Shown: positions 1-64,000 of the stretch, piece by piece
How the letters are laid out: the number at the start of each line of letters is the position of its first letter
Position numbering within the stretch: position 1 is the first letter of the stretch
Assembly: GCF_000003815.2 (NCBI RefSeq)
Contig: NC_049989.1
Span: 19,276,123-19,340,122 of the forward strand
DNA from: Branchiostoma floridae
Taxonomy: Eukaryota; Chordata; Leptocardii; Amphioxiformes; Branchiostomatidae
Length of the DNA: 64,000 bases
Direction: 5' to 3'
Notes under the pieces: generated by a model
The model's database searches: none
The model's input: only the letters and a program-made list of their open reading frames with translations
What the model was told of the DNA's origin: nothing
Position numbers and translations under genes: made by a program

Positions 1-73
1 AGGGTCGAGTTGGCACTAGCTGTGATGTTTTTTATATGACTCTTAAAAGATAGGCAGTTGGACATAGTTACAC

Positions 74-2404
74 CTAGGTATTAAATTTCATCATCCATGT
101 GACACTCCATTCGACCATGTTGTCAATATCATGCTGAAGGGAAATACAATCAGCTGGTGATGATATTTGCTTGTAACATTTTGAGTCATCAGCATAAAGG
201 GCCATGGGACATTCTATAGTAGAGGGCAGGTCATTAATATAAAGTAAAAAAAGTAGAGGTCCCAAAATGGAACCTTGTGGGACTCCGGATATTACAGGAA
301 GCCAGTCTGAAGAAACTCCTTCAATGACTACTCGTTGTCTTCTATTAGACAGATAATCAGAGAACCAATTTAGGAGATTCGAGTGGAATCCAAATGTCTT
401 AAGTTTGTGTACAAGAAGGTGATGTGGAATGCTGTCAAAAGCTTTGGAAAAGTCGAGGTAAATTATATCTATCTGGCCACTGTGATCCAAAGTTGTCCCG
501 ACGGTTTGAAAGGTTTCCAATAGTTGGGTAGTAGTAGATTTTCCTTTAATAAAGCCATGTTGTAGTGGGTGAATTTGGTCTTGAAGGTGAGGGAAAATAC
601 GGTTAAAAATGCAACGTTCCATAACCTTACTTACTACACTGAGTAAGGAAATGGGTCGATAGTTTTCAACAGAGTCTTTACTGCCTTTCTTAAAGACGGG
701 ACAGACGTTGGCTTCTTTCCATTTAGCTGGAACTATGCCCGATTGAATACTTTTGTTGAAGATGGCAGTAAGTTGAGGAGCTAATACGTGTGCACCCTCG
801 CGTAGGATCACTGGGGATATAGAGTCAGGGCCAATAGCTTTTGTACAATCTAAGGTAAGCAAGACATCTAGAACTTCCTTGATTGTAAAGTCAATGTTGC
901 CGAGGAAGGGGTGTCTCCAAGCACTGATCTCAGGGAGAGGCTGATTTGCTACAGGGGTAGTAAAAACAGAGAAGAAGAACTTGTTAAACAGATTTGCTTT
1001 ATCAGTAGGTGTCGTTCCTTGATAATGTTTGTATTTCAGAATTTGTGGCAAGCAATGTGATTTTGTTTTATTTTTAAAGAAAGTCCAAAATTTCTTAGGA
1101 TTATTATTGACCAAGGATCCCAAGTTCTCAAGGAACAGTTTGTACTTGTAATGAATAAGTTTTTGTAGACCATTTCTAAGTTTCCGGAACTTATGCCAGT
1201 GGGCTGGGCGATTAGTTTTCTTTGCCCTTCGCCATGCAGTCAACTTCTTATTTCTAAGATGGTAGACATCAACATCACACCATGGCATGGAATAAGAATT
1301 TTTTATTTTAGCTTTTGGTACATGGTTTTCAACCAAGCCACACAAACATTGTAACCACGTATCCCAACAGTCATCAATGCTATCAGATTCTACAAAGCCT
1401 TGAGAACCGAGAGTGTCTCTGAGACTTTGTCGTAGGTTATCAAAGTTACATTTTTTATACTGGTAGACATGTCTTTTCATGTTTGATTGACGGAATACCG
1501 TACGAAAATTCAGGTCAAACTGTAGAATAGTGTGATCAGTAGGAAAATCAGATGATACTTTTTCAACTTTGGAACATTTTTCAGGAACGTTAGTCAGAAT
1601 CACATCCAAAAGATGGTTATGACTGTTAGAAGTAACATTATTAACCTGTGTTAGTGAGAAATCATTCAAAACATCACAAAACTGGTTTTCTGTAGTAGAA
1701 TTGCCTATCAAACTACACCAATCGATATTAGGGAGATTCAAATCACCTAATAAGACCACCTTGTTGTATTCTTGGTCGGCCAAACGCAATGTATGTTGGA
1801 GGTTATTAGTAAATGCCAGTAAGTCCCCATTAGGGGGTCTATAAAACAAGATGATACCGATTTTCCCCTGTTTTTCTGTCAGCATTTCGCAGACCAAGAT
1901 TTCGTCAACAGGTTCAATATCAGACCTCCTTCTTGACAGAATATTGCCATTGACAGCTAAGAGAATGCCCCCGCCGATTTTGCCGGGAATGACAGTACAA
2001 CGATCTTTGCGATAAAGCAAGTAGCGCTTGGGAAGCAATTCGTCGTCTTTGATACTTGGGGTTAGCCAAGTTTCAGTTACTGCCACTAAAGAAGGCTGAT
2101 TTGATTCAACAAGGTTTTGGAACAGCACTAATTTATTTCGCCGACTGTTAACAGATTTGATACTACGACCATTCATGTATAAAACTTTGATTTGGCTTGC
2201 GCTATCTACTTTATGCAATTCCTTACGATCTTTGCTATTGTCATCCCTATGTAGCGGGGGCGCTGCAGAAGAGCTAACCGATCTCAGAGTTCTACTACTA
2301 AGAGAAATGTTCCCAATTGACAATCTTTCATCGTTATTATTATCGTTTAGGCAGGAGTCGGCCTCTCCTGCTAAGAGAAATGTTCCCAATTGACAATCTT
2401 TCAT
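74..2404 (-). pseudogene. CR1-like ORF2: endonuclease plus reverse transcriptase, C-terminally broken
   Basis: The open frame is 776 codons. Residues about 70-300 form an exonuclease/endonuclease/phosphatase domain with the TETWL, GDLNLP and TDHTIL motifs. Residues about 490-760 form the reverse transcriptase, with a VFKKGSK...NYRPISLL block, FSKAFD, GVPQGSILGPLLF and ALYADD. The product would nick target DNA and copy the element RNA. The frame stops at 74 just after WMMKFN. Past the stop, another frame (about 71-2) encodes LGVTMSNCLSFKSHIKN, which normally lies about 35-40 residues further on, so a short frameshifting deletion has removed the segment between them. A 73-bp direct duplication (2298 and 2371) overlaps the N-terminus. 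The ATG at 2404 lies 8 nt past the ORF1 stop. Confidence 0.9.
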
Positions 2405-2412
2405 CGTTATTA

Positions 2413-3333
2413 TTATCGTTTAGGCAGGAGTCGGCCTCTCCTGTTGAATACATCCTCCTGAAAACCCTGCCGGATGTAGTCGTTAAGATGGGTGGCTAGA
2501 AGAGCTGTTCCTTTCGCGGTGAGATGGACTCCATCGTACAAGTGGTGCAGCTCAATGTCTTTGTTGTCCAAAAACCCCCACCCTTTCCTAGCACACAAGG
2601 AAGCTAGATGCTGGTTAACTTTGCTCACTTTCACAGTAGACCCGTCTCTGACTGCCAAACTGGAGAAGCAGAGTTGAGTCGAGTTTCCGGACATACTGTT
2701 GCCCAGGGTCTCGAATTTTCTCGTTATGGAAGAAATGTCTTCATGAAGGTTGTTCGTCCCAACGTGAAGAATGAGCAGCTGAGGTTGGATGTCAGATAGA
2801 TCATTCTCTGCCAATCTTTCAACCTGCTCTAAACGAGCTCCTCTGTGTGTCCTACATATGACTACTTTCCCAGTGCTTCGGGACATACGCCTTGGATTCA
2901 AGTCTTTCGTCATGGAGTCTGCCAAAATCACAACATCCGGTCTTTTCCAGGGCTGACTTTTGTGTTGGGGCATCTGTGGACGGGTAGCTTGACTGAAACC
3001 TGATCTTCTGGGAGACTGTGGACCACGGGTACCTTGACTGAAACCTGATCTTCTGGGAGACTGTGGACCACGGGTAGCTTGGCTGAGGCCTGATCTTCTG
3101 GGAAACAGCCTAGAGTTCTTTACTTGTGGCGTGGGACTACGTTGGTACTCATCATCACTGCGCTCCTCCTCTATATCCAGAAGTGACTGATATCTGTTTG
3201 ACAGGGGAACACTAGTACTACTCGAAGGGAAAAGATTACTAGTTGCAGGGGGGCCTTTAGACACGTGATTCCATGTGTCCTCCCTGACTGTACTGGACGA
3301 GTGTTTTCCATCGGTCATAAGAATACGAATCAC
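2413..3333 (-). pseudogene. CR1-like ORF1, C-terminal part with SGNH-esterase-like domain
   Basis: The open frame is 306 codons and its last half matches an SGNH hydrolase fold. Block I is ILADSM near residue 137, the HVGTNN block follows near 190, and the DGVHLT block with the catalytic Asp and His lies near 270. Esterase-like ORF1 proteins are known from the CR1 group. Before the domain lies an Arg/Ser/Pro-rich stretch with about three 15-residue repeats (RRSGFSQ.TRGPQSP; 45-bp DNA period, about 2990-3110). The apparent start at 3333 is not the true start: the upstream part of ORF1 lies at 3438-4343 in another frame, separated by a rearranged segment. Confidence 0.8.
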
Positions 3334-3580
3334 TTCTTTTAGGGACGCATTTCATCCCCCGTAGTCCCTGTGATAACATGACTGTACTGGACGAGTGTTT
3401 TCCATCCGTCATAAGAATACGAATCAAGGGAAAGATACTAGTTGCATGGTTTAGACACGTGATTCCATGTGTGTGTCCTCCCTGACTGTACTGGACGAGT
3501 GTTTCCATCGGTCATAAGAATACGAATCACTTCTTTTAGGGACGCATTTTCATCCCGTAGTCCTTGTGATAACATGTGCA
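3250..3580 (-). repeat. local triplication that breaks ORF1
   Basis: The segment containing CTGTACTGGACGAGTGTTT and CATAAGAATACGAATCA occurs three times (about 3288-3335, 3380-3427 and 3486-3530). The adjoining GATTCCATGTGTGTCCTCCC and TTCTTTTAGGGACGCATTT segments occur twice. The copies differ by small indels (a run of Gs, a missing T, a GT insertion), so the reading frame changes across the block. This explains why ORF1 appears as two overlapping open frames. Confidence 0.8.
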
Positions 3581-4343
3581 CATTTTCTTGAACTGAGGCC
3601 AATGTGTTTGCTACATTCCGAAGTTCCAGTGTGATGGATTCAAGACTAGGTTTCGGGACTTCTGGGACTGGTGAGGAGGGAGGTAGGCTGATCTTCACTG
3701 GCTCACCAGCCACGCGCTTTGGTGACGTTTCAGCCTCCAACGTATCAATGTCTGAAGGGGAAGGAGGTAGGCTGATCTTCACTGGCTCACCAGCCACGCA
3801 CTTTGGTGACGTTTCAGCCTCCAACGTTTCAATGTCTGATGGGGAAGGAGGTAGGCTGTTCTTCACTGGCTCACCAGCCACGCGTTTAGGTGACGTTTCA
3901 GCTGCCAAAGTTTTAGACTTTGGTAATGTCTCAGCACTAACAGACTCATTGGTGACCTGTTCGAAGTTCTCATCCTCGCTGTCGGAGACAACAGAGGGCA
4001 GAGGCATTTTAACACACTCAGCCAGAGCTTTCGAGTACCTTCCAAATCTCACAAAGTTACTTAGGGCTACACAGTCCTTTGCTAACAGGATAACTTGTGA
4101 CTGACCTCTCCTTCTGTTGACCAGACAAGATAGCTCACATTTATGTTCACTCAGAAGATTATCTCTAGCTTGTAGAAACAGTTTGGAACGTGTAGATTTG
4201 AGGGCTTCACAAGCAGTGACACTATCTGTTGGCAAGACTTCTCTAACTCTGTCTAACTGCCAGGGGAAATTGTCTTGCTGACTCTCAAAAGCAAGTAAAA
4301 TATTTTCAATCCTTATCTGTAGCTCGGACGGTGCAGACATCAT
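3438..4343 (-). pseudogene. CR1-like ORF1, N-terminal part with 28-residue repeats
   Basis: The open frame is 301 codons starting MMSAPSEL. The first 130 residues are charged with no domain I can name. Next come three copies of a 28-residue unit containing ETSPK.VAGEPVK.SLPPSPSD, encoded by an exact 84-bp period (copies begin at 3681, 3765 and 3849). A short helix-forming stretch (ELRNVANTLASVQENV) follows and probably mediates oligomerisation. The frame then runs into the rearranged block at 3250-3580 and loses register with the esterase half. Function as the nucleic-acid-binding ORF1 protein is inferred from position. Confidence 0.75.
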
Positions 4344-4380
4344 GGACTGGTGCAGACTTGACGTCGAGGACAGCAGTGTT

Positions 4381-4820
4381 GAATGCTGGAGATGCTAAGT
4401 TTCCTCGCCCTGAGCCGGGAGGTGTCCACGTAGTGACGTCTGGGTGAGGTCTGAGGCTGACCGGTCCCTCAGGTTTCCTAGGATCTAGTACAGGGAGCAA
4501 AAACTTCCGGCAGCATCAACAAAGCCTTCAAAGAGAACAACTAAGACTTCTCATAAAGGTCAAAGACTTTGTGCGTTGTCGTTGATGTACCATGTACTGA
4601 ATACCCACCGGCCCGGGTCCCTATTACAGGACCCGCTGAGTGTGCAGAGTGCCGCCGGTGTGATATGGGGGAGGGGGGCACGTCAAACAGCAAACGCCGG
4701 TCACAGCAGCGCTGAATGCTGGAGATGCTAAGCTCCTTCACCCTGAGCCTGGAGGTGTCCACGTAGTGACGTTGACCAGTCCCAAGGTTTCCTAGGATCT
4801 AGTACAGGGAGCAAAAACTA
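4381..4820 (-). repeat. two tandem 5'-leader units of the CR1-like element
   Basis: Two related units of about 110-130 bp occur at 4381-4510 and 4714-4820. Shared blocks are GAATGCTGGAGATGCTAAG, GGTGTCCACGTAGTGACGT and TAGTACAGGGAGCAAAAACT. The offset is 333 bp at one end and 314 bp at the other, a difference of a short deletion. They lie immediately upstream of ORF1. Tandem 5' promoter monomers are known in some LINEs (mouse L1), and each unit here carries a TGACGT core. Promoter activity is inference. Confidence 0.6.
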
Positions 4821-5534
4821 GCACATATAATGATGGCTTGCACAGATCAGTGGGAATGTTGCCTTCCTTTTCATGTACGCTTTCACTTGGCCGTACAGGC
4901 CCAACGCTAGTAATAACCTTTATCCATGGGTTAACCTATATCTGTTGCTTTAAATATGTTATGAAGTGAGTTCCAGGGGAATCATTTTTATCTAGTATAC
5001 GGTAAAATGTTACATGTCAAACCACATTAGGCCACAAAACTTTTACCGTTCATCATCTTTTGTTCCCAATTATTGGTCACCATCTTGTTTCATTGGCACT
5101 TTGTGTGGAAAACATAGATTGCAAGGATGCCCTTTTACTGTAAGGGCACAGCATGTTTATGACTACGACTACGATGATACATTCTGGTTATATTTCACTT
5201 TCACTTGATTTATTTTACCAGGAACTTACAACTCAGGTCAGACTAGACCTGCTTTTCAGGCAATCCTGGGCATACATAGAAACAACACAATAACAATAGG
5301 CATATTTCAACAACAACATACTAGCAGTAAAAATAGCATTACTAGACAATTAGGTATAAGTCAATTTGCGCTTATATTATTTTTTCTTATTAATGTCAAC
5401 TAAATGATTCTTGATGGTATCATAAATTCATATATCTCTTTCGTCAGGAGCAAGAGACACATTTATTTGAGTCTAAGGTACCTATATATTATTGGCCCTC
5501 ATCGTACCTCACATCACCTCACTTAGCCTGTGGC
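4821..5534. other. intergenic, no gene seen
   Basis: AT-rich sequence with only short open frames and no recognised domain. The stretch 5205-5330 (TTTATTTTACCAGGAACTTACAACTC, then a CAACAACAACA-type tract) resembles a weathered LINE 3' tail. Confidence 0.4.
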
Positions 5535-5693
5535 TAATCTCCAAGCAGACCCTACCGGTAGCATAAGATAATATCAAAAGTTGGCAGAGGAGTGATATGA
5601 GTGTGTTTAGCTACTCTTTACTGACTACACTCCTTGGCCAGTTTAATACTATCTTATGCCATTGTAGGATCTGCTTGGAGATTAGCCTGTGGC
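5526..5693. mobile_element. fold-back MITE, 150 bp, with 9-bp target duplication
   Basis: The element 5535-5684 is one long imperfect palindrome. Its ends read TAATCTCCAAGCAGA..CCTAC on the left and the inverse on the right, and similarity continues through GCATAAGATA and GGAGTG to near the centre. The flanks are identical 9-mers, GCCTGTGGC (5526-5534 and 5685-5693). A 9-bp duplication with long inverted repeats fits Mutator-like MITEs; that family name is inference. Confidence 0.8.
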
Positions 5694-6046
5694 GTCGTTC
5701 CGGGACTGTTTTATCAACATTCAGTACCTAACATTTTACTCACAACATAGCTTTCCGCCTTTTGATTTATTGTCATTTATGCAATTGGCAAAGTTATTTT
5801 GAAGCTCTGTCACTTATATCCGTTAACAAAAGACGGCGTTTGAGCTTAAGGTGTTATTTAAGCATTTCGTCACATATGCTACTTTGCATTCATCTTAGAA
5901 AGCCCCCTATTCGCCAGTAACAATAACAATAACAAGTAAGTTAAAATCTTAATCTCATACGGCAGCTTTTAGAGTACTCAAAATTTGAAGTATTAACCGA
6001 AACCAATTTATGTGGTCTGCAGTAACGTACCAAAGTAACATCGTCC

Positions 6047-6344
6047 CTAACATTGCCAGCGAAAACGTAGCTGATCAACGTACACACCTACATAGCCCTC
6101 AATGCTACGGAGGTAGCAATTGCTATATGGCGGGTCGATCACGTCGTATCGCCGCCCACCAGCGCCCCCTACCCCCCTTAAAGTACGCCCCTGGTTGGTC
6201 CCAAAGCCGATACGGTCCACGACCCGAGCAGTCTTCAGGGTAACCCGAGTGATCCTTTCGTCTCGCCCGAGGTGGAAGTCGTGCCTGGACCCGCCTCCTC
6301 CACCGCGCTTTGGGGCAGTGCGGTTTCCATAGGTCACTTGGATA
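6047..6344 (-). CDS. jacalin-like lectin, last exon
   Basis: This exon encodes the last 99 codons (with stop) of the jacalin domain. It starts after a TTCATTCAACAG acceptor with one base finishing an Ala codon (phase 2). It carries IQVTYG, a five-Gly loop, VVDRIGFGTNQGR, GGAGG and YVDQLRFRWQC. It is much more GC-rich than its surroundings, which supports coding. The acceptor-proximal sequence (ACTGTTRAATGAACRAAAAT) recurs near 6635-6660 as a diverged local duplicate. Confidence 0.85.
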
Positions 6345-9300
6345 CTGTTGAATGAACGAAAATTATTTAATCGTTAATCATTGATTGCTACTTATCTATG
6401 ATTTGTTATTCGTTTCTTATTCATTTCTCTCCCAATTATTTCCTTCGAATTCTGTTTCGTATTTGTTAGGAGTAGGGCTTGTATTTAGCCTATTTGGCTT
6501 CCAACCCTTCTCCCGCACGGTTTTTTATATATCATTCAACTTTGCTTTCTGTTCTTTCTTTTTAAGTGCAAATAATCAAATCAAATCAAATAGAAATAAT
6601 CGGTTATCAGGAAATATTTAAACGTTACTGGTACTGTTAAATGAACAAAAATAATCGGTCACCAGGAAATATTGAAACGTATACTGATAAATCGGTTCCC
6701 GTGGTAAAAAATGATAGCCGTTTTTGCCATTCTAAACCATTCATACCGTAACGAACATGTGTTATTTGGGTAGAGAAGGCGATCATCTAATATGATATAT
6801 GCAAATGAGCATTTACAACCAATTTGTTCAACTCTTTGCTAAAGGTCATTCAGCATTGCCGGCTATGTTCAAGCGAGCTACAGCTGTAGCTGACATGCCT
6901 AGCTGTTTGGGTCTTGTAGCCAAAGGGAATACGGACAAGTCAAAGAAGCATACATATTCTTGAAATAGTTGAACTGTAATTTTCAACACCAAAAAGAGGT
7001 TGCAGGAAGTCTATGGCGCACACCGTCTCTGTTCAGGGATGGTTGTAAAGCTCTGATGTAGATGGCTTCTTTAATCTCTCTAGCAAAAAAGTCTGTGTCC
7101 AAGATTTCAACTTTGTCCAGTGAAACCGAATGACCCAGTGATTCTATATGTATATGCTGGGAAACGTCTAAGGTACAATACCCTGCGCAACATCCTTGTA
7201 GCACCTTTTTCACTAGAGGGATTAAAGAAGCCATCTACATCAGAGCTTTACAAACATCCCTGAACAGAGACGGTGGGCACCATAGACTTCCTGCAACCTA
7301 TAATCCACTGCTTACTGAGTCACGTGTTCTATCTGCATAACGTGACGTCACGTTAGAAGTGAATTGTTCATTCCTTGACAAAGACTGATGCTGTGCAGTC
7401 GAAAATTTGGGTGAGTCCAATTTTGGCGTTGGAAATTACAGTTCAACTATTTCAAGAATAACTTCTACCAACACAAGTTAAGCATAAATATTGTCAACAA
7501 ATCTAGAGGCAGGACAATTTAGATCCGCCCATTTTTCCGTATTTTTACCTCCATGAAATGTCATGGAATGGAGGTTATATTTTCTGTTATGTGTCTCTGT
7601 CTGTGTAGATGATTACTCAAGAACGGCTGGATGGATTGGTTTCATACTTGTTGTGTTGGTGGGGTGTGATAAAAGCTCGAATCGATGAGATCTTGGGAGC
7701 CGTATCTGTCGTTATAATCGATGTAATAATATCAGAAATCCCCCCTATATTTGAGATATATTGGTACGGGCATCGTGCTGTATGTGTTTGTTAATGGGCT
7801 TAGCTGCAAGCAGATAGTGAGGTGACAGCTGTTTGGGGAACCCCCAGTAGTTTTATTTATGTCTGCTTAGGACTGTTTGAAATATTTGTAACAGTTGGCA
7901 CAGTAGTTACCTCCATGAAATGTCATGGAGGTTATATTTTCTGTTATGTGTCTCTGTCTGTGTACAAGATTACTCAAGAACGGCTGGACGGATTGGTTTC
8001 ATATTTGTTGTGTTGGTGGGCTGTGATGAAAGCTCGAATCGATGTGATTTTGGGCGCCGTATCTGTTGTTATAATTGATGTAAAAATATCAGAAATCCCC
8101 CTATATCTGCGATATATTGGAATAGGCATCGTGCTTTAAGTGTTTGTTAATGGGCTTAGCTCCAAGCAGATAGTGAGGTGATTTGTATGACAGCTGTTTG
8201 GGGAACCCCGAGTTTTTTTAATATGATAACTAGTTTTATTTATGTCTGCTTAGGATATCATGGAGATGTGAAGCGTAAGTATAATTGTAAGAAGTTGAGG
8301 TACATTTAACGGTAATGCTTAACAGGTATGGATGTCTCACATACTGTACTGCTGATTTGAGTGACATGGTGATTGAAATGCCATTAGGTCCTCTCATCTT
8401 AGATGGGTTGGGTGTCAGAAGTTTTATGGGCGATACAGATGTTCTGATTTCGTTACGATAAGGGACAGTTGTTAGTTGTCTCTTTCGTAGCCAATGGTAC
8501 TTGTTTTTTAGCAGACGGGGTTGGCGCCAAGTATTCATCTTACAGTTGATGTAGGGCTATCAGAGGAAAGTGTGCATCTCATTTTTGTACCGTGTGAACA
8601 GCTGATGTTATGACATATTGGTGGAAAATCAAATCACCATCTGACTAAAGTTGGCCACATCCCTTCTTCTTTCTGAGTTTCCCAACTTCCTCCCACCACA
8701 CCGCTCTGAGGCACATAGTCGAACCTCAATAATGCTGACAACCTTAGACACTTTAAATGCCAAACATCAAGCTTAAGGAACACCACGCTACCATATGCCG
8801 TCGACCTCTTAAACGCACATTACACAATTAAGTGTCACATTTTGATAATTACTAATCAGATGGACATCCTCTGTGTCATTAAATAAATACACCACTACTT
8901 TCCCATAACATTTATAACCATTACTCTCAAATACAACCGACTATAAACATACATACCATCCACAAAAAAGCAATAAATATTTCATGGAGGTATGAGGTCC
9001 CCGAACTCTAGTTTAAATATTAGACTTATGGGTCAAACAGATATTTCGAACAAATCGTTTAGTTATAAGGTGTGTATAGTAGATTCAACGTATGAAATAT
9101 TTGCATGCGTGTACTTTGATACGAGTGATCGCTGTTGTTGTTTATGTCCGGGTTATTTGACCGCTAGTGCCTGCCAGGACGTCAGTAGATTGGATTGAAA
9201 ATTAATATGTAAATTAGCGAATCAAATTACCGGTTAATATGTAAATCAGTATTTTACAAAACACATGCTTTTTGCCTACCACCGCGTCACCGTGACATCA

Positions 9301-11064
9301 TCGCGATCGCTCGTATAGCAACAATGATTAAGCTTACGCATCCACAACCCTCTTGCTCCAGACACGGATTACGGTGATTTGCCCATATTTCTCTAAAGCG
9401 CGGTCACTGAACGCCCATCCGCCGTCGCCCCCGTAGATGGGTGATGAAACGATATGCCGGCCAGTCCGCGGCAAGCTCTTGGCTGTGTCTGGAAACATAC
9501 ACAGCGTCTATCTTAGTAAGACAACTTTTGAAGCAAAGTTGTCTTATTTCACGACAGTACTATTCATGTAACCCGAAACCTTCAAGTTCTCGTGGTCTTG
9601 TTACGTCGTAATAAGCAATTTAGCATGTAATAAGAAGGACTTATGGTTCGTCATACTCATAACTATATATGATAATAACTTTATTGCACGTGCATACCCG
9701 AAGGCTAATTGCAAACAAAGTAAAGCTGTGCTATACATAATTGCATAATTAACAAAGAATGAAAATGAGATTTATAGATAAAAGAGAAGTGACATCTATT
9801 CTAAATCTACTTAAGCTATTTGATGGGTTTGGCTATTGCTCCTTATGCAGTAGGAGATGAATTGTCTAACAAGCACATTGTGTCCTTACTTAATGATGTG
9901 ATTGTATAAACAGTTTTTTTAACTTGCCCTGTGGGGACATTGTGTAAAAATTTGACTTAATGATGACATTATGTAAACAGTTTCAATAGTTTTTAATTCC
10001 GCAAATGTAAACCGCCAAATAGCCCGCCAATTCAGCCTTAGGGCTGCCTACAGAAGAGGCTGGTGCATTTGAATTGTTTGAATAAAGAAACCAGTCATCC
10101 AGCACAAACCGTTATCAACACTACTGTCCGACCACAACTCTTTGTTTTCACCTTGATGTGCAGCCACCTGTTGCACAATCCAGCCTCTGGCTGGCAAACC
10201 GAAATGGTGTCCAACAGGAAAACTCCAGCGCCTAGTATATGCGAAGTAACATGTATCGATCTGTTTTTGTTATTTGTATACAGTTACAAAGTTGAGCAAA
10301 GTGAACTTAAGTCTTGGTATAAATTCTTGAATATTTCTATCTATTTTTGGAATCACAAAGGAAAATGAAATAGGCTACATTGAGAGCAACAACAAAAATG
10401 GCGCAAGAGAATGCCATCATAAAGGTTTATCTGACCGCAATCGTTGTAAATTATAAATGGTAAATAAACAGAAAATTATAATTATAGCATTTGATTTTGA
10501 CCCCGAAAAAAATAATCAATAACCTAATGTACTGTAAATTTGTGCAATTGTATCAAAATAACAAAAGTGAATATCAATAAAAAGACTTACGAAATGAAAT
10601 TTACTCAAATCAACAATACAAAGTGATAAAATGTTGTGTGAATGACTACGAAAACGAAGAAAAAATAGAGCATCATTGCGAAAAGAAAACCTTACAAAAT
10701 GCTAGATGGCGTATGATTCACGAAACAAAGCATCTATAATTGTATAATCTAGTTTTTCTTGATCATTTCAATGTCTCTAGAACTCAGGCCATGCATTTAG
10801 CCTGATACAGCAGTGTTATTATTAGACTTGAATGAAAGCAAAATACAAGCCCTATGTGAAAAGCTTGCTCAATGAATCAGTGAGCCGCAATGGTAATAGA
10901 AAACACAGATATATAAACAGATGCACTCACCCAATGAATATAAGCGTACCATCGGACACCGCTATGTTTGTGTTAAGGCTTGGAGCTGTAGCTTGTTCAC
11001 ATCCTGTGGCAGTACTTAAGATAATGGCTAGGAGGAAAACTCCAAAATAACGTTTCAATTCCAT
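6047..11064 (-). CDS. secreted jacalin-like lectin (ZG16-type), three exons
   Basis: Exons are 11064-10950, 9488-9338 and 6344-6047 (115+151+298 = 564 nt, 188 codons with stop). The start MELKRYFGVFLLAIILSTATG is a clear signal peptide. Residues about 55-186 form one beta-prism jacalin-like domain: the GG-rich first strand (YGGDGGWAF), ITVIRV, IQVTYG, the GGGGG loop, ITRVTL, VVDRIGF.TNQGR, GGAGG and the final G..G.YVDQLRF.W, ending at a TAG. The family binds glycans extracellularly; vertebrate ZG16 is a secreted mucosal lectin. Phases match (1 at the first junction, 2 at the second). The first donor is uncertain: GTACGC at 10949 keeps the frame, while the stronger GTGAGT at 10930 would need an extra exon. 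The second intron holds a Penelope fragment and other repeats. A possible poly(A) signal lies at 5771-5766. Confidence 0.78.
6345..6955. other. intron sequence, AT-rich with weak duplicates
   Basis: This is part of the jacalin intron 2. Two or three diverged copies of an approximately 60-bp unit (AATCGGT.A.CAGGAAATATT) lie at about 6595-6700. No coding sequence is seen. Confidence 0.4.
6956..7463. mobile_element. Penelope-like element fragments in inverted orientation
   Basis: Two 3' fragments face each other. The minus-strand arm (about 7234-6956) encodes HIHIESLGHSVSLDKVEILD...REIKEAIYIRALQPSLNRD.., the C-terminal part of the GIY-YIG endonuclease region of Penelope-like retroelements. The plus-strand arm (about 7221-7463) encodes IKEAIYIRALQTSLNRDGG..RLPATYNPLL. 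Both arms end in the same 3' sequence (ACAGTTCAACTATTTCAAGAATA), giving a terminal inverted repeat at 6956-6995 and 7425-7463. The minus arm lacks about 110 bp of the 3' UTR kept in the plus arm. Inverted partial copies are typical of this group. Confidence 0.75.
7547..8260 (+). repeat. tandem pair of about 360-bp repeats with palindromic head
   Basis: Copy 1 begins at 7547 and copy 2 at 7909 (362-bp offset). Each begins ACCTCCATGAAATGTCATGG and continues through GGTTATATTTTCTGTTATGT, AACGGCTGGA and GTGTTTGTTAATGGGCTTAG, ending with TTTATTTATGTCTGCTTAGGA. The head is a near-perfect hairpin (ACCTCCATGA/TCATGGAGGT). The inverse, TTTCATGGAGGT, occurs at 8982-8993 and may be the far end of a larger element. 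The open frames inside are not convincing genes. Confidence 0.7.
9338..9488 (-). CDS. jacalin-like lectin, middle exon
   Basis: It is bounded by GTTTCCAG (acceptor) and GC|GTAAGC (donor). The translation runs TAKSLPRTGRHIV...YGGDGGWAFSD...ITVIRVWSKRVVD, the first strands of a jacalin domain. Its phase (1 in, 2 out) joins exactly to the last exon. Confidence 0.8.
9518..9545. repeat. 11-bp-arm hairpin
   Basis: AAGACAACTTT and AAAGTTGTCTT are separated by six bases (TGAAGC), forming a perfect 11-bp stem within intron 1 of the jacalin gene, 30 bp from its middle exon. It may be the tip of an old MITE; no further arms are seen. Confidence 0.55.
10950..11064 (-). CDS. jacalin-like lectin, signal-peptide exon
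   Basis: ATG at 11064-11062 begins a 21-residue hydrophobic leader (MELKRYFGVFLLAIILSTATG) followed by CEQATAPSLNTN. The frame stays open to a GTGAGT at 10930. The GTACGC at 10949-10944 is chosen because it alone matches the phase of the next recognised exon. If the GTGAGT is used, one more exon is missing from this model. Confidence 0.6.
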
Positions 11065-14000
11065 CGTACAAATTTTCATACTACACTCGACCGGCAAGAT
11101 GGCAGAACTGAAAACAAGAGAGTCTTTTATATTAGCTTTCAAATGATCCAAACGATATAAGGCAGACTGATTAACTCAACAACACAATATCTTAATGCTT
11201 AAACAACAGTTGGATAAATCAATTTGATCAAAGACAAAGGATAAAAGAGAAATTCCACATTGTTCATACAAAACGTTTTTCTTCTAGCCTCATATATGTA
11301 AATACCCAGTTTCACATGCATGAATACAACTGCGCAATATGAATAACGATGAACACACCTCCTGTGTGGTGAAGGCGAATAGAGTTGGTGTAGAGCAGTG
11401 CAAACGTGGCACAAAGTAACATGACACAACTATTGTGTACGTATGCTAACCCTTGAGTATTAGAATTCTAGCTGTGGCTTGTTCTACCGTCAAGCAAAGA
11501 CGGAAACTTTGTAAATAATGTACAGATGTTGCGGTCTTTCGAATCATCTGAGATTATGATTACTAGTATCAATTACTTTTTGTAAGTTTTTGCTATTATT
11601 GTCGGAAACATTAATTAAAAGTAAGACTTGAAACTCTAACCTCTGACTGCATGCCAGACATCTAACGCAATTTGTTAACATGTGCTTCATAACTTGACGT
11701 CGTTTAGTAAATAACTCCCCATGCATCTCCTCAAACCAGCGCGTTTGTTTATCCAGATCTCATATCCAGGGTAACAGTGAGGCTTGGTAACTGGAGGTTC
11801 TCAAAAAACTCTGGGCACCCTCACAGGTGAACATGATACTTTGTATACATCCGGAAACGCCCCGGGTTCATGATGATATGTGATCGCATGGGAAACCTTC
11901 ATCCAAAGTCTCATATAGACAAATTGCAATATTATCCGCAGACAATTCTAATGAAATCAGTCAACAACAAAAAATAACAACATATTTATGATGGCATGAT
12001 ACTAGTATTTATTGCGTCGGTCATATTTTTGCAGGAAAGCTGTCGTTCTCTATATGAAGATACAAGGCGGTATACAGTATACTAATTTAGAGGAAGTGAA
12101 ACCTCATCATCATCGGCCGACGTGATCAAACATGAAACCTCCGTGTACTTTTTATCCCCGGATTCTTTGCCCAACTCTGCATTTGCGATGCTACTCTTTC
12201 TGTAGTCAATATTTTCGATAGAATTCATGTTCAACAGGAGAATCCGAAACATACTATTCTCTCCGCGACAATATGTACCATTGCGGTTAATCGTTCTCGA
12301 GTCTAGTTAACGATTCGTATCCAAATATAGTAAAAACGTACAAGGCTTGCACACCTCTAATATTCTGCTTCAAATCTACGGTAGCACTGTTTGATTACAT
12401 TTCTTGGCGTTTTCATGGTCGTTCAACCTTGCCATTTAACCTACGTCAGTAGTAGGAAAAGTGTCTACTGGATGACTATACTCATATCAGAAGCATTCAA
12501 TTAAATTGGGCCAAATAAATAGCCTAATAGTATGCATTTCTGACATTTTCAGTCACCGCTGTCCAGTCTAGCTGACAAGAATTCAAACCAACAAGTCAGT
12601 TACATTACAATTTACGACAATTAGAAGGCAGCTATTTAGTTATTTTTGCATGCAGCGATGACACATGCGTATGCGGGGAACAAACATTATCATTAGTCTC
12701 CAGATACATGTACTATATTCAGTATTCTGATAGGTGGTGTTTAGAAATTTGGAATGTTATTAGCTTCGCCAAGAAGATTATGTTTTTGCCTGAATTGGGT
12801 CTGTATGTAGGTCAACAGGATATAACTCGAGAAATTGTGGATGGAACTTTTTTATTTTTTTGCAGGTGTGTAGCGGTTGTTGAAAGGCATGCCTAGTTCG
12901 AAAATGGGTTACCTGGCGTTTTCCTACGGTACATTAGCGAGCTTGGTATTTTTTTGGTGTTTTTTCGGGAAGCATAAGTCAAAATGTAGCTGGGCGATTT
13001 CCACAATATTTGGCAGGTGTTTAGCGGTTGTGGAAAGGATTGTCATGTGCAAGAATGGTTTAGCTACCTTTTACCTATGGTGCTGTAGCTGGCTTTGTAT
13101 GTAAGTGCGTTTGTCTGTATGCAAGATAACTCGAGATGTTCTTGATGGATGCTAATGATATTTGGTTGATAGGTAGGGGACACAGAAAGGAAGGTCAAGT
13201 TCGATAATGGGCCTCCTGGCGACTTGATTTTTTAATGGTGGATAGCTGTTGGTACTAGGAGTCAAAGGTCTAATTTTGGGCCCCCTAGCAGCTTGTTTGG
13301 AACTGCAGTGGGTCTTATAGTTTGTAGCTTTTAAGAAGGATAACTGCAGAGGAGATTGATGGATATTTTTTTGTTTTTGGTAGCTAGGTACTTTGGTTGA
13401 TTATCAACATCTATTTGATATAATTACTTAGGGAAAGTTATCCAATTAACAGAAATAAACAGTGTTTTCTGTATATAGATGCATCTCATTTTGACCTATA
13501 TTTAAGGACACAGCTGTTTGCCAGATGTTTTGCCTGAGAAGCCTTGTGACCTGGACGCCCTAACACTGTGAAAATCCTCTTGACAAGCGTGAAATTCTGA
13601 TTGACCAGGGATGCTACCACTGAGGTCATCTTTGGTCACAGTCCAATACCCCCTATCATCAATACTATTCGACCAGGCTGGAGTCTGGTAGAGACTACAT
13701 GATTTTAACAAAGCACTTAAATGAAAGTTGCGCTAGAAAGTATCACAACAGTGTACATAATTCCATTGTCACCAGTTGGCCAAGAAGGTTATCTTTGGTA
13801 GCATTTGTGGGTTTGTGAGGAACACAAGTTCATGAAGTCATTTGCTATTGGGGTAGGTACTATTTAGTAATACATGAAAAAGACCTTAAAGTATTAATAA
13901 AGGCATGATTATTTGGCGAAGGGATGTGTTCGATGAACTCTAGTTTTAAATTATTTTGCATTGTAGTCTTGAATTTCTCTTATGCATAGGTGTGCGTGAA

Positions 14001-14268
14001 TAATCGTTCATCGATTTTTAATGTTAGTAACTTCATTTTATCTTGGTTTTGCCATAGTTTGACCTAAATACTTAGTGATTATCTCCTTTCGTAATAGATG
14101 TTATTATCTTTATCATGTTAGAACTATTTAGACAGTGGCCTATCATTATCTTTTTCTGTCATGAAAATGTACACATCTTTGCGTGCATTGAAAGTTGGAT
14201 CTTTTGGAAAACAACATGGTTCTTGATTTATCATTACCACAATGAAGATACGTTTAGTTTCCGGATCT
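11065..14268. other. intergenic between lectin and CAP genes
   Basis: No convincing gene. The stretch 12740-13350 belongs to a dispersed repeat (AGCTTCGCCAAGAAGATTATG, ATAACTCGAGA, TTGTGGAAAGG, GGGCCCCCTAGCAGCTTG). Similar blocks lie at 19100-19260 and 58870-59010. A minus-strand open frame at 13711-13502 (69 codons) shows no recognisable domain. Confidence 0.45.
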
Positions 14269-14391
14269 CTACATCTGGACATTCCTTTCGAACAGGAAAA
14301 CCGACTTCCAATTTCCTGCCGGCTCATAGATACAGGCGAGGTACTTCTCTGTCTTAGCACACCCCACGCTCTTTGTATCCTTCCACACCAT
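14269..14391 (-). CDS. ShKT-CAP protein, CAP domain last exon with stop
   Basis: It encodes MVWKDTKSVGCA...LACIYEPAGN and ends VQM-stop (TAG, 14271-14269). The CAP2 signature (C-I-Y-E-P-A-G-N) closes the domain. No C-terminal extension or anchor is seen. Confidence 0.88.
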   Translation of the reverse strand: MVWKDTKSVGCAKTEKYLACIYEPAGNWKSVFLFERNVQM

Positions 14392-17300
14392 CTGTAAGAG
14401 ATACAACAGGACAAATGCTTATTGACTTTTGAACATCACTCACATATTATCTTGTAGACATCAATTAGCTTTAAAAATAAAACTGCAGTTACAAAAATAT
14501 GATATGATAGGTAACTCCAAATGTGCATTCCGTAAATGTATGAAGTCATTAATTGAATAGCTTTTCGTATCTTCAAATAATTTTTTTTCTATTCCCTCTT
14601 AAGAAGTGTAATTCCGCACCATCTGTAACAGATACAACGTAACAAAGCAGTGCTTATTTTGAACATTATTCGCATATTGTCTCAAAGTTATCAATCAGCT
14701 TCAAAAAATATAACTAACTGCAGTTGAAAAAATATGATGTGATAAGTAACTCCAAATGCGCATTCTGTAAATGTATTAGGTCATTAATTGAATATTATTA
14801 ATATAATATCTTGATTAGTGTAATTCCGCACCATCTGTATGAGGTACAACATCAAGTCATCAATCACCTTCAAAAATAAAACTAATTGTGGTTTTAAACA
14901 ATATGATATACATGTAATAGGTAACTCCTTGCAAATATGCATTGTGTAAATGGACTATGCTAATGATAGTCATCGACAATGAATAGGAGAATGAGCGTGA
15001 GTGAGTCTATGTGTGAGGGAGTAAATAAGTAATATTGCGTGAGCAAAAATAGCCAGTAGACACAGTCATGAAGCCGATTTTTTGGGTGTGCTGCACTTAT
15101 TGATTCACTTCACATCCCTATCCTATGTTTACACAATCTCTCGCTAGCTGGGGTCAATGACACCTCCTAGATGGTGCCAACTGCAAGGCCGACCGCTAGG
15201 GGACGCGATTTTAGTTAGGCTGCTTCGTCCGTAACCCGTGTTTAAACAATGTCTCGTTGGCTAGGTGGTGGCAACTATAAGGCAGGCGGCTAGGTGCGCG
15301 ATTTTAGTTAGGCTACTTCATCCCTAACCTGTGTGAAGTGTCCGGCTGACTCTATGTTGAGTGCGAGGGGCTGACGGGGTTTGTAAAGATCCTTTTCTTT
15401 GTACCAGGACTCCACAGATATCCGGCAGTCCACCTCAGGGAAATAGTACATCAAGTTTTCTCCATGCCTGTAGAAGGGACATAAGAGTCCGGAGATTTCA
15501 CTACCACAGGAACACAGACACAAATGTGCACCCAAAACAATATCTCTCTTTTTAATGGAGAAAATAAGAAAATGGTGAGAAAACCTAACCTCACATTACG
15601 AGCAGGATTTAATTGACTATGGATATGGATTATGACCTAGTCTGTCATGTTGAGTATGTTGTACTTACATGTATATAATGTTTTGTCTTGCATATATGTG
15701 TTCCATGTATATTTAATCCAGTTTCCAAGAGCCCCGCTATGAATCATTACTATGTCACTGAGATAGGCTACCCTGGCTAATATATAAATAGATAAATAGA
15801 AGTAAACAGAAATTGATACAAATAAATACAAATAAATACAAATGAATAGAAATAAATACAAATAAAAAATAAAATAGAAGTAAATAGAAATAAATGAATT
15901 GAAAAAGAGATTGTCATATTTATAACTATCAATGATAGTTATTTCGTAATCATTCTGCTTTATTACCATCATGGCAACTTTTACTACTAAAGGTTGTTTT
16001 GAAAGACCACAAAACTCACGGGACCATTCTGCCGTCCACCTGCCACCTGCGGCTCTCTGAGCTAGAGTGAATCAGCGGGGAGTTGGAATCCTGCAGGGTC
16101 TGCACCATTTGTTGAGCGAAGTCCGCACACTTCTGCAAAGAGGATTTACGGTTTTAGGTAATGGATGAAAGACAAGCGAAACATACCCAATACCCCGGGC
16201 ACTTTAAAGAACCCACCACACGTGCGACGGTGCGTTGTGAGTGGTTCAAAACCTACAGTACCTTGGCCGCACCTGGGGCAATTACTGTCGTATTGAGTTC
16301 ACCTGATTGGCGCCGAATGGCAGCTCGCTCCAAACCCTTGCGATTTAGCCCGCCTATTGTAAACTCCTCGCAATTCAGCCCCTGGCTGCAAAGAGTGAGT
16401 AGTCGGCCCACCCAATAACCAAATAGGCATTCTGTAAAAGAATATTGACCTGTTGCGCTATTTTCCTGGTGATGAACTGACACCAGCCCGAACCATGGAC
16501 AAGCACATTTTTCTAAGATTTCTAGGGGACAGAATAATTTTCTTTCTAGAAGATAAATTTTCTGTGAGGAAACAAAATAAGATACAGAAGGATAAGCATT
16601 TCTGGCAGTGAGGGCACTCATTTCAATATTATGATAACATTTAAATGAGCTCCGGCGCGAGTGGAAGGTCGCAAATACTGTAAATGCAGAAATGAACGCG
16701 GTGTATTAATGTTCGCGGTTTTCGCGGTGACCATTTCCCCGCGGCCGCGAACTTTAAACCACCGCGAACATTTTTATATTATGGTATCAGACTGCAGTCT
16801 ATGGTGCTGCCGCGAAATTAAAACTTCTGCGAAAAGTCATTTTCCCGCATCCGCAAAATTGAATCCACGCGAACTTAAATGCATTTGCAGTATGCAGTAG
16901 GTGAGGCGATAATGACTGTAAGTTTCCCGCCCATCTGCTCCTCCAGCTTTTTGCATTCGTTTGCACTGATTTCGCACCCTGTGAGTCGTCCCCCACTGTG
17001 TCCTCATTTGGAACATTCCATCAAAACAAAGATGGCGGACAGTTATGAAGTCACAGAAGCAAAGTTAAGGTGAGCCGGTTTTATGTCTTTTCCGTAGTCA
17101 CCAGGAATTTCCTGGACTATGTTAGATTTGGAATTTCAGTGCAGGTTGACTGGGTTTGGTTGTGACAAAGAATTCCGAGCATGTTCTCATTTTTCAGCTT
17201 CAAGCGTACGACCTCACCACTCAAAACCAAGGACTGTTCACGTCAAGCAAACTTTCATCAGTTTGACGCTTGTTGAAATTGTACAAACTATCATAATGTC

Positions 17301-20300
17301 AAAATATGCTTTATTGATCCAATTGGACGTTTTAGGGTTTTTGGCACATAGACTAACTTACCTCATTCAGTAAGACAATGATAGACGCTGTCAACTAACA
17401 TTACAGGCTGAAAGTCTATCACAAAAATATAATACCAACATGCTGTCACATTAACTACACATACCCATTCTCCTACGCAGAGGGGTCACAGTCGTGTCAG
17501 AACTCCTTGTGGTCACCTCTGCTGTCTTGTGTACTCAGACCAGTTAGGGACCGCCCTACTTATAAATATTATTAAGCTTGCCCTTATATGGGCTGTCAGC
17601 CGTAGGGGATCGGGTGTAGGAGGATGGAGCCATGCAATACGTAACATGATTGGCTGATAGCTTCCCAGCGGCCTTTGTGAGACAGCTTGCGACAACAAAA
17701 GCCCAAGAAAAGCCTATTCCCCGATTGGTTGATAGCTTGTTTGTGGCGAAAATCATAATAACCACTGATAGGGCATGAGATAACAGGGCCCCATAGGCTA
17801 ATGCCGTTGGGGACCGGGCGTTAGGAGGATGCACATACCGGACACCACGTGAGATCTGCTGCACCGTGATGACTCCTTTTCTCATTATGAAGCCTCAGAC
17901 ATTCCTCCTGGTCAAAGGTGTCATCGGGGATTGGTAGGGCTGCTGAAGGTCGTCCTAAAGTATTCATAACAATAGAAAAATAATGACGAATAAAAATTTA
18001 AAAATAAGAAAAAAACTAATAAAAGACTATTAAATAAAGAAATTAAAAATTAAAAAATCAAAGATAAAGATTGAAGATTAAAAATTAACAGGGGAGACAT
18101 TATGTTCAAGGACCGCATCCACAAATCCGGATCGGATCTGCAGAAGTCGAATTTAGCGATTGTTGCATGTAAGACCCAGCTAAAGAGCAGTAATGTTGAT
18201 GTCCAAAGCCCCTGTTCCAACGTATGAGAATGTGGGCAGCTTTTATGAATTAAAGGGTCTACTAGTATGCGATCTTGTCCTTTCTTTGTGTCTACCTCTT
18301 ACCCACTCTTATCAAATCAAGTCAAACTTTATTGAATCAACATGGCAGTAATCCAGACTAAATTGCGTGGATGTGACAGTGAAACAAGTTATTAATACTA
18401 ATATATTGGCAGTTAAAATCATATATAGTTAAAATCAAGATATAGATAGAATACAATTTCTAAAACCATTTCGTGTGTCAATACATAACAACACAACAAT
18501 AACAACTGAGTACATGTATATTGCACATGATGGGGGCGAACGATATTGCACATAGTGACATGGGGCTCACACTAAGTCTAATAAGTCTCTCGCTGCCCAC
18601 GCCACAAACGAGTTCCTACCCTTTTTATCAATCGTAGTAAATGCTGCTAATAGATTTTCACTTTTATTTGCTGAACTCTAAATTGTTCACTGCTGATAAA
18701 AGAAATACGAAAAATAAGAATCGGAGCTACTTACCCACATCACAGATTCCGCACGCTTTCGGACACTTACACGCCATGAAGTATTGAAGCTGTGGCTTCT
18801 GGTGAAGACCACGGTTCGCAAAAAGGTCGCACATCTGATCAGGATAGATGTTGTCACAAATGTGGTCCTCGGGGTCTTTTAAAGTAAGAGTGAAACATAA
18901 AGATAATCAATCAGTGAATAATTTTAATACTTTTGTATACCAGTCAGTATATATAGCCTTGACGAAGGTGACAGAAGGTCATCGAAACGTTGGCTCGTAA
19001 TATAATTGTAATAAAATTCATGGTTATGTATCAAGAACTTTGTGATTTAAAAAATAATCAGTGCATAGTGAAAATTTGCACGGAGCCGTCATCTTACACA
19101 GCTAGTGGCCCCAAACCAACACAACTTCTTCCTTACACGAAAAGCTATATACCGGCAAAAATTAAGACCATAGCACTCCCAGGACAACAGATTCAAAAGC
19201 CATACGTTCTGCTGCAGTACCAAGGTCACAAGCAAGGGGCCCAAATTGGACCTTAACCTTTGTCTTTCCGACCCCTATCCATATATCAAATATCATTACA
19301 ATTCATCCAGAAGTTCTAATTAATGTTGACAACAAATATGCAGATACAAAATGACACACAGGCACAGACACATAGATGAACATTAAGAACCAATGCATCC
19401 ACTTTTCATGCAGATATCAATGTGGGGGGGGGGGGGGCTTCCACTGTTGAGTGAGTGAATGAGTTATTTCAAAAAGAACTTCTCACTGTTATCATAATTA
19501 ATGTCTGTTTTGCATCAGTCTAAACCGCCTTTTTTCAATTTTGAATATTGCTGAAAACTTATTTGTCTCCAGTAAAATTGGCAAACAGGAATCCAGACTT
19601 AACCATGCTTTAATCACGTACAGAACAAGAGCACTTTTAGTACGGGTCCTACCGGCACAAAATCCACAAGTGGCTTCGCAGTTTCCCCTCATCCATGCTT
19701 CGTGAACAGGCGAGGAACAGTGGTCCTTCAGCTTGTAGAAATTGCAGACACAGTTGTTGTACACATTCGTGCATCCAGGACTCCTTTTTGCAACCTGCTT
19801 AAAATATAGAAAAAGATTTGTTTTATTCACATGTCCATTAGTGTAACGCTGTTACTCTATACTTCCAGGAGCCCATGAAAATAATGAAGATAAAACTTAC
19901 TCAGCGATATTGAAAAATTAAACAGAAAGAGATGAACAGAAAGAAAAAAAAATCTGAAAATTAAAGATAATCAAATATGGTTAACATAATTGTGCACAGA
20001 GGTCAGAGGTCAAAGTAACGGAAATGATCTGAATATATATACATCTATGATATTGAATATGAATTGGATCGGAACGAACAAAATTATGATACAAAGATTG
20101 CTCATCGGAATTCATACATCATGATTATTCAGATATGTATTACAAAACATTTTTACCAACATAAAGTTTATGGCGGCCTTTGCCATGTGCCTTTTCTAAG
20201 TTTCTCTTTTTTTTCATTTCTGCACAGTTACTTGTGGTCAACAGCTATGACAGTAATCGGCTTACTTTTATCAATCAAAACATGACTATTCTCGTCTTAA

Positions 20301-22005
20301 AATTGTTTAAACCACGTTTCTTTGTACATACCTTCTTCACCTCCAAGTCTCCAACGAAGCCTTGGATAGGCAAGTCACTCAGAGATTCTACGAAAAATAG
20401 ATTTATTTAGACCATGTTTATTTCTATCATATGGATGCCATTTGCATCATTTTTGTCCCTTTGTGACCAAACAGTTAATCGTACAAACCCGATGCAAAAT
20501 GATACCAATAAGTACCATAAAATGGATACAAATTGCCGAGAATATCAAAGTCGTTTCTAAAGTCAATGAAGATGTGAAAGAGCAATACCATAAGCTGTAT
20601 GTCATTTGTTTACCTTCCTGATAATTTTTTAATAAATGCTATCTGTATAATCGAATAAAGGTAGCCTTACTGTTTGATTATGAACTATTCCTTTACCTGT
20701 ATTTTGTCTTCATAGCAATAGAAAAATTGTCGCATTTTAGATTTTGTTCAGGATTGCAAAGTGGCCACTGAGAAAAATGATGCAGATCTCTGCAAATGTT
20801 CCCAGCCTATGCATGGCGTTTAATCTAAGCGGCTAATGTGTATTGTCATTCTGCGTAATGCCCCTTTGATATGCTGCCGATGCATTAAAATATAGTGTCT
20901 GTAAACAAAGAACAAAGGCTATCTATTTGAGAGCAAAGCATCTATCAATCATACTTTTGTTCCTGTGTCAGTCAAAAATGTCAGGATTGTGGACATTGTA
21001 TCGTTGTCCTATCAATATGCGGCCATATCAAAGGGTTTGAGACATTATCCTAACAAAGGAGACATACTTTACGTTCTGTACATTATTGTATACCACAAAT
21101 CCCTTTCTACCAATATCAAACAAATATAAATCGTATCTTCGTTTTCAGGCACGCAATGGAATAAAATGGATCTAGGGCTCTGATCAGAGTTCTTTGGGTC
21201 ATTTGGGGGTTTTCTTGGGAACTGAATGAAACAACATTTTTGTGGGGGGGGAGAGGGTTACTTTGTATTTCAAACGGTAATATGTTTACTATTTACAATA
21301 GATACATGCCGAGTACGAAGGAGACTCCTATGATTTACCTACACGTACCCTCTGTCCGCCACTTGTTCATACTTTTCCCCATAGAAAGCTACCCCAAGCA
21401 CCGTGATTTTTACAAGTCCATCGCACACAGGCGACGAGAGCCATTTAAAATTTAGTTTATATCGGATAAAGGATTTTCGTTGCATCACAATGCCCGACAT
21501 GATTTAAGATTTTTCCCTGTATTCCATCCCATATTGATATATCTGCTACCTCAATTTTCCACATCAACTACTGAAACAATCAGCAAAATTTATCCGTTAA
21601 AAAGATTATAAAAACATACGTAACATACTTATAGCTTTCTTATTCTAATCTAGTACACAATCCAGCTATGCTGTGCAGATTCTTGTTGACCATAAGATTT
21701 GCGAACGCCTTTCGATACAAAGACACATTCATCGAACGATGAAGATGACGGCGGTTTTATCAAATGTTATACCAATCACTTAAGACCAGCCAATTCCGTT
21801 AAAACAAAATAGACTTAACGTAGACATACTTATATGTGTAACAAACACAGTTAACCGCGTATTGGCTTACGGTTTAGACAGTTGTATATATATGCCTGAA
21901 GGCCATAATCGGTTTTGCGCCGTCAAATAGTTGTTAATCCTTACTTGCAATGGTAAGTAGCGGTAGAGCAATGCCGTAAAGGGCGACGTGTCCAAAAAGC
22001 CTCAT
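14269..22005 (-). CDS. secreted double-ShKT plus CAP/SCP-domain protein, eight exons
   Basis: Exons are 22005-21945, 20387-20332, 19794-19653, 18875-18735, 17954-17839, 16132-16020, 15467-15329 and 14391-14269. All have GT-AG borders and matching phases (891 nt, 296 codons plus stop). Residues 1-20 are a signal peptide. Residues 47-85 and 93-131 are ShKT cysteine modules. Residues about 152-293 form a full CAP domain with the expected motifs: LHNEKR, HS (His194), HGEN (Glu213), W..E (Glu234), GHFTQ (His253) and CIYEPAGN. The His/Glu tetrad lining the CAP cavity is therefore intact. CAP proteins (CRISP, GAPR-1, PI-15, allergen 5) act outside the cell in lipid binding, defence or reproduction. 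Here the ShKT modules precede CAP, the reverse of CRISP order. Function is not deducible. The three-fold repeat at the last intron is noted separately. Confidence 0.88.
14386..14965. repeat. three tandem copies containing the last splice acceptor
   Basis: CACCATCTGTAA/T..GATACAAC begins copies at 14386, 14617 and 14829 (231 and 212 bp apart). Each continues through CATCAATYAGCTT, AAAATAAAACTGCAGTT, ATATGATATGATAGGTAACT and CATTAATTGAATA. Only the copy at 14386 continues into an open CAP exon; the others carry a few exon bases and an acceptor-like CTTACAG/CTGTTACAG on the minus strand. Confidence 0.75.
15329..15467 (-). CDS. ShKT-CAP protein, CAP domain exon 3
   Basis: It encodes HGENL, WYKE and GHFTQ, giving three of the four tetrad residues (Glu213, Glu234, His253). 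The donor is GTTAGG, a weaker consensus. Confidence 0.88.
15775..15905. repeat. AAATA/GAAATA-rich low-complexity tract
   Basis: Degenerate 10- and 16-bp AATAGAAATAAATACA repeats lie in an intron of the CAP gene. The long minus-strand open frame over it (YFYFIFYLYLF) is an artefact of low complexity. Confidence 0.7.
16020..16132 (-). CDS. ShKT-CAP protein, CAP domain exon 2
   Basis: It encodes KCADFAQQMVQTL...LIHSSSESR, helix 2 and the conserved His-Ser. It ends in phase 2 at CC|GTGAGT. Confidence 0.85.
16190..16435. repeat. dispersed repeat, shared with 55910-56120
   Basis: The blocks GTGGTTCAAAACCTACAGT, GCAATTACTGT..TATTGAG, CTTGCGATTTAGCCCG and AATTCAGCCCCTGG recur in the same order at 55965-56110. 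This repeat interrupts the CAP gene intron between exons 5 and 6. Confidence 0.65.
16676..16892. mobile_element. MITE with CG-rich palindromic interior, 217 bp
   Basis: The terminal inverted repeats are TACTGTAAATGCA at 16676 and TGCATTTGCAGTA ending at 16892, with GTTCGCGG/CCGCGAAC motifs repeated inside both halves. No coding capacity. It lies in an intron of the ShKT-CAP gene (CAP exons 1 and 2). Confidence 0.75.
17560..17870. repeat. direct repeat pair overlapping CAP exon border
   Basis: GGCTGTCAGCCGTAGGGGATCG..TAGGAGGATG (about 17589-17625) recurs as GGCTAATGCCGTTGGGGACCG..TAGGAGGATG (about 17797-17831), with GATTGGCTGATAGCTT/GATTGGTTGATAGCTT between. The second copy abuts the donor of the CAP exon at 17839, so part of the repeat forms that splice region. 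Confidence 0.5.
17839..17954 (-). CDS. ShKT-CAP protein, CAP domain exon 1
   Basis: It encodes ALPIPDDTFDQEECLRLHNEKR..HGAADLTWCP, the first helix and LTW motif of a CAP domain. The usual acidic or small residue after LTW is Cys171 here. Confidence 0.85.
18310..18545. repeat. probable LINE 3' tail remnant
   Basis: CAAGTCAAACTTTATTGAATCAACATGG..CAACACAACAATAACAA resembles other tail-like sequences in this window (5205-5330, 9668-9740). No coding part remains. Confidence 0.35.
18735..18875 (-). CDS. ShKT-CAP protein, second ShKT exon
   Basis: It encodes ICDNIYPDQMCDLF...FMACKCPKACGIC with six cysteines (residues 93-131) in ShKT spacing. It is symmetric phase 1-1, like the first ShKT exon's downstream border, consistent with module duplication. 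Confidence 0.85.
18950..19260. repeat. dispersed repeat with GACGAAGG...CGAAACGTTGG tail motif
   Basis: CCTTGACGAAGGTGACAG..TCATCGAAACGTTGGC (18955-18995) is a 3'-tail motif found in many animal retroposons. The adjoining 19100-19260 segment matches the family at 58870-59010 in inverse orientation (translated IKTIALPG..KPYVLLQYQ against [17 protein letters not shown]). Confidence 0.5.
19653..19794 (-). CDS. ShKT-CAP protein, first ShKT exon
   Basis: It encodes seven cysteines (residues 47-85) ending WMRGNCEATCGFC, the ShKT signature (W-x-x-x-N-C-x-x-x-C-G-x-C). One cysteine more than the usual six (C54 and C56 are close together) could pair elsewhere. Confidence 0.85.
20332..20387 (-). CDS. 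ShKT-CAP protein, exon 2 (short linker)
   Basis: This 56-nt exon runs from TTTTCGTAG to GTATGT and encodes SLSDLPIQGFVGDLEVKK. It has no domain; it was chosen because its phase (1 in, 0 out) bridges the leader and the first ShKT exon. Confidence 0.6.
21945..22005 (-). CDS. ShKT-CAP protein, signal-peptide exon
   Basis: ATG at 22005-22003 opens MRLFGHVALYGIALPLLTIA, a typical leader, then A|GTAAGG (phase 1). No in-frame upstream ATG continues it. The start is supported by exact phase with the next exon. Confidence 0.75.
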
Positions 22006-23100
22006 TCTCCCGTCTTCACTCACAGCGACGTCTTTCTCACTTTTGTCAGGACGAAACCTCGTTTAAATGCCCAACAGACAAGAATATACCAAAGGCGCTA
22101 CGGGTTCTGACGATTTCGCGAGCTTCGGGTTGTTTATGTAAATATAAATGGTGACGAGCGTAGCGATTTTTATCAGGAGAGTAAACTTTGACCCGGCTGT
22201 CCAGGGTCTGAAGATTCCATTATGACAAATCATCAGCTTGGATACTATGCAGGTATATGAGATTAACTGGCCTTAGATTTGGTTAGGTAGGTCTAGAGTC
22301 GTCAGTGTATTAAAACTTATAATTATGGCATGATGGGGCCAAGGAAACATGAGACCTCTGAACAGAACGATTATTTCCATGGGCGTGGTAGTGTTTTACA
22401 ATTATGAATGACGACAATTGCGATTTATATCAAAAAGATACTATTTTGTATACTGTCTGGTGTCGTTATACTGACACCACTGTCAGACAACTCGTCGCCA
22501 CCCGCGTCCGTCAGGGGCGGAACTTGACGTATTTAGGCCACAGCAGGTAAATTTTATGGATGACATCAGCGCGCGCATTAAGTTTCGCCTGATTTCAGAA
22601 GGAAAAAAAAGATTTTTCTTCTTCGGAGATGGTCAACATGACGAGAAAGTACCAAAATGGGCAAATATGTTGTGTTATAGGCTAATGGTTGTACTTGTAG
22701 AAGTGATACTAGCCAGGTAGCCATTACTGTAGTTAATAATTGTAAAAGTGGTCCGTGAGTGTTGTCGCCATGCTGGTAAGTCATACCAGTCTACCACACT
22801 ATTGTCACCTTTACTACACTAGTACACGTCTTGAATACAGAAATGAATGCCTTGTAGGCTGTGATATCATGTTTTGTCGCTCCAATTCTTTATTTTTACG
22901 TTTAGTGTGTATATTTGGAAAATTTAGCCATCTTGCTTTTTTTACCCATCTTGTTGTTTTTTTTCGCCCTATCTCACTATTTTTGCCATCTGCAGAGGAT
23001 GTCATCCATAACATTTACTTTCTGTGGCCTGATGGAAAAACAAGATATGAGTGACGCTCGGTGACTGCAACATGTCGACGCCATATTTACATGACGGTGT
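22006..23100. other. intergenic, possible promoter side of the CAP gene
   Basis: No gene seen. The region just upstream of the CAP gene start (22006-22200) has no clear TATA box that I can defend. The open frames at 22578-23054 have no domain. Confidence 0.35.
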
Positions 23101-23114
23101 TAACATTCAGGTTA

Positions 23115-23345
23115 CCCCCCCCCCCTTCAATTAGGACGGCGCTCTCGCCGCGCTCTTTCTGCGACCTAAAATTTGACATACGTCACATACCGCTCAAAGA
23201 ATTGTCTTTTCAGTGTCACATTTACGTTTTGTATAATATGCCCAGTGTGAAAGTGGAGGTTACACCAATCAATTTTAGGTCGCAGTGACAGCCAGTGCGA
23301 TCGCCGTCTAGTGGTAAGGGTAAAGGGGGGTGGGGGGTGGTAGGG
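23115..23345 (+). mobile_element. MITE, family copy 1 (ACGGCGCTCTCGCCGCGCTCT)
   Basis: Left end AGGACGGCGCTCTCGCCGCG..GCGACCTAAAATTTGACAT; right end AATTTTAGGTCGCAGTGACA..GCGATCGCCGTCTAGTGGTAAGG. The two ends are inverted, with GTCACATTTACGTTTTGTAT and CCAGTGTGAAAGTGGAGGTT inside. Related copies lie at 24206-24430 and 31578-31809. The outermost CCCCTTTCCACT is eroded into a poly-C run here. Confidence 0.7.
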
Positions 23346-23439
23346 GAAGTAACATAACATAAAATTACAAATAAGAATTTAGCTTTAGGACGAATTTCCT
23401 TAATTTTATTTTTATGTTTCACAAGTGTTCTTATCAACG

Positions 23440-23543
23440 ATGATTATATAATCTGATATATATATCAGATTATATAATCTGATATATATATCAGATTATA
23501 TAATCAATATATATATATATATATATATATATAATCATATTAT

Positions 23544-23597
<54 letters not shown>
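23440..23597. repeat. AT-palindrome tract and (TA)n
   Basis: GATTATATAATCTGATATATAT is iterated and inverted several times (23440-23510), then an uninterrupted (AT)n runs to 23597. The tract is self-complementary on several scales and would form cruciforms or slip readily. Confidence 0.85.
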
Positions 23598-23598
<1 letters not shown>

Positions 23599-23694
23599 TG
23601 GGAGTAATGTTTACGTCTTACACTTAGGCTGTTAGAAGCATATGTATTTGTTGCAATGGCAGATAGCAGGACAACAATGAGCTGGCGTATTCTT

Positions 23695-24520
23695 AGATAT
23701 ATTTTTTTGGAAAATAGCATGAAATATTCATGGGGATCGAGAATCATTTTCCGTCTAATAGTGCGTAGAATGATGCAGACACAAAGACACCAACGTCCTC
23801 TATTGTGATTTGCACAGTACAATATTAGTGACACAGGGCGGTTTCATTGTTAGCCAATATGTATATAGCCACCATCTTCAGATGAAATTCTGTTACTAAT
23901 CTTGTTGGTGGTGCTACAATTGTGGGAAACGCAATAGAACACAATACAATATTAGTGATGCAGAGCTTTTCTGTTGCTAGCATCCATAAGAACCGCAGCC
24001 ATCCTCAGATGAAATTCTGTTACCAATCTTGTTAATGGTGTTTTAATTGTAGGAACAGAAATAGAAGCACGATTTTATTAACAATCTTTATTGACAGGAC
24101 AAAAGTACAGCGACTTTCGTAAGGTCTACATGTATAACAACTACTTACAGTCTAGGGCAGTCCAGTGACATTCAGATATTGCTGATTAACCAAAGCGCTG
24201 TGATACCCCCTTTCCACTAGGACGGAGCTCTCGCCGCGCTCTCTTCCCGCGACATAGAATTTGACAGATTGCTGAACGAATTCTATATGAAAGGAACTTA
24301 TCTTTTTACACGTTTTGTGTTTTTTTTTTTGTTTTCTCAGTCAAACTTTTACGTTTTGTATGATATACCCAGTGTAAAAGTGAAGGTTACACATATCCTA
24401 CATAGGTCGCAGTCTAGAGTGGAAAGGTGGCCTAAAGGATTTTGTCAGTTTGGCGATACCCTCTCAAAGAAATTAAATAACAGATAATAAACCCGAATCA
24501 TGCGCTAAGTAGTCATTTGG
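23695..24520 (+). repeat. segmental duplication copy A (with MITE insertion)
   Basis: It matches 25752-26320 through ACATGAAATATTCATGG, GATGCAGACACAAAGACACCAA, GATTTGCACAGTACAATATTAG and AGATGAAATTCTGTTAC, up to GATAAACCCG..TAGTCATTTG. Each copy also contains an internal approximately 125-bp duplication around GATGAAATTCTGTTACYAATCTT. Copy A carries a MITE at 24206-24430 that copy B lacks. Confidence 0.8.
24206..24430 (+). mobile_element. MITE, family copy 2
   Basis: Inverted ends CCCCCTTTCCACTAG (left) and CTAGAGTGGAAAGGTGG (right), with CTCTCGCCGCGCTCTC, GCGACATAGAATTTGACA, ACTTTTACGTTTTGTAT and CATAGGTCGCAGT inside. The duplicate segment at 26225-26250 shows the uninterrupted site. Confidence 0.8.
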
Positions 24521-24944
24521 AAGTTGGTGATAAAAGCAACGTACAACTCATTACCATGACTACTGGGCACAGCAAAAAAGGGTTCTGAATTCTTAAACAT
24601 ATGTTTTGAAGGCGGCATGAAATACTAAAAGTATCCTCCAGTGACCTTTATGTCGTCTAATTGTGCGTAAAAAATATACCCTTTCACTGTTCTTACCTAT
24701 CATGTTTGTGAGACAGGCCTGTCAATGTAAGAAAACTACAAACATTCGCTGCTAGGAAGTACAACAACGAAAACTCGGCTTTTGTGGATAACTTATCTTT
24801 AGCTGACTGTCTTCATAAATTCAGACATATCTTTACAAAACGATTCGAATCACCTTTGCGTAACTTGAGTTCAACGACCCTATATTACAATACTGTATTT
24901 CTAACTCGTAAAGAAAGTATGGGCATTACGTAATTTGCGTGCAC

Positions 24945-25735
24945 ATATGACACAAAATGTTCAATTCTACGTACATAGCTCTTGTCATGTATATCAAACC
25001 TCAATTAAGAAAAGTATACCTTTCCTTGTAAAAACTGTATGAATTAATGCAAGGACATTGTATGCTTATACACGCGTATAATTTAACAAATACTAATAGT
25101 AAAATTCTGTAATTCGGCATCTTCGTGCTCAACTAGAAGTTCAGCATACCAACGATTTTAGATAGGTGTGAAAAAAAGCCAAGTCATACGCGTATCATTT
25201 GAAATAAGTTCCTTGACTGCAAAGTTCATTGACCGCGCACTGGACGACCTTAGATGAAATCGTGCGTGTAAATCATTCCATTACTTCTGTTGATAGAACG
25301 ACGAAAGTACTCAAATATTACATTTTTACTGTTGGTAGCAATCAAGTTTGTGACACATTAAACTGCAAAAAAAACATGACTTACAATGTCCAATTCTACG
25401 TACGTAGCTCGTGTTGTGGTTATCATACCCCAAATTTTTAAAAAATATAGCATTTGCTCATTCGATACTTATGAACTATATGAGTTAGCCCCAGGACATG
25501 ATATACATTATGTATTATTTCACATATCCTAAGAGTCATAAGTTTGCAATGCTCAACTAGAGGTTCAATATGCTGAAGATTGAAGACAAGTCATGAAAGT
25601 GTATCATATGAACGTAGTTCAATGACCGCAAAGTTCACTGACCGCGCACTGGACGACCTTGCGATGAAATCGTGCGTGTAATCATTCCATTCCATTGATT
25701 GAACAAAGATGCTACTCACATATTAAAAAAAAAGA
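24945..25735 (+). repeat. tandem duplication of about 400 bp
   Basis: Copies at about 24945-25330 and 25375-25735 share CAATTCTACGTAC.TAGCTC, TGCTCAACTAGA.GTTCA, GTATCAT.TGAA and AAAGTTCAYTGACCGCGCAC..GATGAAATCGTGCGTGTAA. Divergence is moderate; no coding sequence. Confidence 0.7.
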
Positions 25736-25751
25736 TATTCCAACTTACGTT

Positions 25752-26320
25752 TAAAAATATATATAGGAAAATAACATGAAATATTCATGGAAATCGGGAG
25801 TCATTTTCCGTCTAATGTGCGTAGAATGATGCAGACACAAAGACACCAAGGTCCTCTATTGTGATTTGCACAGTACAATATTAGTGACACAGGAGGGTTT
25901 CATTGTTAGCCAATATATATATAGCCACCATCTTCAGATGAAATTCTGTTACCAATCTTGTTACTGGTGCTACAATAGAAACGCAATAGAACACAATACA
26001 ATATGAGTGATGCTGAGCTTTTCTGTTGTTAGCATCCATATGAAGCGTCAGCATTTTCAGATTGAATTCTGTTACCAATCTTACTAATGGTGCTTGATTG
26101 TAGGAAACGGAATATTAAGAAAACGGAATATGAAGAAACATGATTTTATTTAAGGCTTGATTCAGTGACTAGATACGTCTTCGTCAGTCTCATGATATTC
26201 AGATATTGCTGTTAGACCAAATCGCTGTTAAGAATATTGTCAGCTTGACGATCCCCTCTCAAAAAATTGAAAGAACAGATGATAAACCCGTATGTGTCAA
26301 ATAGTCATTTGAGAGTGATT
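25752..26320 (+). repeat. segmental duplication copy B (empty MITE site)
   Basis: This is the partner of 23695-24520. The site corresponding to the MITE reads GCTGTTAAGAATATTGTCAG without insertion. Confidence 0.8.
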
Positions 26321-26324
26321 TCTC

Positions 26325-27130
26325 CCTAATTTTCAGCTACATATATTTACAACATTGGAAATTATGTGAAATATATATATTTTACGGCTACATAAATTAT
26401 GTTTGTAATCTCTTCACTAAGTAAACCTCAGAGTAAGATTGGATTTGTGAAATTAGATATTGTTTATGAAAAAGCAAGGAGTATTCTAGTTTAGCGATCG
26501 CATAAATAACAACAGTCTAACAGAGCCACTTTGGTCAAATAACTTCAGTAGAGTGTCATAAACATTTTATGTCACAAAATTAATCCTCACATTAGATCAT
26601 ATTTCGTCGCATTATGGCGTCATCATGGCTTTATCTTACGTCATTACGACACGGCAATTACCGAAAAATTGCGAATTTACGGGTACAACTTTCTTTTGAC
26701 ATTTAGTGATCAGAAACCGAGCCGTTTTAAAATTACCAGGGGCAATACTACGCCCCCCCCCCATTCGGGCAACAGGAATCCCATAAAAGCCCTGTCTAGA
26801 TCATCTAATAAGGGAGAAGGACGAAACGTGCGTGGATAATGTTAAGGATCATGCGCAGTACCCATCCTGAGGCACGCTGACAAAATTTACTTACAATTTG
26901 TCTAAAAAAAAACATTTACGTCACACTAATCCTTTGTTCACATTCCCTCACCTTCACCTAAGGTGCAGAGCGATTTCACACTCAATTTCAGCGACATATA
27001 TTTACAACATTGGAGTTTATGTGAAATAGATTTATCTTAAGGCTACATAAACCATACGTATTTTGAATCTTTAATAATGAATATCTAGTTGAGTTTCTAG
27101 GTTTAACATGACATTTCTAAGTACTCCTCA
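26325..27130 (+). repeat. diverged duplicate pair around ACATATATTTACAACATTGG
   Basis: TTTCAGCTACATATATTTACAACATTGGA..TTATGTGAAATA (about 26330) recurs at about 26985 with TTTCAGCGACATATATTTACAACATTGGA, followed by GGCTACATAAA in both. It is part of the duplicated landscape of this intergenic region. Confidence 0.55.
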
Positions 27131-27400
27131 GATTAAGCAGAAAATGTGTTCACCACAGAAAGGCTATTCTATTATGCTAAATAGACAACCTTGGAAACAA
27201 ATTATTTTCCACGCAATGAGACGCACAAAAGGGACTGATGGCCAATGAGCTTTCAGCATTTCATCATAAACACAGAGTACTCTTTAAATTTCCACCATTC
27301 TCGCTGATTTTGACCACAGCGCGTGTCGGTTTCTCAGAAGTTTATCAAAGAGAAGGTGAGGCATGTAGGCATTTTACATTCTATTAATCAAGAAAACATT

Positions 27401-27630
27401 ATGTTTCTTTAAAAGACCCAACCTTTCGGTGCCTTTTGTGTTTTGTATGTTTTTATATAAATATGGCACGGTCACCAAATTGAAGTAGTAAGCAGATTTT
27501 GGGCTGACAAAGTAGGGGCAGAGAGCGGCTTTTCTGGAAATGCATGTGCAGTTTGTGCACCTTTTTACGGACATACTTTGCTGGGGCCCGTTTTCACCCC
27601 ACATACTAGTATGTTTCTTTAAAAGACCCA
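27401..27630. mobile_element. 190-bp insertion between perfect 20-bp direct repeats
   Basis: ATGTTTCTTTAAAAGACCCA occurs at 27401-27420 and exactly at 27611-27630, with about 190 bp between. A 20-bp perfect duplication fits a retroposed insertion, but no poly(A) tail is obvious. The minus-strand frame inside (KRCTNCTCISRKAALCPYF) has no family that I recognise. Confidence 0.45.
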
Positions 27631-27729
27631 AGTAGCTGTATAGGTTCAGAACCGGCGTCATTACTGCTTCTGATTATTTCTTCCTTTAAAATATGATTGA
27701 CTCCATGCGATTAACGCTCGCATGAAGTA

Positions 27730-27870
27730 CGGTCAGACCTGTATTAGCGGCCACCTTTGCATAGCGCCCATTGCAGTCAACTTTTGTCGGCCCCATGGAT
27801 TTTTCCCATTGACCTAAGCGTTAAGAAATAGTCTATAGCGGCCACCTGTCCAACGCAGCCACGGCCACAC
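27730..27870. repeat. repeat with TAGCGGCCACCT motif
   Basis: GTCAGACCTGTATTAGCGGCCACCT and TCTATAGCGGCCACCTGTCC are two related half-units, with a TTTTCCCATTGAC linker. Short elements with this motif are common in invertebrate genomes; here it is a fragment. Confidence 0.4.
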
Positions 27871-28952
27871 GGTTTGCGGTCCCGCAGATACAGAAATACT
27901 GCCTTTTGCTACCAGACGGCGACCGTATGTCACCCTGCGCCTAGTTACAAATCATTGTTTGCGAGAATGTTTGCGCATTGCGCATGACAATACTGTCAAT
28001 CATCTTCGGTAGATTTGACAGGGTTACTTGAATACTGAGACGATCGAGACAATGTTACTTGGTGAGAAAAATTAGTCTTTGGCTTTGGCAAGAGCAGGGT
28101 GGGCAGTCTCCTAGTAAGTGTACCTAGTGGGTAATCTACTCATCTATCCACTGTCTTCATCCACCGGCTTGCCCACCAGACTTTGGCCACTGAGCTAGTC
28201 TGTGATACGTGAGTTGCACATTTTGACCAAATTACTACAGCATTAGCTTCAAAAAGACCGTCTATTTTCTGTAGCAGTCATTAATACATAGTAGCTTACT
28301 GTCGTCGCGATTTCGCGCTTGTCTCGTGATCTTCATCAACTAGCCCACAGTTTTATTTTCCATATTGCTTCCCAAGTAAGAGATTGGTATATCTGAGATT
28401 ATGCTTAATTTTTGTACAACCAAACGTACATTTTCCATTCCTGACGTCCACATGAAGTGGACGCAATGACAAATACGACGAACCAAGTGGGTCACATAGT
28501 TGATTTCAACAGTTTACCCGAATCTGCCCTTACCTACGTATACCTGCAACTATAACTTATAAGATTCACATTTCTTGTCCCAGGAAACTAACATTCTAAA
28601 TATTAACCGAAAGATTGTAATCACCAAATTAGATACTTATCAGTCGGAGATACTTATCAGTCTTAACGTTCTCGCACAAGATGCTGCATTAGGCGCTGTG
28701 GTTTCATAGCAAAGATGAAAATAGACACAGAGTACGTATTATGTAAACAATTACTGATAGAGGTAGAGACAAAAACTAGATCTATATCTTGATCATAATG
28801 CATTTGGAATGAAATTTCATGTAGCCCATTCATTACAGAATACTTACAATGCAATTTTCGTTGAAAATTTGTATCTGCTTTATAAAGTATGACCTTTTTA
28901 TCCATCCATTAATACTTTTTTTTAATATTTTTGTCTAGAGATCCCGACAACT
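27871..28952. other. intergenic upstream of the polycystin-like gene
   Basis: No gene seen. A pyrimidine-rich TTTTTTTTTAATATTTTTGTCTAG at 28915-28938 ends 14 nt before the gene's ATG and looks like a splice acceptor, so the true promoter and a 5' UTR exon may lie upstream in this stretch. Confidence 0.4.
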
Positions 28953-29019
28953 ATGGTGGCAACCGGCGTCCCTTGGCGTGCTTTCTTGCTGCTTGTTCAG
29001 GCGTATTTCACTCAAGCCG
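28953..29019 (+). CDS. polycystin-like gene, signal-peptide exon
   Basis: [19 protein letters not shown] is a leader with a hydrophobic core, ending GCC G|GTAGGA in phase 1. The next recognised exon begins in the same phase. It is 1.7 kb upstream of the trefoil exon, so a small intervening exon cannot be excluded. Confidence 0.65.
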
Positions 29020-32000
29020 GTAGGACGAAATTGACGGAACATTTGAGCTCAAATTACACATATCTAGGGACCATGTCTAATGACAACATCTGCATGTCTT
29101 CTCGTCTAACGTACTTGGTTGTTAGCTGTTGCATGGCACATTTTTGACAAATATATTACAGATGAACCTACCACAACACACAAAATGGAAAGGAGGTTTT
29201 GAAGAAGTGATAAAACAAGTGATAGCAACAAATTCAGCATTGATCTTACATATAGGTAGAGGGATTTCAACTTGATTGTCGGAAATACTGCGTGGCGTTA
29301 AATGGCCGAATGGATAGGCTCTAGGTCACGAGATTGAGTGATAACGAGTTTGATGACTGGCGTTCCTGGCAAGGCTTACGTCACAGTTCCAAACCGGGGC
29401 CCGGCCATGCAGCTTTCGGGGACGAAAAGTCTGCTAATAGTGACCGCGCCAACTATGACGACATATAACTTCCAAGCGACATGTACTAGGACAACCAAAC
29501 TTCTTTAGCAACGGGTTTCCGAAAGGCATATTTTACCAAATTTACCAAATTTGGTTTAAACAATCTAATATATTCGAATGTAACATTTTTTTATTAAAGC
29601 ATGAGCAAATTACACGCACAGTGGTGCCGCACTCAAGCTGAAAGCTTATGTTCACGGCACCACTAACAAAATACACTGAATGAAAAGTAAAACACAAATA
29701 TACGGGAATCGTCATTATAACAGAGGTGAAATAAATGAATAACTAATGCAAACATATATGTAACCAATATTGAACAATACCGCATTTAAACTATAACAAC
29801 AGAAAACAATTATACAAAACGTTTAGATTCCAATAAGTACATCTGGGTCACATACAACACCCCAGAATTATCAGCAGCGGAGAGGAGAGGTGAACCCCTA
29901 ATCAATAACATTATAACATCTGTTTCCGACATGGCATCTATGTTGAGGGTTAAAATATTCAAATTTTTTAGCCTGTCAAATAAAAGTAAACGTTGATTTG
30001 TAAAGTTAGGGCAGTGCAATAGGAAGTGAGAAATGTAACATTTATAAGTAGATGTTCATCATGCTAATGTGATGACGTAATTAGTCAAAATCCAATTAGC
30101 GGATCATATCATGATGAAAAAAGTACCATTAGGTTATTTTCCATAGAATTTGATCACTACCTGGTCTTTTCTTACAAAAAACGTTCATGTTACCGTTTTT
30201 AGTCCGTTTTGATGTAATTCGGTGGTTATATGTTGAAAAAAGACATTTATGGTTGATGATCCAAATGGCTGATCGAAAGCGATAGCTAAAATACACATGA
30301 CATCATTTTATGACGTCATTGTCGTTGCTATTGACAACAAAAGTATTATAAGACTTAGATATTACTACGAAAACCTTATTGTTAACTTTTTGGTATTATC
30401 GGAATTCCATATTTAAACCATTTTAGCCAATAAAATCAACGTAATGACGTCATAATTACGTCTTAATTACGTTTTTAGAATATGAAGGGGTGCCGAATGC
30501 CTACCCCCCCCCCCCCCAAACACACACACACACACACAGTAATGCCCAAACGCCACCGTCCTCTACGATTAAAAGAGGACGGTGGAGTAGACGTATGAGC
30601 TTCACCTGACGACACCGTGCCTATGACACAGTGGATTACAAAACACTGTCGTTATCTAGTTACGGCCTCCACAAGGCTTTGGGACTATATGAACATTTTG
30701 CCTTTTACATTACCCCAGTATTCCGGGAGTGCACGTATGATCCGTCTATACGTAGAGACTGCGGCTGGCCTTACATCACTCCGGCAGAATGCGTGGGCAA
30801 TAACTGCTGTTTTGATGATTCGATTAGAGGCACTAAGTGGTGCTTCTATAAGCTGGTATGTCATCTTCTGAGACCCTCTTAGACTGGTAACATCTATGGT
30901 CGAATTAGCGACCGTTAAAGAGAAATGTATTTCTAAGTTTAGCAACAATCAGACATTTTAGGCAGCATCCTCATTAATTTATGCATTGAATATCTGAAAT
31001 ATTTCAGATCCTGTTCACGTAACTGATCGTATTATCTTGAATATATAGCTATTGTTTTCTCTTCACTATTTTGTGTTCTTCATGATTATTTCAAAAGGGA
31101 AATAAGAATAAATTTTACTAATTTGAGTGATATTATATATATATTTGTATGTCTTCGTCTGTAAAGAAGAAAGGGCTTTAGACTTAGGTTCAGCCTCCAG
31201 TTTAGGTGATTTAGACATGTGTGGTAATAGCGGTTGTTGCATACTAGGCGAATAACCTTGATCATCATTGTAAATAACACACTCACATTCACTCCGTCGA
31301 GTTCATTATCGAAAATGAACGTGAACTAATTATAAGCCTGATTGAAACTAAAACAAAAGAGCGTTTTGGAATAAATGACCACTAATATACGTGTCTCTTT
31401 TCTTTCAGTGCCCCACCCTAACACCCCCTGAAAATGGTGAGGTGTTCGGCTCCAATTTTTACGAAGACCAGGCGACATTTCAGTGCTACATAGGCTACAA
31501 CGTGGCTGGCACTAATCCGATTACCTGTCAGGCTGATGGGACTTGGGATGCAGCTTTTCCAACATGTGAAGGTAAGGCCCCCTTTCCACTAGACGGCGAT
31601 CGCGCTGCGCTCTCACTGCGACCTAAATAGGATATGTGTAACCTTCGCTTTCACACTGGTCACAAAACGTAAAAGTGTGACTGAGAAGACAACAGAACAC
31701 ACAAAGTGTAAAAAGATTAGTTTCTTTTCTATAGAATTCGTTGAGCGATATGTCAAATTTTAGGTCGCAGAGAGAGCGCGGCGAGAGCGCCGTACTAGTG
31801 GAAATGGGGTATATGAAAGCGCCTAACCCAGAACAGAAGCAGAACAAGTTGATATCGGTAAGTATAGAATAAGTCACTACGTATAAACCACAGGAATTAA
31901 GTTCCGCCTTACAGAAAAAAGTACCATTAGGTGTGCGCAACTTGGTGTTTTAGCACTCAGATTTCCCGTTTTGAAGCTTGTTTTTACAATACGTTTGCTT

Positions 32001-35000
32001 AAGCTATAAGAAGTGATATCTAGTATAATATATATGCAAGGGAACTAGTGTTTGCAAGCTTAACAATGGGTATCGTTTGTCTGTAGTTGTACAGTGCCCC
32101 ACCCTGACAGCCCCTACAAACGGTGGCGTGACCGGTCAAGACAGCTATACTGACATTGCAATCTTCACCTGCAACTCTGGATACAACCTGGTTGGCAGTT
32201 TTACCGCTAGATGCCAGGCGGATGGGAACTGGGATCAAGTATTCCCAACATGTGCAGGTGAATATGGCTATGATAGAACCAAAAAAAAAAGATTGCAGAA
32301 GCATTTCAAGATCTATTACTATCGAATAATTCACAACATAAAAATTGAAGGGATAAAATTACAATCTACTTTGCTGTGGTATAACAAACAGCGATAGATC
32401 CGTCCAGCTTTAGAATATGGTGTCGTATGGAATCCATTTCCATAAAGCTTTAGGCAGTGACACGGACAATGGAAATTCAAAAATGTTTTAAGTTGATAAT
32501 TTACAATATGACCGTTTGTCTGTAGGTGTTCCGTGCGACCCGCTGACATCCCCTACAAACGGTTGGGTGAGCGAAACCAACAGCAACAATTACCCGAACG
32601 TGGCTACCTATTATTGTAACACAGGCTACAATGTGGCTGGCACCAATCCAATTAACTGTCAGACGGATGGGACTTGGGATGCAGCTTTCCCGACGTGTGC
32701 AGGTAAAAAATTCTGCGTATTTAACACATTAGTTTCACCCTCATCATCTCGTTTTTTTTTAGGCAAATTAAGCCCAAATTAAACAGACATTTCGAGTCTC
32801 CGCCAGTAGTTCCATTTCCTTCATTGTTTTTGATCCGATTTTTCCATCCCCCAAGAATGTACTTCTCAAGGTATCCCTGGGTACGTCTAAAGAGAGCTAA
32901 AAGTGCCTATATAGGGACACAAACTGTCAGAAGTAATTTGAAATTAGAGACTATCAAAGAAGTCTCAACGCATAAACATTAGTAAAATAATGATACAGTA
33001 GAGATTAAGCAGAAATTGATAATGTTAGAATTGCACAGCTTGTTGCGTTTTTGTGCATTTCGTGTTTGAAGCTTTACTTCAACTATCATTTGCTCCAACC
33101 AGCGATACCGACAAGACTTACTGCATGAACATAAAGGGGGTGGGAGTGATACTACACACCTGTTTTTCTCTGGCGTTTGACTTATATGTAGTTTTGAAAC
33201 GAACTAGTGTTTGTAAGTTTAACAATGGGTAACGTTTGTCTGTAGCTGTACAGTGCCCCGCCCTGACAGCCCCTACAAACGGTGCCGTGTCCGGTACAAA
33301 CGACTACAATGTCATTGCAATCTTCACGTGCGACCCTGGCTACAACCTGGTCGGCAATTCGGCCGTTAGATGCCTGGAGACCGGGAATTGGGATGCAGCA
33401 TTCCCAACGTGTTCAGGTAAAAATAAAGTACAAAATAGGGAAAGACGAAAATCTAATATCAAACTTCGTTCTTTTTCCAGGGAAAAGCATTCATCTATCT
33501 TTTGATACATTTCAGTTTTGTACTGAGAGGATAGATTAATGACAATGGTGACTTGAAGCATCGAGCAGAATTTGAAGTCATCACAATGTGAAATAGATTT
33601 GCTCATTTCTAAGAGGGTTTGCATGGGGTGTCCCGATAACGATTTATGCTGAATTCAGAAGAACCCCCTACGTATTACGCTAAATCAAGGAAGGCAATTA
33701 CGCTAAATTTGGTCGCCTCGCTACGATTTATGTAGATAAGATGGTTTTTCCCTTCGAGTTACGGGAAATAAAAATAGGCTGCCTACTCCTTACGGAAAAG
33801 AGCATGCGGACCCTCTTCGAAAGCAGTATCTTACCAAATTGTGCGCGCCCAGTATAAAAATTCCAGGATAATATTGGTGCAGTCCCATGAGATACTCTTC
33901 ACGTTGCTGAACATGTTCGATGACGAATATCTAGTTTATTTTTAGCTTAATTCAAACATCTTTATTTAGCTGGACTGTGTCCCACTCTACCAAACCCTAC
34001 AAACGGTGCCGTGAGCGGTTCCAACTCCCTCGGAGACGTGGCCACCTTCACGTGCAACACAGGATACAACCTAGTCGGCGGTTCTACACGGACATGTCAG
34101 ACGGACCTGACTTGGAGTGGAAGCTCACCAACATGTACAGGTGAGACAGGGTGGGAAGAAATAGTCAGGCTGAATATTGATAGATTTTGTGTGTGTATCT
34201 GTCTCTATCTCTTCGTGTGGATCTGTCTCTATCTGGTATCTCTGCCTTAATCTCTCTCTCTCTCTATCTCTCTCTCTCATGTGGTCTAACCTTATATGCC
34301 TATGCTGGTCAGCTGAAGGCAGTCTCATACTTGTTTTAGATATGACGGCAGAGTTTTACAAGTTGCAATCCATTCCGCCATACAGCTGTACAGTGTCCCG
34401 TACTGTCGGCCCCAGCAAACGGCGGCGTGAGCGGCGGGAACTCCTACGGAAACGTGGCCACCTTCACGTGTGACTCAGGGTACAGCCTGTCTGGCTCAGC
34501 GACACGTACCTGTCAGGCGGACACCACTTGGAGTACAGCCTCACCAACATGTGAAGGTAAAATTAAAGCGACTAAAAGTAACAGTAATGGAACAGTTATT
34601 TGTAAGGAACATTGCTTGTTGTCAAGTAGACGTTGATCGACATTCTTGGAAATACACATTTCTGGAGTCTTTGTTACATTTACTTTCATGAAAGACATAG
34701 ATGTCATTTTCTATAAATTTTGATTGTTCAAAGCTTTACGGTAAAGGGTTAAAGAGCCTAAATATATATATCTAGAGCACCATGTTATCATAGTTTTTAT
34801 ATCATATATTTAAATAAAGGATTTATTCATTTTGACAGCGTTTCACTTACTTCATTGTGCACAACTTAAAGAATGCTTTTTGGTGCAGATTATTCGAACA
34901 TTTTTTAATCTGATTGATTACCGGTATCTAGTTAGTAACAAACTCTAAACTTCTGAATTTAGCTGGACTGTGTCCCACTCTACCAAACCCTACAAACGGT

Positions 35001-38000
35001 GTCGTGAGCGGTACCAACTCCCTCGGAGACGTGGCCACCTTCACGTGTAACTCAGGATACAACCTAGTCGGCGGTTCTACACGGACATGTCAGACGGACC
35101 TGACTTGGAGTGGAAGCTCACCAACATGTAATGGTGAGACAAGGAGAGAAGCTATATATTTAAAGATTGATAGGTTTTTTGTGTGTGTCTGTCTCTATCA
35201 CTTTGTATGGATCTGTCTCTATCTGGTATTCCGCCATACAGCTGTACAATGTCCTGCACTGACGGCCCCAACAAACGGCGGCGTGAGCGGCGGGAACTCC
35301 TACGGAGACGTGGCCACCTTCACGTGTGACTCAGGTTACAGCTTGTCTGGCTCAGCGACACTTACCTGTCAGGCGGACACTACTTGGAGCGCAGCTTCTC
35401 CAACATGTGCAGGTAAAACGGAATATACTAAACGTTACAGAAATGTGGTATTTATTCGTACGCATATTTGCATGTTGTCAAGTGGGCGTTAATCGACATT
35501 CTTAGAAATACCCATTTGTGGAGTCTTTGCAACAGTCACTTTCATCATGTAAAGATATAGAGGTCATTTTCTATAAACTTTGATGGTTAAAAACTTAAAG
35601 GTAAAGGCTCAAAAAGCCAAGGAATGACTTTTATTCCATTTAAATCAGGGTTTTGGTCATTTCTCTCACTTCATTGTTCGCACCCACTTGAACAATACTT
35701 TGTACCGATTTGGTGCAGTCGTTTTAAAAATTTGCCTAACTTTCCTGAATGTGTTTGATTAACAGTATCTAGTTTAAGTAGCAAATTCTAAACATCTATA
35801 TTTAGCTGGACTGTGTCCCGTTCTGACACCCCCTACAAACGGTGCCGTGAGCGGTTCCAACTCCCTCGGAGACGTGGCCACCTTCACGTGTAACTCAGGA
35901 TACAACCTAGTCGGCGGTTCTACACGGACATGTCAGACGGACCTGACTTGGAGTGGAAGCTCACCAACATGTACAGGTGAGACAGGGTGGGAAGAAAAGG
36001 TCAGGCTTAAGATTTATTTTGATTAGAAAATCAGTAATATCTTGTGAGGCAGATGAACATAAAACACGGTTGCACAATAAGTCTTCTTTCTGTCTCTACT
36101 ATTCTCTTTTTCTTTCTGTGATCGATGTGGATTGAAGCATTCTCTTACTTGTTTTAGCTGTGACGACAAATTATCACTAGTTGCACTCCATTCCGCCATA
36201 CAGCTGTACAGTGTCCTGCACTCACCGCCCCAACAAACGGCGGCGTGAGCGGCGGGAACTCCTACGGAAGCATGGCCACCTTCACGTGTGACGCTGGTTA
36301 CAGCCTGTCTGGCTCAGCGACACTTACCTGTCAGGCGGACACCACTTGGAGCGCAGCTTCTCCAACATGTACAAGTAAATAGATTTAATCCCAGAAAAGA
36401 TAACACAACCATCATCAATATTATTTTTTTTGGTGTGTTTAGAACTTGATTTAGTTGTTTAGCTGTTGTCAACCCAGGAGGAAAGGACAACTGACCTGTG
36501 GCCAATATTGTTCCGATTTGACGCCACAGGTCTATTTAAACTTTCTTTTTTGATTTACTGGCTAAATTATCTTTTGTGGCAGCTGCTGAATGAAAAACAA
36601 TACTACGTAGTATTGCCTTTATGTAATTATTTGTGATTTCCAAATTTTACTTGTGTTTACAGTTGGACAGTGCCCCGCTGCAACAGCCCCTACAAACGGT
36701 GCCGTGACTGGATCCAACTCTTTCGGCGACACCATCACCTTCACGTGTGATCCAGGATACAACATGGCGGGCCCGTCTACACTTACCTGCCAGTCGAACC
36801 TGGCTTGGGATGGAAGCCCACCAACGTGCTCAGGTGATATTTGATTATTATTATAACATGTAAGTTATAATTGTTTTTTTTCATAAATAAGGTATTTTTT
36901 ACACACCCAGAAGCATACAAATGAGGAGGATTACACCTTATGGGTTACTAATGTACCCAATACTATTAACCATGTGCCATTTTAGATATTTCAGTAGACA
37001 TTGATAAATTATTTTTCATATAAGATACAGTGAAATACAATACGGGCATAGATTACGAACGTTCATATTAAAAATTGCAGGTTTAAGAACGCGGTGTTTT
37101 TTTGTATGTTCAGCCAAAATTAGTATTTTTGCTTTCTATCAAACGGTATTACATCCAAGTGACCTAATATTTAGTGCGCACACAGTTTCAATATGTGTAC
37201 ACTTTTCCGAAGATTCCGAAAGCTGTGAGTTGGTCTTATCTAAGCTACCAAAATGACTTTTTAAAGCCCAAATAATTAAATCATGGCAGTTGCTAATAGC
37301 AAATGAATGACAAGTGTGCTCCCCAGTAATATCTCTTATTAATATTTATTACTTATACAGCTGCAGTAATATTTATTTTTCCCTATTCCTAACATTTTGA
37401 AAACTACACCTGTATACAGCTGGACAGTGTCCCGCTCCAACACCCCCTACAAACGGTGGTGTGACCGGAACCTACTCTCTTGGGGACACGGTCACATTCA
37501 CGTGTAACACAGGATACAACATGGCGGGCTCTTCTACACTTACCTGTCAGACCGACCTGACTTGGGGAGGAAGCCCTCCAACCTGCACAGGTAACTTCCG
37601 TTTGGTTACCATATTATCTTCCTCATCTCATCTGTCCCTTCGTTTAACTACTTGACCGTTGGACACCACAGATCTGGCAAAAAATTTTCTCTTTCCTGTA
37701 GTTCCCAATGCTTCCATTTTCCCCGTTGTCTATCCCTTTTACGCCCTCTCTACACGGTTCCTTGCATGATACGATATTGTCTAGTCCCGAATAACTGTGG
37801 CACGTAAGATGCATGCACTCTCATTGCACTTGCGTCAAATTGCGTCTCTGCGGGGTCGAAAGATACTGAAGGAATTTCAGTGATAAAGAACGAATTTTCT
37901 TACTTTTTGTGTATTTTGTCGTCTTCTAAGTCATTCTTTTACGTATTACGCAATATCTAAATTATAGAAATACGGAGAAAATAACAAAACAGTGACGCAG

Positions 38001-41000
38001 TGAACAGACCCCAAAGTGACGCAAGGTTGACGCTTGATGGGCCAAAACATCTAAAGGTTTTCTTACTACATTATTATAGATTTAACGTATTCTCATATCT
38101 CCATTCAGCTGTACAGTGCCCTGCACTGACGGCCCCAACAAACGGCGGCGTGAGCGGCGGGAACTCCTTTGGAAATGTGGCCACCTTCACGTGTGACTCA
38201 GGTTACAACCTGGCTGGCTCAGCGACACTTACCTGTCAGGCGGACGCCACTTGGAGCACAGCCTCACCAACGTGTGCAAGTAAATATTTAGAGGATTACG
38301 TTTAATAATAATTCGAAACACAGCAGTTATACTTTTAAGATAATGTTTATAAAACGCTCAAAAACAAAAAAGTAGACTTTTGTTCTTCTTTATCCCTCTT
38401 TTATTCATTTATGTGCACATTCATAGCATATTTATACAAAGTTCCTGCAAGTCTCTAGCTCTCATGAGCCATTAGGTCGGAACATAAACAGCGGTGTTAT
38501 GATGAAGTTTGCAGCGAGGCAGACTAGCGATATCGATAGTGCATGTAACTTATGTATAACCAACAGAAGATATGATAGTTGTTTTTGCTTAGAATCAGCA
38601 GGTATATTTTCATATCACTTTTCATTCTGATTGGGAGAACAACTGGTAGAGGTGAATCATATGAGCAGTATTGTCTTCTCTTGCTCAATTAAGTGTTATG
38701 GTAAGGTAAATTAAAGAAATTTTATCATCCATATCTAGTTGGACAGTGCCCCGCTCCACCAGCACCTACCAACGGTGCTGTGACTGGAACTAACTCCTTC
38801 GGCGACACAATCACCTTCACGTGTGACACAGGATACAACATGGCGGGCCCGTCTACACTTACCTGCCAGTCTAGCCTGACTTGGGATGGAAGTCCTCCAA
38901 CCTGCACAAGTACTAGATTCGTGTTCTGGACATGCTTTATTCATGATTTTGTAAAGTGGTAGATAGCTCTTTAGCTCTTCGGCCTGAAAGTACTTGCTTA
39001 TAAGCTAACGGCTCCTAGCGGCTTATTTTGGATCAGCATGAGCCGATTTTGCTAAAAGGTTTAGAGGAGACGACTGAAGAATGTGTTAAAGGATCTTTAT
39101 TATTTGGGTGGGTATCCTAAATAATGGCGCACGTGTTAAGATGACGCACATGATAGGAAGGCGAAGGAGTGATATCGTGGAACTCTAGTTTATGACTTAG
39201 CAAGGCCATCGCATCGTAACCTTGGATGAATCCATACAATCGTAGGAGACCAACTGGTATGACAGCTGTAGATTACATAAGTATTTGTATAGAAACAGAG
39301 TTTTAGTTTAAAGATACTCGACTAATCACTGAGGTTGCCTTCAACCGTTTCATGTTCCCTTAGCTCAAGCAACTGTCATCTTACGACTTTAGAATCGAAA
39401 TAAACATGTTCATTTCCATACATTGAAACAGTCGTACAGTGCTCAGCACAAAGTTCCCCTACAAACGGTGGCGTGAGCGGCGGGAACTCCTACGGAGACG
39501 TGGCCACCTTCACGTGTAACACCGGTTACAACATGGTGGGCACTTCTGCACTAACCTGTCAGGCTGACGGGACTTGGACTGGAACTGCACCAACATGCGC
39601 CAGTAAGATGAACATATAAAGAAAATTTTTTGACTTTACACAGCGTTATGGTTACCTTGTGATTAGGGATGTTGGAGCTACTAATTTGTAGTTCATTAGC
39701 TTTCACAGGTGTAAAAAAATACCAACATGTAACCACATCTGTGGACGTCCGTCTGATAGGGCACGTTAAAAAAACTACACATACCGGAAAATAGTGGTGC
39801 GTACCTAAACTCATATTCAGGTTCAGGTTCACTTAAAAGTCCGGACCTGAACCCATCATTGCGTATTATGTACGCTAGAAAGTTTTCTTTTTTGAGGCGG
39901 AGGGGGGATGGTGCATATAAAATTGCATGTTAGCATGAACTGAAATGCAATGTGAAAAATACATGCAAATTATATACAGCCAGTGTAAACACGAAATGCT
40001 TTTTGTCTTTTTCCAGTGCAAATTTCACTGTCTATGGAAGGTTTTAGATGGTTTAGAACAAGAAAAGGGAAAATAAGTGACAGATAACTTTTTGCAAGTC
40101 CGGACTTGAGTCCGGGCATTTAGGTTTTTTTTTGGACTTGGACCTAAACATTAAGTCCGGGCTTTAGGTACGCACCACTACCGGAAAACATAGGCGCGCG
40201 TGTGAGAGCATCAAATACACCAGTACGGGTACAAAGCTTGCAATTTACATTAATATGAATAATGCAACGGTTACAATTATGCAATAGAAATTAATTAACC
40301 TAATTTATTAAGAGATACAAATAGCACATTAACTTTACGTTAACGTTGATATTTCTCTCTTTCATGTGTTTTATGTACTCAATACGACTTGTTTTTGCGT
40401 TTTCAGTTGTACAATGCCCGATACAAACACCTCCGGACAATGGTGGCATGACTGGCTCCAACAACTATCAGGACATCGTGCAGTTTACCTGTAACTCCGG
40501 TTACGAGATGACAGGTGTTGCAAGTATCACGTGCCAAGCAGACGGCACGTGGAGTAACAGCGCCCCCACTTGTGATGGTAAGACTATGTGTTACACACGG
40601 TCATAAACTTCTGGTCTTAAGATCATAATTCTTAATAGTAATTGCTTATATGTTTTATGTTTTAGCCGTGCAGTGCCCTCTGCTGACAGCCCCTCCGAAC
40701 GGTGCGATGACTGGATCCAATTTCTACCAAGACGTGGTGCAGTTCACGTGTGATTCTGGATACAGACTTGTAGGACGTTCTTCATTGCAATGCCAAGCTG
40801 ACAGAACATGGGACGGCATCGTCCCAACATGCACACGTACGTATGCACAAAATAACAGTCCATTTGAATCAAGTCAATGCATCTTTTCAGTTGGGTTGTC
40901 AGTTTTTGCCGAAAAGATTGCTATAAGTTTTTACTGTCTTGTTTTATTATTTAGCCGTGCAGTGCCCACTGCTGACAGCCCCTGCAAACGGTGCGATGAC

Positions 41001-44000
41001 TGGATCCAATTTCTACCAAGACGTGGCGCAGTTCACGTGTAATACTGGATACGAACTTGCAGGAAGTCCTTCATTGACATGCCAAGCTACGGCCACGTGG
41101 GATAGCTCCGCCCCAACATGCCCACGTATGACAAGAAATAACTTTTTTTAGCACCATTCCTAAGAACACTAGATGCTCGGTTGTGCTATGGAAGGTGGGA
41201 CGTACATGCACGCTTAATGTCATCTCTAGAGGCTGTATTTTCCTATCTATATAAATATGATAAATATGATAAATATGATAAATATGATAAATATGATAAA
41301 TATGATAAATATGATAAATATGATAAATATGATAAATATGAATACTATAATTATTATAATTATTATGATTATTATGATTATTATGAATATCAAGAATATT
41401 ATAAATATTATAAATATTATAAATATTATAAATATTATAAATATTATAAATATTATAAATATTATAAATATTATAAATATTATAAATATCATAAATATTA
41501 TAAATATTATAAACATTATAAATATTTATAAATATTTATAAATATTTATAAATATTTTAAATATTACAGTCCATTATAAATATTACAGTACATTACAAAT
41601 ATAACAAATATTACAAATATTACAAATACTACAAATATTACAAATATTACAAATATTACAAATATTACAAATAATACAAATATTACAAATATTACAAATA
41701 TTACAAATATTACAAATATTACAAATAATACAAATATTACAAATATTACAAATATTATAAATATTACAAATATTACAAATATTATAAATATTATAAATAT
41801 TACAAATATCATCAATATCATAAATATAAATATTATAAATATTATAGATATTATAAATATTATAAATATTACAAATATTATAAATATTATAGATATTATA
41901 AATATTATAAATATTATAAATATTATAAATATTATAAATGTTATAAATATTATAAATATTATAAATATTATAAATATCATAAATATTATAAATATTATAA
42001 ATATTATAAATATCATAAATATTAGGGGTTTTGTAATACGCTAAATTGAACTATGGTAAAGAAAATTACATATCTAGTTTTAAAATATGACACAATCCTG
42101 AATAATTGGGTTCTTGAGGTAATCAAATCCAACTCCACGGATGAAATATACAAAATCACAATTTTTTCCTTGTCTTTCAAAGTACAAGAAGAAACGGTTT
42201 ACAGGGGTTTTGGCACATGCCGAACTAAAATATGCCCTCAACATATTGTTTTAGTCTTTCTACGACTTATCAAGGCTTATTACGTCACTACCACCTCCAC
42301 AACTTGAGTATAGGACAATGCTGCTCCGATGTTTACCCAATGTGGAACAACAGATTTACTGCAATTAAATTCAACAATAAGTTATTTGAGTTGCTGATAG
42401 TTGCTGTTATTTTTGTTGTCAAAGAGACTGACTGTGTTCTCACTTGAATAGCCAAGCAGTGTCCGTATCTGCCGGCCCCTGTGTACGGTGCGAAGAGTGG
42501 ATCCAACTATTATCAAGACGTGATGCAGTTCTCGTGCGGTTCGGGGTACAACCTCGTAGGAAATCCCTCATTAACATGCCAAGCTGACGCAACATGGGAT
42601 GGTGTCGCGCCAACATGCACACGTATGACAAAAATATCATTAACGAGTATTGTTTATTTTTTCTTTTATCTTTTTCCGATGTGATGCACGAATGAACATA
42701 CAATAGGCAAAATTTGTAATTATCGCAGTGTTCCAAAAAGGGAGATTTTTGGAAGTGTTTTATCATTGTACATGAATATACTGTTTTCAGTGTTGACCTG
42801 AGAACAGAGCCCCTTGGGCATTTAATTTGGTTTATTCTTCACACCAGCAATTAACAATACAGTACAGTATAGTGAGTAGATAGCATCTGGCAGCCATAGG
42901 CGTGTTAGCCATTGTATAAAAACAACTTGCTTCAACAGTAAAGACATTATTTAAACGATTAGAAATGCAATGAAATTATACATCGTCCACATTTTAATTT
43001 GCATGGATAAGCAATAAAGGCATAAATAAGAAATAAAGGTCATAGTTTCATTATACTTTCAAAGTGATATATATATATATAATTGCTAACCTTTTTTCTT
43101 ACCCCATCAGCTGTGGAGTGTCCGGTGCTGACAGCTCCATTGAACGGCGGGATGTCAGGATCTAATTTCTATCAGGACTTGGTGGTGTTTTCCTGCATTC
43201 CTGGATACGAGCTGGACGGAAGTACTACCCTAGCATGTCAAGTTGACGCTATATGGAGTGGATCTGTCCCAACATGCAAACGTAGGATAAAGATTTTTTT
43301 TTAGAATGTAATTTTCTAATCAAGTATTTGATCCATTCCAGGCTTTAAAGTTAGCACATTGCCGCACATTAGGAGATTTTTGAACCGACAGTACATGGGT
43401 GAAATTCTGTTTCAGTCTTTTCTAATATATATTGTAAGAACCTTGAGATTATTACTACCCCTCTGCATTCAATATGTTTAGATAGCTTTCAACGCATTTC
43501 GAGCAGCAGTGGCAACAACCAGTTTTCTCTAATTTCTCGGTAATGTGAATGTCAGAGAAACCAAGGGGCCAAATCATAGGTACGTGATAGTCTATACAAC
43601 TGCAAATATGTACGAAACAATGTTATTCATCTAAAAATCTTTTATTAGTCATACAGTGCCCACAACTGTCAGCCCCGGCAGATGGCGGAAAGATTGGATC
43701 ATCCTATTTTTTTCAAGACGTGGTGGGGTTCCATTGCAATATTGGATACGAAATGGTGGGAAGTTCTTCACTAACATGCCAAGCTGATAAGACATGGACT
43801 GCAAACGCCCCAACATGCAGTCGTAAGATGATTTTCCTTCACCTTTTAACATTAACTTCGTCAAGGAAGGTCATGATTTAAGCACTGTTTGTGGCTAGCT
43901 GGCTAGTTTTTTTTTGTGGACGGCATAAATCGAGAAGCTCAATTGATCTTTGCGATATACTTTACGTCGGTAGTGAAGTAAATGAAGGACAAGTTCTGTA

Positions 44001-47000
44001 ATGGCTCTTTCTACGTACCCTCGTTTCCTGGACATGCGTTAGTCGTAATTTCTTTTTACCCGTAAATTGCAGTTGGATCTAAAAGTAAAAGGTTTAACAT
44101 TGTGTCTATGGGCTCCCAAATGTTATTTTTTCTGTAACAGGAATAATTGTTATATTCCCTTTTGTTGAAGATCAGGGGTTGATCGATTTTCAATGGTTTG
44201 GGCATATAGATACTCAGCTAAGCATATTTAGCATTTTAGCATATTATGTATGTTATACGATTGCGGACCTACCTGTCATAAGAAGTGAGGAAAAATGTAT
44301 TTTGAAATGCATAAATTTACCATCTCATGAAATGAATGAATGAATAAAGTCTTCCATGCTGCCGACATTGTTTTAAAATGAACCTGTCTCTTAACTAGGC
44401 GTGAAGTGCCCAGTGCTAGCAGCTCCCGCAAACGGTGCAAAGGAAGGCTCCAATTCCTACCAAGACGTGGTGCAGTTCTCGTGTTATATCGGATACGACC
44501 TCATAGGCAGTTCTTCGTCGACATGCCAAGCTGACAGAACATGGACTACACCGGCCCCGACATGCTCAAGTGAGACAAATTCTATGTGGTAATGTTTTTT
44601 TTTTCAATCTCAGCTGTCAATGGCCTAAGAAATTTGATGATATCTGGGTGGGCCTTTAGCATTTTAGCATCAAGGGGATAAAGGTAACAAAACATAATAC
44701 AATTTGTAACTATTCTTCTACTTTGTGAAAAATGATTTTTTATGCTATACCAGGAGTCCAGTGCCCGCTGCTCACAGCTCCAGCAAACGGTGTGATGACT
44801 GGCGGCAATTTCTATCAAGACATAGCACGGTTCACCTGTAACTCAGGGTACGACCGTGTGGGGACCGCCAGCTTGACCTGCCAAGCTGACCGCACTTGGA
44901 ATGGGATCGCTCCAACCTGTACACGTAGGTTATAACATCGCTGAGCCGATAATAAATAAAATTACAAGGCTGTCACCAGGACCAGTACCTTCTTCCCTGG
45001 ACGGAAATTCACTTCTTGTCACGACCAAAAATGTCATTCCATCAATAAAAAAAGATGAACTTTTTGGCATGAAAATGATGTTTTTCGAAGCTTAAAATGA
45101 CAGATTTGACAGCGAAAATTAACAATAACAATTAAGTTTGCATATGGCTGTATTTTTGTTTATTTGTACTGGCACCATTTCAAAGCAGTGACAAGAACAC
45201 TGGGTTTGGTAACTCTAAGTAGAAATGACAAAAGTAAATGAATAAACAAACATTGGCTCCCTAACAAAGAGCGGGCCAAAAAACAACGTAAAACTGTAGA
45301 GAGCCCTGTTAGAGTAGCATTGTAGTAAAAAAAAGTACAGTACACTTTTTTCTTAAAAACAATAAAACAAACTGCTTAGCACCAAATTTTTGATCAGTCC
45401 TTTTATCCATTTCAAGCTGAAATGATCCAAATTATTACGTTTACTATTTGCCTAGTAGAAATGGAATACATGCGTGTAAATCATAGGGGATGAAAGAAAA
45501 AAATACTTATGTTCCCGAAAAGGACTGGGACCGAAATATCCCATTCTACTGCAGAGTACAAAAGTCCGAAAAATAGTAGTTTATTTTCATATATAAGATG
45601 ATATTTCTATTGAAACAACAACAACAAAACTTTTTTTTCTACTAGGCGTACAGTGTCCATCGCTGACCGCTCCTGAAAACGGTGCAATGACTGGCAACAA
45701 TTTCTACCAAGACGTGCTGCTGTTCACGTGCGATACTGGATACGAGATGGTCGGGGTCGCAAGCCTGACCTGCCAGGCTGACCGCACGTGGAGCGGGACT
45801 GCACCAACCTGCAGACGTAGGATAAATAGTTACATGTTAAAAGTTTTAAAAATAGTTAAAAGTTAACTAAACATCCAGGTATTAATTTGAGGCTACCAGT
45901 ATTTTTTGTTGTGGATGGGGGGGTGCGGTCTGGATACAGTGTTATAACATTTGTAGGTGTTGTAATTTTAAAGGTATATAATTTGTGTTTTTACTCTCTG
46001 TTTTATCTTTTCATAATGATTAATTGAATTCCATCTTGGTATCAACATTAACTTAACAATGCCTTGGTACAATGTATTATTTCAGGAAGATAATTCTACT
46101 GAAACGAATATGCCACATTGTATAATGAAAAAAAGAATTTCTTCCCTTGCTAGGCGTACAGTGCCCACTGCTAACAGCCCCTACAAATGGTGAAATGACT
46201 GGCTTCAATTTTTACCAAGACGTGGTGGAGTTCACGTGCGACTCTGGATATGAGATGGTTGGAAGCGTCAGTTTGACTTGTCAAGCAGATCGCACATGGA
46301 CTGGGATTGAACCAACATGTATACGTAAGTTTATGTAATAAGCTTATTAATTGATATGACATGTGATGATGATGTTCGTCCATCAGACATTATTACAACC
46401 ATTATGTCCAAATATGACATAATTTCCAAACATATCGCATGCTTTTAAAGCGCTAGATTAAATACATTCTTAGATTTTAGAATTGTAAACAAAATTAATT
46501 AAAAAATTACGACAAACTTACCCAAAAGTCGGTCAACATAGGAAGGTTGTACTAAATAACTTTATACTATTGCTCCATTAGGCTAATATCAATTTATATG
46601 TGCTGTGAAGTTTTATTGTGCCAGAATTGCATACAAATGAATTCCATGTAGAATGGCCCTCTCTCTAAAAGCACTCACCTATGTCTAATGACACTAAAGG
46701 TAGATATTGCCATTAGCAGTCAGCCTATTAATTAACACTTTACCGACATAGATTTAAAATACATTTCTCATAACAGGTATATGGTGTCCGATGTTGCCGA
46801 CTCCTACAAATGGTGGTTTTAGTGGCACCAACTTCTACATGGACACGGTGCTCTTCACGTGCGACTCAGGCTATGCTCTGATCGGAGATTCCAGTTCCAC
46901 CTGTCAGGCAGATCGGTCCTGGAGTAGCAACTTCCCTTCCTGCAGTGGTAGGCTATTCATTAACAATCGAATATGATATGGCCATCTATCATTGCCAATC

Positions 47001-49366
47001 ATTTTCACCTCCGTCAAGTAGGTGTGTGTAGAGAGAGAAAGTCTGTCACTATTGTGATTGTTGCGATAGCGGTACAGGTGTCTTGTGATCGTAAATGTTT
47101 AAAGAGGAGAGCTTAAAAAAAGGCAAATGATCTATTTCATTGCTTCGCTACGAGGGCAAATGATTTATTATCCAATTGAAAGTGATAAATTAATATTAAT
47201 CACCTCTAAATGTCTCTGTCCATTATTTTAAGTTTCATTTATAATTCCTATACAAAGTCCTATCATGACACGTTTCAAAAGCATGACTAGACATATTTTA
47301 TTTTATTTCATCTTGATTCTGTTTCTCTCTACTTAAATGCAGAAATTGATGAATGCTTAGCAGCAAATGGTGGCTGTGACCATACTTGTACCAACACCGC
47401 CGGATCATTTTACTGTTCCTGCGTAGCTGGCTACAACTTGAACGCAGACGGCTTTACTTGTGATGGTAAGGCAATGTTTGTATGCAAATAGTTCATACTT
47501 GAACATTGAAATGATTGAAAGATTCTCTTCTGCTGTTAGAATTCATATATAGTTTTTAAGACCAACGAAGGTCGGCATGATCGACCAAAAATTATTATTT
47601 TTTTCTTCTTGTTGGAACAAAGCTCAAACGTTAAAACAATATCGTTCTTGTCCAAGGTATAACATGCATTGTAGCTGCATTGATTAATTTTGGCGACAAT
47701 GCAGCAGGTACGACTATCTTTAGCCTTCAGGTTGGAATGATCTCCTCGTCAAGTTCTTCCGTAGATGCTTTCTTGGAGCTGACTGATTGTATAGCTTTAG
47801 ACTAGAAACTTCATTTTTCACCTAAAGGAAAGACACCTTCACGATGTAACCTGATTATATTTATATTAATAAATAAACTGCTGTCACTAATTGAAGTAAG
47901 TGCAAAATATCTATATATCACTTCTTTTAAAGGGTGCTTTAAAATCGTTATGTCTTTCCAGACATCAATGAATGCAACTTTGGAAACGGTGGATGTCAAC
48001 AGAATTGTCACAACCTCATCGGAAGCTTCCAGTGTTCCTGTGTGATTGGCTATGAACTAAATGAGGATGGTTTCGCTTGTGACGGTGAGCATATCGTAGC
48101 TAAAACACTCATTCATAACTTTCTGTAATAACCATGTCCAAGTTTATAACATTTTTATTGTTTACAGATACCGACGAATGCTTTACTGCAAACGGTGGCT
48201 GCGATCAGACTTGTACCAACAACATGGGCAGTTTCGCCTGTTCCTGTGGGACTGGATACAGTCTGAACGCCAACGGATTCTTCTGCGACGGTACGCAAGT
48301 TTCATTTTTGCCACAGTAAAAGACAGACTTTCAATTTATATGTATAGGTCCCTTGTAGTGCCTTGTGGCTCATACATGTTTCCTTGCTGTTTCTGCACGT
48401 ATGCGTAACGTAGCAGGGTGTGTGGGAGGGTTGCTTGTCCTTCCCCTAAACGTGGTTGAGGCACCTACTCGCAAGCGGACCCCATTTACGTCCCTTACAA
48501 AAGACGGGTACAGCCCAAACCTAGATTTCCTTACCCCGGACTTGAGCCGGGGTTTCCCAGGCACTAATTCATTGGAAACAGGAGCTCAACTGCGAGGTTT
48601 CTTAAGCCTTTGTATAGTACTATGTTAGATTAAAATTATTGTTTAGTAATTTTTGAAGCTGATTCTTTTTGCAGACGTTGACGAATGTTCTACTTTAAAT
48701 GGTGGCTGTCAGCATATGTGTACCAATGTCATTGGAAGTTTCCATTGCTCGTGCCAGAACGGCTATACCCTGAACAGCGATGAGCTCAATTGTGATGGTA
48801 GGTATTCTCGTGATTTTTATGGACATACATTATTTGCGATCTTTGCCTTTCGTGTAATTAATTTTTGTTCACAAACTTTATGATTCGTAACTGCGCCATT
48901 GGTACAAATATGATTATCAAATTATTAACTCAATTNNNNNNNNNNNNNNNNNNNNNNNNNNNNNNNNNNNNNNNNNNNNNNNNNNNNNNNNNNNNNNNNN
49001 NNNNNNNNNNNNNNNNNNNNNNNNNNNNNNNNNNNAATTCTTTGCCAGATTGTCCCCCCAGCAGCCTTGTCAAGACAATGACAAGAAAGAGATTGAAACA
49101 TATAAATAAGCTGACTCATTGTAAAAAAAAATACAATAGAGCGTGTGATTATATTTTTGCTTACAAATGCAGACATCGACGAATGTGCATCTGGAAATGG
49201 CGGGTGTGACCAGACCTGTACCAATCTTATCCCAAGTTTCCAATGTTCGTGCAATGTTGGCTACATCCTCAATGTAGACGGGTTTTCGTGTGACGGTAGG
49301 TAGCGATGTTTCCTCATGAAAACTAGGTTCATTTCTGGTTCTTTGTAAAGGCATCTTTATGTACGT

Positions 49367-49402
<36 letters not shown>

Positions 49403-52390
49403 CCTCTCTCTCCCTCTCTCTCACTCACTCTATCTATCTCTTTCTCTCTATCTCACACATCTTTCTCTCTCTCCCACATACCCTCTCTCTCTTTCGCTCT
49501 CTCTTTCTTACCTTTCTCTTCCTATCTCTTTCCACCACTGTCAATTACACACTTGCAACATGCTAAGGATATTATCGGAGGTAAATTTTCTCTTTGCTAT
49601 TTTATTGCAGGTTATATATTAAGTATTTTAGACATGACATGTTTTTCTCCAAATTGACAAGCTTTATATCTGAATTTAAAAATTGGGTATTCAAAGAGCC
49701 AACTGCGGAATAAGCCATGGTTGTCGTCATGATATCAATAGTTAAAACTGATTGTCACGAATTATGTATCTTACCTTAGTTTCACTGTATATGATATGTT
49801 TTATAACACAGATGTGGATGAATGTGACTCTGCAAACGGTGGCTGTGGGCAGACCTGCACGAATAGCATCGGCAGTTTCCAGTGTTCCTGTATGAACGGT
49901 TACAACCTAAATGCAGATGGCCTGGCATGTGACGGTTAGAACACATTTTTTTTTAAATTGGACTTTATTTTGAAAAATTAAATCAATGCTAAAATATCTA
50001 CAGTATATGCGTTGCCTGATGTTTATGAAGGTTAGAAATATTTAAAGTTAGAAGTATTTAAAGAATCACCTGTCAACTGGATAAAATACTATTATCATCT
50101 ACGGACGTTTGGAGTTATATACTTTACTCTTCTACTAGGATGAACTAGTAGAACAAGTCAATGCTACATCCCTTGGTTATTTTAAATGGTTTGTATTTTA
50201 AGAAAGTGTAAAGGACGATTCACAACTAAGCTTTGCATGAATGTGGGTGTGAATTAATGTAATTATATTACTTAACCTGTCTTTCTTCAATTTTGCAGAC
50301 GTCGATGAATGCTCCAATGCAAATAGTGGCTGTGCGCAAACCTGTACAAACACCATTGGGAGTTTCCAGTGTTCGTGTGGAATTGGCTACACCTTAAATG
50401 CTGATCTGATTTCTTGTGACAGTAGGGAATATTGTTACTACATGTAGTTGAAAAATAAGTAGCTAATATTCTGTTGCTATACAATAATGTTTCTAACCTG
50501 TTGTCGTGTATTGAAATTTCGTTAAACCTCCATTGTCTTGCCCCAGTAATTCCTCACTACATTTGATCTAATCTATTGAGATTGCAGACGATGCAATACA
50601 TGGTAAACCCAAGCAGCTTAGCTGATTTTGTGTGCCAACACATATATACATTTACACATAACTCAAATAACTCAAATGGTTAGACATTTTCATAATACAA
50701 CAAGATTAAGCCTTAGCACAAACCTTCTTGAGTAGAACATAAATTAAACTTGTTATAGAGGTTGGTAACATGGGGGTCAGAGGTCTAGTCTTGTTGAAAC
50801 TGTACTTTGTGATCTTATCCAGCGCAAAATAGCAGAACAAGTATAAAATACAGACAATTGAAGCGCTAGATTATAAATGTTAACAACGAGTATTTACTAC
50901 ATTTTTTCAGATATCAATGAATGCTCCGTAGCAAATGGAGGCTGTGAGCAGAATTGTAGCAACACCATCGGGAGCTTTCAGTGTACCTGTGGCACGGGAT
51001 ACGTATTGAATGTCGACGGTTTTGCATGTGATGGTATGTATACCTTTGTGTTATCATAATATTTAGTTTTGACTCAATTCTGTAGCCATTGTGCTTGTTA
51101 GAACCAGCGTCTCTCTCTTTATCTTTTATACAAAAAGAGTAAAGAGGCATTGTGACCACGTGGCTGTAGGCGCATCCAGTTGTAGAAAACGAAAATTGAC
51201 AGACTTAACTATAAACATGACATTTATCTAACTATAAACAGTTTTCATTGACATACAGATCAAGGACAATAATTTCAATATCAAAACATATACATCTGCC
51301 GGATGCATTTTAATATTGCACAAAGGTTAAAAGAATCCGGTGTAATTTTTCAGCAATCGATTCGTATGTTTGAGGCGTTGCGATGACACGCCGAGTATTG
51401 CTACATAGGATGCAATTCACCCTTTCTTCTCTTTCCTGTGCAGATGTTGACGAATGCAACACAGCAAATGGAGGATGTTCGCATGTTTGCAACAACACCA
51501 TCGGTAGTTTTGAGTGCTTCTGTAACACAGGATATATGCTCGATATTGACGGATTTTCCTGTTCTGGTAAGAAGGCTTCCATTACTATCGAGAGTATATG
51601 ACAAAAATTTGACGACTTGTTTGATATATTGTCGATTTATTGGAGCTATGGACACGACATACATTCTTCTCGGATGTTATGTAGATAATCAAACTACTGG
51701 CTATGATTTTTGAAACAAACGGTCAGACGTTTAGGAAGTATCCACTACCATTTGTCAGTGACACTGGGGAAAGCTGGCTGCTTAGCAGATTTCATACCCG
51801 ACCTATGAATCAATATGCAAAGGAGATGATGAAACATTTTTGATAGTCCAATGGCTAACAAAAGTAAGACTTAGGTCACTGTCAAACTTTTGTGTTTTAC
51901 TATCCAAACTTTTCGTATCAATTTTCGTATCAAAGGCACAATATAAAACCTGCCCTTCAACTATCTTTTACAGTGTCACTGACAAAAAAAAGTAGATACT
52001 ATCTAAAACGTTTGAACGTTTCCCCAATCATATACTGTTGCTTGAGTAACTGATTATTATCGTGTCTTATTAGCTGAATGCCTAACCTTCATCGACGCGT
52101 TACTGTAGATACAAAATGTTTTGATACTGTGCTGATCATGACCTTTGTTGTTACAAGAAATTGTACATTTCTTTCCTCAGACATTAACGAATGTGACAAC
52201 GCAAACGGAGGTTGTGGCCAGTTCTGTAACAACATCATCGGAAGCTTCAACTGCTACTGTGCGACTGGCTACAGTTTACGTGTGGATAATTTCACCTGTA
52301 CCGGTAGGAGTTTTTTTCATTAAGAAGCAATTAAGGAGCACTTGATTCTTTTTTACTTCAATACCTGTGTGCGTGAGTGTGTGTGTGTGC

Positions 52391-52446
<56 letters not shown>

Positions 52447-55400
52447 GTGTGTGTGTGTTTGTTTCTCTTCCCAACAAAACTTGAGACCCTTATGATATTT
52501 CTTACCTGGTTTGGGTTTTCAACGAATTATCAAAATTAATAATATTTCCTTTCAAGTACAGCAGAACTTTAGCAAACTTCTTGGTTTTAATGCATTCTAC
52601 TTAAGTTGCTTTGACGATCTTTCAAAATTGAACGCTTAGTTAAGTAACGGAAAGGTTGGCCAGCATTATCTCTAACAAAATGTTAAGATAAAGTAGCCTT
52701 GTCATGATATAGGGTGAAATGATAGCTGCATCACTGCACTCGGCCGCAAAATGTAACGTATTGAGAGTAACATCACATTATGAAAAAAATTCACGAGAAC
52801 TTTTACCTACAGGATTTGGTCCGGTTTCACAACTTTCTTGTACAACGATCACAACTACTTCAATATCTATCACTTGGATTGAGCCAGTCCCTGACGTCAT
52901 AGGATACGATATCGTCTACGTACCTACACAGGGTAAGTTCACTTCAACATACAGGACAATGTTGTTTTGTTTCCAGCACTGAATGTATTTGTGGAAAGAT
53001 ACAGGCCACAATGACGAAGGACGGTAGGAGCTGTTAATATTAGCTTCACCGAAATTAAAGAAATGAAAACTGGCAAGGGCATATACAAGTCCAATAACGA
53101 AAAATACTGAATTACAGTTTGGCAGTCGAGAATCCAAGAGCGCATTAATGTAAAACAGAGTCGTATAATGTTTTACAATTAGATATATAGAACGGTCACA
53201 TTATGTTCCAAGTGCGAAGCGTTTTGTATCAGCGATAGGTCAAATATGCTCTTTGGATAGGAAGGGCTATGTCCCGAGTAACAGTGTTTTTAGGAAAGTG
53301 AACCTATTATAAATGCACTACCCAATGCATATGTCTCCCAAAATGTCGAGAATTTCATCCTGCACTGCATACAGAAGCACAAGAAATCAAACCCAAAAGC
53401 ATTCGTTGTAGTTTAGAAGTATGTGACTAATTGATGACCCCTATTTCACTTAATGTCCTCTTTGTTATTGTATACCATTCAGTATCATTATCATCATTGC
53501 ACTTTCATGTATTTTTTGGGTATGAGTTCGCAATAAAGATTCTCTATAAAATATGTTTTAAGATTGCCAAGATGGTGCCAGGTTCCTAAGACTAATCACA
53601 CGGTTACCAGGATTACCACAAACTATACATAACCGTTACATTGTTGATGCAGGAAATCAACAACATCTTTTCGTGCTTTTTTCTGTCTTAGTTGTGACGA
53701 ATTAATTTATTTTACAGGATTCTTTCAGCCTTCCCCGATGACACATTTTAGAAGTCCTGGTGACACCAATGCAACAGTATCCGGCTTGTTCAGCGGGGTG
53801 CAGTACTCTCTCTCAGTTTTTGCGTTTGGAATGTGGAATGACAGTGCGAACGTCAGCACAGAGTGCATAACTGGTGAGCGAATAATATTTTAGGTAATAG
53901 GGCTCCCGCTTTCCCTTTTCTTCTTTCAGCGAATCTTGTTGTATATGCTGTTTGCTAGCGCCCAAGCTGGTGTGTTATGCCGAAGGGCGGTTATACCGGC
54001 TATATATATAGATACAGATATAGAACCTACCAGTGTAGCATGCATATAAAAATGAAAGCTAAAGATAATATATAACTAAGAATTTGACATATCGTAGCCA
54101 AAAATTAAACCATTCAACGGCAACTCTTTTACACCGATAAAGCTATGAGACATGCAGGTGATACGATACACGGCACAAGGGATAAAACAGCTACTGAACA
54201 GGAGATACTATCATCGAAGAAGAATAGTTTAAACATCTGACCATCTGCACAATCTATCTAGTATTTGCTTATTGAACAACTAACACTTTAGTTTATATTG
54301 TGTTAATTGTACTTTAAAATGTTGAACAAAAGTAAAAGAGAGGAATTTCTGTGAAACTGTTTGTTCTTTGTTGCACCCGAAGGACTCCATCCCCCTATCA
54401 ACATCAGCCTGAGTCTTGCCAGCCCTGAGTCGGTCAATGTTAGTTGGTCGAAGCCTGCTCGAACACTGGTGCTTGGCTACAAGGTGTGGCTGACAGACAA
54501 GGAAACTATGATCGTTGCCTCTTCATGGCATCTTCCCCAGTCAGCTGTGTCGGCTGCCTTCACTTCCCTCGTCCCTGCTACAGAGTACGTGGTGGCGGTA
54601 AGCTGCATCAGCGAGTTCTTCCAGGGACCACAAGCAGACGTGACAATAATAACAGGTTATTACCCTTAATGGTGCTCTTAATCTCTAATCTTTTTATGTC
54701 GTTATAAGAAGTCAAACCCAATAAGTTACATCTTTAAGTTAGACCAGAGTAGTCGCTTACTATACTGTTTTAGTGCTTACCATTATTTGTCTGTCTTTTT
54801 TTCTTTTGTCACCTGCAATTAGCCCACGGGCAAGAATTTGCAATAAACTTATCATTATATTTCTTGTATTCAATGGATTTCGTATGTAATCCGTGATCAA
54901 TCGTTGTCAATGGACTATCATGAATATCTCTAAATGAAGGAAACATATTCTTTATTTAACCCACAGACACCGACCCCCCATTTCGTCTATTTGTGGACGA
55001 CATACGTAACAGTAGGTTTACCCTGTTTTGGACGCCACCAGTCGCCAAGCTCATAGGATACGAACTCAAAATCGACAGCTCAGGGCAACAACGGAAACGA
55101 AGATCCACGAGTACTATCACCCTTTCCAGCAGCAGCAATAGCTATGTGATGCAGGACCTGATCCCTGCCTCCCAATACATACTCAGTCTGACGGCGATCA
55201 GTCGCTTTGCGCGAAGCACAACTATAACCACAGCAGGCATCACAGGTAAACCAAGATCGTCGACCATCTAAAAAAAATGTGAAGTGTATGATATAAAAAA
55301 ATAGTTTGGCATGACTATATAACTTTTTCTCAAGAAAAAGGTGTGCATACTTTGCGATCTGCGAAATACACTTGCAAAGTACACAAAGATAAATTCATTT

Positions 55401-58400
55401 TATAAATTTACTCTTTCCAGACACAGATCCGCCATCTGATTTCAAAGTTCAAAAGGTTTCCTCCACTTGGATTTATGTGAAATGGACGCCACCTGTCGCA
55501 GCCGTTGTCTCCTATCAACTTGAAGTGATAGAAGATGTAAGCCAGGACGAGATGCAATTCACGTGAGTAAACAGCCCCACGTGAATAAAAAAAACGTGCG
55601 TGAAGGTTTTTTTTTCTATTTGCTTTGGGACAAACGAGGACAATGTGGCACTGCACTCAAGTTTTGTAACTTATATTAACAGTGTCACATACAGTCTTTT
55701 ACCTCCCCGACCGAAGTCTGGTACCCATTTTTTACACCTGGGTGAAGTGAGGAAGGCCGTGTAAAGTGCATTTTCCAAGAGCAAAACGTTGGGGGCACGG
55801 TGGGGATCGAACTCTAGACCTATAGATTCCGAGCCGAACGCTCTACCAGTTACGCCACGCCCGACGCCACGTTAAGGTGGAGGTTGCGTGTTTGAGTAGA
55901 CCCACACCTCGAGCACGTTAGCCAGGGGGCCATACTTGTAGGGGTAGGAATCCTTGCCGCTATGAGCGGTTCAAAACCTACAGTCGTATTATATCGTACG
56001 TATTGAAGCAATTATTGTACTGAGGTCATCCAAGTTAGTACCAAATGTCAGCCGCTCAAGACCTTTGCGATTTAACCCCGCACATTTGAAATTTCAGCCC
56101 CTGGAACCCAGAGGCAGAGAGAAAGAGAGAGAGAATCTGTTAATTCTTAACATAAGTTCTAACGTCAAGGTACGCCGAATAGCAATTACTCTGGCAACTT
56201 GATATGATTTGAAAATGGTCAAAATCATATCCAGTTGCTTGAGTAAGCGCTATTTGGCGTATATTATCACCTGGGTATCTAACCTTTATTGACGTGTAGC
56301 GTCAAGGGTTGTAGGTTTTGCATTTTAGCAGCCTCAGGAATTAATGGACATCATTTTATAACACTGCAGTGTACCCCCTACTCTAACTGCCTTCAACATA
56401 ACGGCGCTCAAACCGACCACTAAGTACATCATCCGGATTGCAGCCGTCAGTGTGTACGGAAGTAGTGACACCGTTGAGATCCATGGTAGCACAGGTAGAT
56501 ATTTCAACTTAATGTATTAGTTATCTACACATCACATAAACCATCATGTTCAAAGAGGGCACATTCTCTCAACCTGAGTTGGCAATTACCGTGTAAAGAA
56601 CAGTTATTACAAGAAAGAAAACGTTTGATAATACATTGAAAATCAAAGTAATCGAAAGACAGGCTTTAGCTTTTACATTGACTTGTTGTGAAGTCCCATG
56701 GCGCTTAGTCTTGTCCTGTGATTCCTGTGATTTCTTTTTTTGCTTATTAAAGGAAGATCAGTCGAAGCATTCCTACAAATAATGTCCACCAATTGTATCT
56801 TTGGGGACAGCCTTCTAATTCTATGCTCGGGCTCCACTGCGTACTATAACCGTCATTCGGCGTACCACACGGGCACGCTTTTGGCAGGAGCTAGTTGTTA
56901 CAGAGCGAAAAGTCACACCTAACCTTTGCACATCCTTCTGCACATTAGGGGTGTCGGAATGCAGGGAACCGTTAATGGAAAAGATAGATTATTAAGTTAA
57001 ATCTAAACATATGTTTCTCAATAGTATCTGCCGTCGTCACTGAATATTCAGTAAGGAAAACCACAACACAAGAGGCTACAACAACAACAACGGACAGATA
57101 TGTCGCCACCACGGATGCGTTCTGGTTTACTCAACTGCATACTATGCGTAAAACAGGTGACATAATTGACTATGTCCACATCCCCTATCAAATGCCAGTA
57201 ACGTGGCCAGTGTGCATCAAATATACATAAGTGTAGATTTTTCTTATAAAATCTCAAAAGTATGAAAGCCTATTTATAGATAGTATCGATAAAACCTGTA
57301 TTTGCCAATACAGTAGAAGCCAGTTGATTGCACAACGGATAACTGCACGCTTCTGTTAATTGCACGGAATTCCCAAATCCCAAACCGGTGCGGTCCAGCT
57401 GGATAACCGCGCATCATTACACAATCCGGATAAATGCACGAAATACATTGGTAAATGGGGTGTGCAATTAAACAGCTTCTACTGTACCATGTACTCTATT
57501 AGCATCTTAATTAAGGTCACATGAAGAGGCATTTTTGCACAGAGATAGTCATCTGTCATATGATACTCGAGTGTGAGTTTGCAAACTTGCTGAACGCGTG
57601 TGTGTTTTCTTTACAGGCTCTACACCAGACATAAAACAGTTAGGTTAGAGGAGTTAGAATCAACAACGATGTCTTCTACAACAGGTAGGAGTATAATCAG
57701 CAACATATGTCATCAAAGTAATTTCTTCTGGATTTTTTTTCCACAAAAATAAAAATAATTATATTTCCGCTATTCTGTGTTGTCCTTTTACCTCTCCTAC
57801 TCACTTTCAGTTACCACATTTGATTTTGTTAACTTTATTTGTTTACAAAATTGGATTTTGTTCCATACAATTCATTTAATGTAATTGCATTGTGAGGTGA
57901 CTTCAAGACCCTGTTAGTTTCAAACCTTTGATATTGAAAGTCAATGATACAGCGAGTATTCAATTATCATGCAATTACAACTAGGGAATGGTGAATTGTG
58001 AACACATGACCGTAACGTTTTAGTCTGACATTACTATCATGAATACACATCTTGTCTTTTTGCAGAATTCCAGCTACAAAAACATGCATTGACCACACCT
58101 GTGACGACACCACGACGTACGTTGAAAATAGCACTGTTTGATGTTTTAAGTAACATGTTAGAAATACTCAAAGAAAGATCTAAATGTTTCTTATATATTT
58201 CCAGTTGGTGTGTTATGCAAAATGTAGTTTATGAATTCATATTTAATTCAATATTCATAATGCGATAAGTTTTTGCTAAAAAGGGTACTTCATGCTCCCT
58301 ATTGATTCTTTGCGATTTTAGCCAGCGGCCGAGAGTACCGCACTTCTGAAACTACTCCAAGTCTTCTCCAAACGGTAAAACATTTTCTTTACAAATAATT

Positions 58401-61400
58401 TGCTCTTGTAGACTCTGCATTTTTTACTCTAATGATTTTTCATTGTATGAATCTAGCATGTACTTCATACAAAACACTGTTAACATGACTTTTATGTGCT
58501 TTTATGTACTATCTGCCCTTTAAAGATGCAACGTATGAAATATCGAGTGGGCCAGCTGTTGAAAGAAGGCACGTCATCGGACGAGGTTTTAACCACCTTG
58601 GAAAATGTCCACAAATTGTTCCTGGACGACTCATTTCTACACCTGACAAACATTTCGTCGGAGTTTCCACTTGAAGTGGTAAGCCATGATTGAATTACCT
58701 TCGCCATGTTTTAGTAGCGTCTACAGGTGCTCATGTATGTATATGTGATCTTTTGTGTGTACATATGTTTGGGGATGAACAGGATATCTCTAGTTTGCCT
58801 GGATTGCTTGTGTTGATAATAGGTATGTGTATATGTCTTGAAGAGAACTCAAAATGATCAGATTTTTGGCTCCCTAATGGCTAATCATGGTACTGCAGAT
58901 GAACTGCCGGTTTTGGTACCGTGTCTGGACATGCCATTGTTTTGATTTCTGAGTGCGGATAGCTCTTGGGCAGAGAGTACTTGGTGTAGGTTTTGGCCCC
59001 CCTAGCAGGTTTTCTGGCTCGGTTTAAAATTTCATTATTTTCTTGATTTAAATATCTATGGTAAGATAATGTGTATATTGTGATCACAATGCTCATATTT
59101 TACATATTTTTGTAACAGGAAGCAGCTGTGGAGCTGTTTAGCATGTCTTCTGAACTCATCAGAGCATCACAAGGTGCAAGAATACCAACGATGGAGAGAT
59201 TAAATGAAGGTAAAAAGGCCTAAGAGTAGTTGGAGAGATTCTTCATAGACTGCGATAAATGCAGTATGAATATGTTCGTCCTTGAATTGAGTATATTATC
59301 AAATAAACTCTGATATTTGCGTTTGGCTGTTTTGCTTTTGATCGTCTGGTTATGGCATTTTTACACTGCATGGTTTGTTATTTTTTCAATTTACTGTATG
59401 ATACTGCTATGCTTTTTGTGTGTCTATTTTTCCACAAACATTCGTCATGGTAGTGTAACTTTTATAATTGCATTAACCATGATAATGTTCTTGATATCTT
59501 TAGTCGTAGCACAAACAGTTTCACGTCTGTTCCAAATACTGCCGGTTGGAGATCTGCCCGAACTGGACACCTCTGTGGGTCTTTTTAAAATCGACGACAT
59601 CGATGTCAATTCAGCAGACGTTTCACCTAAACAGCAGCTTAAGACCTTAAAAGATCAGCAATTGGAATTTAATCTACAGGTTGGTTTAACCTCATGTTAC
59701 TTTCGCCACTCATGCAGTGAAGTATTTATAAGCTATATTAGGAAATAATTCGATTATCTTTTAGTGATTTTTTTTATTGTAAACACTATGTTAAAAAACA
59801 ACTACGGTTTTCTTTATAAACATATATGTTAATAGATGGGAATTTCAAACAAGTACATGATTCATTATTACATTCGCATTATTGCAGCAACGTATAGCTG
59901 GCTTGTCTTTGACGAACGCAATTGACAGCGCAGCAGACGCTTTACTGGCCATTCTGCCAGATTCTGAGGACTACCATGCTGTATTTAAAGGAGACCGTGT
60001 CACCGTAGAAGTTGTGAGGTCCACTAATAGTAACAATGTGATATCTCGTGGAAGCCTGGTCAATGTGTCATCTTCTTTCGCAAGCTGTTCGCCTAATGGC
60101 AGTATAGATGCAACGGTTTGTGATTCACTTGTAGATTTTTTTTAAGTTGATGATGTTTATTTGTATTTTCTGCACGTTGTTTTGTTTGTCATTGAAATTT
60201 AAAAAACACTATCTACATATAACCATATCGAAACAATGAATAGTGTCAAGAATAAAACTACATGTATAAATTGCTAACACGTACCAATTCAACATCAAAT
60301 ATTTCAACAAATGTTTTTTTCCTAAATGATATAAATAGCACAAACAGTTGGTGTTTATTATGCAAAATTGGCAACGTTGCTCGTAGTAATTATGTATGTG
60401 CGTTTAAGAAAGTGTATGGACTAGTGAATATGTTATCTCGTGCCAAGCATCAGTATTTTTTCTTAGATCGGAGTACTACATCTTGTCATTTTCTATTATA
60501 GATGGTAGTAATGGACAGAAATCTGTTTTCTTGGAACGGATCAACCTTTGGCCAGAATATCACCACACCCATCATTTCGTTTTCGTTGGGATCTCAAGAC
60601 TTGGACAACTGCTCTATGCAGATGGATCTCTCGATCCCTATAGCATTTGGCTTTACAGATGAACCCAGACGTCAGCGCAGAGCCCTGGATGGAAGTGGAT
60701 TCGGTGGGACGCAGCTCCAAGATAGTGGTACTAATGTCGGACGGAGAAATAACATGACAATGGCATACCACGCATACGACGTACCGGCTGCAACGACTGT
60801 GGTTGTGATGCATCTGTCGTGGTGGGATCACGCTGCCACCTTCAGGATCTTCTTCCGTCACGATGCGCTGCCAACAGAGGAGATGTATGACGACATGGAG
60901 ACGGTGATGGAGGAGGATGTTGTTCTGGCATGGCATCGGGAAACGGGCAGCTCACGGACCTGGGTTCCTAATATCGGGCGACGCCGAGGAAAGCTGTACG
61001 TTGGGATCCAGACAACAGGTATCTGACGAAAGTCAATCTTTATGGCAAATGATGAATGATATCCAAACAAAAAATGATAACATAAAGCATGAATGTCTCT
61101 ATGTTTGGTCAGTCAATTCAACATAGTGTTGTTACTATATCTAAACAACCTTGTTTTTCTTAACTTTATTTGATTGTTTTAATTTGTAATGTTGATAGAC
61201 GACTCCAGGAAGAATAGAGTTATGATAATAATTGTAACTCTAATTGGAGATCAAAATAACCAACCAAACAAACAGACAATCATTTCGCTGTTTTCATCAA
61301 TATAAATTCATCAGAGAAATGCACTGCTCTGATAAATGACTTTGCACTGACGAAGGTAGCAGACAGGGTGTCTGTGGAGAAGTAAAATAAATCTGTGTAT

Positions 61401-64000
61401 GTAAGAAAACTTCATTAGGTTGGTAGAAAATAGGATATTGGAGACCTTCTTCACGACCAGTTGGCTTAACCTGCCTACGCTGTAGTCTTGTTAGAAGCTC
61501 TAGAAAAATGTCTCGCTGGCATCGAAACGTGAGCAGGTAAAAACAACCGGTTGCGAAGAAGTCTTCTGTAATATGCTATGTTGAATGCAATACTGATGTT
61601 TCTACAGCTGTATCGTGATTTTCATATGATTGAGTTCTGATTTTAATTTGCGCAGCTGCAGTAACCATTGCAATTCTTCACCAGTTGCTTATACATTAGA
61701 TTCAAACAAATAGCCAGAGGTAAATTTTGCCTCAATTGAAGGTATGGAATCTGAGGAATGTGTTCAATATGTTACTCTTCTGAAAACATTTTCTTTTATT
61801 TTTGAAACCTGCATCATTTAGGATCTAATATTCTTCAGCACACTGCGCCTTCCGCTGGTGAATATAAACTGCGGGCATCAACTGTGAACTGTATGAGCTG
61901 GGAGGATTCGCCAGAGAAGTGGGAAAAAGACTGTGGGGTGAGCAAACTTGATCCAGATATAACAAAATAGCGACATGTTTATTGCAAATAGTTTTCCCAA
62001 AAAAGATTGCAAGTAATTCTAGATACGGAAAACGACAAACAATAATTGAAATTACATAACACTAGCCTTTTCCCATTCTTCCCCATTCTTTTTCTAATTT
62101 CATGTTTTCTGAAATTAGATGTCTAATACCTAAAACATGTCACTTTGTGTATCACTTTAAGTGTCAATATCATTTTACGTAAGTTGACCTAACAACAAAT
62201 TTGTTTCTCTCCAGGTTATATTGGATCTATCCACAAGTGCCATGAAGTGTAATTGTAGCTTTCCAAGGCCGAAAGCTGTGATCGGTGGCAGCGTACATTT
62301 TCCTCCAAACTCTATTGATTTCGACAAGATCTTTGGAAATCCCGAAAGCCTAACTGAAAATGACAAGGTGTTTTACGTGGTTATCGGCGAGTGGGTCATC
62401 TACCTCCTGTTGATAATCTTCCTAAATGTGGACTTTCAGCGTCTTCGGGTGAGTAGCTCGTTTTTTTTCCTACTATGATTATATTTTTAATTTCATAGAC
62501 AAAGACACTAATGCGCAGGCACAATCATAAATAATTATGCTAGTGAAACAAAATCAATACCAAAAAGCATGTATAAACGAAACAAGAAACTAAAACATGA
62601 CAATTCATACAGTTGAAGCAATTCATAGAGCCGTTGCCCTACTTAATAATAGTAATAAGCACATATTCATCAGTGCAATAATTTTCATACTAAGTTTAAT
62701 ATTTTTTTATGGAAAAATAGCTATAGCCAATGTTGTTACAATTAATTAGATAATACACAACAACATGATCATAAGCAGTCATAGGTATCAACCACGATGC
62801 AATACAAAACAATATTTTTCGCAATGTGCAATATCTACCATTATCGGTAGCTATTGTTATTCAAAACAAGATGTTAAGTAAAAGTAAATATCAAGAAGGT
62901 AGACGGCAAAAGCTTTTAAACGATCAAGTAAATGGTAACCTCTGCTTTTTATCTGAACATAAATATTTAGAACGAAAGAAACAATGTTATAATAAATAAA
63001 ATGTAGAGTGGGTAGCTTATTTTTCATTAAACACTATCACGGTCACAATATTTTATAATATGTTTCTTTGTCCGTCCAGATTATTTATCTTTTTACCTTT
63101 CTTCACCAGGAGAAGATGCGAAATGAATCTCCCAAGAAGAAGATCCAATTGGAACAACTGTCCGTCCTACCACCAGACAGGATGCCAGCCTCGTATCTAT
63201 ACCACATCACCATCAACACCGGCTCTATGTTCGCTGCTGGTACCTCGGCACGGATTGGCTTCCAACTGTTCGGTTCAAAATTGAAGACTGCGGTCAAGAT
63301 GTTGAATCCTGGTGGAGAAGTAAGGCTGGCCCACCATTTTTTCAGGACTACATGTATTAATATAGGATACACATGTACTATGCCAGGGAATGTCACAGAA
63401 GCCAAGGCTTGATAGAGTTGAGATTAAAGCGTGATCTCAGGCTTTTCAAGGCTTCGTGTCGATTGGGTGAGTTGTTATTTCGGGAGATAGAAACAAAGAG
63501 AGTGCTCCTAAGCTAAAACGTTTTGCATTTCATTGTTCCAGTCATTGCTCCGTGGTGGCTCCTATGACTTCATTATGCCAGTAAAACAGCCGCTCGGGCA
63601 TTTGGAACTTCTGCATATCTGGCACGACAACACCGGTGGGGGTGACGCCGCGTCGTGGTTCTTGAGAGAAGTTATTATAAAAGATATGCAAACGGACAGA
63701 ACGTAAGATGCAAAACAATCATTATGTCAGTTTATAGATTCGTAATATAGATTCGTTGTATCTATAGCAGATCATTGTATCTATGCCTTTTAGTATGTGG
63801 CTGTGTCTATGCCTTTTTGCTCCTTCTAAACTTTACAACGGTAGATTTGAAAAATAAATGATGTAATCCTTTAACTTTACTCTTGTAGATCCCAGTTCGT
63901 GTGTTATGATTGGTTGTCTGATGTGAGAGGTGACTGCCAAGTTCAAAAGGCTCTACACGCGGCAACTCGAGAACAGATGCAATCTTTCAATACTCTGTTT
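28953..64000 (+). CDS. polycystin-1-family receptor with trefoil/26 CCP/10 EGF/4 FN3 ectodomain (3' partial)
   Basis: Fifty-eight exons joined in phase give 3,085 codons up to the right edge with no stop. Order: signal peptide (1-22), trefoil (23-68), CCP1-26 (69-1550), EGF1-10 (1551-1960), FN3 1-4 (1961-2325), Thr-rich linker (2326-2419), GAIN-like region (about 2420-2830), GPS (2831-2875), TM1 (about 2898-2920), PLAT (about 2952 onward). GPS, TM1 then PLAT is specific to PKD1, PKD1L1-3 and PKDREJ, 11-TM proteins of cilia, taste cells or sperm that pair with TRPP channels. I see no PKD repeats, C-type lectin or REJ module. CCP exons are nearly all 171 bp and EGF exons all 123 bp, both phase 1-1, so domains can be added or skipped without frameshift. 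A 100-N gap lies between EGF4 and EGF5. Role: probable cell-surface sensor or adhesion receptor (inference). Confidence 0.88.
29590..30060 (-). mobile_element. non-LTR retrotransposon 3' end in intron 1
   Basis: The minus-strand frame about 30050-29810 reads [20 protein letters not shown] and goes on to [14 protein letters not shown], the H-x-L/F-x-H-C-P-x-(F/Y)-x-x-x-R pattern found at the C-terminus of many LINE ORF2 proteins. Sequence down to about 29590 is its 3' UTR and tail. It is 5' truncated. Confidence 0.55.
30719..30855 (+). CDS. P-type trefoil domain exon
   Basis: It encodes [28 protein letters not shown], then GTKWCFYKL. The R-x-DCG-x-P-x-IT..C...CCFD...WCF pattern is the trefoil signature, and all six cysteines are present. 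Acceptor TTACCCCAG, donor CTG|GTATGT (phase 0). Trefoil domains occur in mucin-associated secreted peptides and in some extracellular matrix proteins; its position at the N-terminus of a polycystin-like receptor is unusual. Confidence 0.9.
31409..33416 (+). CDS. CCP (sushi) domains 1-4
   Basis: Exons are 31409-31571 (CCP1, phase 0 in, 1 out), 32087-32257, 32526-32702 and 33246-33416 (all phase 1-1). Each encodes four cysteines in CCP order: C-P at the start, F-x-C near residue 30, C-Q-x-D/T-G-x-W and P-T-C at the end. CCP1 lacks the usual two residues before its first Cys because it joins the trefoil exon directly. CCP3 is two residues longer, with an NSNNYP insert. CCP modules are about 55-60 residue beta-folds used for protein or ligand binding, best known from complement regulators. 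Confidence 0.9.
31578..31809 (-). mobile_element. MITE, family copy 3, at the CCP1 splice donor
   Basis: It has inverted ends CCCCCTTTCCACTAG and CTAGTGGAAATGGGG, with CGCTCTCACTGCGACCTAAAT and TTTTAGGTCGCAGAGAGAGC inside. It is the same family as 23115-23345 and 24206-24430. It begins directly after the six bases GTAAGG of the CCP1 donor. Confidence 0.8.
33970..36374 (+). CDS. CCP domains 5-10, three recent tandem pairs
   Basis: Exons are 33970-34140, 34386-34556, 34963-35133, 35242-35412, 35806-35976 and 36204-36374, all 171 bp. Odd members (5, 7, 9) share [11 protein letters not shown] or [11 protein letters not shown], then [11 protein letters not shown] and TWSGSSPTC; even members (6, 8, 10) share [15 protein letters not shown] and [15 protein letters not shown]. 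The paired introns also match (for example CATTCCGCCATACAG before 6, 8 and 10), so two-module units of 0.8-1.0 kb were duplicated. Confidence 0.92.
36663..39602 (+). CDS. CCP domains 11-15
   Basis: Exons are 36663-36833, 37420-37590, 38109-38279, 38739-38909 and 39432-39602, all 171 bp and phase 1-1. CCP11, 12 and 14 form a subgroup ([11 protein letters not shown] or [17 protein letters not shown]). CCP13 belongs with CCP6/8/10. CCP15 has CSAQ in place of the usual C-P at its first Cys but keeps all four cysteines and the Trp. Confidence 0.92.
39784..40188. mobile_element. hAT-type MITE with 8-bp target duplication
   Basis: Element 39792-40180 (389 bp) has inverted ends TAGTGGTGCGTACCTAAA and TTTAGGTACGCACCACTA. 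It is flanked by exact CCGGAAAA copies at 39784-39791 and 40181-40188. The 8-bp duplication and TAGTGG-type ends fit hAT transposons. Inner repeats of AAGTCCGGAC add further palindromes. It has no transposase and lies in the intron between CCP15 and CCP16. Confidence 0.85.
40407..41125 (+). CDS. CCP domains 16-18
   Basis: Exons are 40407-40577, 40666-40836 and 40955-41125, all 171 bp, with unusually short introns (88 and 118 bp). They start the second CCP subfamily, marked by [17 protein letters not shown] and SLTCQAD. From CCP17 many modules end in phase 1 on C (ACA C|GT) and not G, another mark of common descent. Confidence 0.92.
41247..42025. repeat. 9-bp minisatellite, about 780 bp
   Basis: Long runs of three 9-mers follow one another: AAATATGAT (from 41255), AAATATTAT (from about 41395) and AAATATTAC (from about 41580), then mixed units back to AAATATTAT and AAATATCAT. 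Because 9 is a multiple of 3, several frames stay open on both strands (YDK/YYK/INM on plus, IFI on minus). These are not genes. Confidence 0.93.
42452..43822 (+). CDS. CCP domains 19-21
   Basis: Exons are 42452-42622, 43111-43281 and 43649-43822. The last is 174 bp, one residue longer. All four cysteines and the Trp are kept. Acceptors are TTGAATAG, CCCCATCAG and TTATTAG; the first is weak, but phase and domain are exact. Confidence 0.9.
44399..46947 (+). CDS. CCP domains 22-26
   Basis: Exons are 44399-44569, 44754-44924, 45646-45816, 46154-46324 and 46777-46947, all 171 bp. Modules 23-25 are close relatives (GxMTGxNFYQD, CQADRTW). CCP26 starts WCPMLPTP and ends in phase 1 on G, matching the G of the EGF that follows. 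Confidence 0.92.
47343..48797 (+). CDS. calcium-binding EGF domains 1-4
   Basis: Exons are 47343-47465, 47962-48084, 48168-48290 and 48675-48797, each exactly 123 bp and phase 1-1. Each begins (D/E)-(I/V/T)-(D/N)-E-C and carries NGGC, C-x-N-x-x-x-x-F-x-C-x-C and G-Y-x-L-N. The first is the calcium-binding motif and the second fits the Asp/Asn hydroxylation consensus. All six cysteines are present. Tandem Ca-EGF modules form rigid calcium-stabilised rods. Confidence 0.93.
48400..48600 (-). repeat. SINE-like dispersed sequence in intron
   Basis: The reverse strand holds GCCTGGGAAACCCCGG..GGGGTAAGG, GGCTGTACCCGTCTTTTGTA and AGGGACGTAAATGGGGTCC. The GGGACGTAAA..GGTCC segment is of the type seen in short dispersed retroposons. 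It is GC-rich against its surroundings. No target duplication was found. Confidence 0.4.
48936..49035. other. assembly gap (100 N)
   Basis: A run of exactly 100 Ns, the conventional length for a gap of unknown size, lies in the intron between EGF4 and EGF5. Confidence 0.99.
49173..50421 (+). CDS. calcium-binding EGF domains 5-7
   Basis: Exons are 49173-49295, 49812-49934 and 50299-50421, each 123 bp, phase 1-1. EGF5 has NLIPSF in place of the usual N-(T/S)-(I/M)-G-S-F. EGF7 has NSGC in place of NGGC and ends in phase 1 on A (GAC A|GTAGGG); calcium ligands are kept. Confidence 0.93.
49371..49545. repeat. (CT)n-rich tract
   Basis: A polypyrimidine CTCTCTCT microsatellite with interruptions lies downstream of EGF5. 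The open frame across it ([10 protein letters not shown]) is an artefact. Confidence 0.85.
50911..52303 (+). CDS. calcium-binding EGF domains 8-10
   Basis: Exons are 50911-51033, 51444-51566 and 52181-52303, each 123 bp, phase 1-1. All have D-(I/V)-(D/N)-E-C, six cysteines and the hydroxylation consensus. EGF10 closes the array and joins FN3-1 in phase 1. Confidence 0.93.
52378..52460. repeat. (GT)n microsatellite
   Basis: An almost pure GTGTGTGT run with a few interruptions lies just after EGF10. Confidence 0.9.
52813..53873 (+). CDS. fibronectin type III domain 1 (two exons)
   Basis: Exons are 52813-52932 and 53718-53873. The first encodes strands A-C ([28 protein letters not shown]), the second strands C'-G ([14 protein letters not shown]..). 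Phase 1-1 throughout; 92 residues. The Trp of strand B and the YxxxV/L of strand F fit FN3. Confidence 0.82.
54383..54655 (+). CDS. fibronectin type III domain 2
   Basis: A single 273-bp exon. [26 protein letters not shown] and [15 protein letters not shown] are standard FN3 strands. The acceptor is CACCCGAAG, with a pyrimidine-rich tract before it. Confidence 0.88.
54967..55245 (+). CDS. fibronectin type III domain 3
   Basis: A single 279-bp exon. [29 protein letters not shown] and [15 protein letters not shown] identify it. An RKRRS stretch (55092-55106) sits in the C-E loop and matches the furin consensus. Confidence 0.88.
55421..56494 (+). CDS. fibronectin type III domain 4 (two exons)
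   Basis: Exons are 55421-55562 and 56370-56494, joined in phase 2 (AC|T). [23 protein letters not shown] is followed by [18 protein letters not shown]. The intron carries a tRNA-derived SINE and a dispersed repeat. Confidence 0.88.
55698..55870 (-). mobile_element. tRNA-derived SINE
   Basis: The reverse strand starts GCGTGGCGTAACTGGTAGAG (A box) and has GAGTTCGATCCCCAC (B box) 30 nt on, a tRNA-like promoter. The body continues AAAACGTTT-like, CACTTTACACGGCCTTCC, ATGGGTACCAGACTTCGG and GGGGAGGTAAAAGAC. Acceptor-stem pairing is lost, so it is a SINE head and not a tRNA gene. Confidence 0.72.
55910..56120. repeat. dispersed repeat, shared with 16190-16435
   Basis: GCGGTTCAAAACCTACAGTC, GCAATTATTGTACTGAG, CTTTGCGATTTAACCCCGC and AATTTCAGCCCCTGG parallel the copy in the CAP gene intron. 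Confidence 0.6.
57025..58374 (+). CDS. Thr-rich linker exons
   Basis: Four small exons: 57025-57156, 57640-57684, 58066-58116 and 58322-58374. The phases run 1-1, 1-1, 1-1 and 1-0. They encode [32 protein letters not shown] and TSETTPS-type sequence, probably O-glycosylated, connecting FN3-4 to the GAIN region. The second exon has competing splice sites (see finding). Individual exons here rest on phase and composition only. Confidence 0.6.
57309..57486. mobile_element. pogo/Tc1-like MITE, 178 bp
   Basis: Inverted ends TACAGTAGAAGC..GTTGATTGCAC and GTGCAATTAAAC.GCTTCTACTGTA, with a TA at each border and GGATAACTGCACG/GGATAACCGCGCA inside. CAGTAGAA-type ends with a TA target are typical of pogo-like elements; the family is inference. 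Confidence 0.75.
58526..61018 (+). CDS. GAIN-like juxtamembrane region
   Basis: Exons are 58526-58678, 59119-59209, 59504-59679, 59888-60115 and 60502-61018, all in phase. The first part is helical ([46 protein letters not shown]), like GAIN subdomain A. The last exon is beta-rich ([62 protein letters not shown]) and resembles the pre-GPS part of polycystin-1-like proteins. A RRQRR stretch (60667-60681) fits a furin site. Several N-x-S/T sites are present. Confidence 0.72.
58870..59015 (-). repeat. dispersed repeat copy in intron
   Basis: The inverse of 19100-19260: GACATGCCATTGTTTTGATT, GGATAGCTCTTGGG and GGTTTTGGCCCCCCTAGCAGG parallel the family in 13200-13300. It lies between the two first GAIN-region exons. 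Confidence 0.5.
61330..61570. repeat. repeat with GACGAAGG...CGAAACGT motif in intron
   Basis: CACTGACGAAGGTAGCAGAC and CATCGAAACGTGAGCAGG are the halves of a retroposon tail motif, also seen at 18955-18995, here separated by about 170 bp. It lies between the GAIN exon and the GPS exon. Confidence 0.4.
61822..62448 (+). CDS. GPS motif and first transmembrane helix
   Basis: Exons are 61822-61937 and 62215-62448. [19 protein letters not shown].. then KCNCSF; the C..W......W and C-x-C pattern is kept. The H-L/T-S/T cleavage triplet expected just after C-x-C is absent (SFPRP instead). The polycystin-conserved F-P-P-N-S-I-D-F-x-K-I-F follows, then TM1 ([21 protein letters not shown], given in parts: about residues 2898-2920). 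Confidence 0.85.
63110..64000 (+). CDS. PLAT domain, runs off the window
   Basis: Exons are 63110-63319, 63542-63702 and 63889-64000 (cut by the edge). After a basic stretch (NESPKKKIQ), [19 protein letters not shown] starts the PLAT fold, then [39 protein letters not shown] and [14 protein letters not shown]. The order GPS-TM-PLAT is that of polycystin-1 proteins, where PLAT binds lipids and regulates trafficking. The last residues in view ([12 protein letters not shown]) are the expected linker toward TM2. Confidence 0.9.

What the first reader, a model, noticed from the sequence alone, without database searches (positions are those of the whole stretch)
28953..64000. Polycystin-1-family receptor with a trefoil, 26-CCP, 10-EGF, 4-FN3 ectodomain
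Fifty-eight exons join without a phase break from a signal peptide to GPS-TM-PLAT. That C-terminal order is diagnostic for polycystin-1 proteins. The vertebrate members carry LRR/PKD/REJ/C-type lectin modules; a trefoil plus a large complement-type CCP array and a Ca-EGF rod is a different recognition head on the same transducer. It may be a lineage-specific surveillance or adhesion receptor. The total of 9,255 nt being divisible by 3 is an internal check on the model.
Basis: partly seen in the sequence, partly recalled or inferred. Interest (0 to 1): 0.88.

Follow-up and report, generated by a model that had tools for sequence, protein, structure and literature searches.

The report
Lancelet polycystin-1 with complement-type head
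This stretch holds most of a large gene for a cell-surface receptor-channel of the polycystin-1 kind whose outer part is built from complement-type repeats, one of a group of similar genes in the same genome.

Summary
The gene runs about 6 kb beyond the window (to L009:6008) and ends in a stop codon: 68 exons, 3,950 aa, no internal stop. Pfam finds one trefoil, 26 Sushi, 10 EGF_CA, 4 fn3, PLAT, polycystin domain and PKD_channel. Two genes are very unlikely: a paralogue on contig C19 carries CCP-EGF-FN3-PLAT-channel exons in the same order (omega 0.32), and another repeats the signal-peptide and trefoil start. Seventeen loci share the core at 50% identity or more; 13 have CCP hits upstream, 3 a trefoil hit. 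One sister locus shows pentraxin, F5/8C, laminin-G and C-lectin modules instead. Polycystin-1 family membership is firm; function (recognition gating a calcium channel) is inferred. No transcript was available.

The parts
28953..29019 (+). exon 1: start codon and signal peptide
   Evidence: hydrophobic leader, phase-1 donor; the C11:16.8 Mb paralogue has a like exon (MMTRSVRWRAFLLLLLAKIAQCK) about 0.86 kb before its trefoil
30719..30855 (+). exon 2: trefoil (P-type) domain
   Evidence: Pfam Trefoil 1.5e-10; the next best match in the genome lies just upstream of a paralogue's CCP hits
31409..46947 (+). 26 CCP/Sushi exons, one domain each, phase 1-1 (the first starts in phase 0)
   Evidence: Pfam Sushi, 17 + 9 stretches; exon list in full report
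33954..36379 (+). tandem duplications of a two-CCP unit within the array
   Evidence: 84-94% DNA identity over pairs that reach into the introns
47343..52303 (+). 10 EGF_CA exons, 123 nt each, phase 1-1
   Evidence: Pfam EGF_CA, 10 stretches
52813..56494 (+). 4 fibronectin type III domains in 6 exons
   Evidence: Pfam fn3, 4 stretches
57025..58374 (+). Ser/Thr-rich linker, 4 exons (57640-57684 optional)
   Evidence: open frame; 3 of 4 recovered in the paralogue
58526..61018 (+). GAIN-position region, 5 exons
   Evidence: position; 5 exons conserved in the paralogue, the last one in 8 loci aligned; no Pfam match, no meaningful PDB match
61822..62448 (+). degenerate GPS-like stretch (C-W-W-C-C-C order, no HL[S/T]) and TM1
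   Evidence: TM1 by hydropathy
63110..64000 (+). PLAT domain and what follows: exons 63110-63319, 63542-63702, 63889-64067 (the last runs past the window)
   Evidence: Pfam PLAT 2.9e-16; human polycystin-1 6a70_B 2.2e-29

Best explanation
One gene encoding an 11-transmembrane polycystin-1-family receptor-channel subunit. Its outer part of about 2,880 residues is a long rod (trefoil, 26 CCP, 10 calcium-EGF, 4 FN3, Ser/Thr linker). Shown by sequence: the gene structure, the domains, the same order in paralogues, dN/dS below 1 in every module compared, no GPS cleavage motif, and arginine where the PKD2-type filter has an acidic residue. Inferred: the rod binds a ligand on another surface through the trefoil/CCP tip; binding or pull passes through the uncleaved GAIN-position region to the membrane part; with PKD2-type partners, which supply the cation filter, it gates calcium entry; PLAT and the tail place and couple it inside the cell. 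Expansion of the family and a different head in a sister branch suggest that members differ in what they recognise.
For: Domains. Frame of 3,950 aa. PLAT-TM part matches human polycystin-1 at 2.2e-29; channel part matches PKD2L1 at 2.4e-39 and PKD1L3 at 2.0e-11. Paralogue at C19:11.77 Mb with the same exon order. Omega 0.32 over 2,560 codons, 0.17 to 0.52 by module (point estimates, no test). Of 17 loci at 50% identity or more in the GAIN-position exon, 16 have FN3-2/3 hits, 16 EGF10/FN3-1 hits, 13 CCP hits upstream, 3 a trefoil hit, and 16 the channel exon within 20 kb. 124 of the 150 scored CCP hits lie upstream of these loci on the same strand. Sister locus with pentraxin/F5-8C/LamG/C-lectin frames. 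LGDF of PKD2L1 aligns with LGRF here. Uncleaved family members are known: PKD1L1 and PKDREJ (PMC9672506, passages).
Against: No transcript or protein evidence. GAIN fold not demonstrated (structure prediction was off). In the two best-studied systems cleavage counts: the polycystin-1 N-terminal fragment made by autoproteolysis activates the mammalian channel (PMC7728438, abstract), and the GPS is needed for LOV-1 function in C. elegans (PMC9829181, abstract and section titles); a member without the motif must work otherwise. No expression site, partner or ligand known. Four of 17 loci gave no CCP hit and 14 of 17 no trefoil hit (capped or thresholded searches). The CCP exons compared have omega 0.24, which does not speak for rapid diversification.
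Confidence: 0.6

Rival explanations
1. Gamete or self/non-self recognition receptor on sperm, like ascidian s-Themis or mammalian PKDREJ: the head meets an egg-coat partner and the channel lets calcium in. (A narrower form of the best explanation.)
For: Chordate precedent: Ciona s-Themis-B/B2 are PKD1-like, 11-TM, with a PKD channel, and control self-sterility; a calcium influx follows self recognition (PMC9265791, passages). No HL[S/T], as in PKDREJ. Multi-gene family with a different head in a sister locus.
Against: No REJ domain found and no hypervariable region shown; no v-Themis-like gene seen in intron 1 (8 open frames, no fibrinogen match); omega 0.24 in the CCP exons compared; expression unknown.
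Confidence: 0.25
2. Ciliary mechanosensory tether: the rod, perhaps a hundred nanometres or more (recalled module sizes), ties the cilium to matrix or a neighbour and pulls the channel.
For: Very long rod with calcium-type EGF units; polycystins act on cilia (PMC7728438, PMC9829181, abstracts).
Against: Does not explain a different head in a sister branch or some 17 close paralogues; no localisation data.
Confidence: 0.25
3. Two genes: a secreted trefoil-CCP-EGF protein followed by an FN3-PLAT-channel protein.
For: Nearly all junctions between extracellular modules are phase 1, which would also fit separate genes; no transcript seen.
Against: The EGF10 to FN3-1 intron is 509 bp by the exon ends, and the longest intron in the model is 1.7 kb. 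EGF, FN3 and GAIN-position matches stand in this order at 16 of 17 loci, and the CCP-to-channel order recurs at C19:11.77 Mb.
Confidence: 0.03
4. Pseudogene or decaying family member.
For: Degenerate GPS-like stretch; large family.
Against: 3,950 codons without a stop and 67 of 67 GT-AG introns; omega below 1 in every module compared.
Confidence: 0.02

Closest known systems
Human polycystin-1 (PKD1) and PKD1L1/L2/L3, PKDREJ
   Same: TM1-PLAT, 11 TM with polycystin domain and PKD channel; no HL[S/T], as in PKD1L1 and PKDREJ (PMC9672506, passages)
   Different: No LRR, WSC, PKD-repeat, REJ or C-type lectin match; trefoil, 26 CCP, 10 EGF and 4 FN3 instead
Sea urchin SpREJ proteins
   Same: Ten-gene PKD1-type family with varied heads; one EGF in SpREJ1 (PMC1934368, passages)
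   Different: SpREJs often carry C-type lectin, PKD repeats, REJ; the words sushi and CCP do not occur in that paper's main text
Ascidian s-Themis-A/B/B2
   Same: Chordate PKD1-like receptors, B and B2 with 11 TM and PKD channel (PMC9265791, passages)
   Different: REJ and hypervariable region there, no REJ match here; no v-Themis-like gene seen in intron 1 here
Coral and sea anemone REJ/PKD1 proteins
   Same: PKD1-type protein with GPS and PLAT in a coral (PMC4890752, passages)
   Different: WSC, PKD repeats and REJ in the coral protein; conserved GPS cleavage site there, none here
Factor H/CR1-type complement regulators (recalled)
   Same: Long CCP array
   Different: Recalled: no PLAT or channel in those; here the array heads a channel protein

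Membership tests
Polycystin-1 family | PLAT domain directly after the first TM | tested here: met
   Pfam PLAT 2.9e-16, TM1 just before it, polycystin-1 6a70_B 2.2e-29
Polycystin-1 family | 11 TM segments, the last six a PKD channel with a polycystin (TOP) domain | tested here: met
   PKD_channel 9.8e-34, Polycystin_dom 7.4e-13. Hydropathy lists 11 stretches; without one in FN3 and one of an overlapping pair, 9 are membrane candidates; two weaker ones read by eye make 11, so the number 11 is partly by eye
Polycystin-1 family | GPS/GAIN domain before TM1 | tested here: inconclusive
   No Pfam GPS at E<=10; profile of 8 GAIN-position exons finds only two unrelated PDB chains at E 1.6; Cys/Trp order at the right place
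Polycystin-1 family | HL[S/T] cleavage tripeptide | tested here: not met
   Absent in 5 of 5 family members read; not required for membership, PKD1L1 and PKDREJ lack it
Polycystin-1 family | REJ domain or PKD repeats | tested here: not met
   No Pfam match at E<=0.001; not defining, human PKD1L3 has no REJ and is counted in (PMC1934368, passages)
Polycystin-1 family | C-terminal coiled coil | not tested
   charged tail of 185 residues; no coiled-coil program run
Polycystin-1 family | assembly with a PKD2-type subunit | not testable with these tools
   needs expression
Adhesion GPCR | seven-TM GPCR domain | tested here: not met
   No 7tm family among Pfam matches at E<=0.001
s-Themis self-sterility receptor | partner gene in first intron, opposite strand | tested here: not met
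   8 open frames in or overlapping intron 1: no match over a curated cut-off, no fibrinogen match; short exons could be missed
s-Themis self-sterility receptor | sperm expression and multiallelic head | not testable with these tools
   no expression or population data

The most novel reading that the evidence does not exclude
A chordate 'exchangeable head' receptor-channel system: one polycystin-1 core (FN3, GAIN position, PLAT, channel) that carries either a trefoil-CCP-EGF rod with a changing number of CCP units or a pentraxin/F5-8C/laminin-G/C-type-lectin head (the latter read at one sister locus only), spread over more than twenty loci and used as germ-line encoded recognition receptors that report contact as calcium entry.
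Probability: 0.3. Interest if true: 0.8.

Novelty: new variant of a known kind. Interest (0 to 1): 0.6.

Why it matters
Polycystin-1 is the main gene of human polycystic kidney disease, and what its huge outer part does is still debated. A genome with some seventeen close copies in which the membrane machinery is kept, the outer modules are of an unusual kind and a sister branch has others makes the question testable: what the membrane part needs from the head, whether cleavage is dispensable, and whether CCP arrays, best known from complement control, can be the sensing end of an ion channel.

Tried and rejected
Two-gene reading: set aside on intron sizes and paralogue order. Glycerotoxin as a relative (from the listing): passages read; EGF, WSC and CCP at its N-terminal end and no known domain at its C-terminal end, so not shown to be a polycystin. 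A lancelet chordin model with a PKD_channel (PMC6071037, passages) was traced by its authors to a gene-prediction error; that warning is why I sought paralogue support. PMC2575513 (amphioxus novel genes): a term search found no CCP, sushi, PKD, polycystin or PLAT in the main text.

Literature: 10 searches (one search was on cleavage, the other nine on this question). In their listings, which show at most 40 papers each, I saw no paper on a CCP-polycystin protein or family. I opened nine papers, none of them in full. The library lacks most subscription journals, so absence is weak. Automatic gene records may already hold this architecture; I could not look.

First exon model (62 exons) lacked one CCP exon, cut one short, and lacked several GAIN-position exons and one PLAT exon; a lower exon penalty added most of these but also doubtful short exons; the final set was curated by hand and checked. 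In one search two donors were off by one base and the frame broke; corrected. Exon 62 was first begun at 66370; 16 other loci match the preceding 27 codons too (15 family loci, one of them from the fourth residue on, and a sister at 38%; two of the family's channel loci gave no match), so it now begins at 66289. Pfam was run on the earlier 3,923-aa version in four pieces, not on the final 3,950 aa.

The CCP search scored 150 of 1,648 candidates, so a zero there is no proof of absence. That EGF matches, not only FN3-1 matches, stand at 16 of 17 loci I read from the table.

Full report
What was checked. The window lies at G000:C11:19276123-19340122 in a genome of 513.4 Mb and 431 contigs. Size and gene content fit a lancelet such as Branchiostoma floridae; that is my inference from recalled figures, no tool named the species. 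I read 28500-64000, built a self-trained splice and codon model, curated it by hand and fetched 50 kb downstream.

Gene model, window coordinates; positions over 64000 are L009 position + 64000. SP 28953-29019. Trefoil 30719-30855. CCP (26): 31409-31571, 32087-32257, 32526-32702, 33246-33416, 33970-34140, 34386-34556, 34963-35133, 35242-35412, 35806-35976, 36204-36374, 36663-36833, 37420-37590, 38109-38279, 38739-38909, 39432-39602, 40407-40577, 40666-40836, 40955-41125, 42452-42622, 43111-43281, 43649-43822, 44399-44569, 44754-44924, 45646-45816, 46154-46324, 46777-46947. EGF (10): 47343-47465, 47962-48084, 48168-48290, 48675-48797, 49173-49295, 49812-49934, 50299-50421, 50911-51033, 51444-51566, 52181-52303. 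FN3 (4): 52813-52932 with 53718-53873; 54383-54655; 54967-55245; 55421-55562 with 56370-56494. Linker: 57025-57156, 57640-57684 (optional), 58066-58116, 58322-58374. GAIN position: 58526-58678, 59119-59209, 59504-59679, 59888-60115, 60502-61018. GPS-like and TM1: 61822-61937, 62215-62448. PLAT: 63110-63319, 63542-63702, 63889-64067. Rest: 64332-64483, 64707-64824, 65220-65404, 66289-66492, 66717-66891, 67231-67812, 68017-68247, 68627-68711, 69041-69279, 69449-70008. In all 68 exons, 11,853 nt, 3,950 aa and a stop, 67 of 67 introns GT-AG. Because 64000 cuts an exon, divisibility of that number by three proves nothing; the stop-ended frame does the work.

Not chance. Best exon chain 753 forward, 45 on the reverse complement, 20 and 12 on two shuffles (parameters trained on this gene, so the comparison leans forward). 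Pfam: Trefoil 1.5e-10; Sushi 9.4e-204 and 5.4e-78, 26 stretches; EGF_CA 4.3e-69, 10 stretches, with the EGF-like model FXa_inhibition a little better on ten; fn3 1.9e-41, 4; PLAT 2.9e-16; Polycystin_dom 7.4e-13; PKD_channel 9.8e-34 (on the earlier 3,923-aa version in four pieces). Against sequences of solved structures the PLAT-TM part hits human polycystin-1 (6a70_B, 2.2e-29); the channel part hits PKD2L1 (2.4e-39), polycystin-2 (best 6.8e-37) and PKD1L3 (2.0e-11).

One gene, not two. The longest intron is 1.7 kb, and EGF10 to FN3-1 is 509 bp by the exon ends. A paralogue at C19:11.755-11.815 Mb (L044-L049, minus strand) has 27 CCP hits, then ten EGF, the four FN3, linker, GAIN-position, GPS-like, PLAT and channel exons in the same order, 60 to 100% identical over the matched parts; from EGF1 on they pair one to one, except the optional linker exon (not recovered) and the last exon, which lies outside the fetched stretch. 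So there are at least 27 CCPs there against 26 here. Our CCPs 1-7, 10, 19 and 20 are no hit's best match there, and no trefoil was found in the 6.8 kb before its first CCP hit; this stretch has 846 N. Nei-Gojobori on 2,560 gap-free codons gives dS 0.26, dN 0.082, omega 0.32; by module CCP (9 of the last 11 exons) 0.24, EGF 0.19, FN3 0.41, linker 0.47, GAIN position 0.52, GPS-like 0.47, PLAT 0.30, TM 0.17, channel 0.43 (one gapped exon skipped; point estimates without a test). The second-best trefoil match in the genome, C11:16795179 (63%), lies 1.0 kb beyond the farthest scored CCP hit of the C11:16.73 Mb paralogue, with a signal-peptide exon sharing WRAFLLL with ours about 0.86 kb before it. 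A third trefoil match lies upstream of the C19:14.51 Mb locus; I saw no like signal-peptide exon in the 4.5 kb read there (L057).

A family. The GAIN-position exon finds 28 places, 27 used in the table. Of 17 at 50% identity or more: FN3-2/3 within 15 kb upstream in 16; EGF10/FN3-1 in 16; CCP hits within 75 kb upstream on the same strand in 13; trefoil in 3; channel exon within 20 kb downstream in 16. Fourteen of the 17 are on contig C19, two on C11, one on C204. The one without FN3, EGF or CCP is C19:12573897; the others without CCP hits are C19:13940995, C19:5205595 and C204:337994. Of 10 at 31-36%: FN3 in 9, CCP in 0, trefoil in 0, channel in 9. Of the 150 CCP hits scored (of 1,648 candidates), 124 fall in these upstream stretches and 26 elsewhere. 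A FastTree tree of the main channel exon, 19 loci, groups our gene with C19:11.76 (support 0.89), then C11:16.72 (0.99), then C19:13.03 Mb (0.99).

Another head on the same core. Directly upstream of the FN3 exons of the 33% relative at C3:14.64 Mb, I gave Pfam 10 open frames picked by eye from a 10-kb piece (L058). Nine of 10 had a match at E<=0.01, seven over a curated cut-off: Pentaxin 2.1e-12, F5_F8_type_C 2.3e-13, Laminin_G_3 1.8e-9, Lectin_C 5.9e-7 and 4.3e-7, fn3 6.7e-6 among them. That these exons are spliced into the C3 gene is inferred from order and strand, and I read no other sister locus.

Cleavage. Pfam GPS gives nothing at E<=10. Where polycystin-1 has HL[S/T] the family reads CNCSF-P (ours, C19:11.77), CNCSF-S (C11:16.73, C19:13.02), CNCDV-P (C19:14.51): 5 of 5 read without the motif. 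Three sister loci (C3, C9, C18; 31-33%) read CKCHMT, CKCRVT, CTCDMA; the first comes near the motif. By the review PMC9672506 (passages), PKD1L1 and PKDREJ also lack it and are not cleaved. So this member is probably not cleaved (inferred). Against an easy transfer of the known mechanism: in mammals an N-terminal fragment from autoproteolysis is proposed as the channel's agonist (PMC7728438, abstract and outline), and LOV-1 of C. elegans is processed at a conserved GPS that a section title calls essential for mating behaviour (PMC9829181, abstract and outline). The GAIN fold itself is not shown: a profile of 8 such exons finds only two unrelated PDB chains at E 1.6, and structure prediction was off.

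How it may work. The membrane part is that of a polycystin-1-type subunit. In the alignment with PKD2L1 the filter LGDF meets LGRF, so a cation filter would have to come from PKD2-type partners (inferred). LOV-1 is required for sensing a mating pheromone (abstract). The nearest chordate precedent for recognition is Ciona s-Themis (PMC9265791, passages). I take ligand recognition by the trefoil/CCP tip passed to a calcium channel as most likely, with gamete or self recognition (a narrower form of it) and ciliary tethering as rivals. None of this was tested.

Limits. No transcripts, no second species, no expression, no population data. A 100-N gap sits in the EGF4-EGF5 intron. Ten searches of an open-access library, nine on this question, listed no description of such a family.

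Noticed in passing
window 77-4394, minus strand: Non-LTR retrotransposon-like frames: endonuclease and reverse transcriptase in 77-2419, a GDSL-lipase match below its cut-off in 2416-3351, no match in 3441-4394.
   Followed up: partly
window 41241-42024: Long AT-rich tandem repeat (units like TATAAATAT) in the intron between CCP18 and CCP19.
   Followed up: no
window 48936-49035: Run of 100 N, an assembly gap, in the EGF4-EGF5 intron; the paralogue has no extra EGF exon there.
   Followed up: yes
L009 about 7190-7294: Downstream of the stop a frame ends in NNRRLFQGKLRQKFAARRMKKEREKM, like the end of the gene's own tail: a possible alternative or duplicated last exon.
   Followed up: no
L042 (C19:5.29 Mb): Channel and tail exons 85% and 69% identical to ours; the list shows no earlier channel exon beside them: a partial copy or a gene in pieces.
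   Followed up: partly
C19:9.156-9.20 Mb: CCP and EGF hits and a partial trefoil hit on one strand, no GAIN-position match listed near: maybe a relative of the head without the channel.
   Followed up: no
L058: Sister polycystin-type locus with pentraxin, F5/8C, laminin-G and C-type lectin frames before its FN3 exons.
   Followed up: partly
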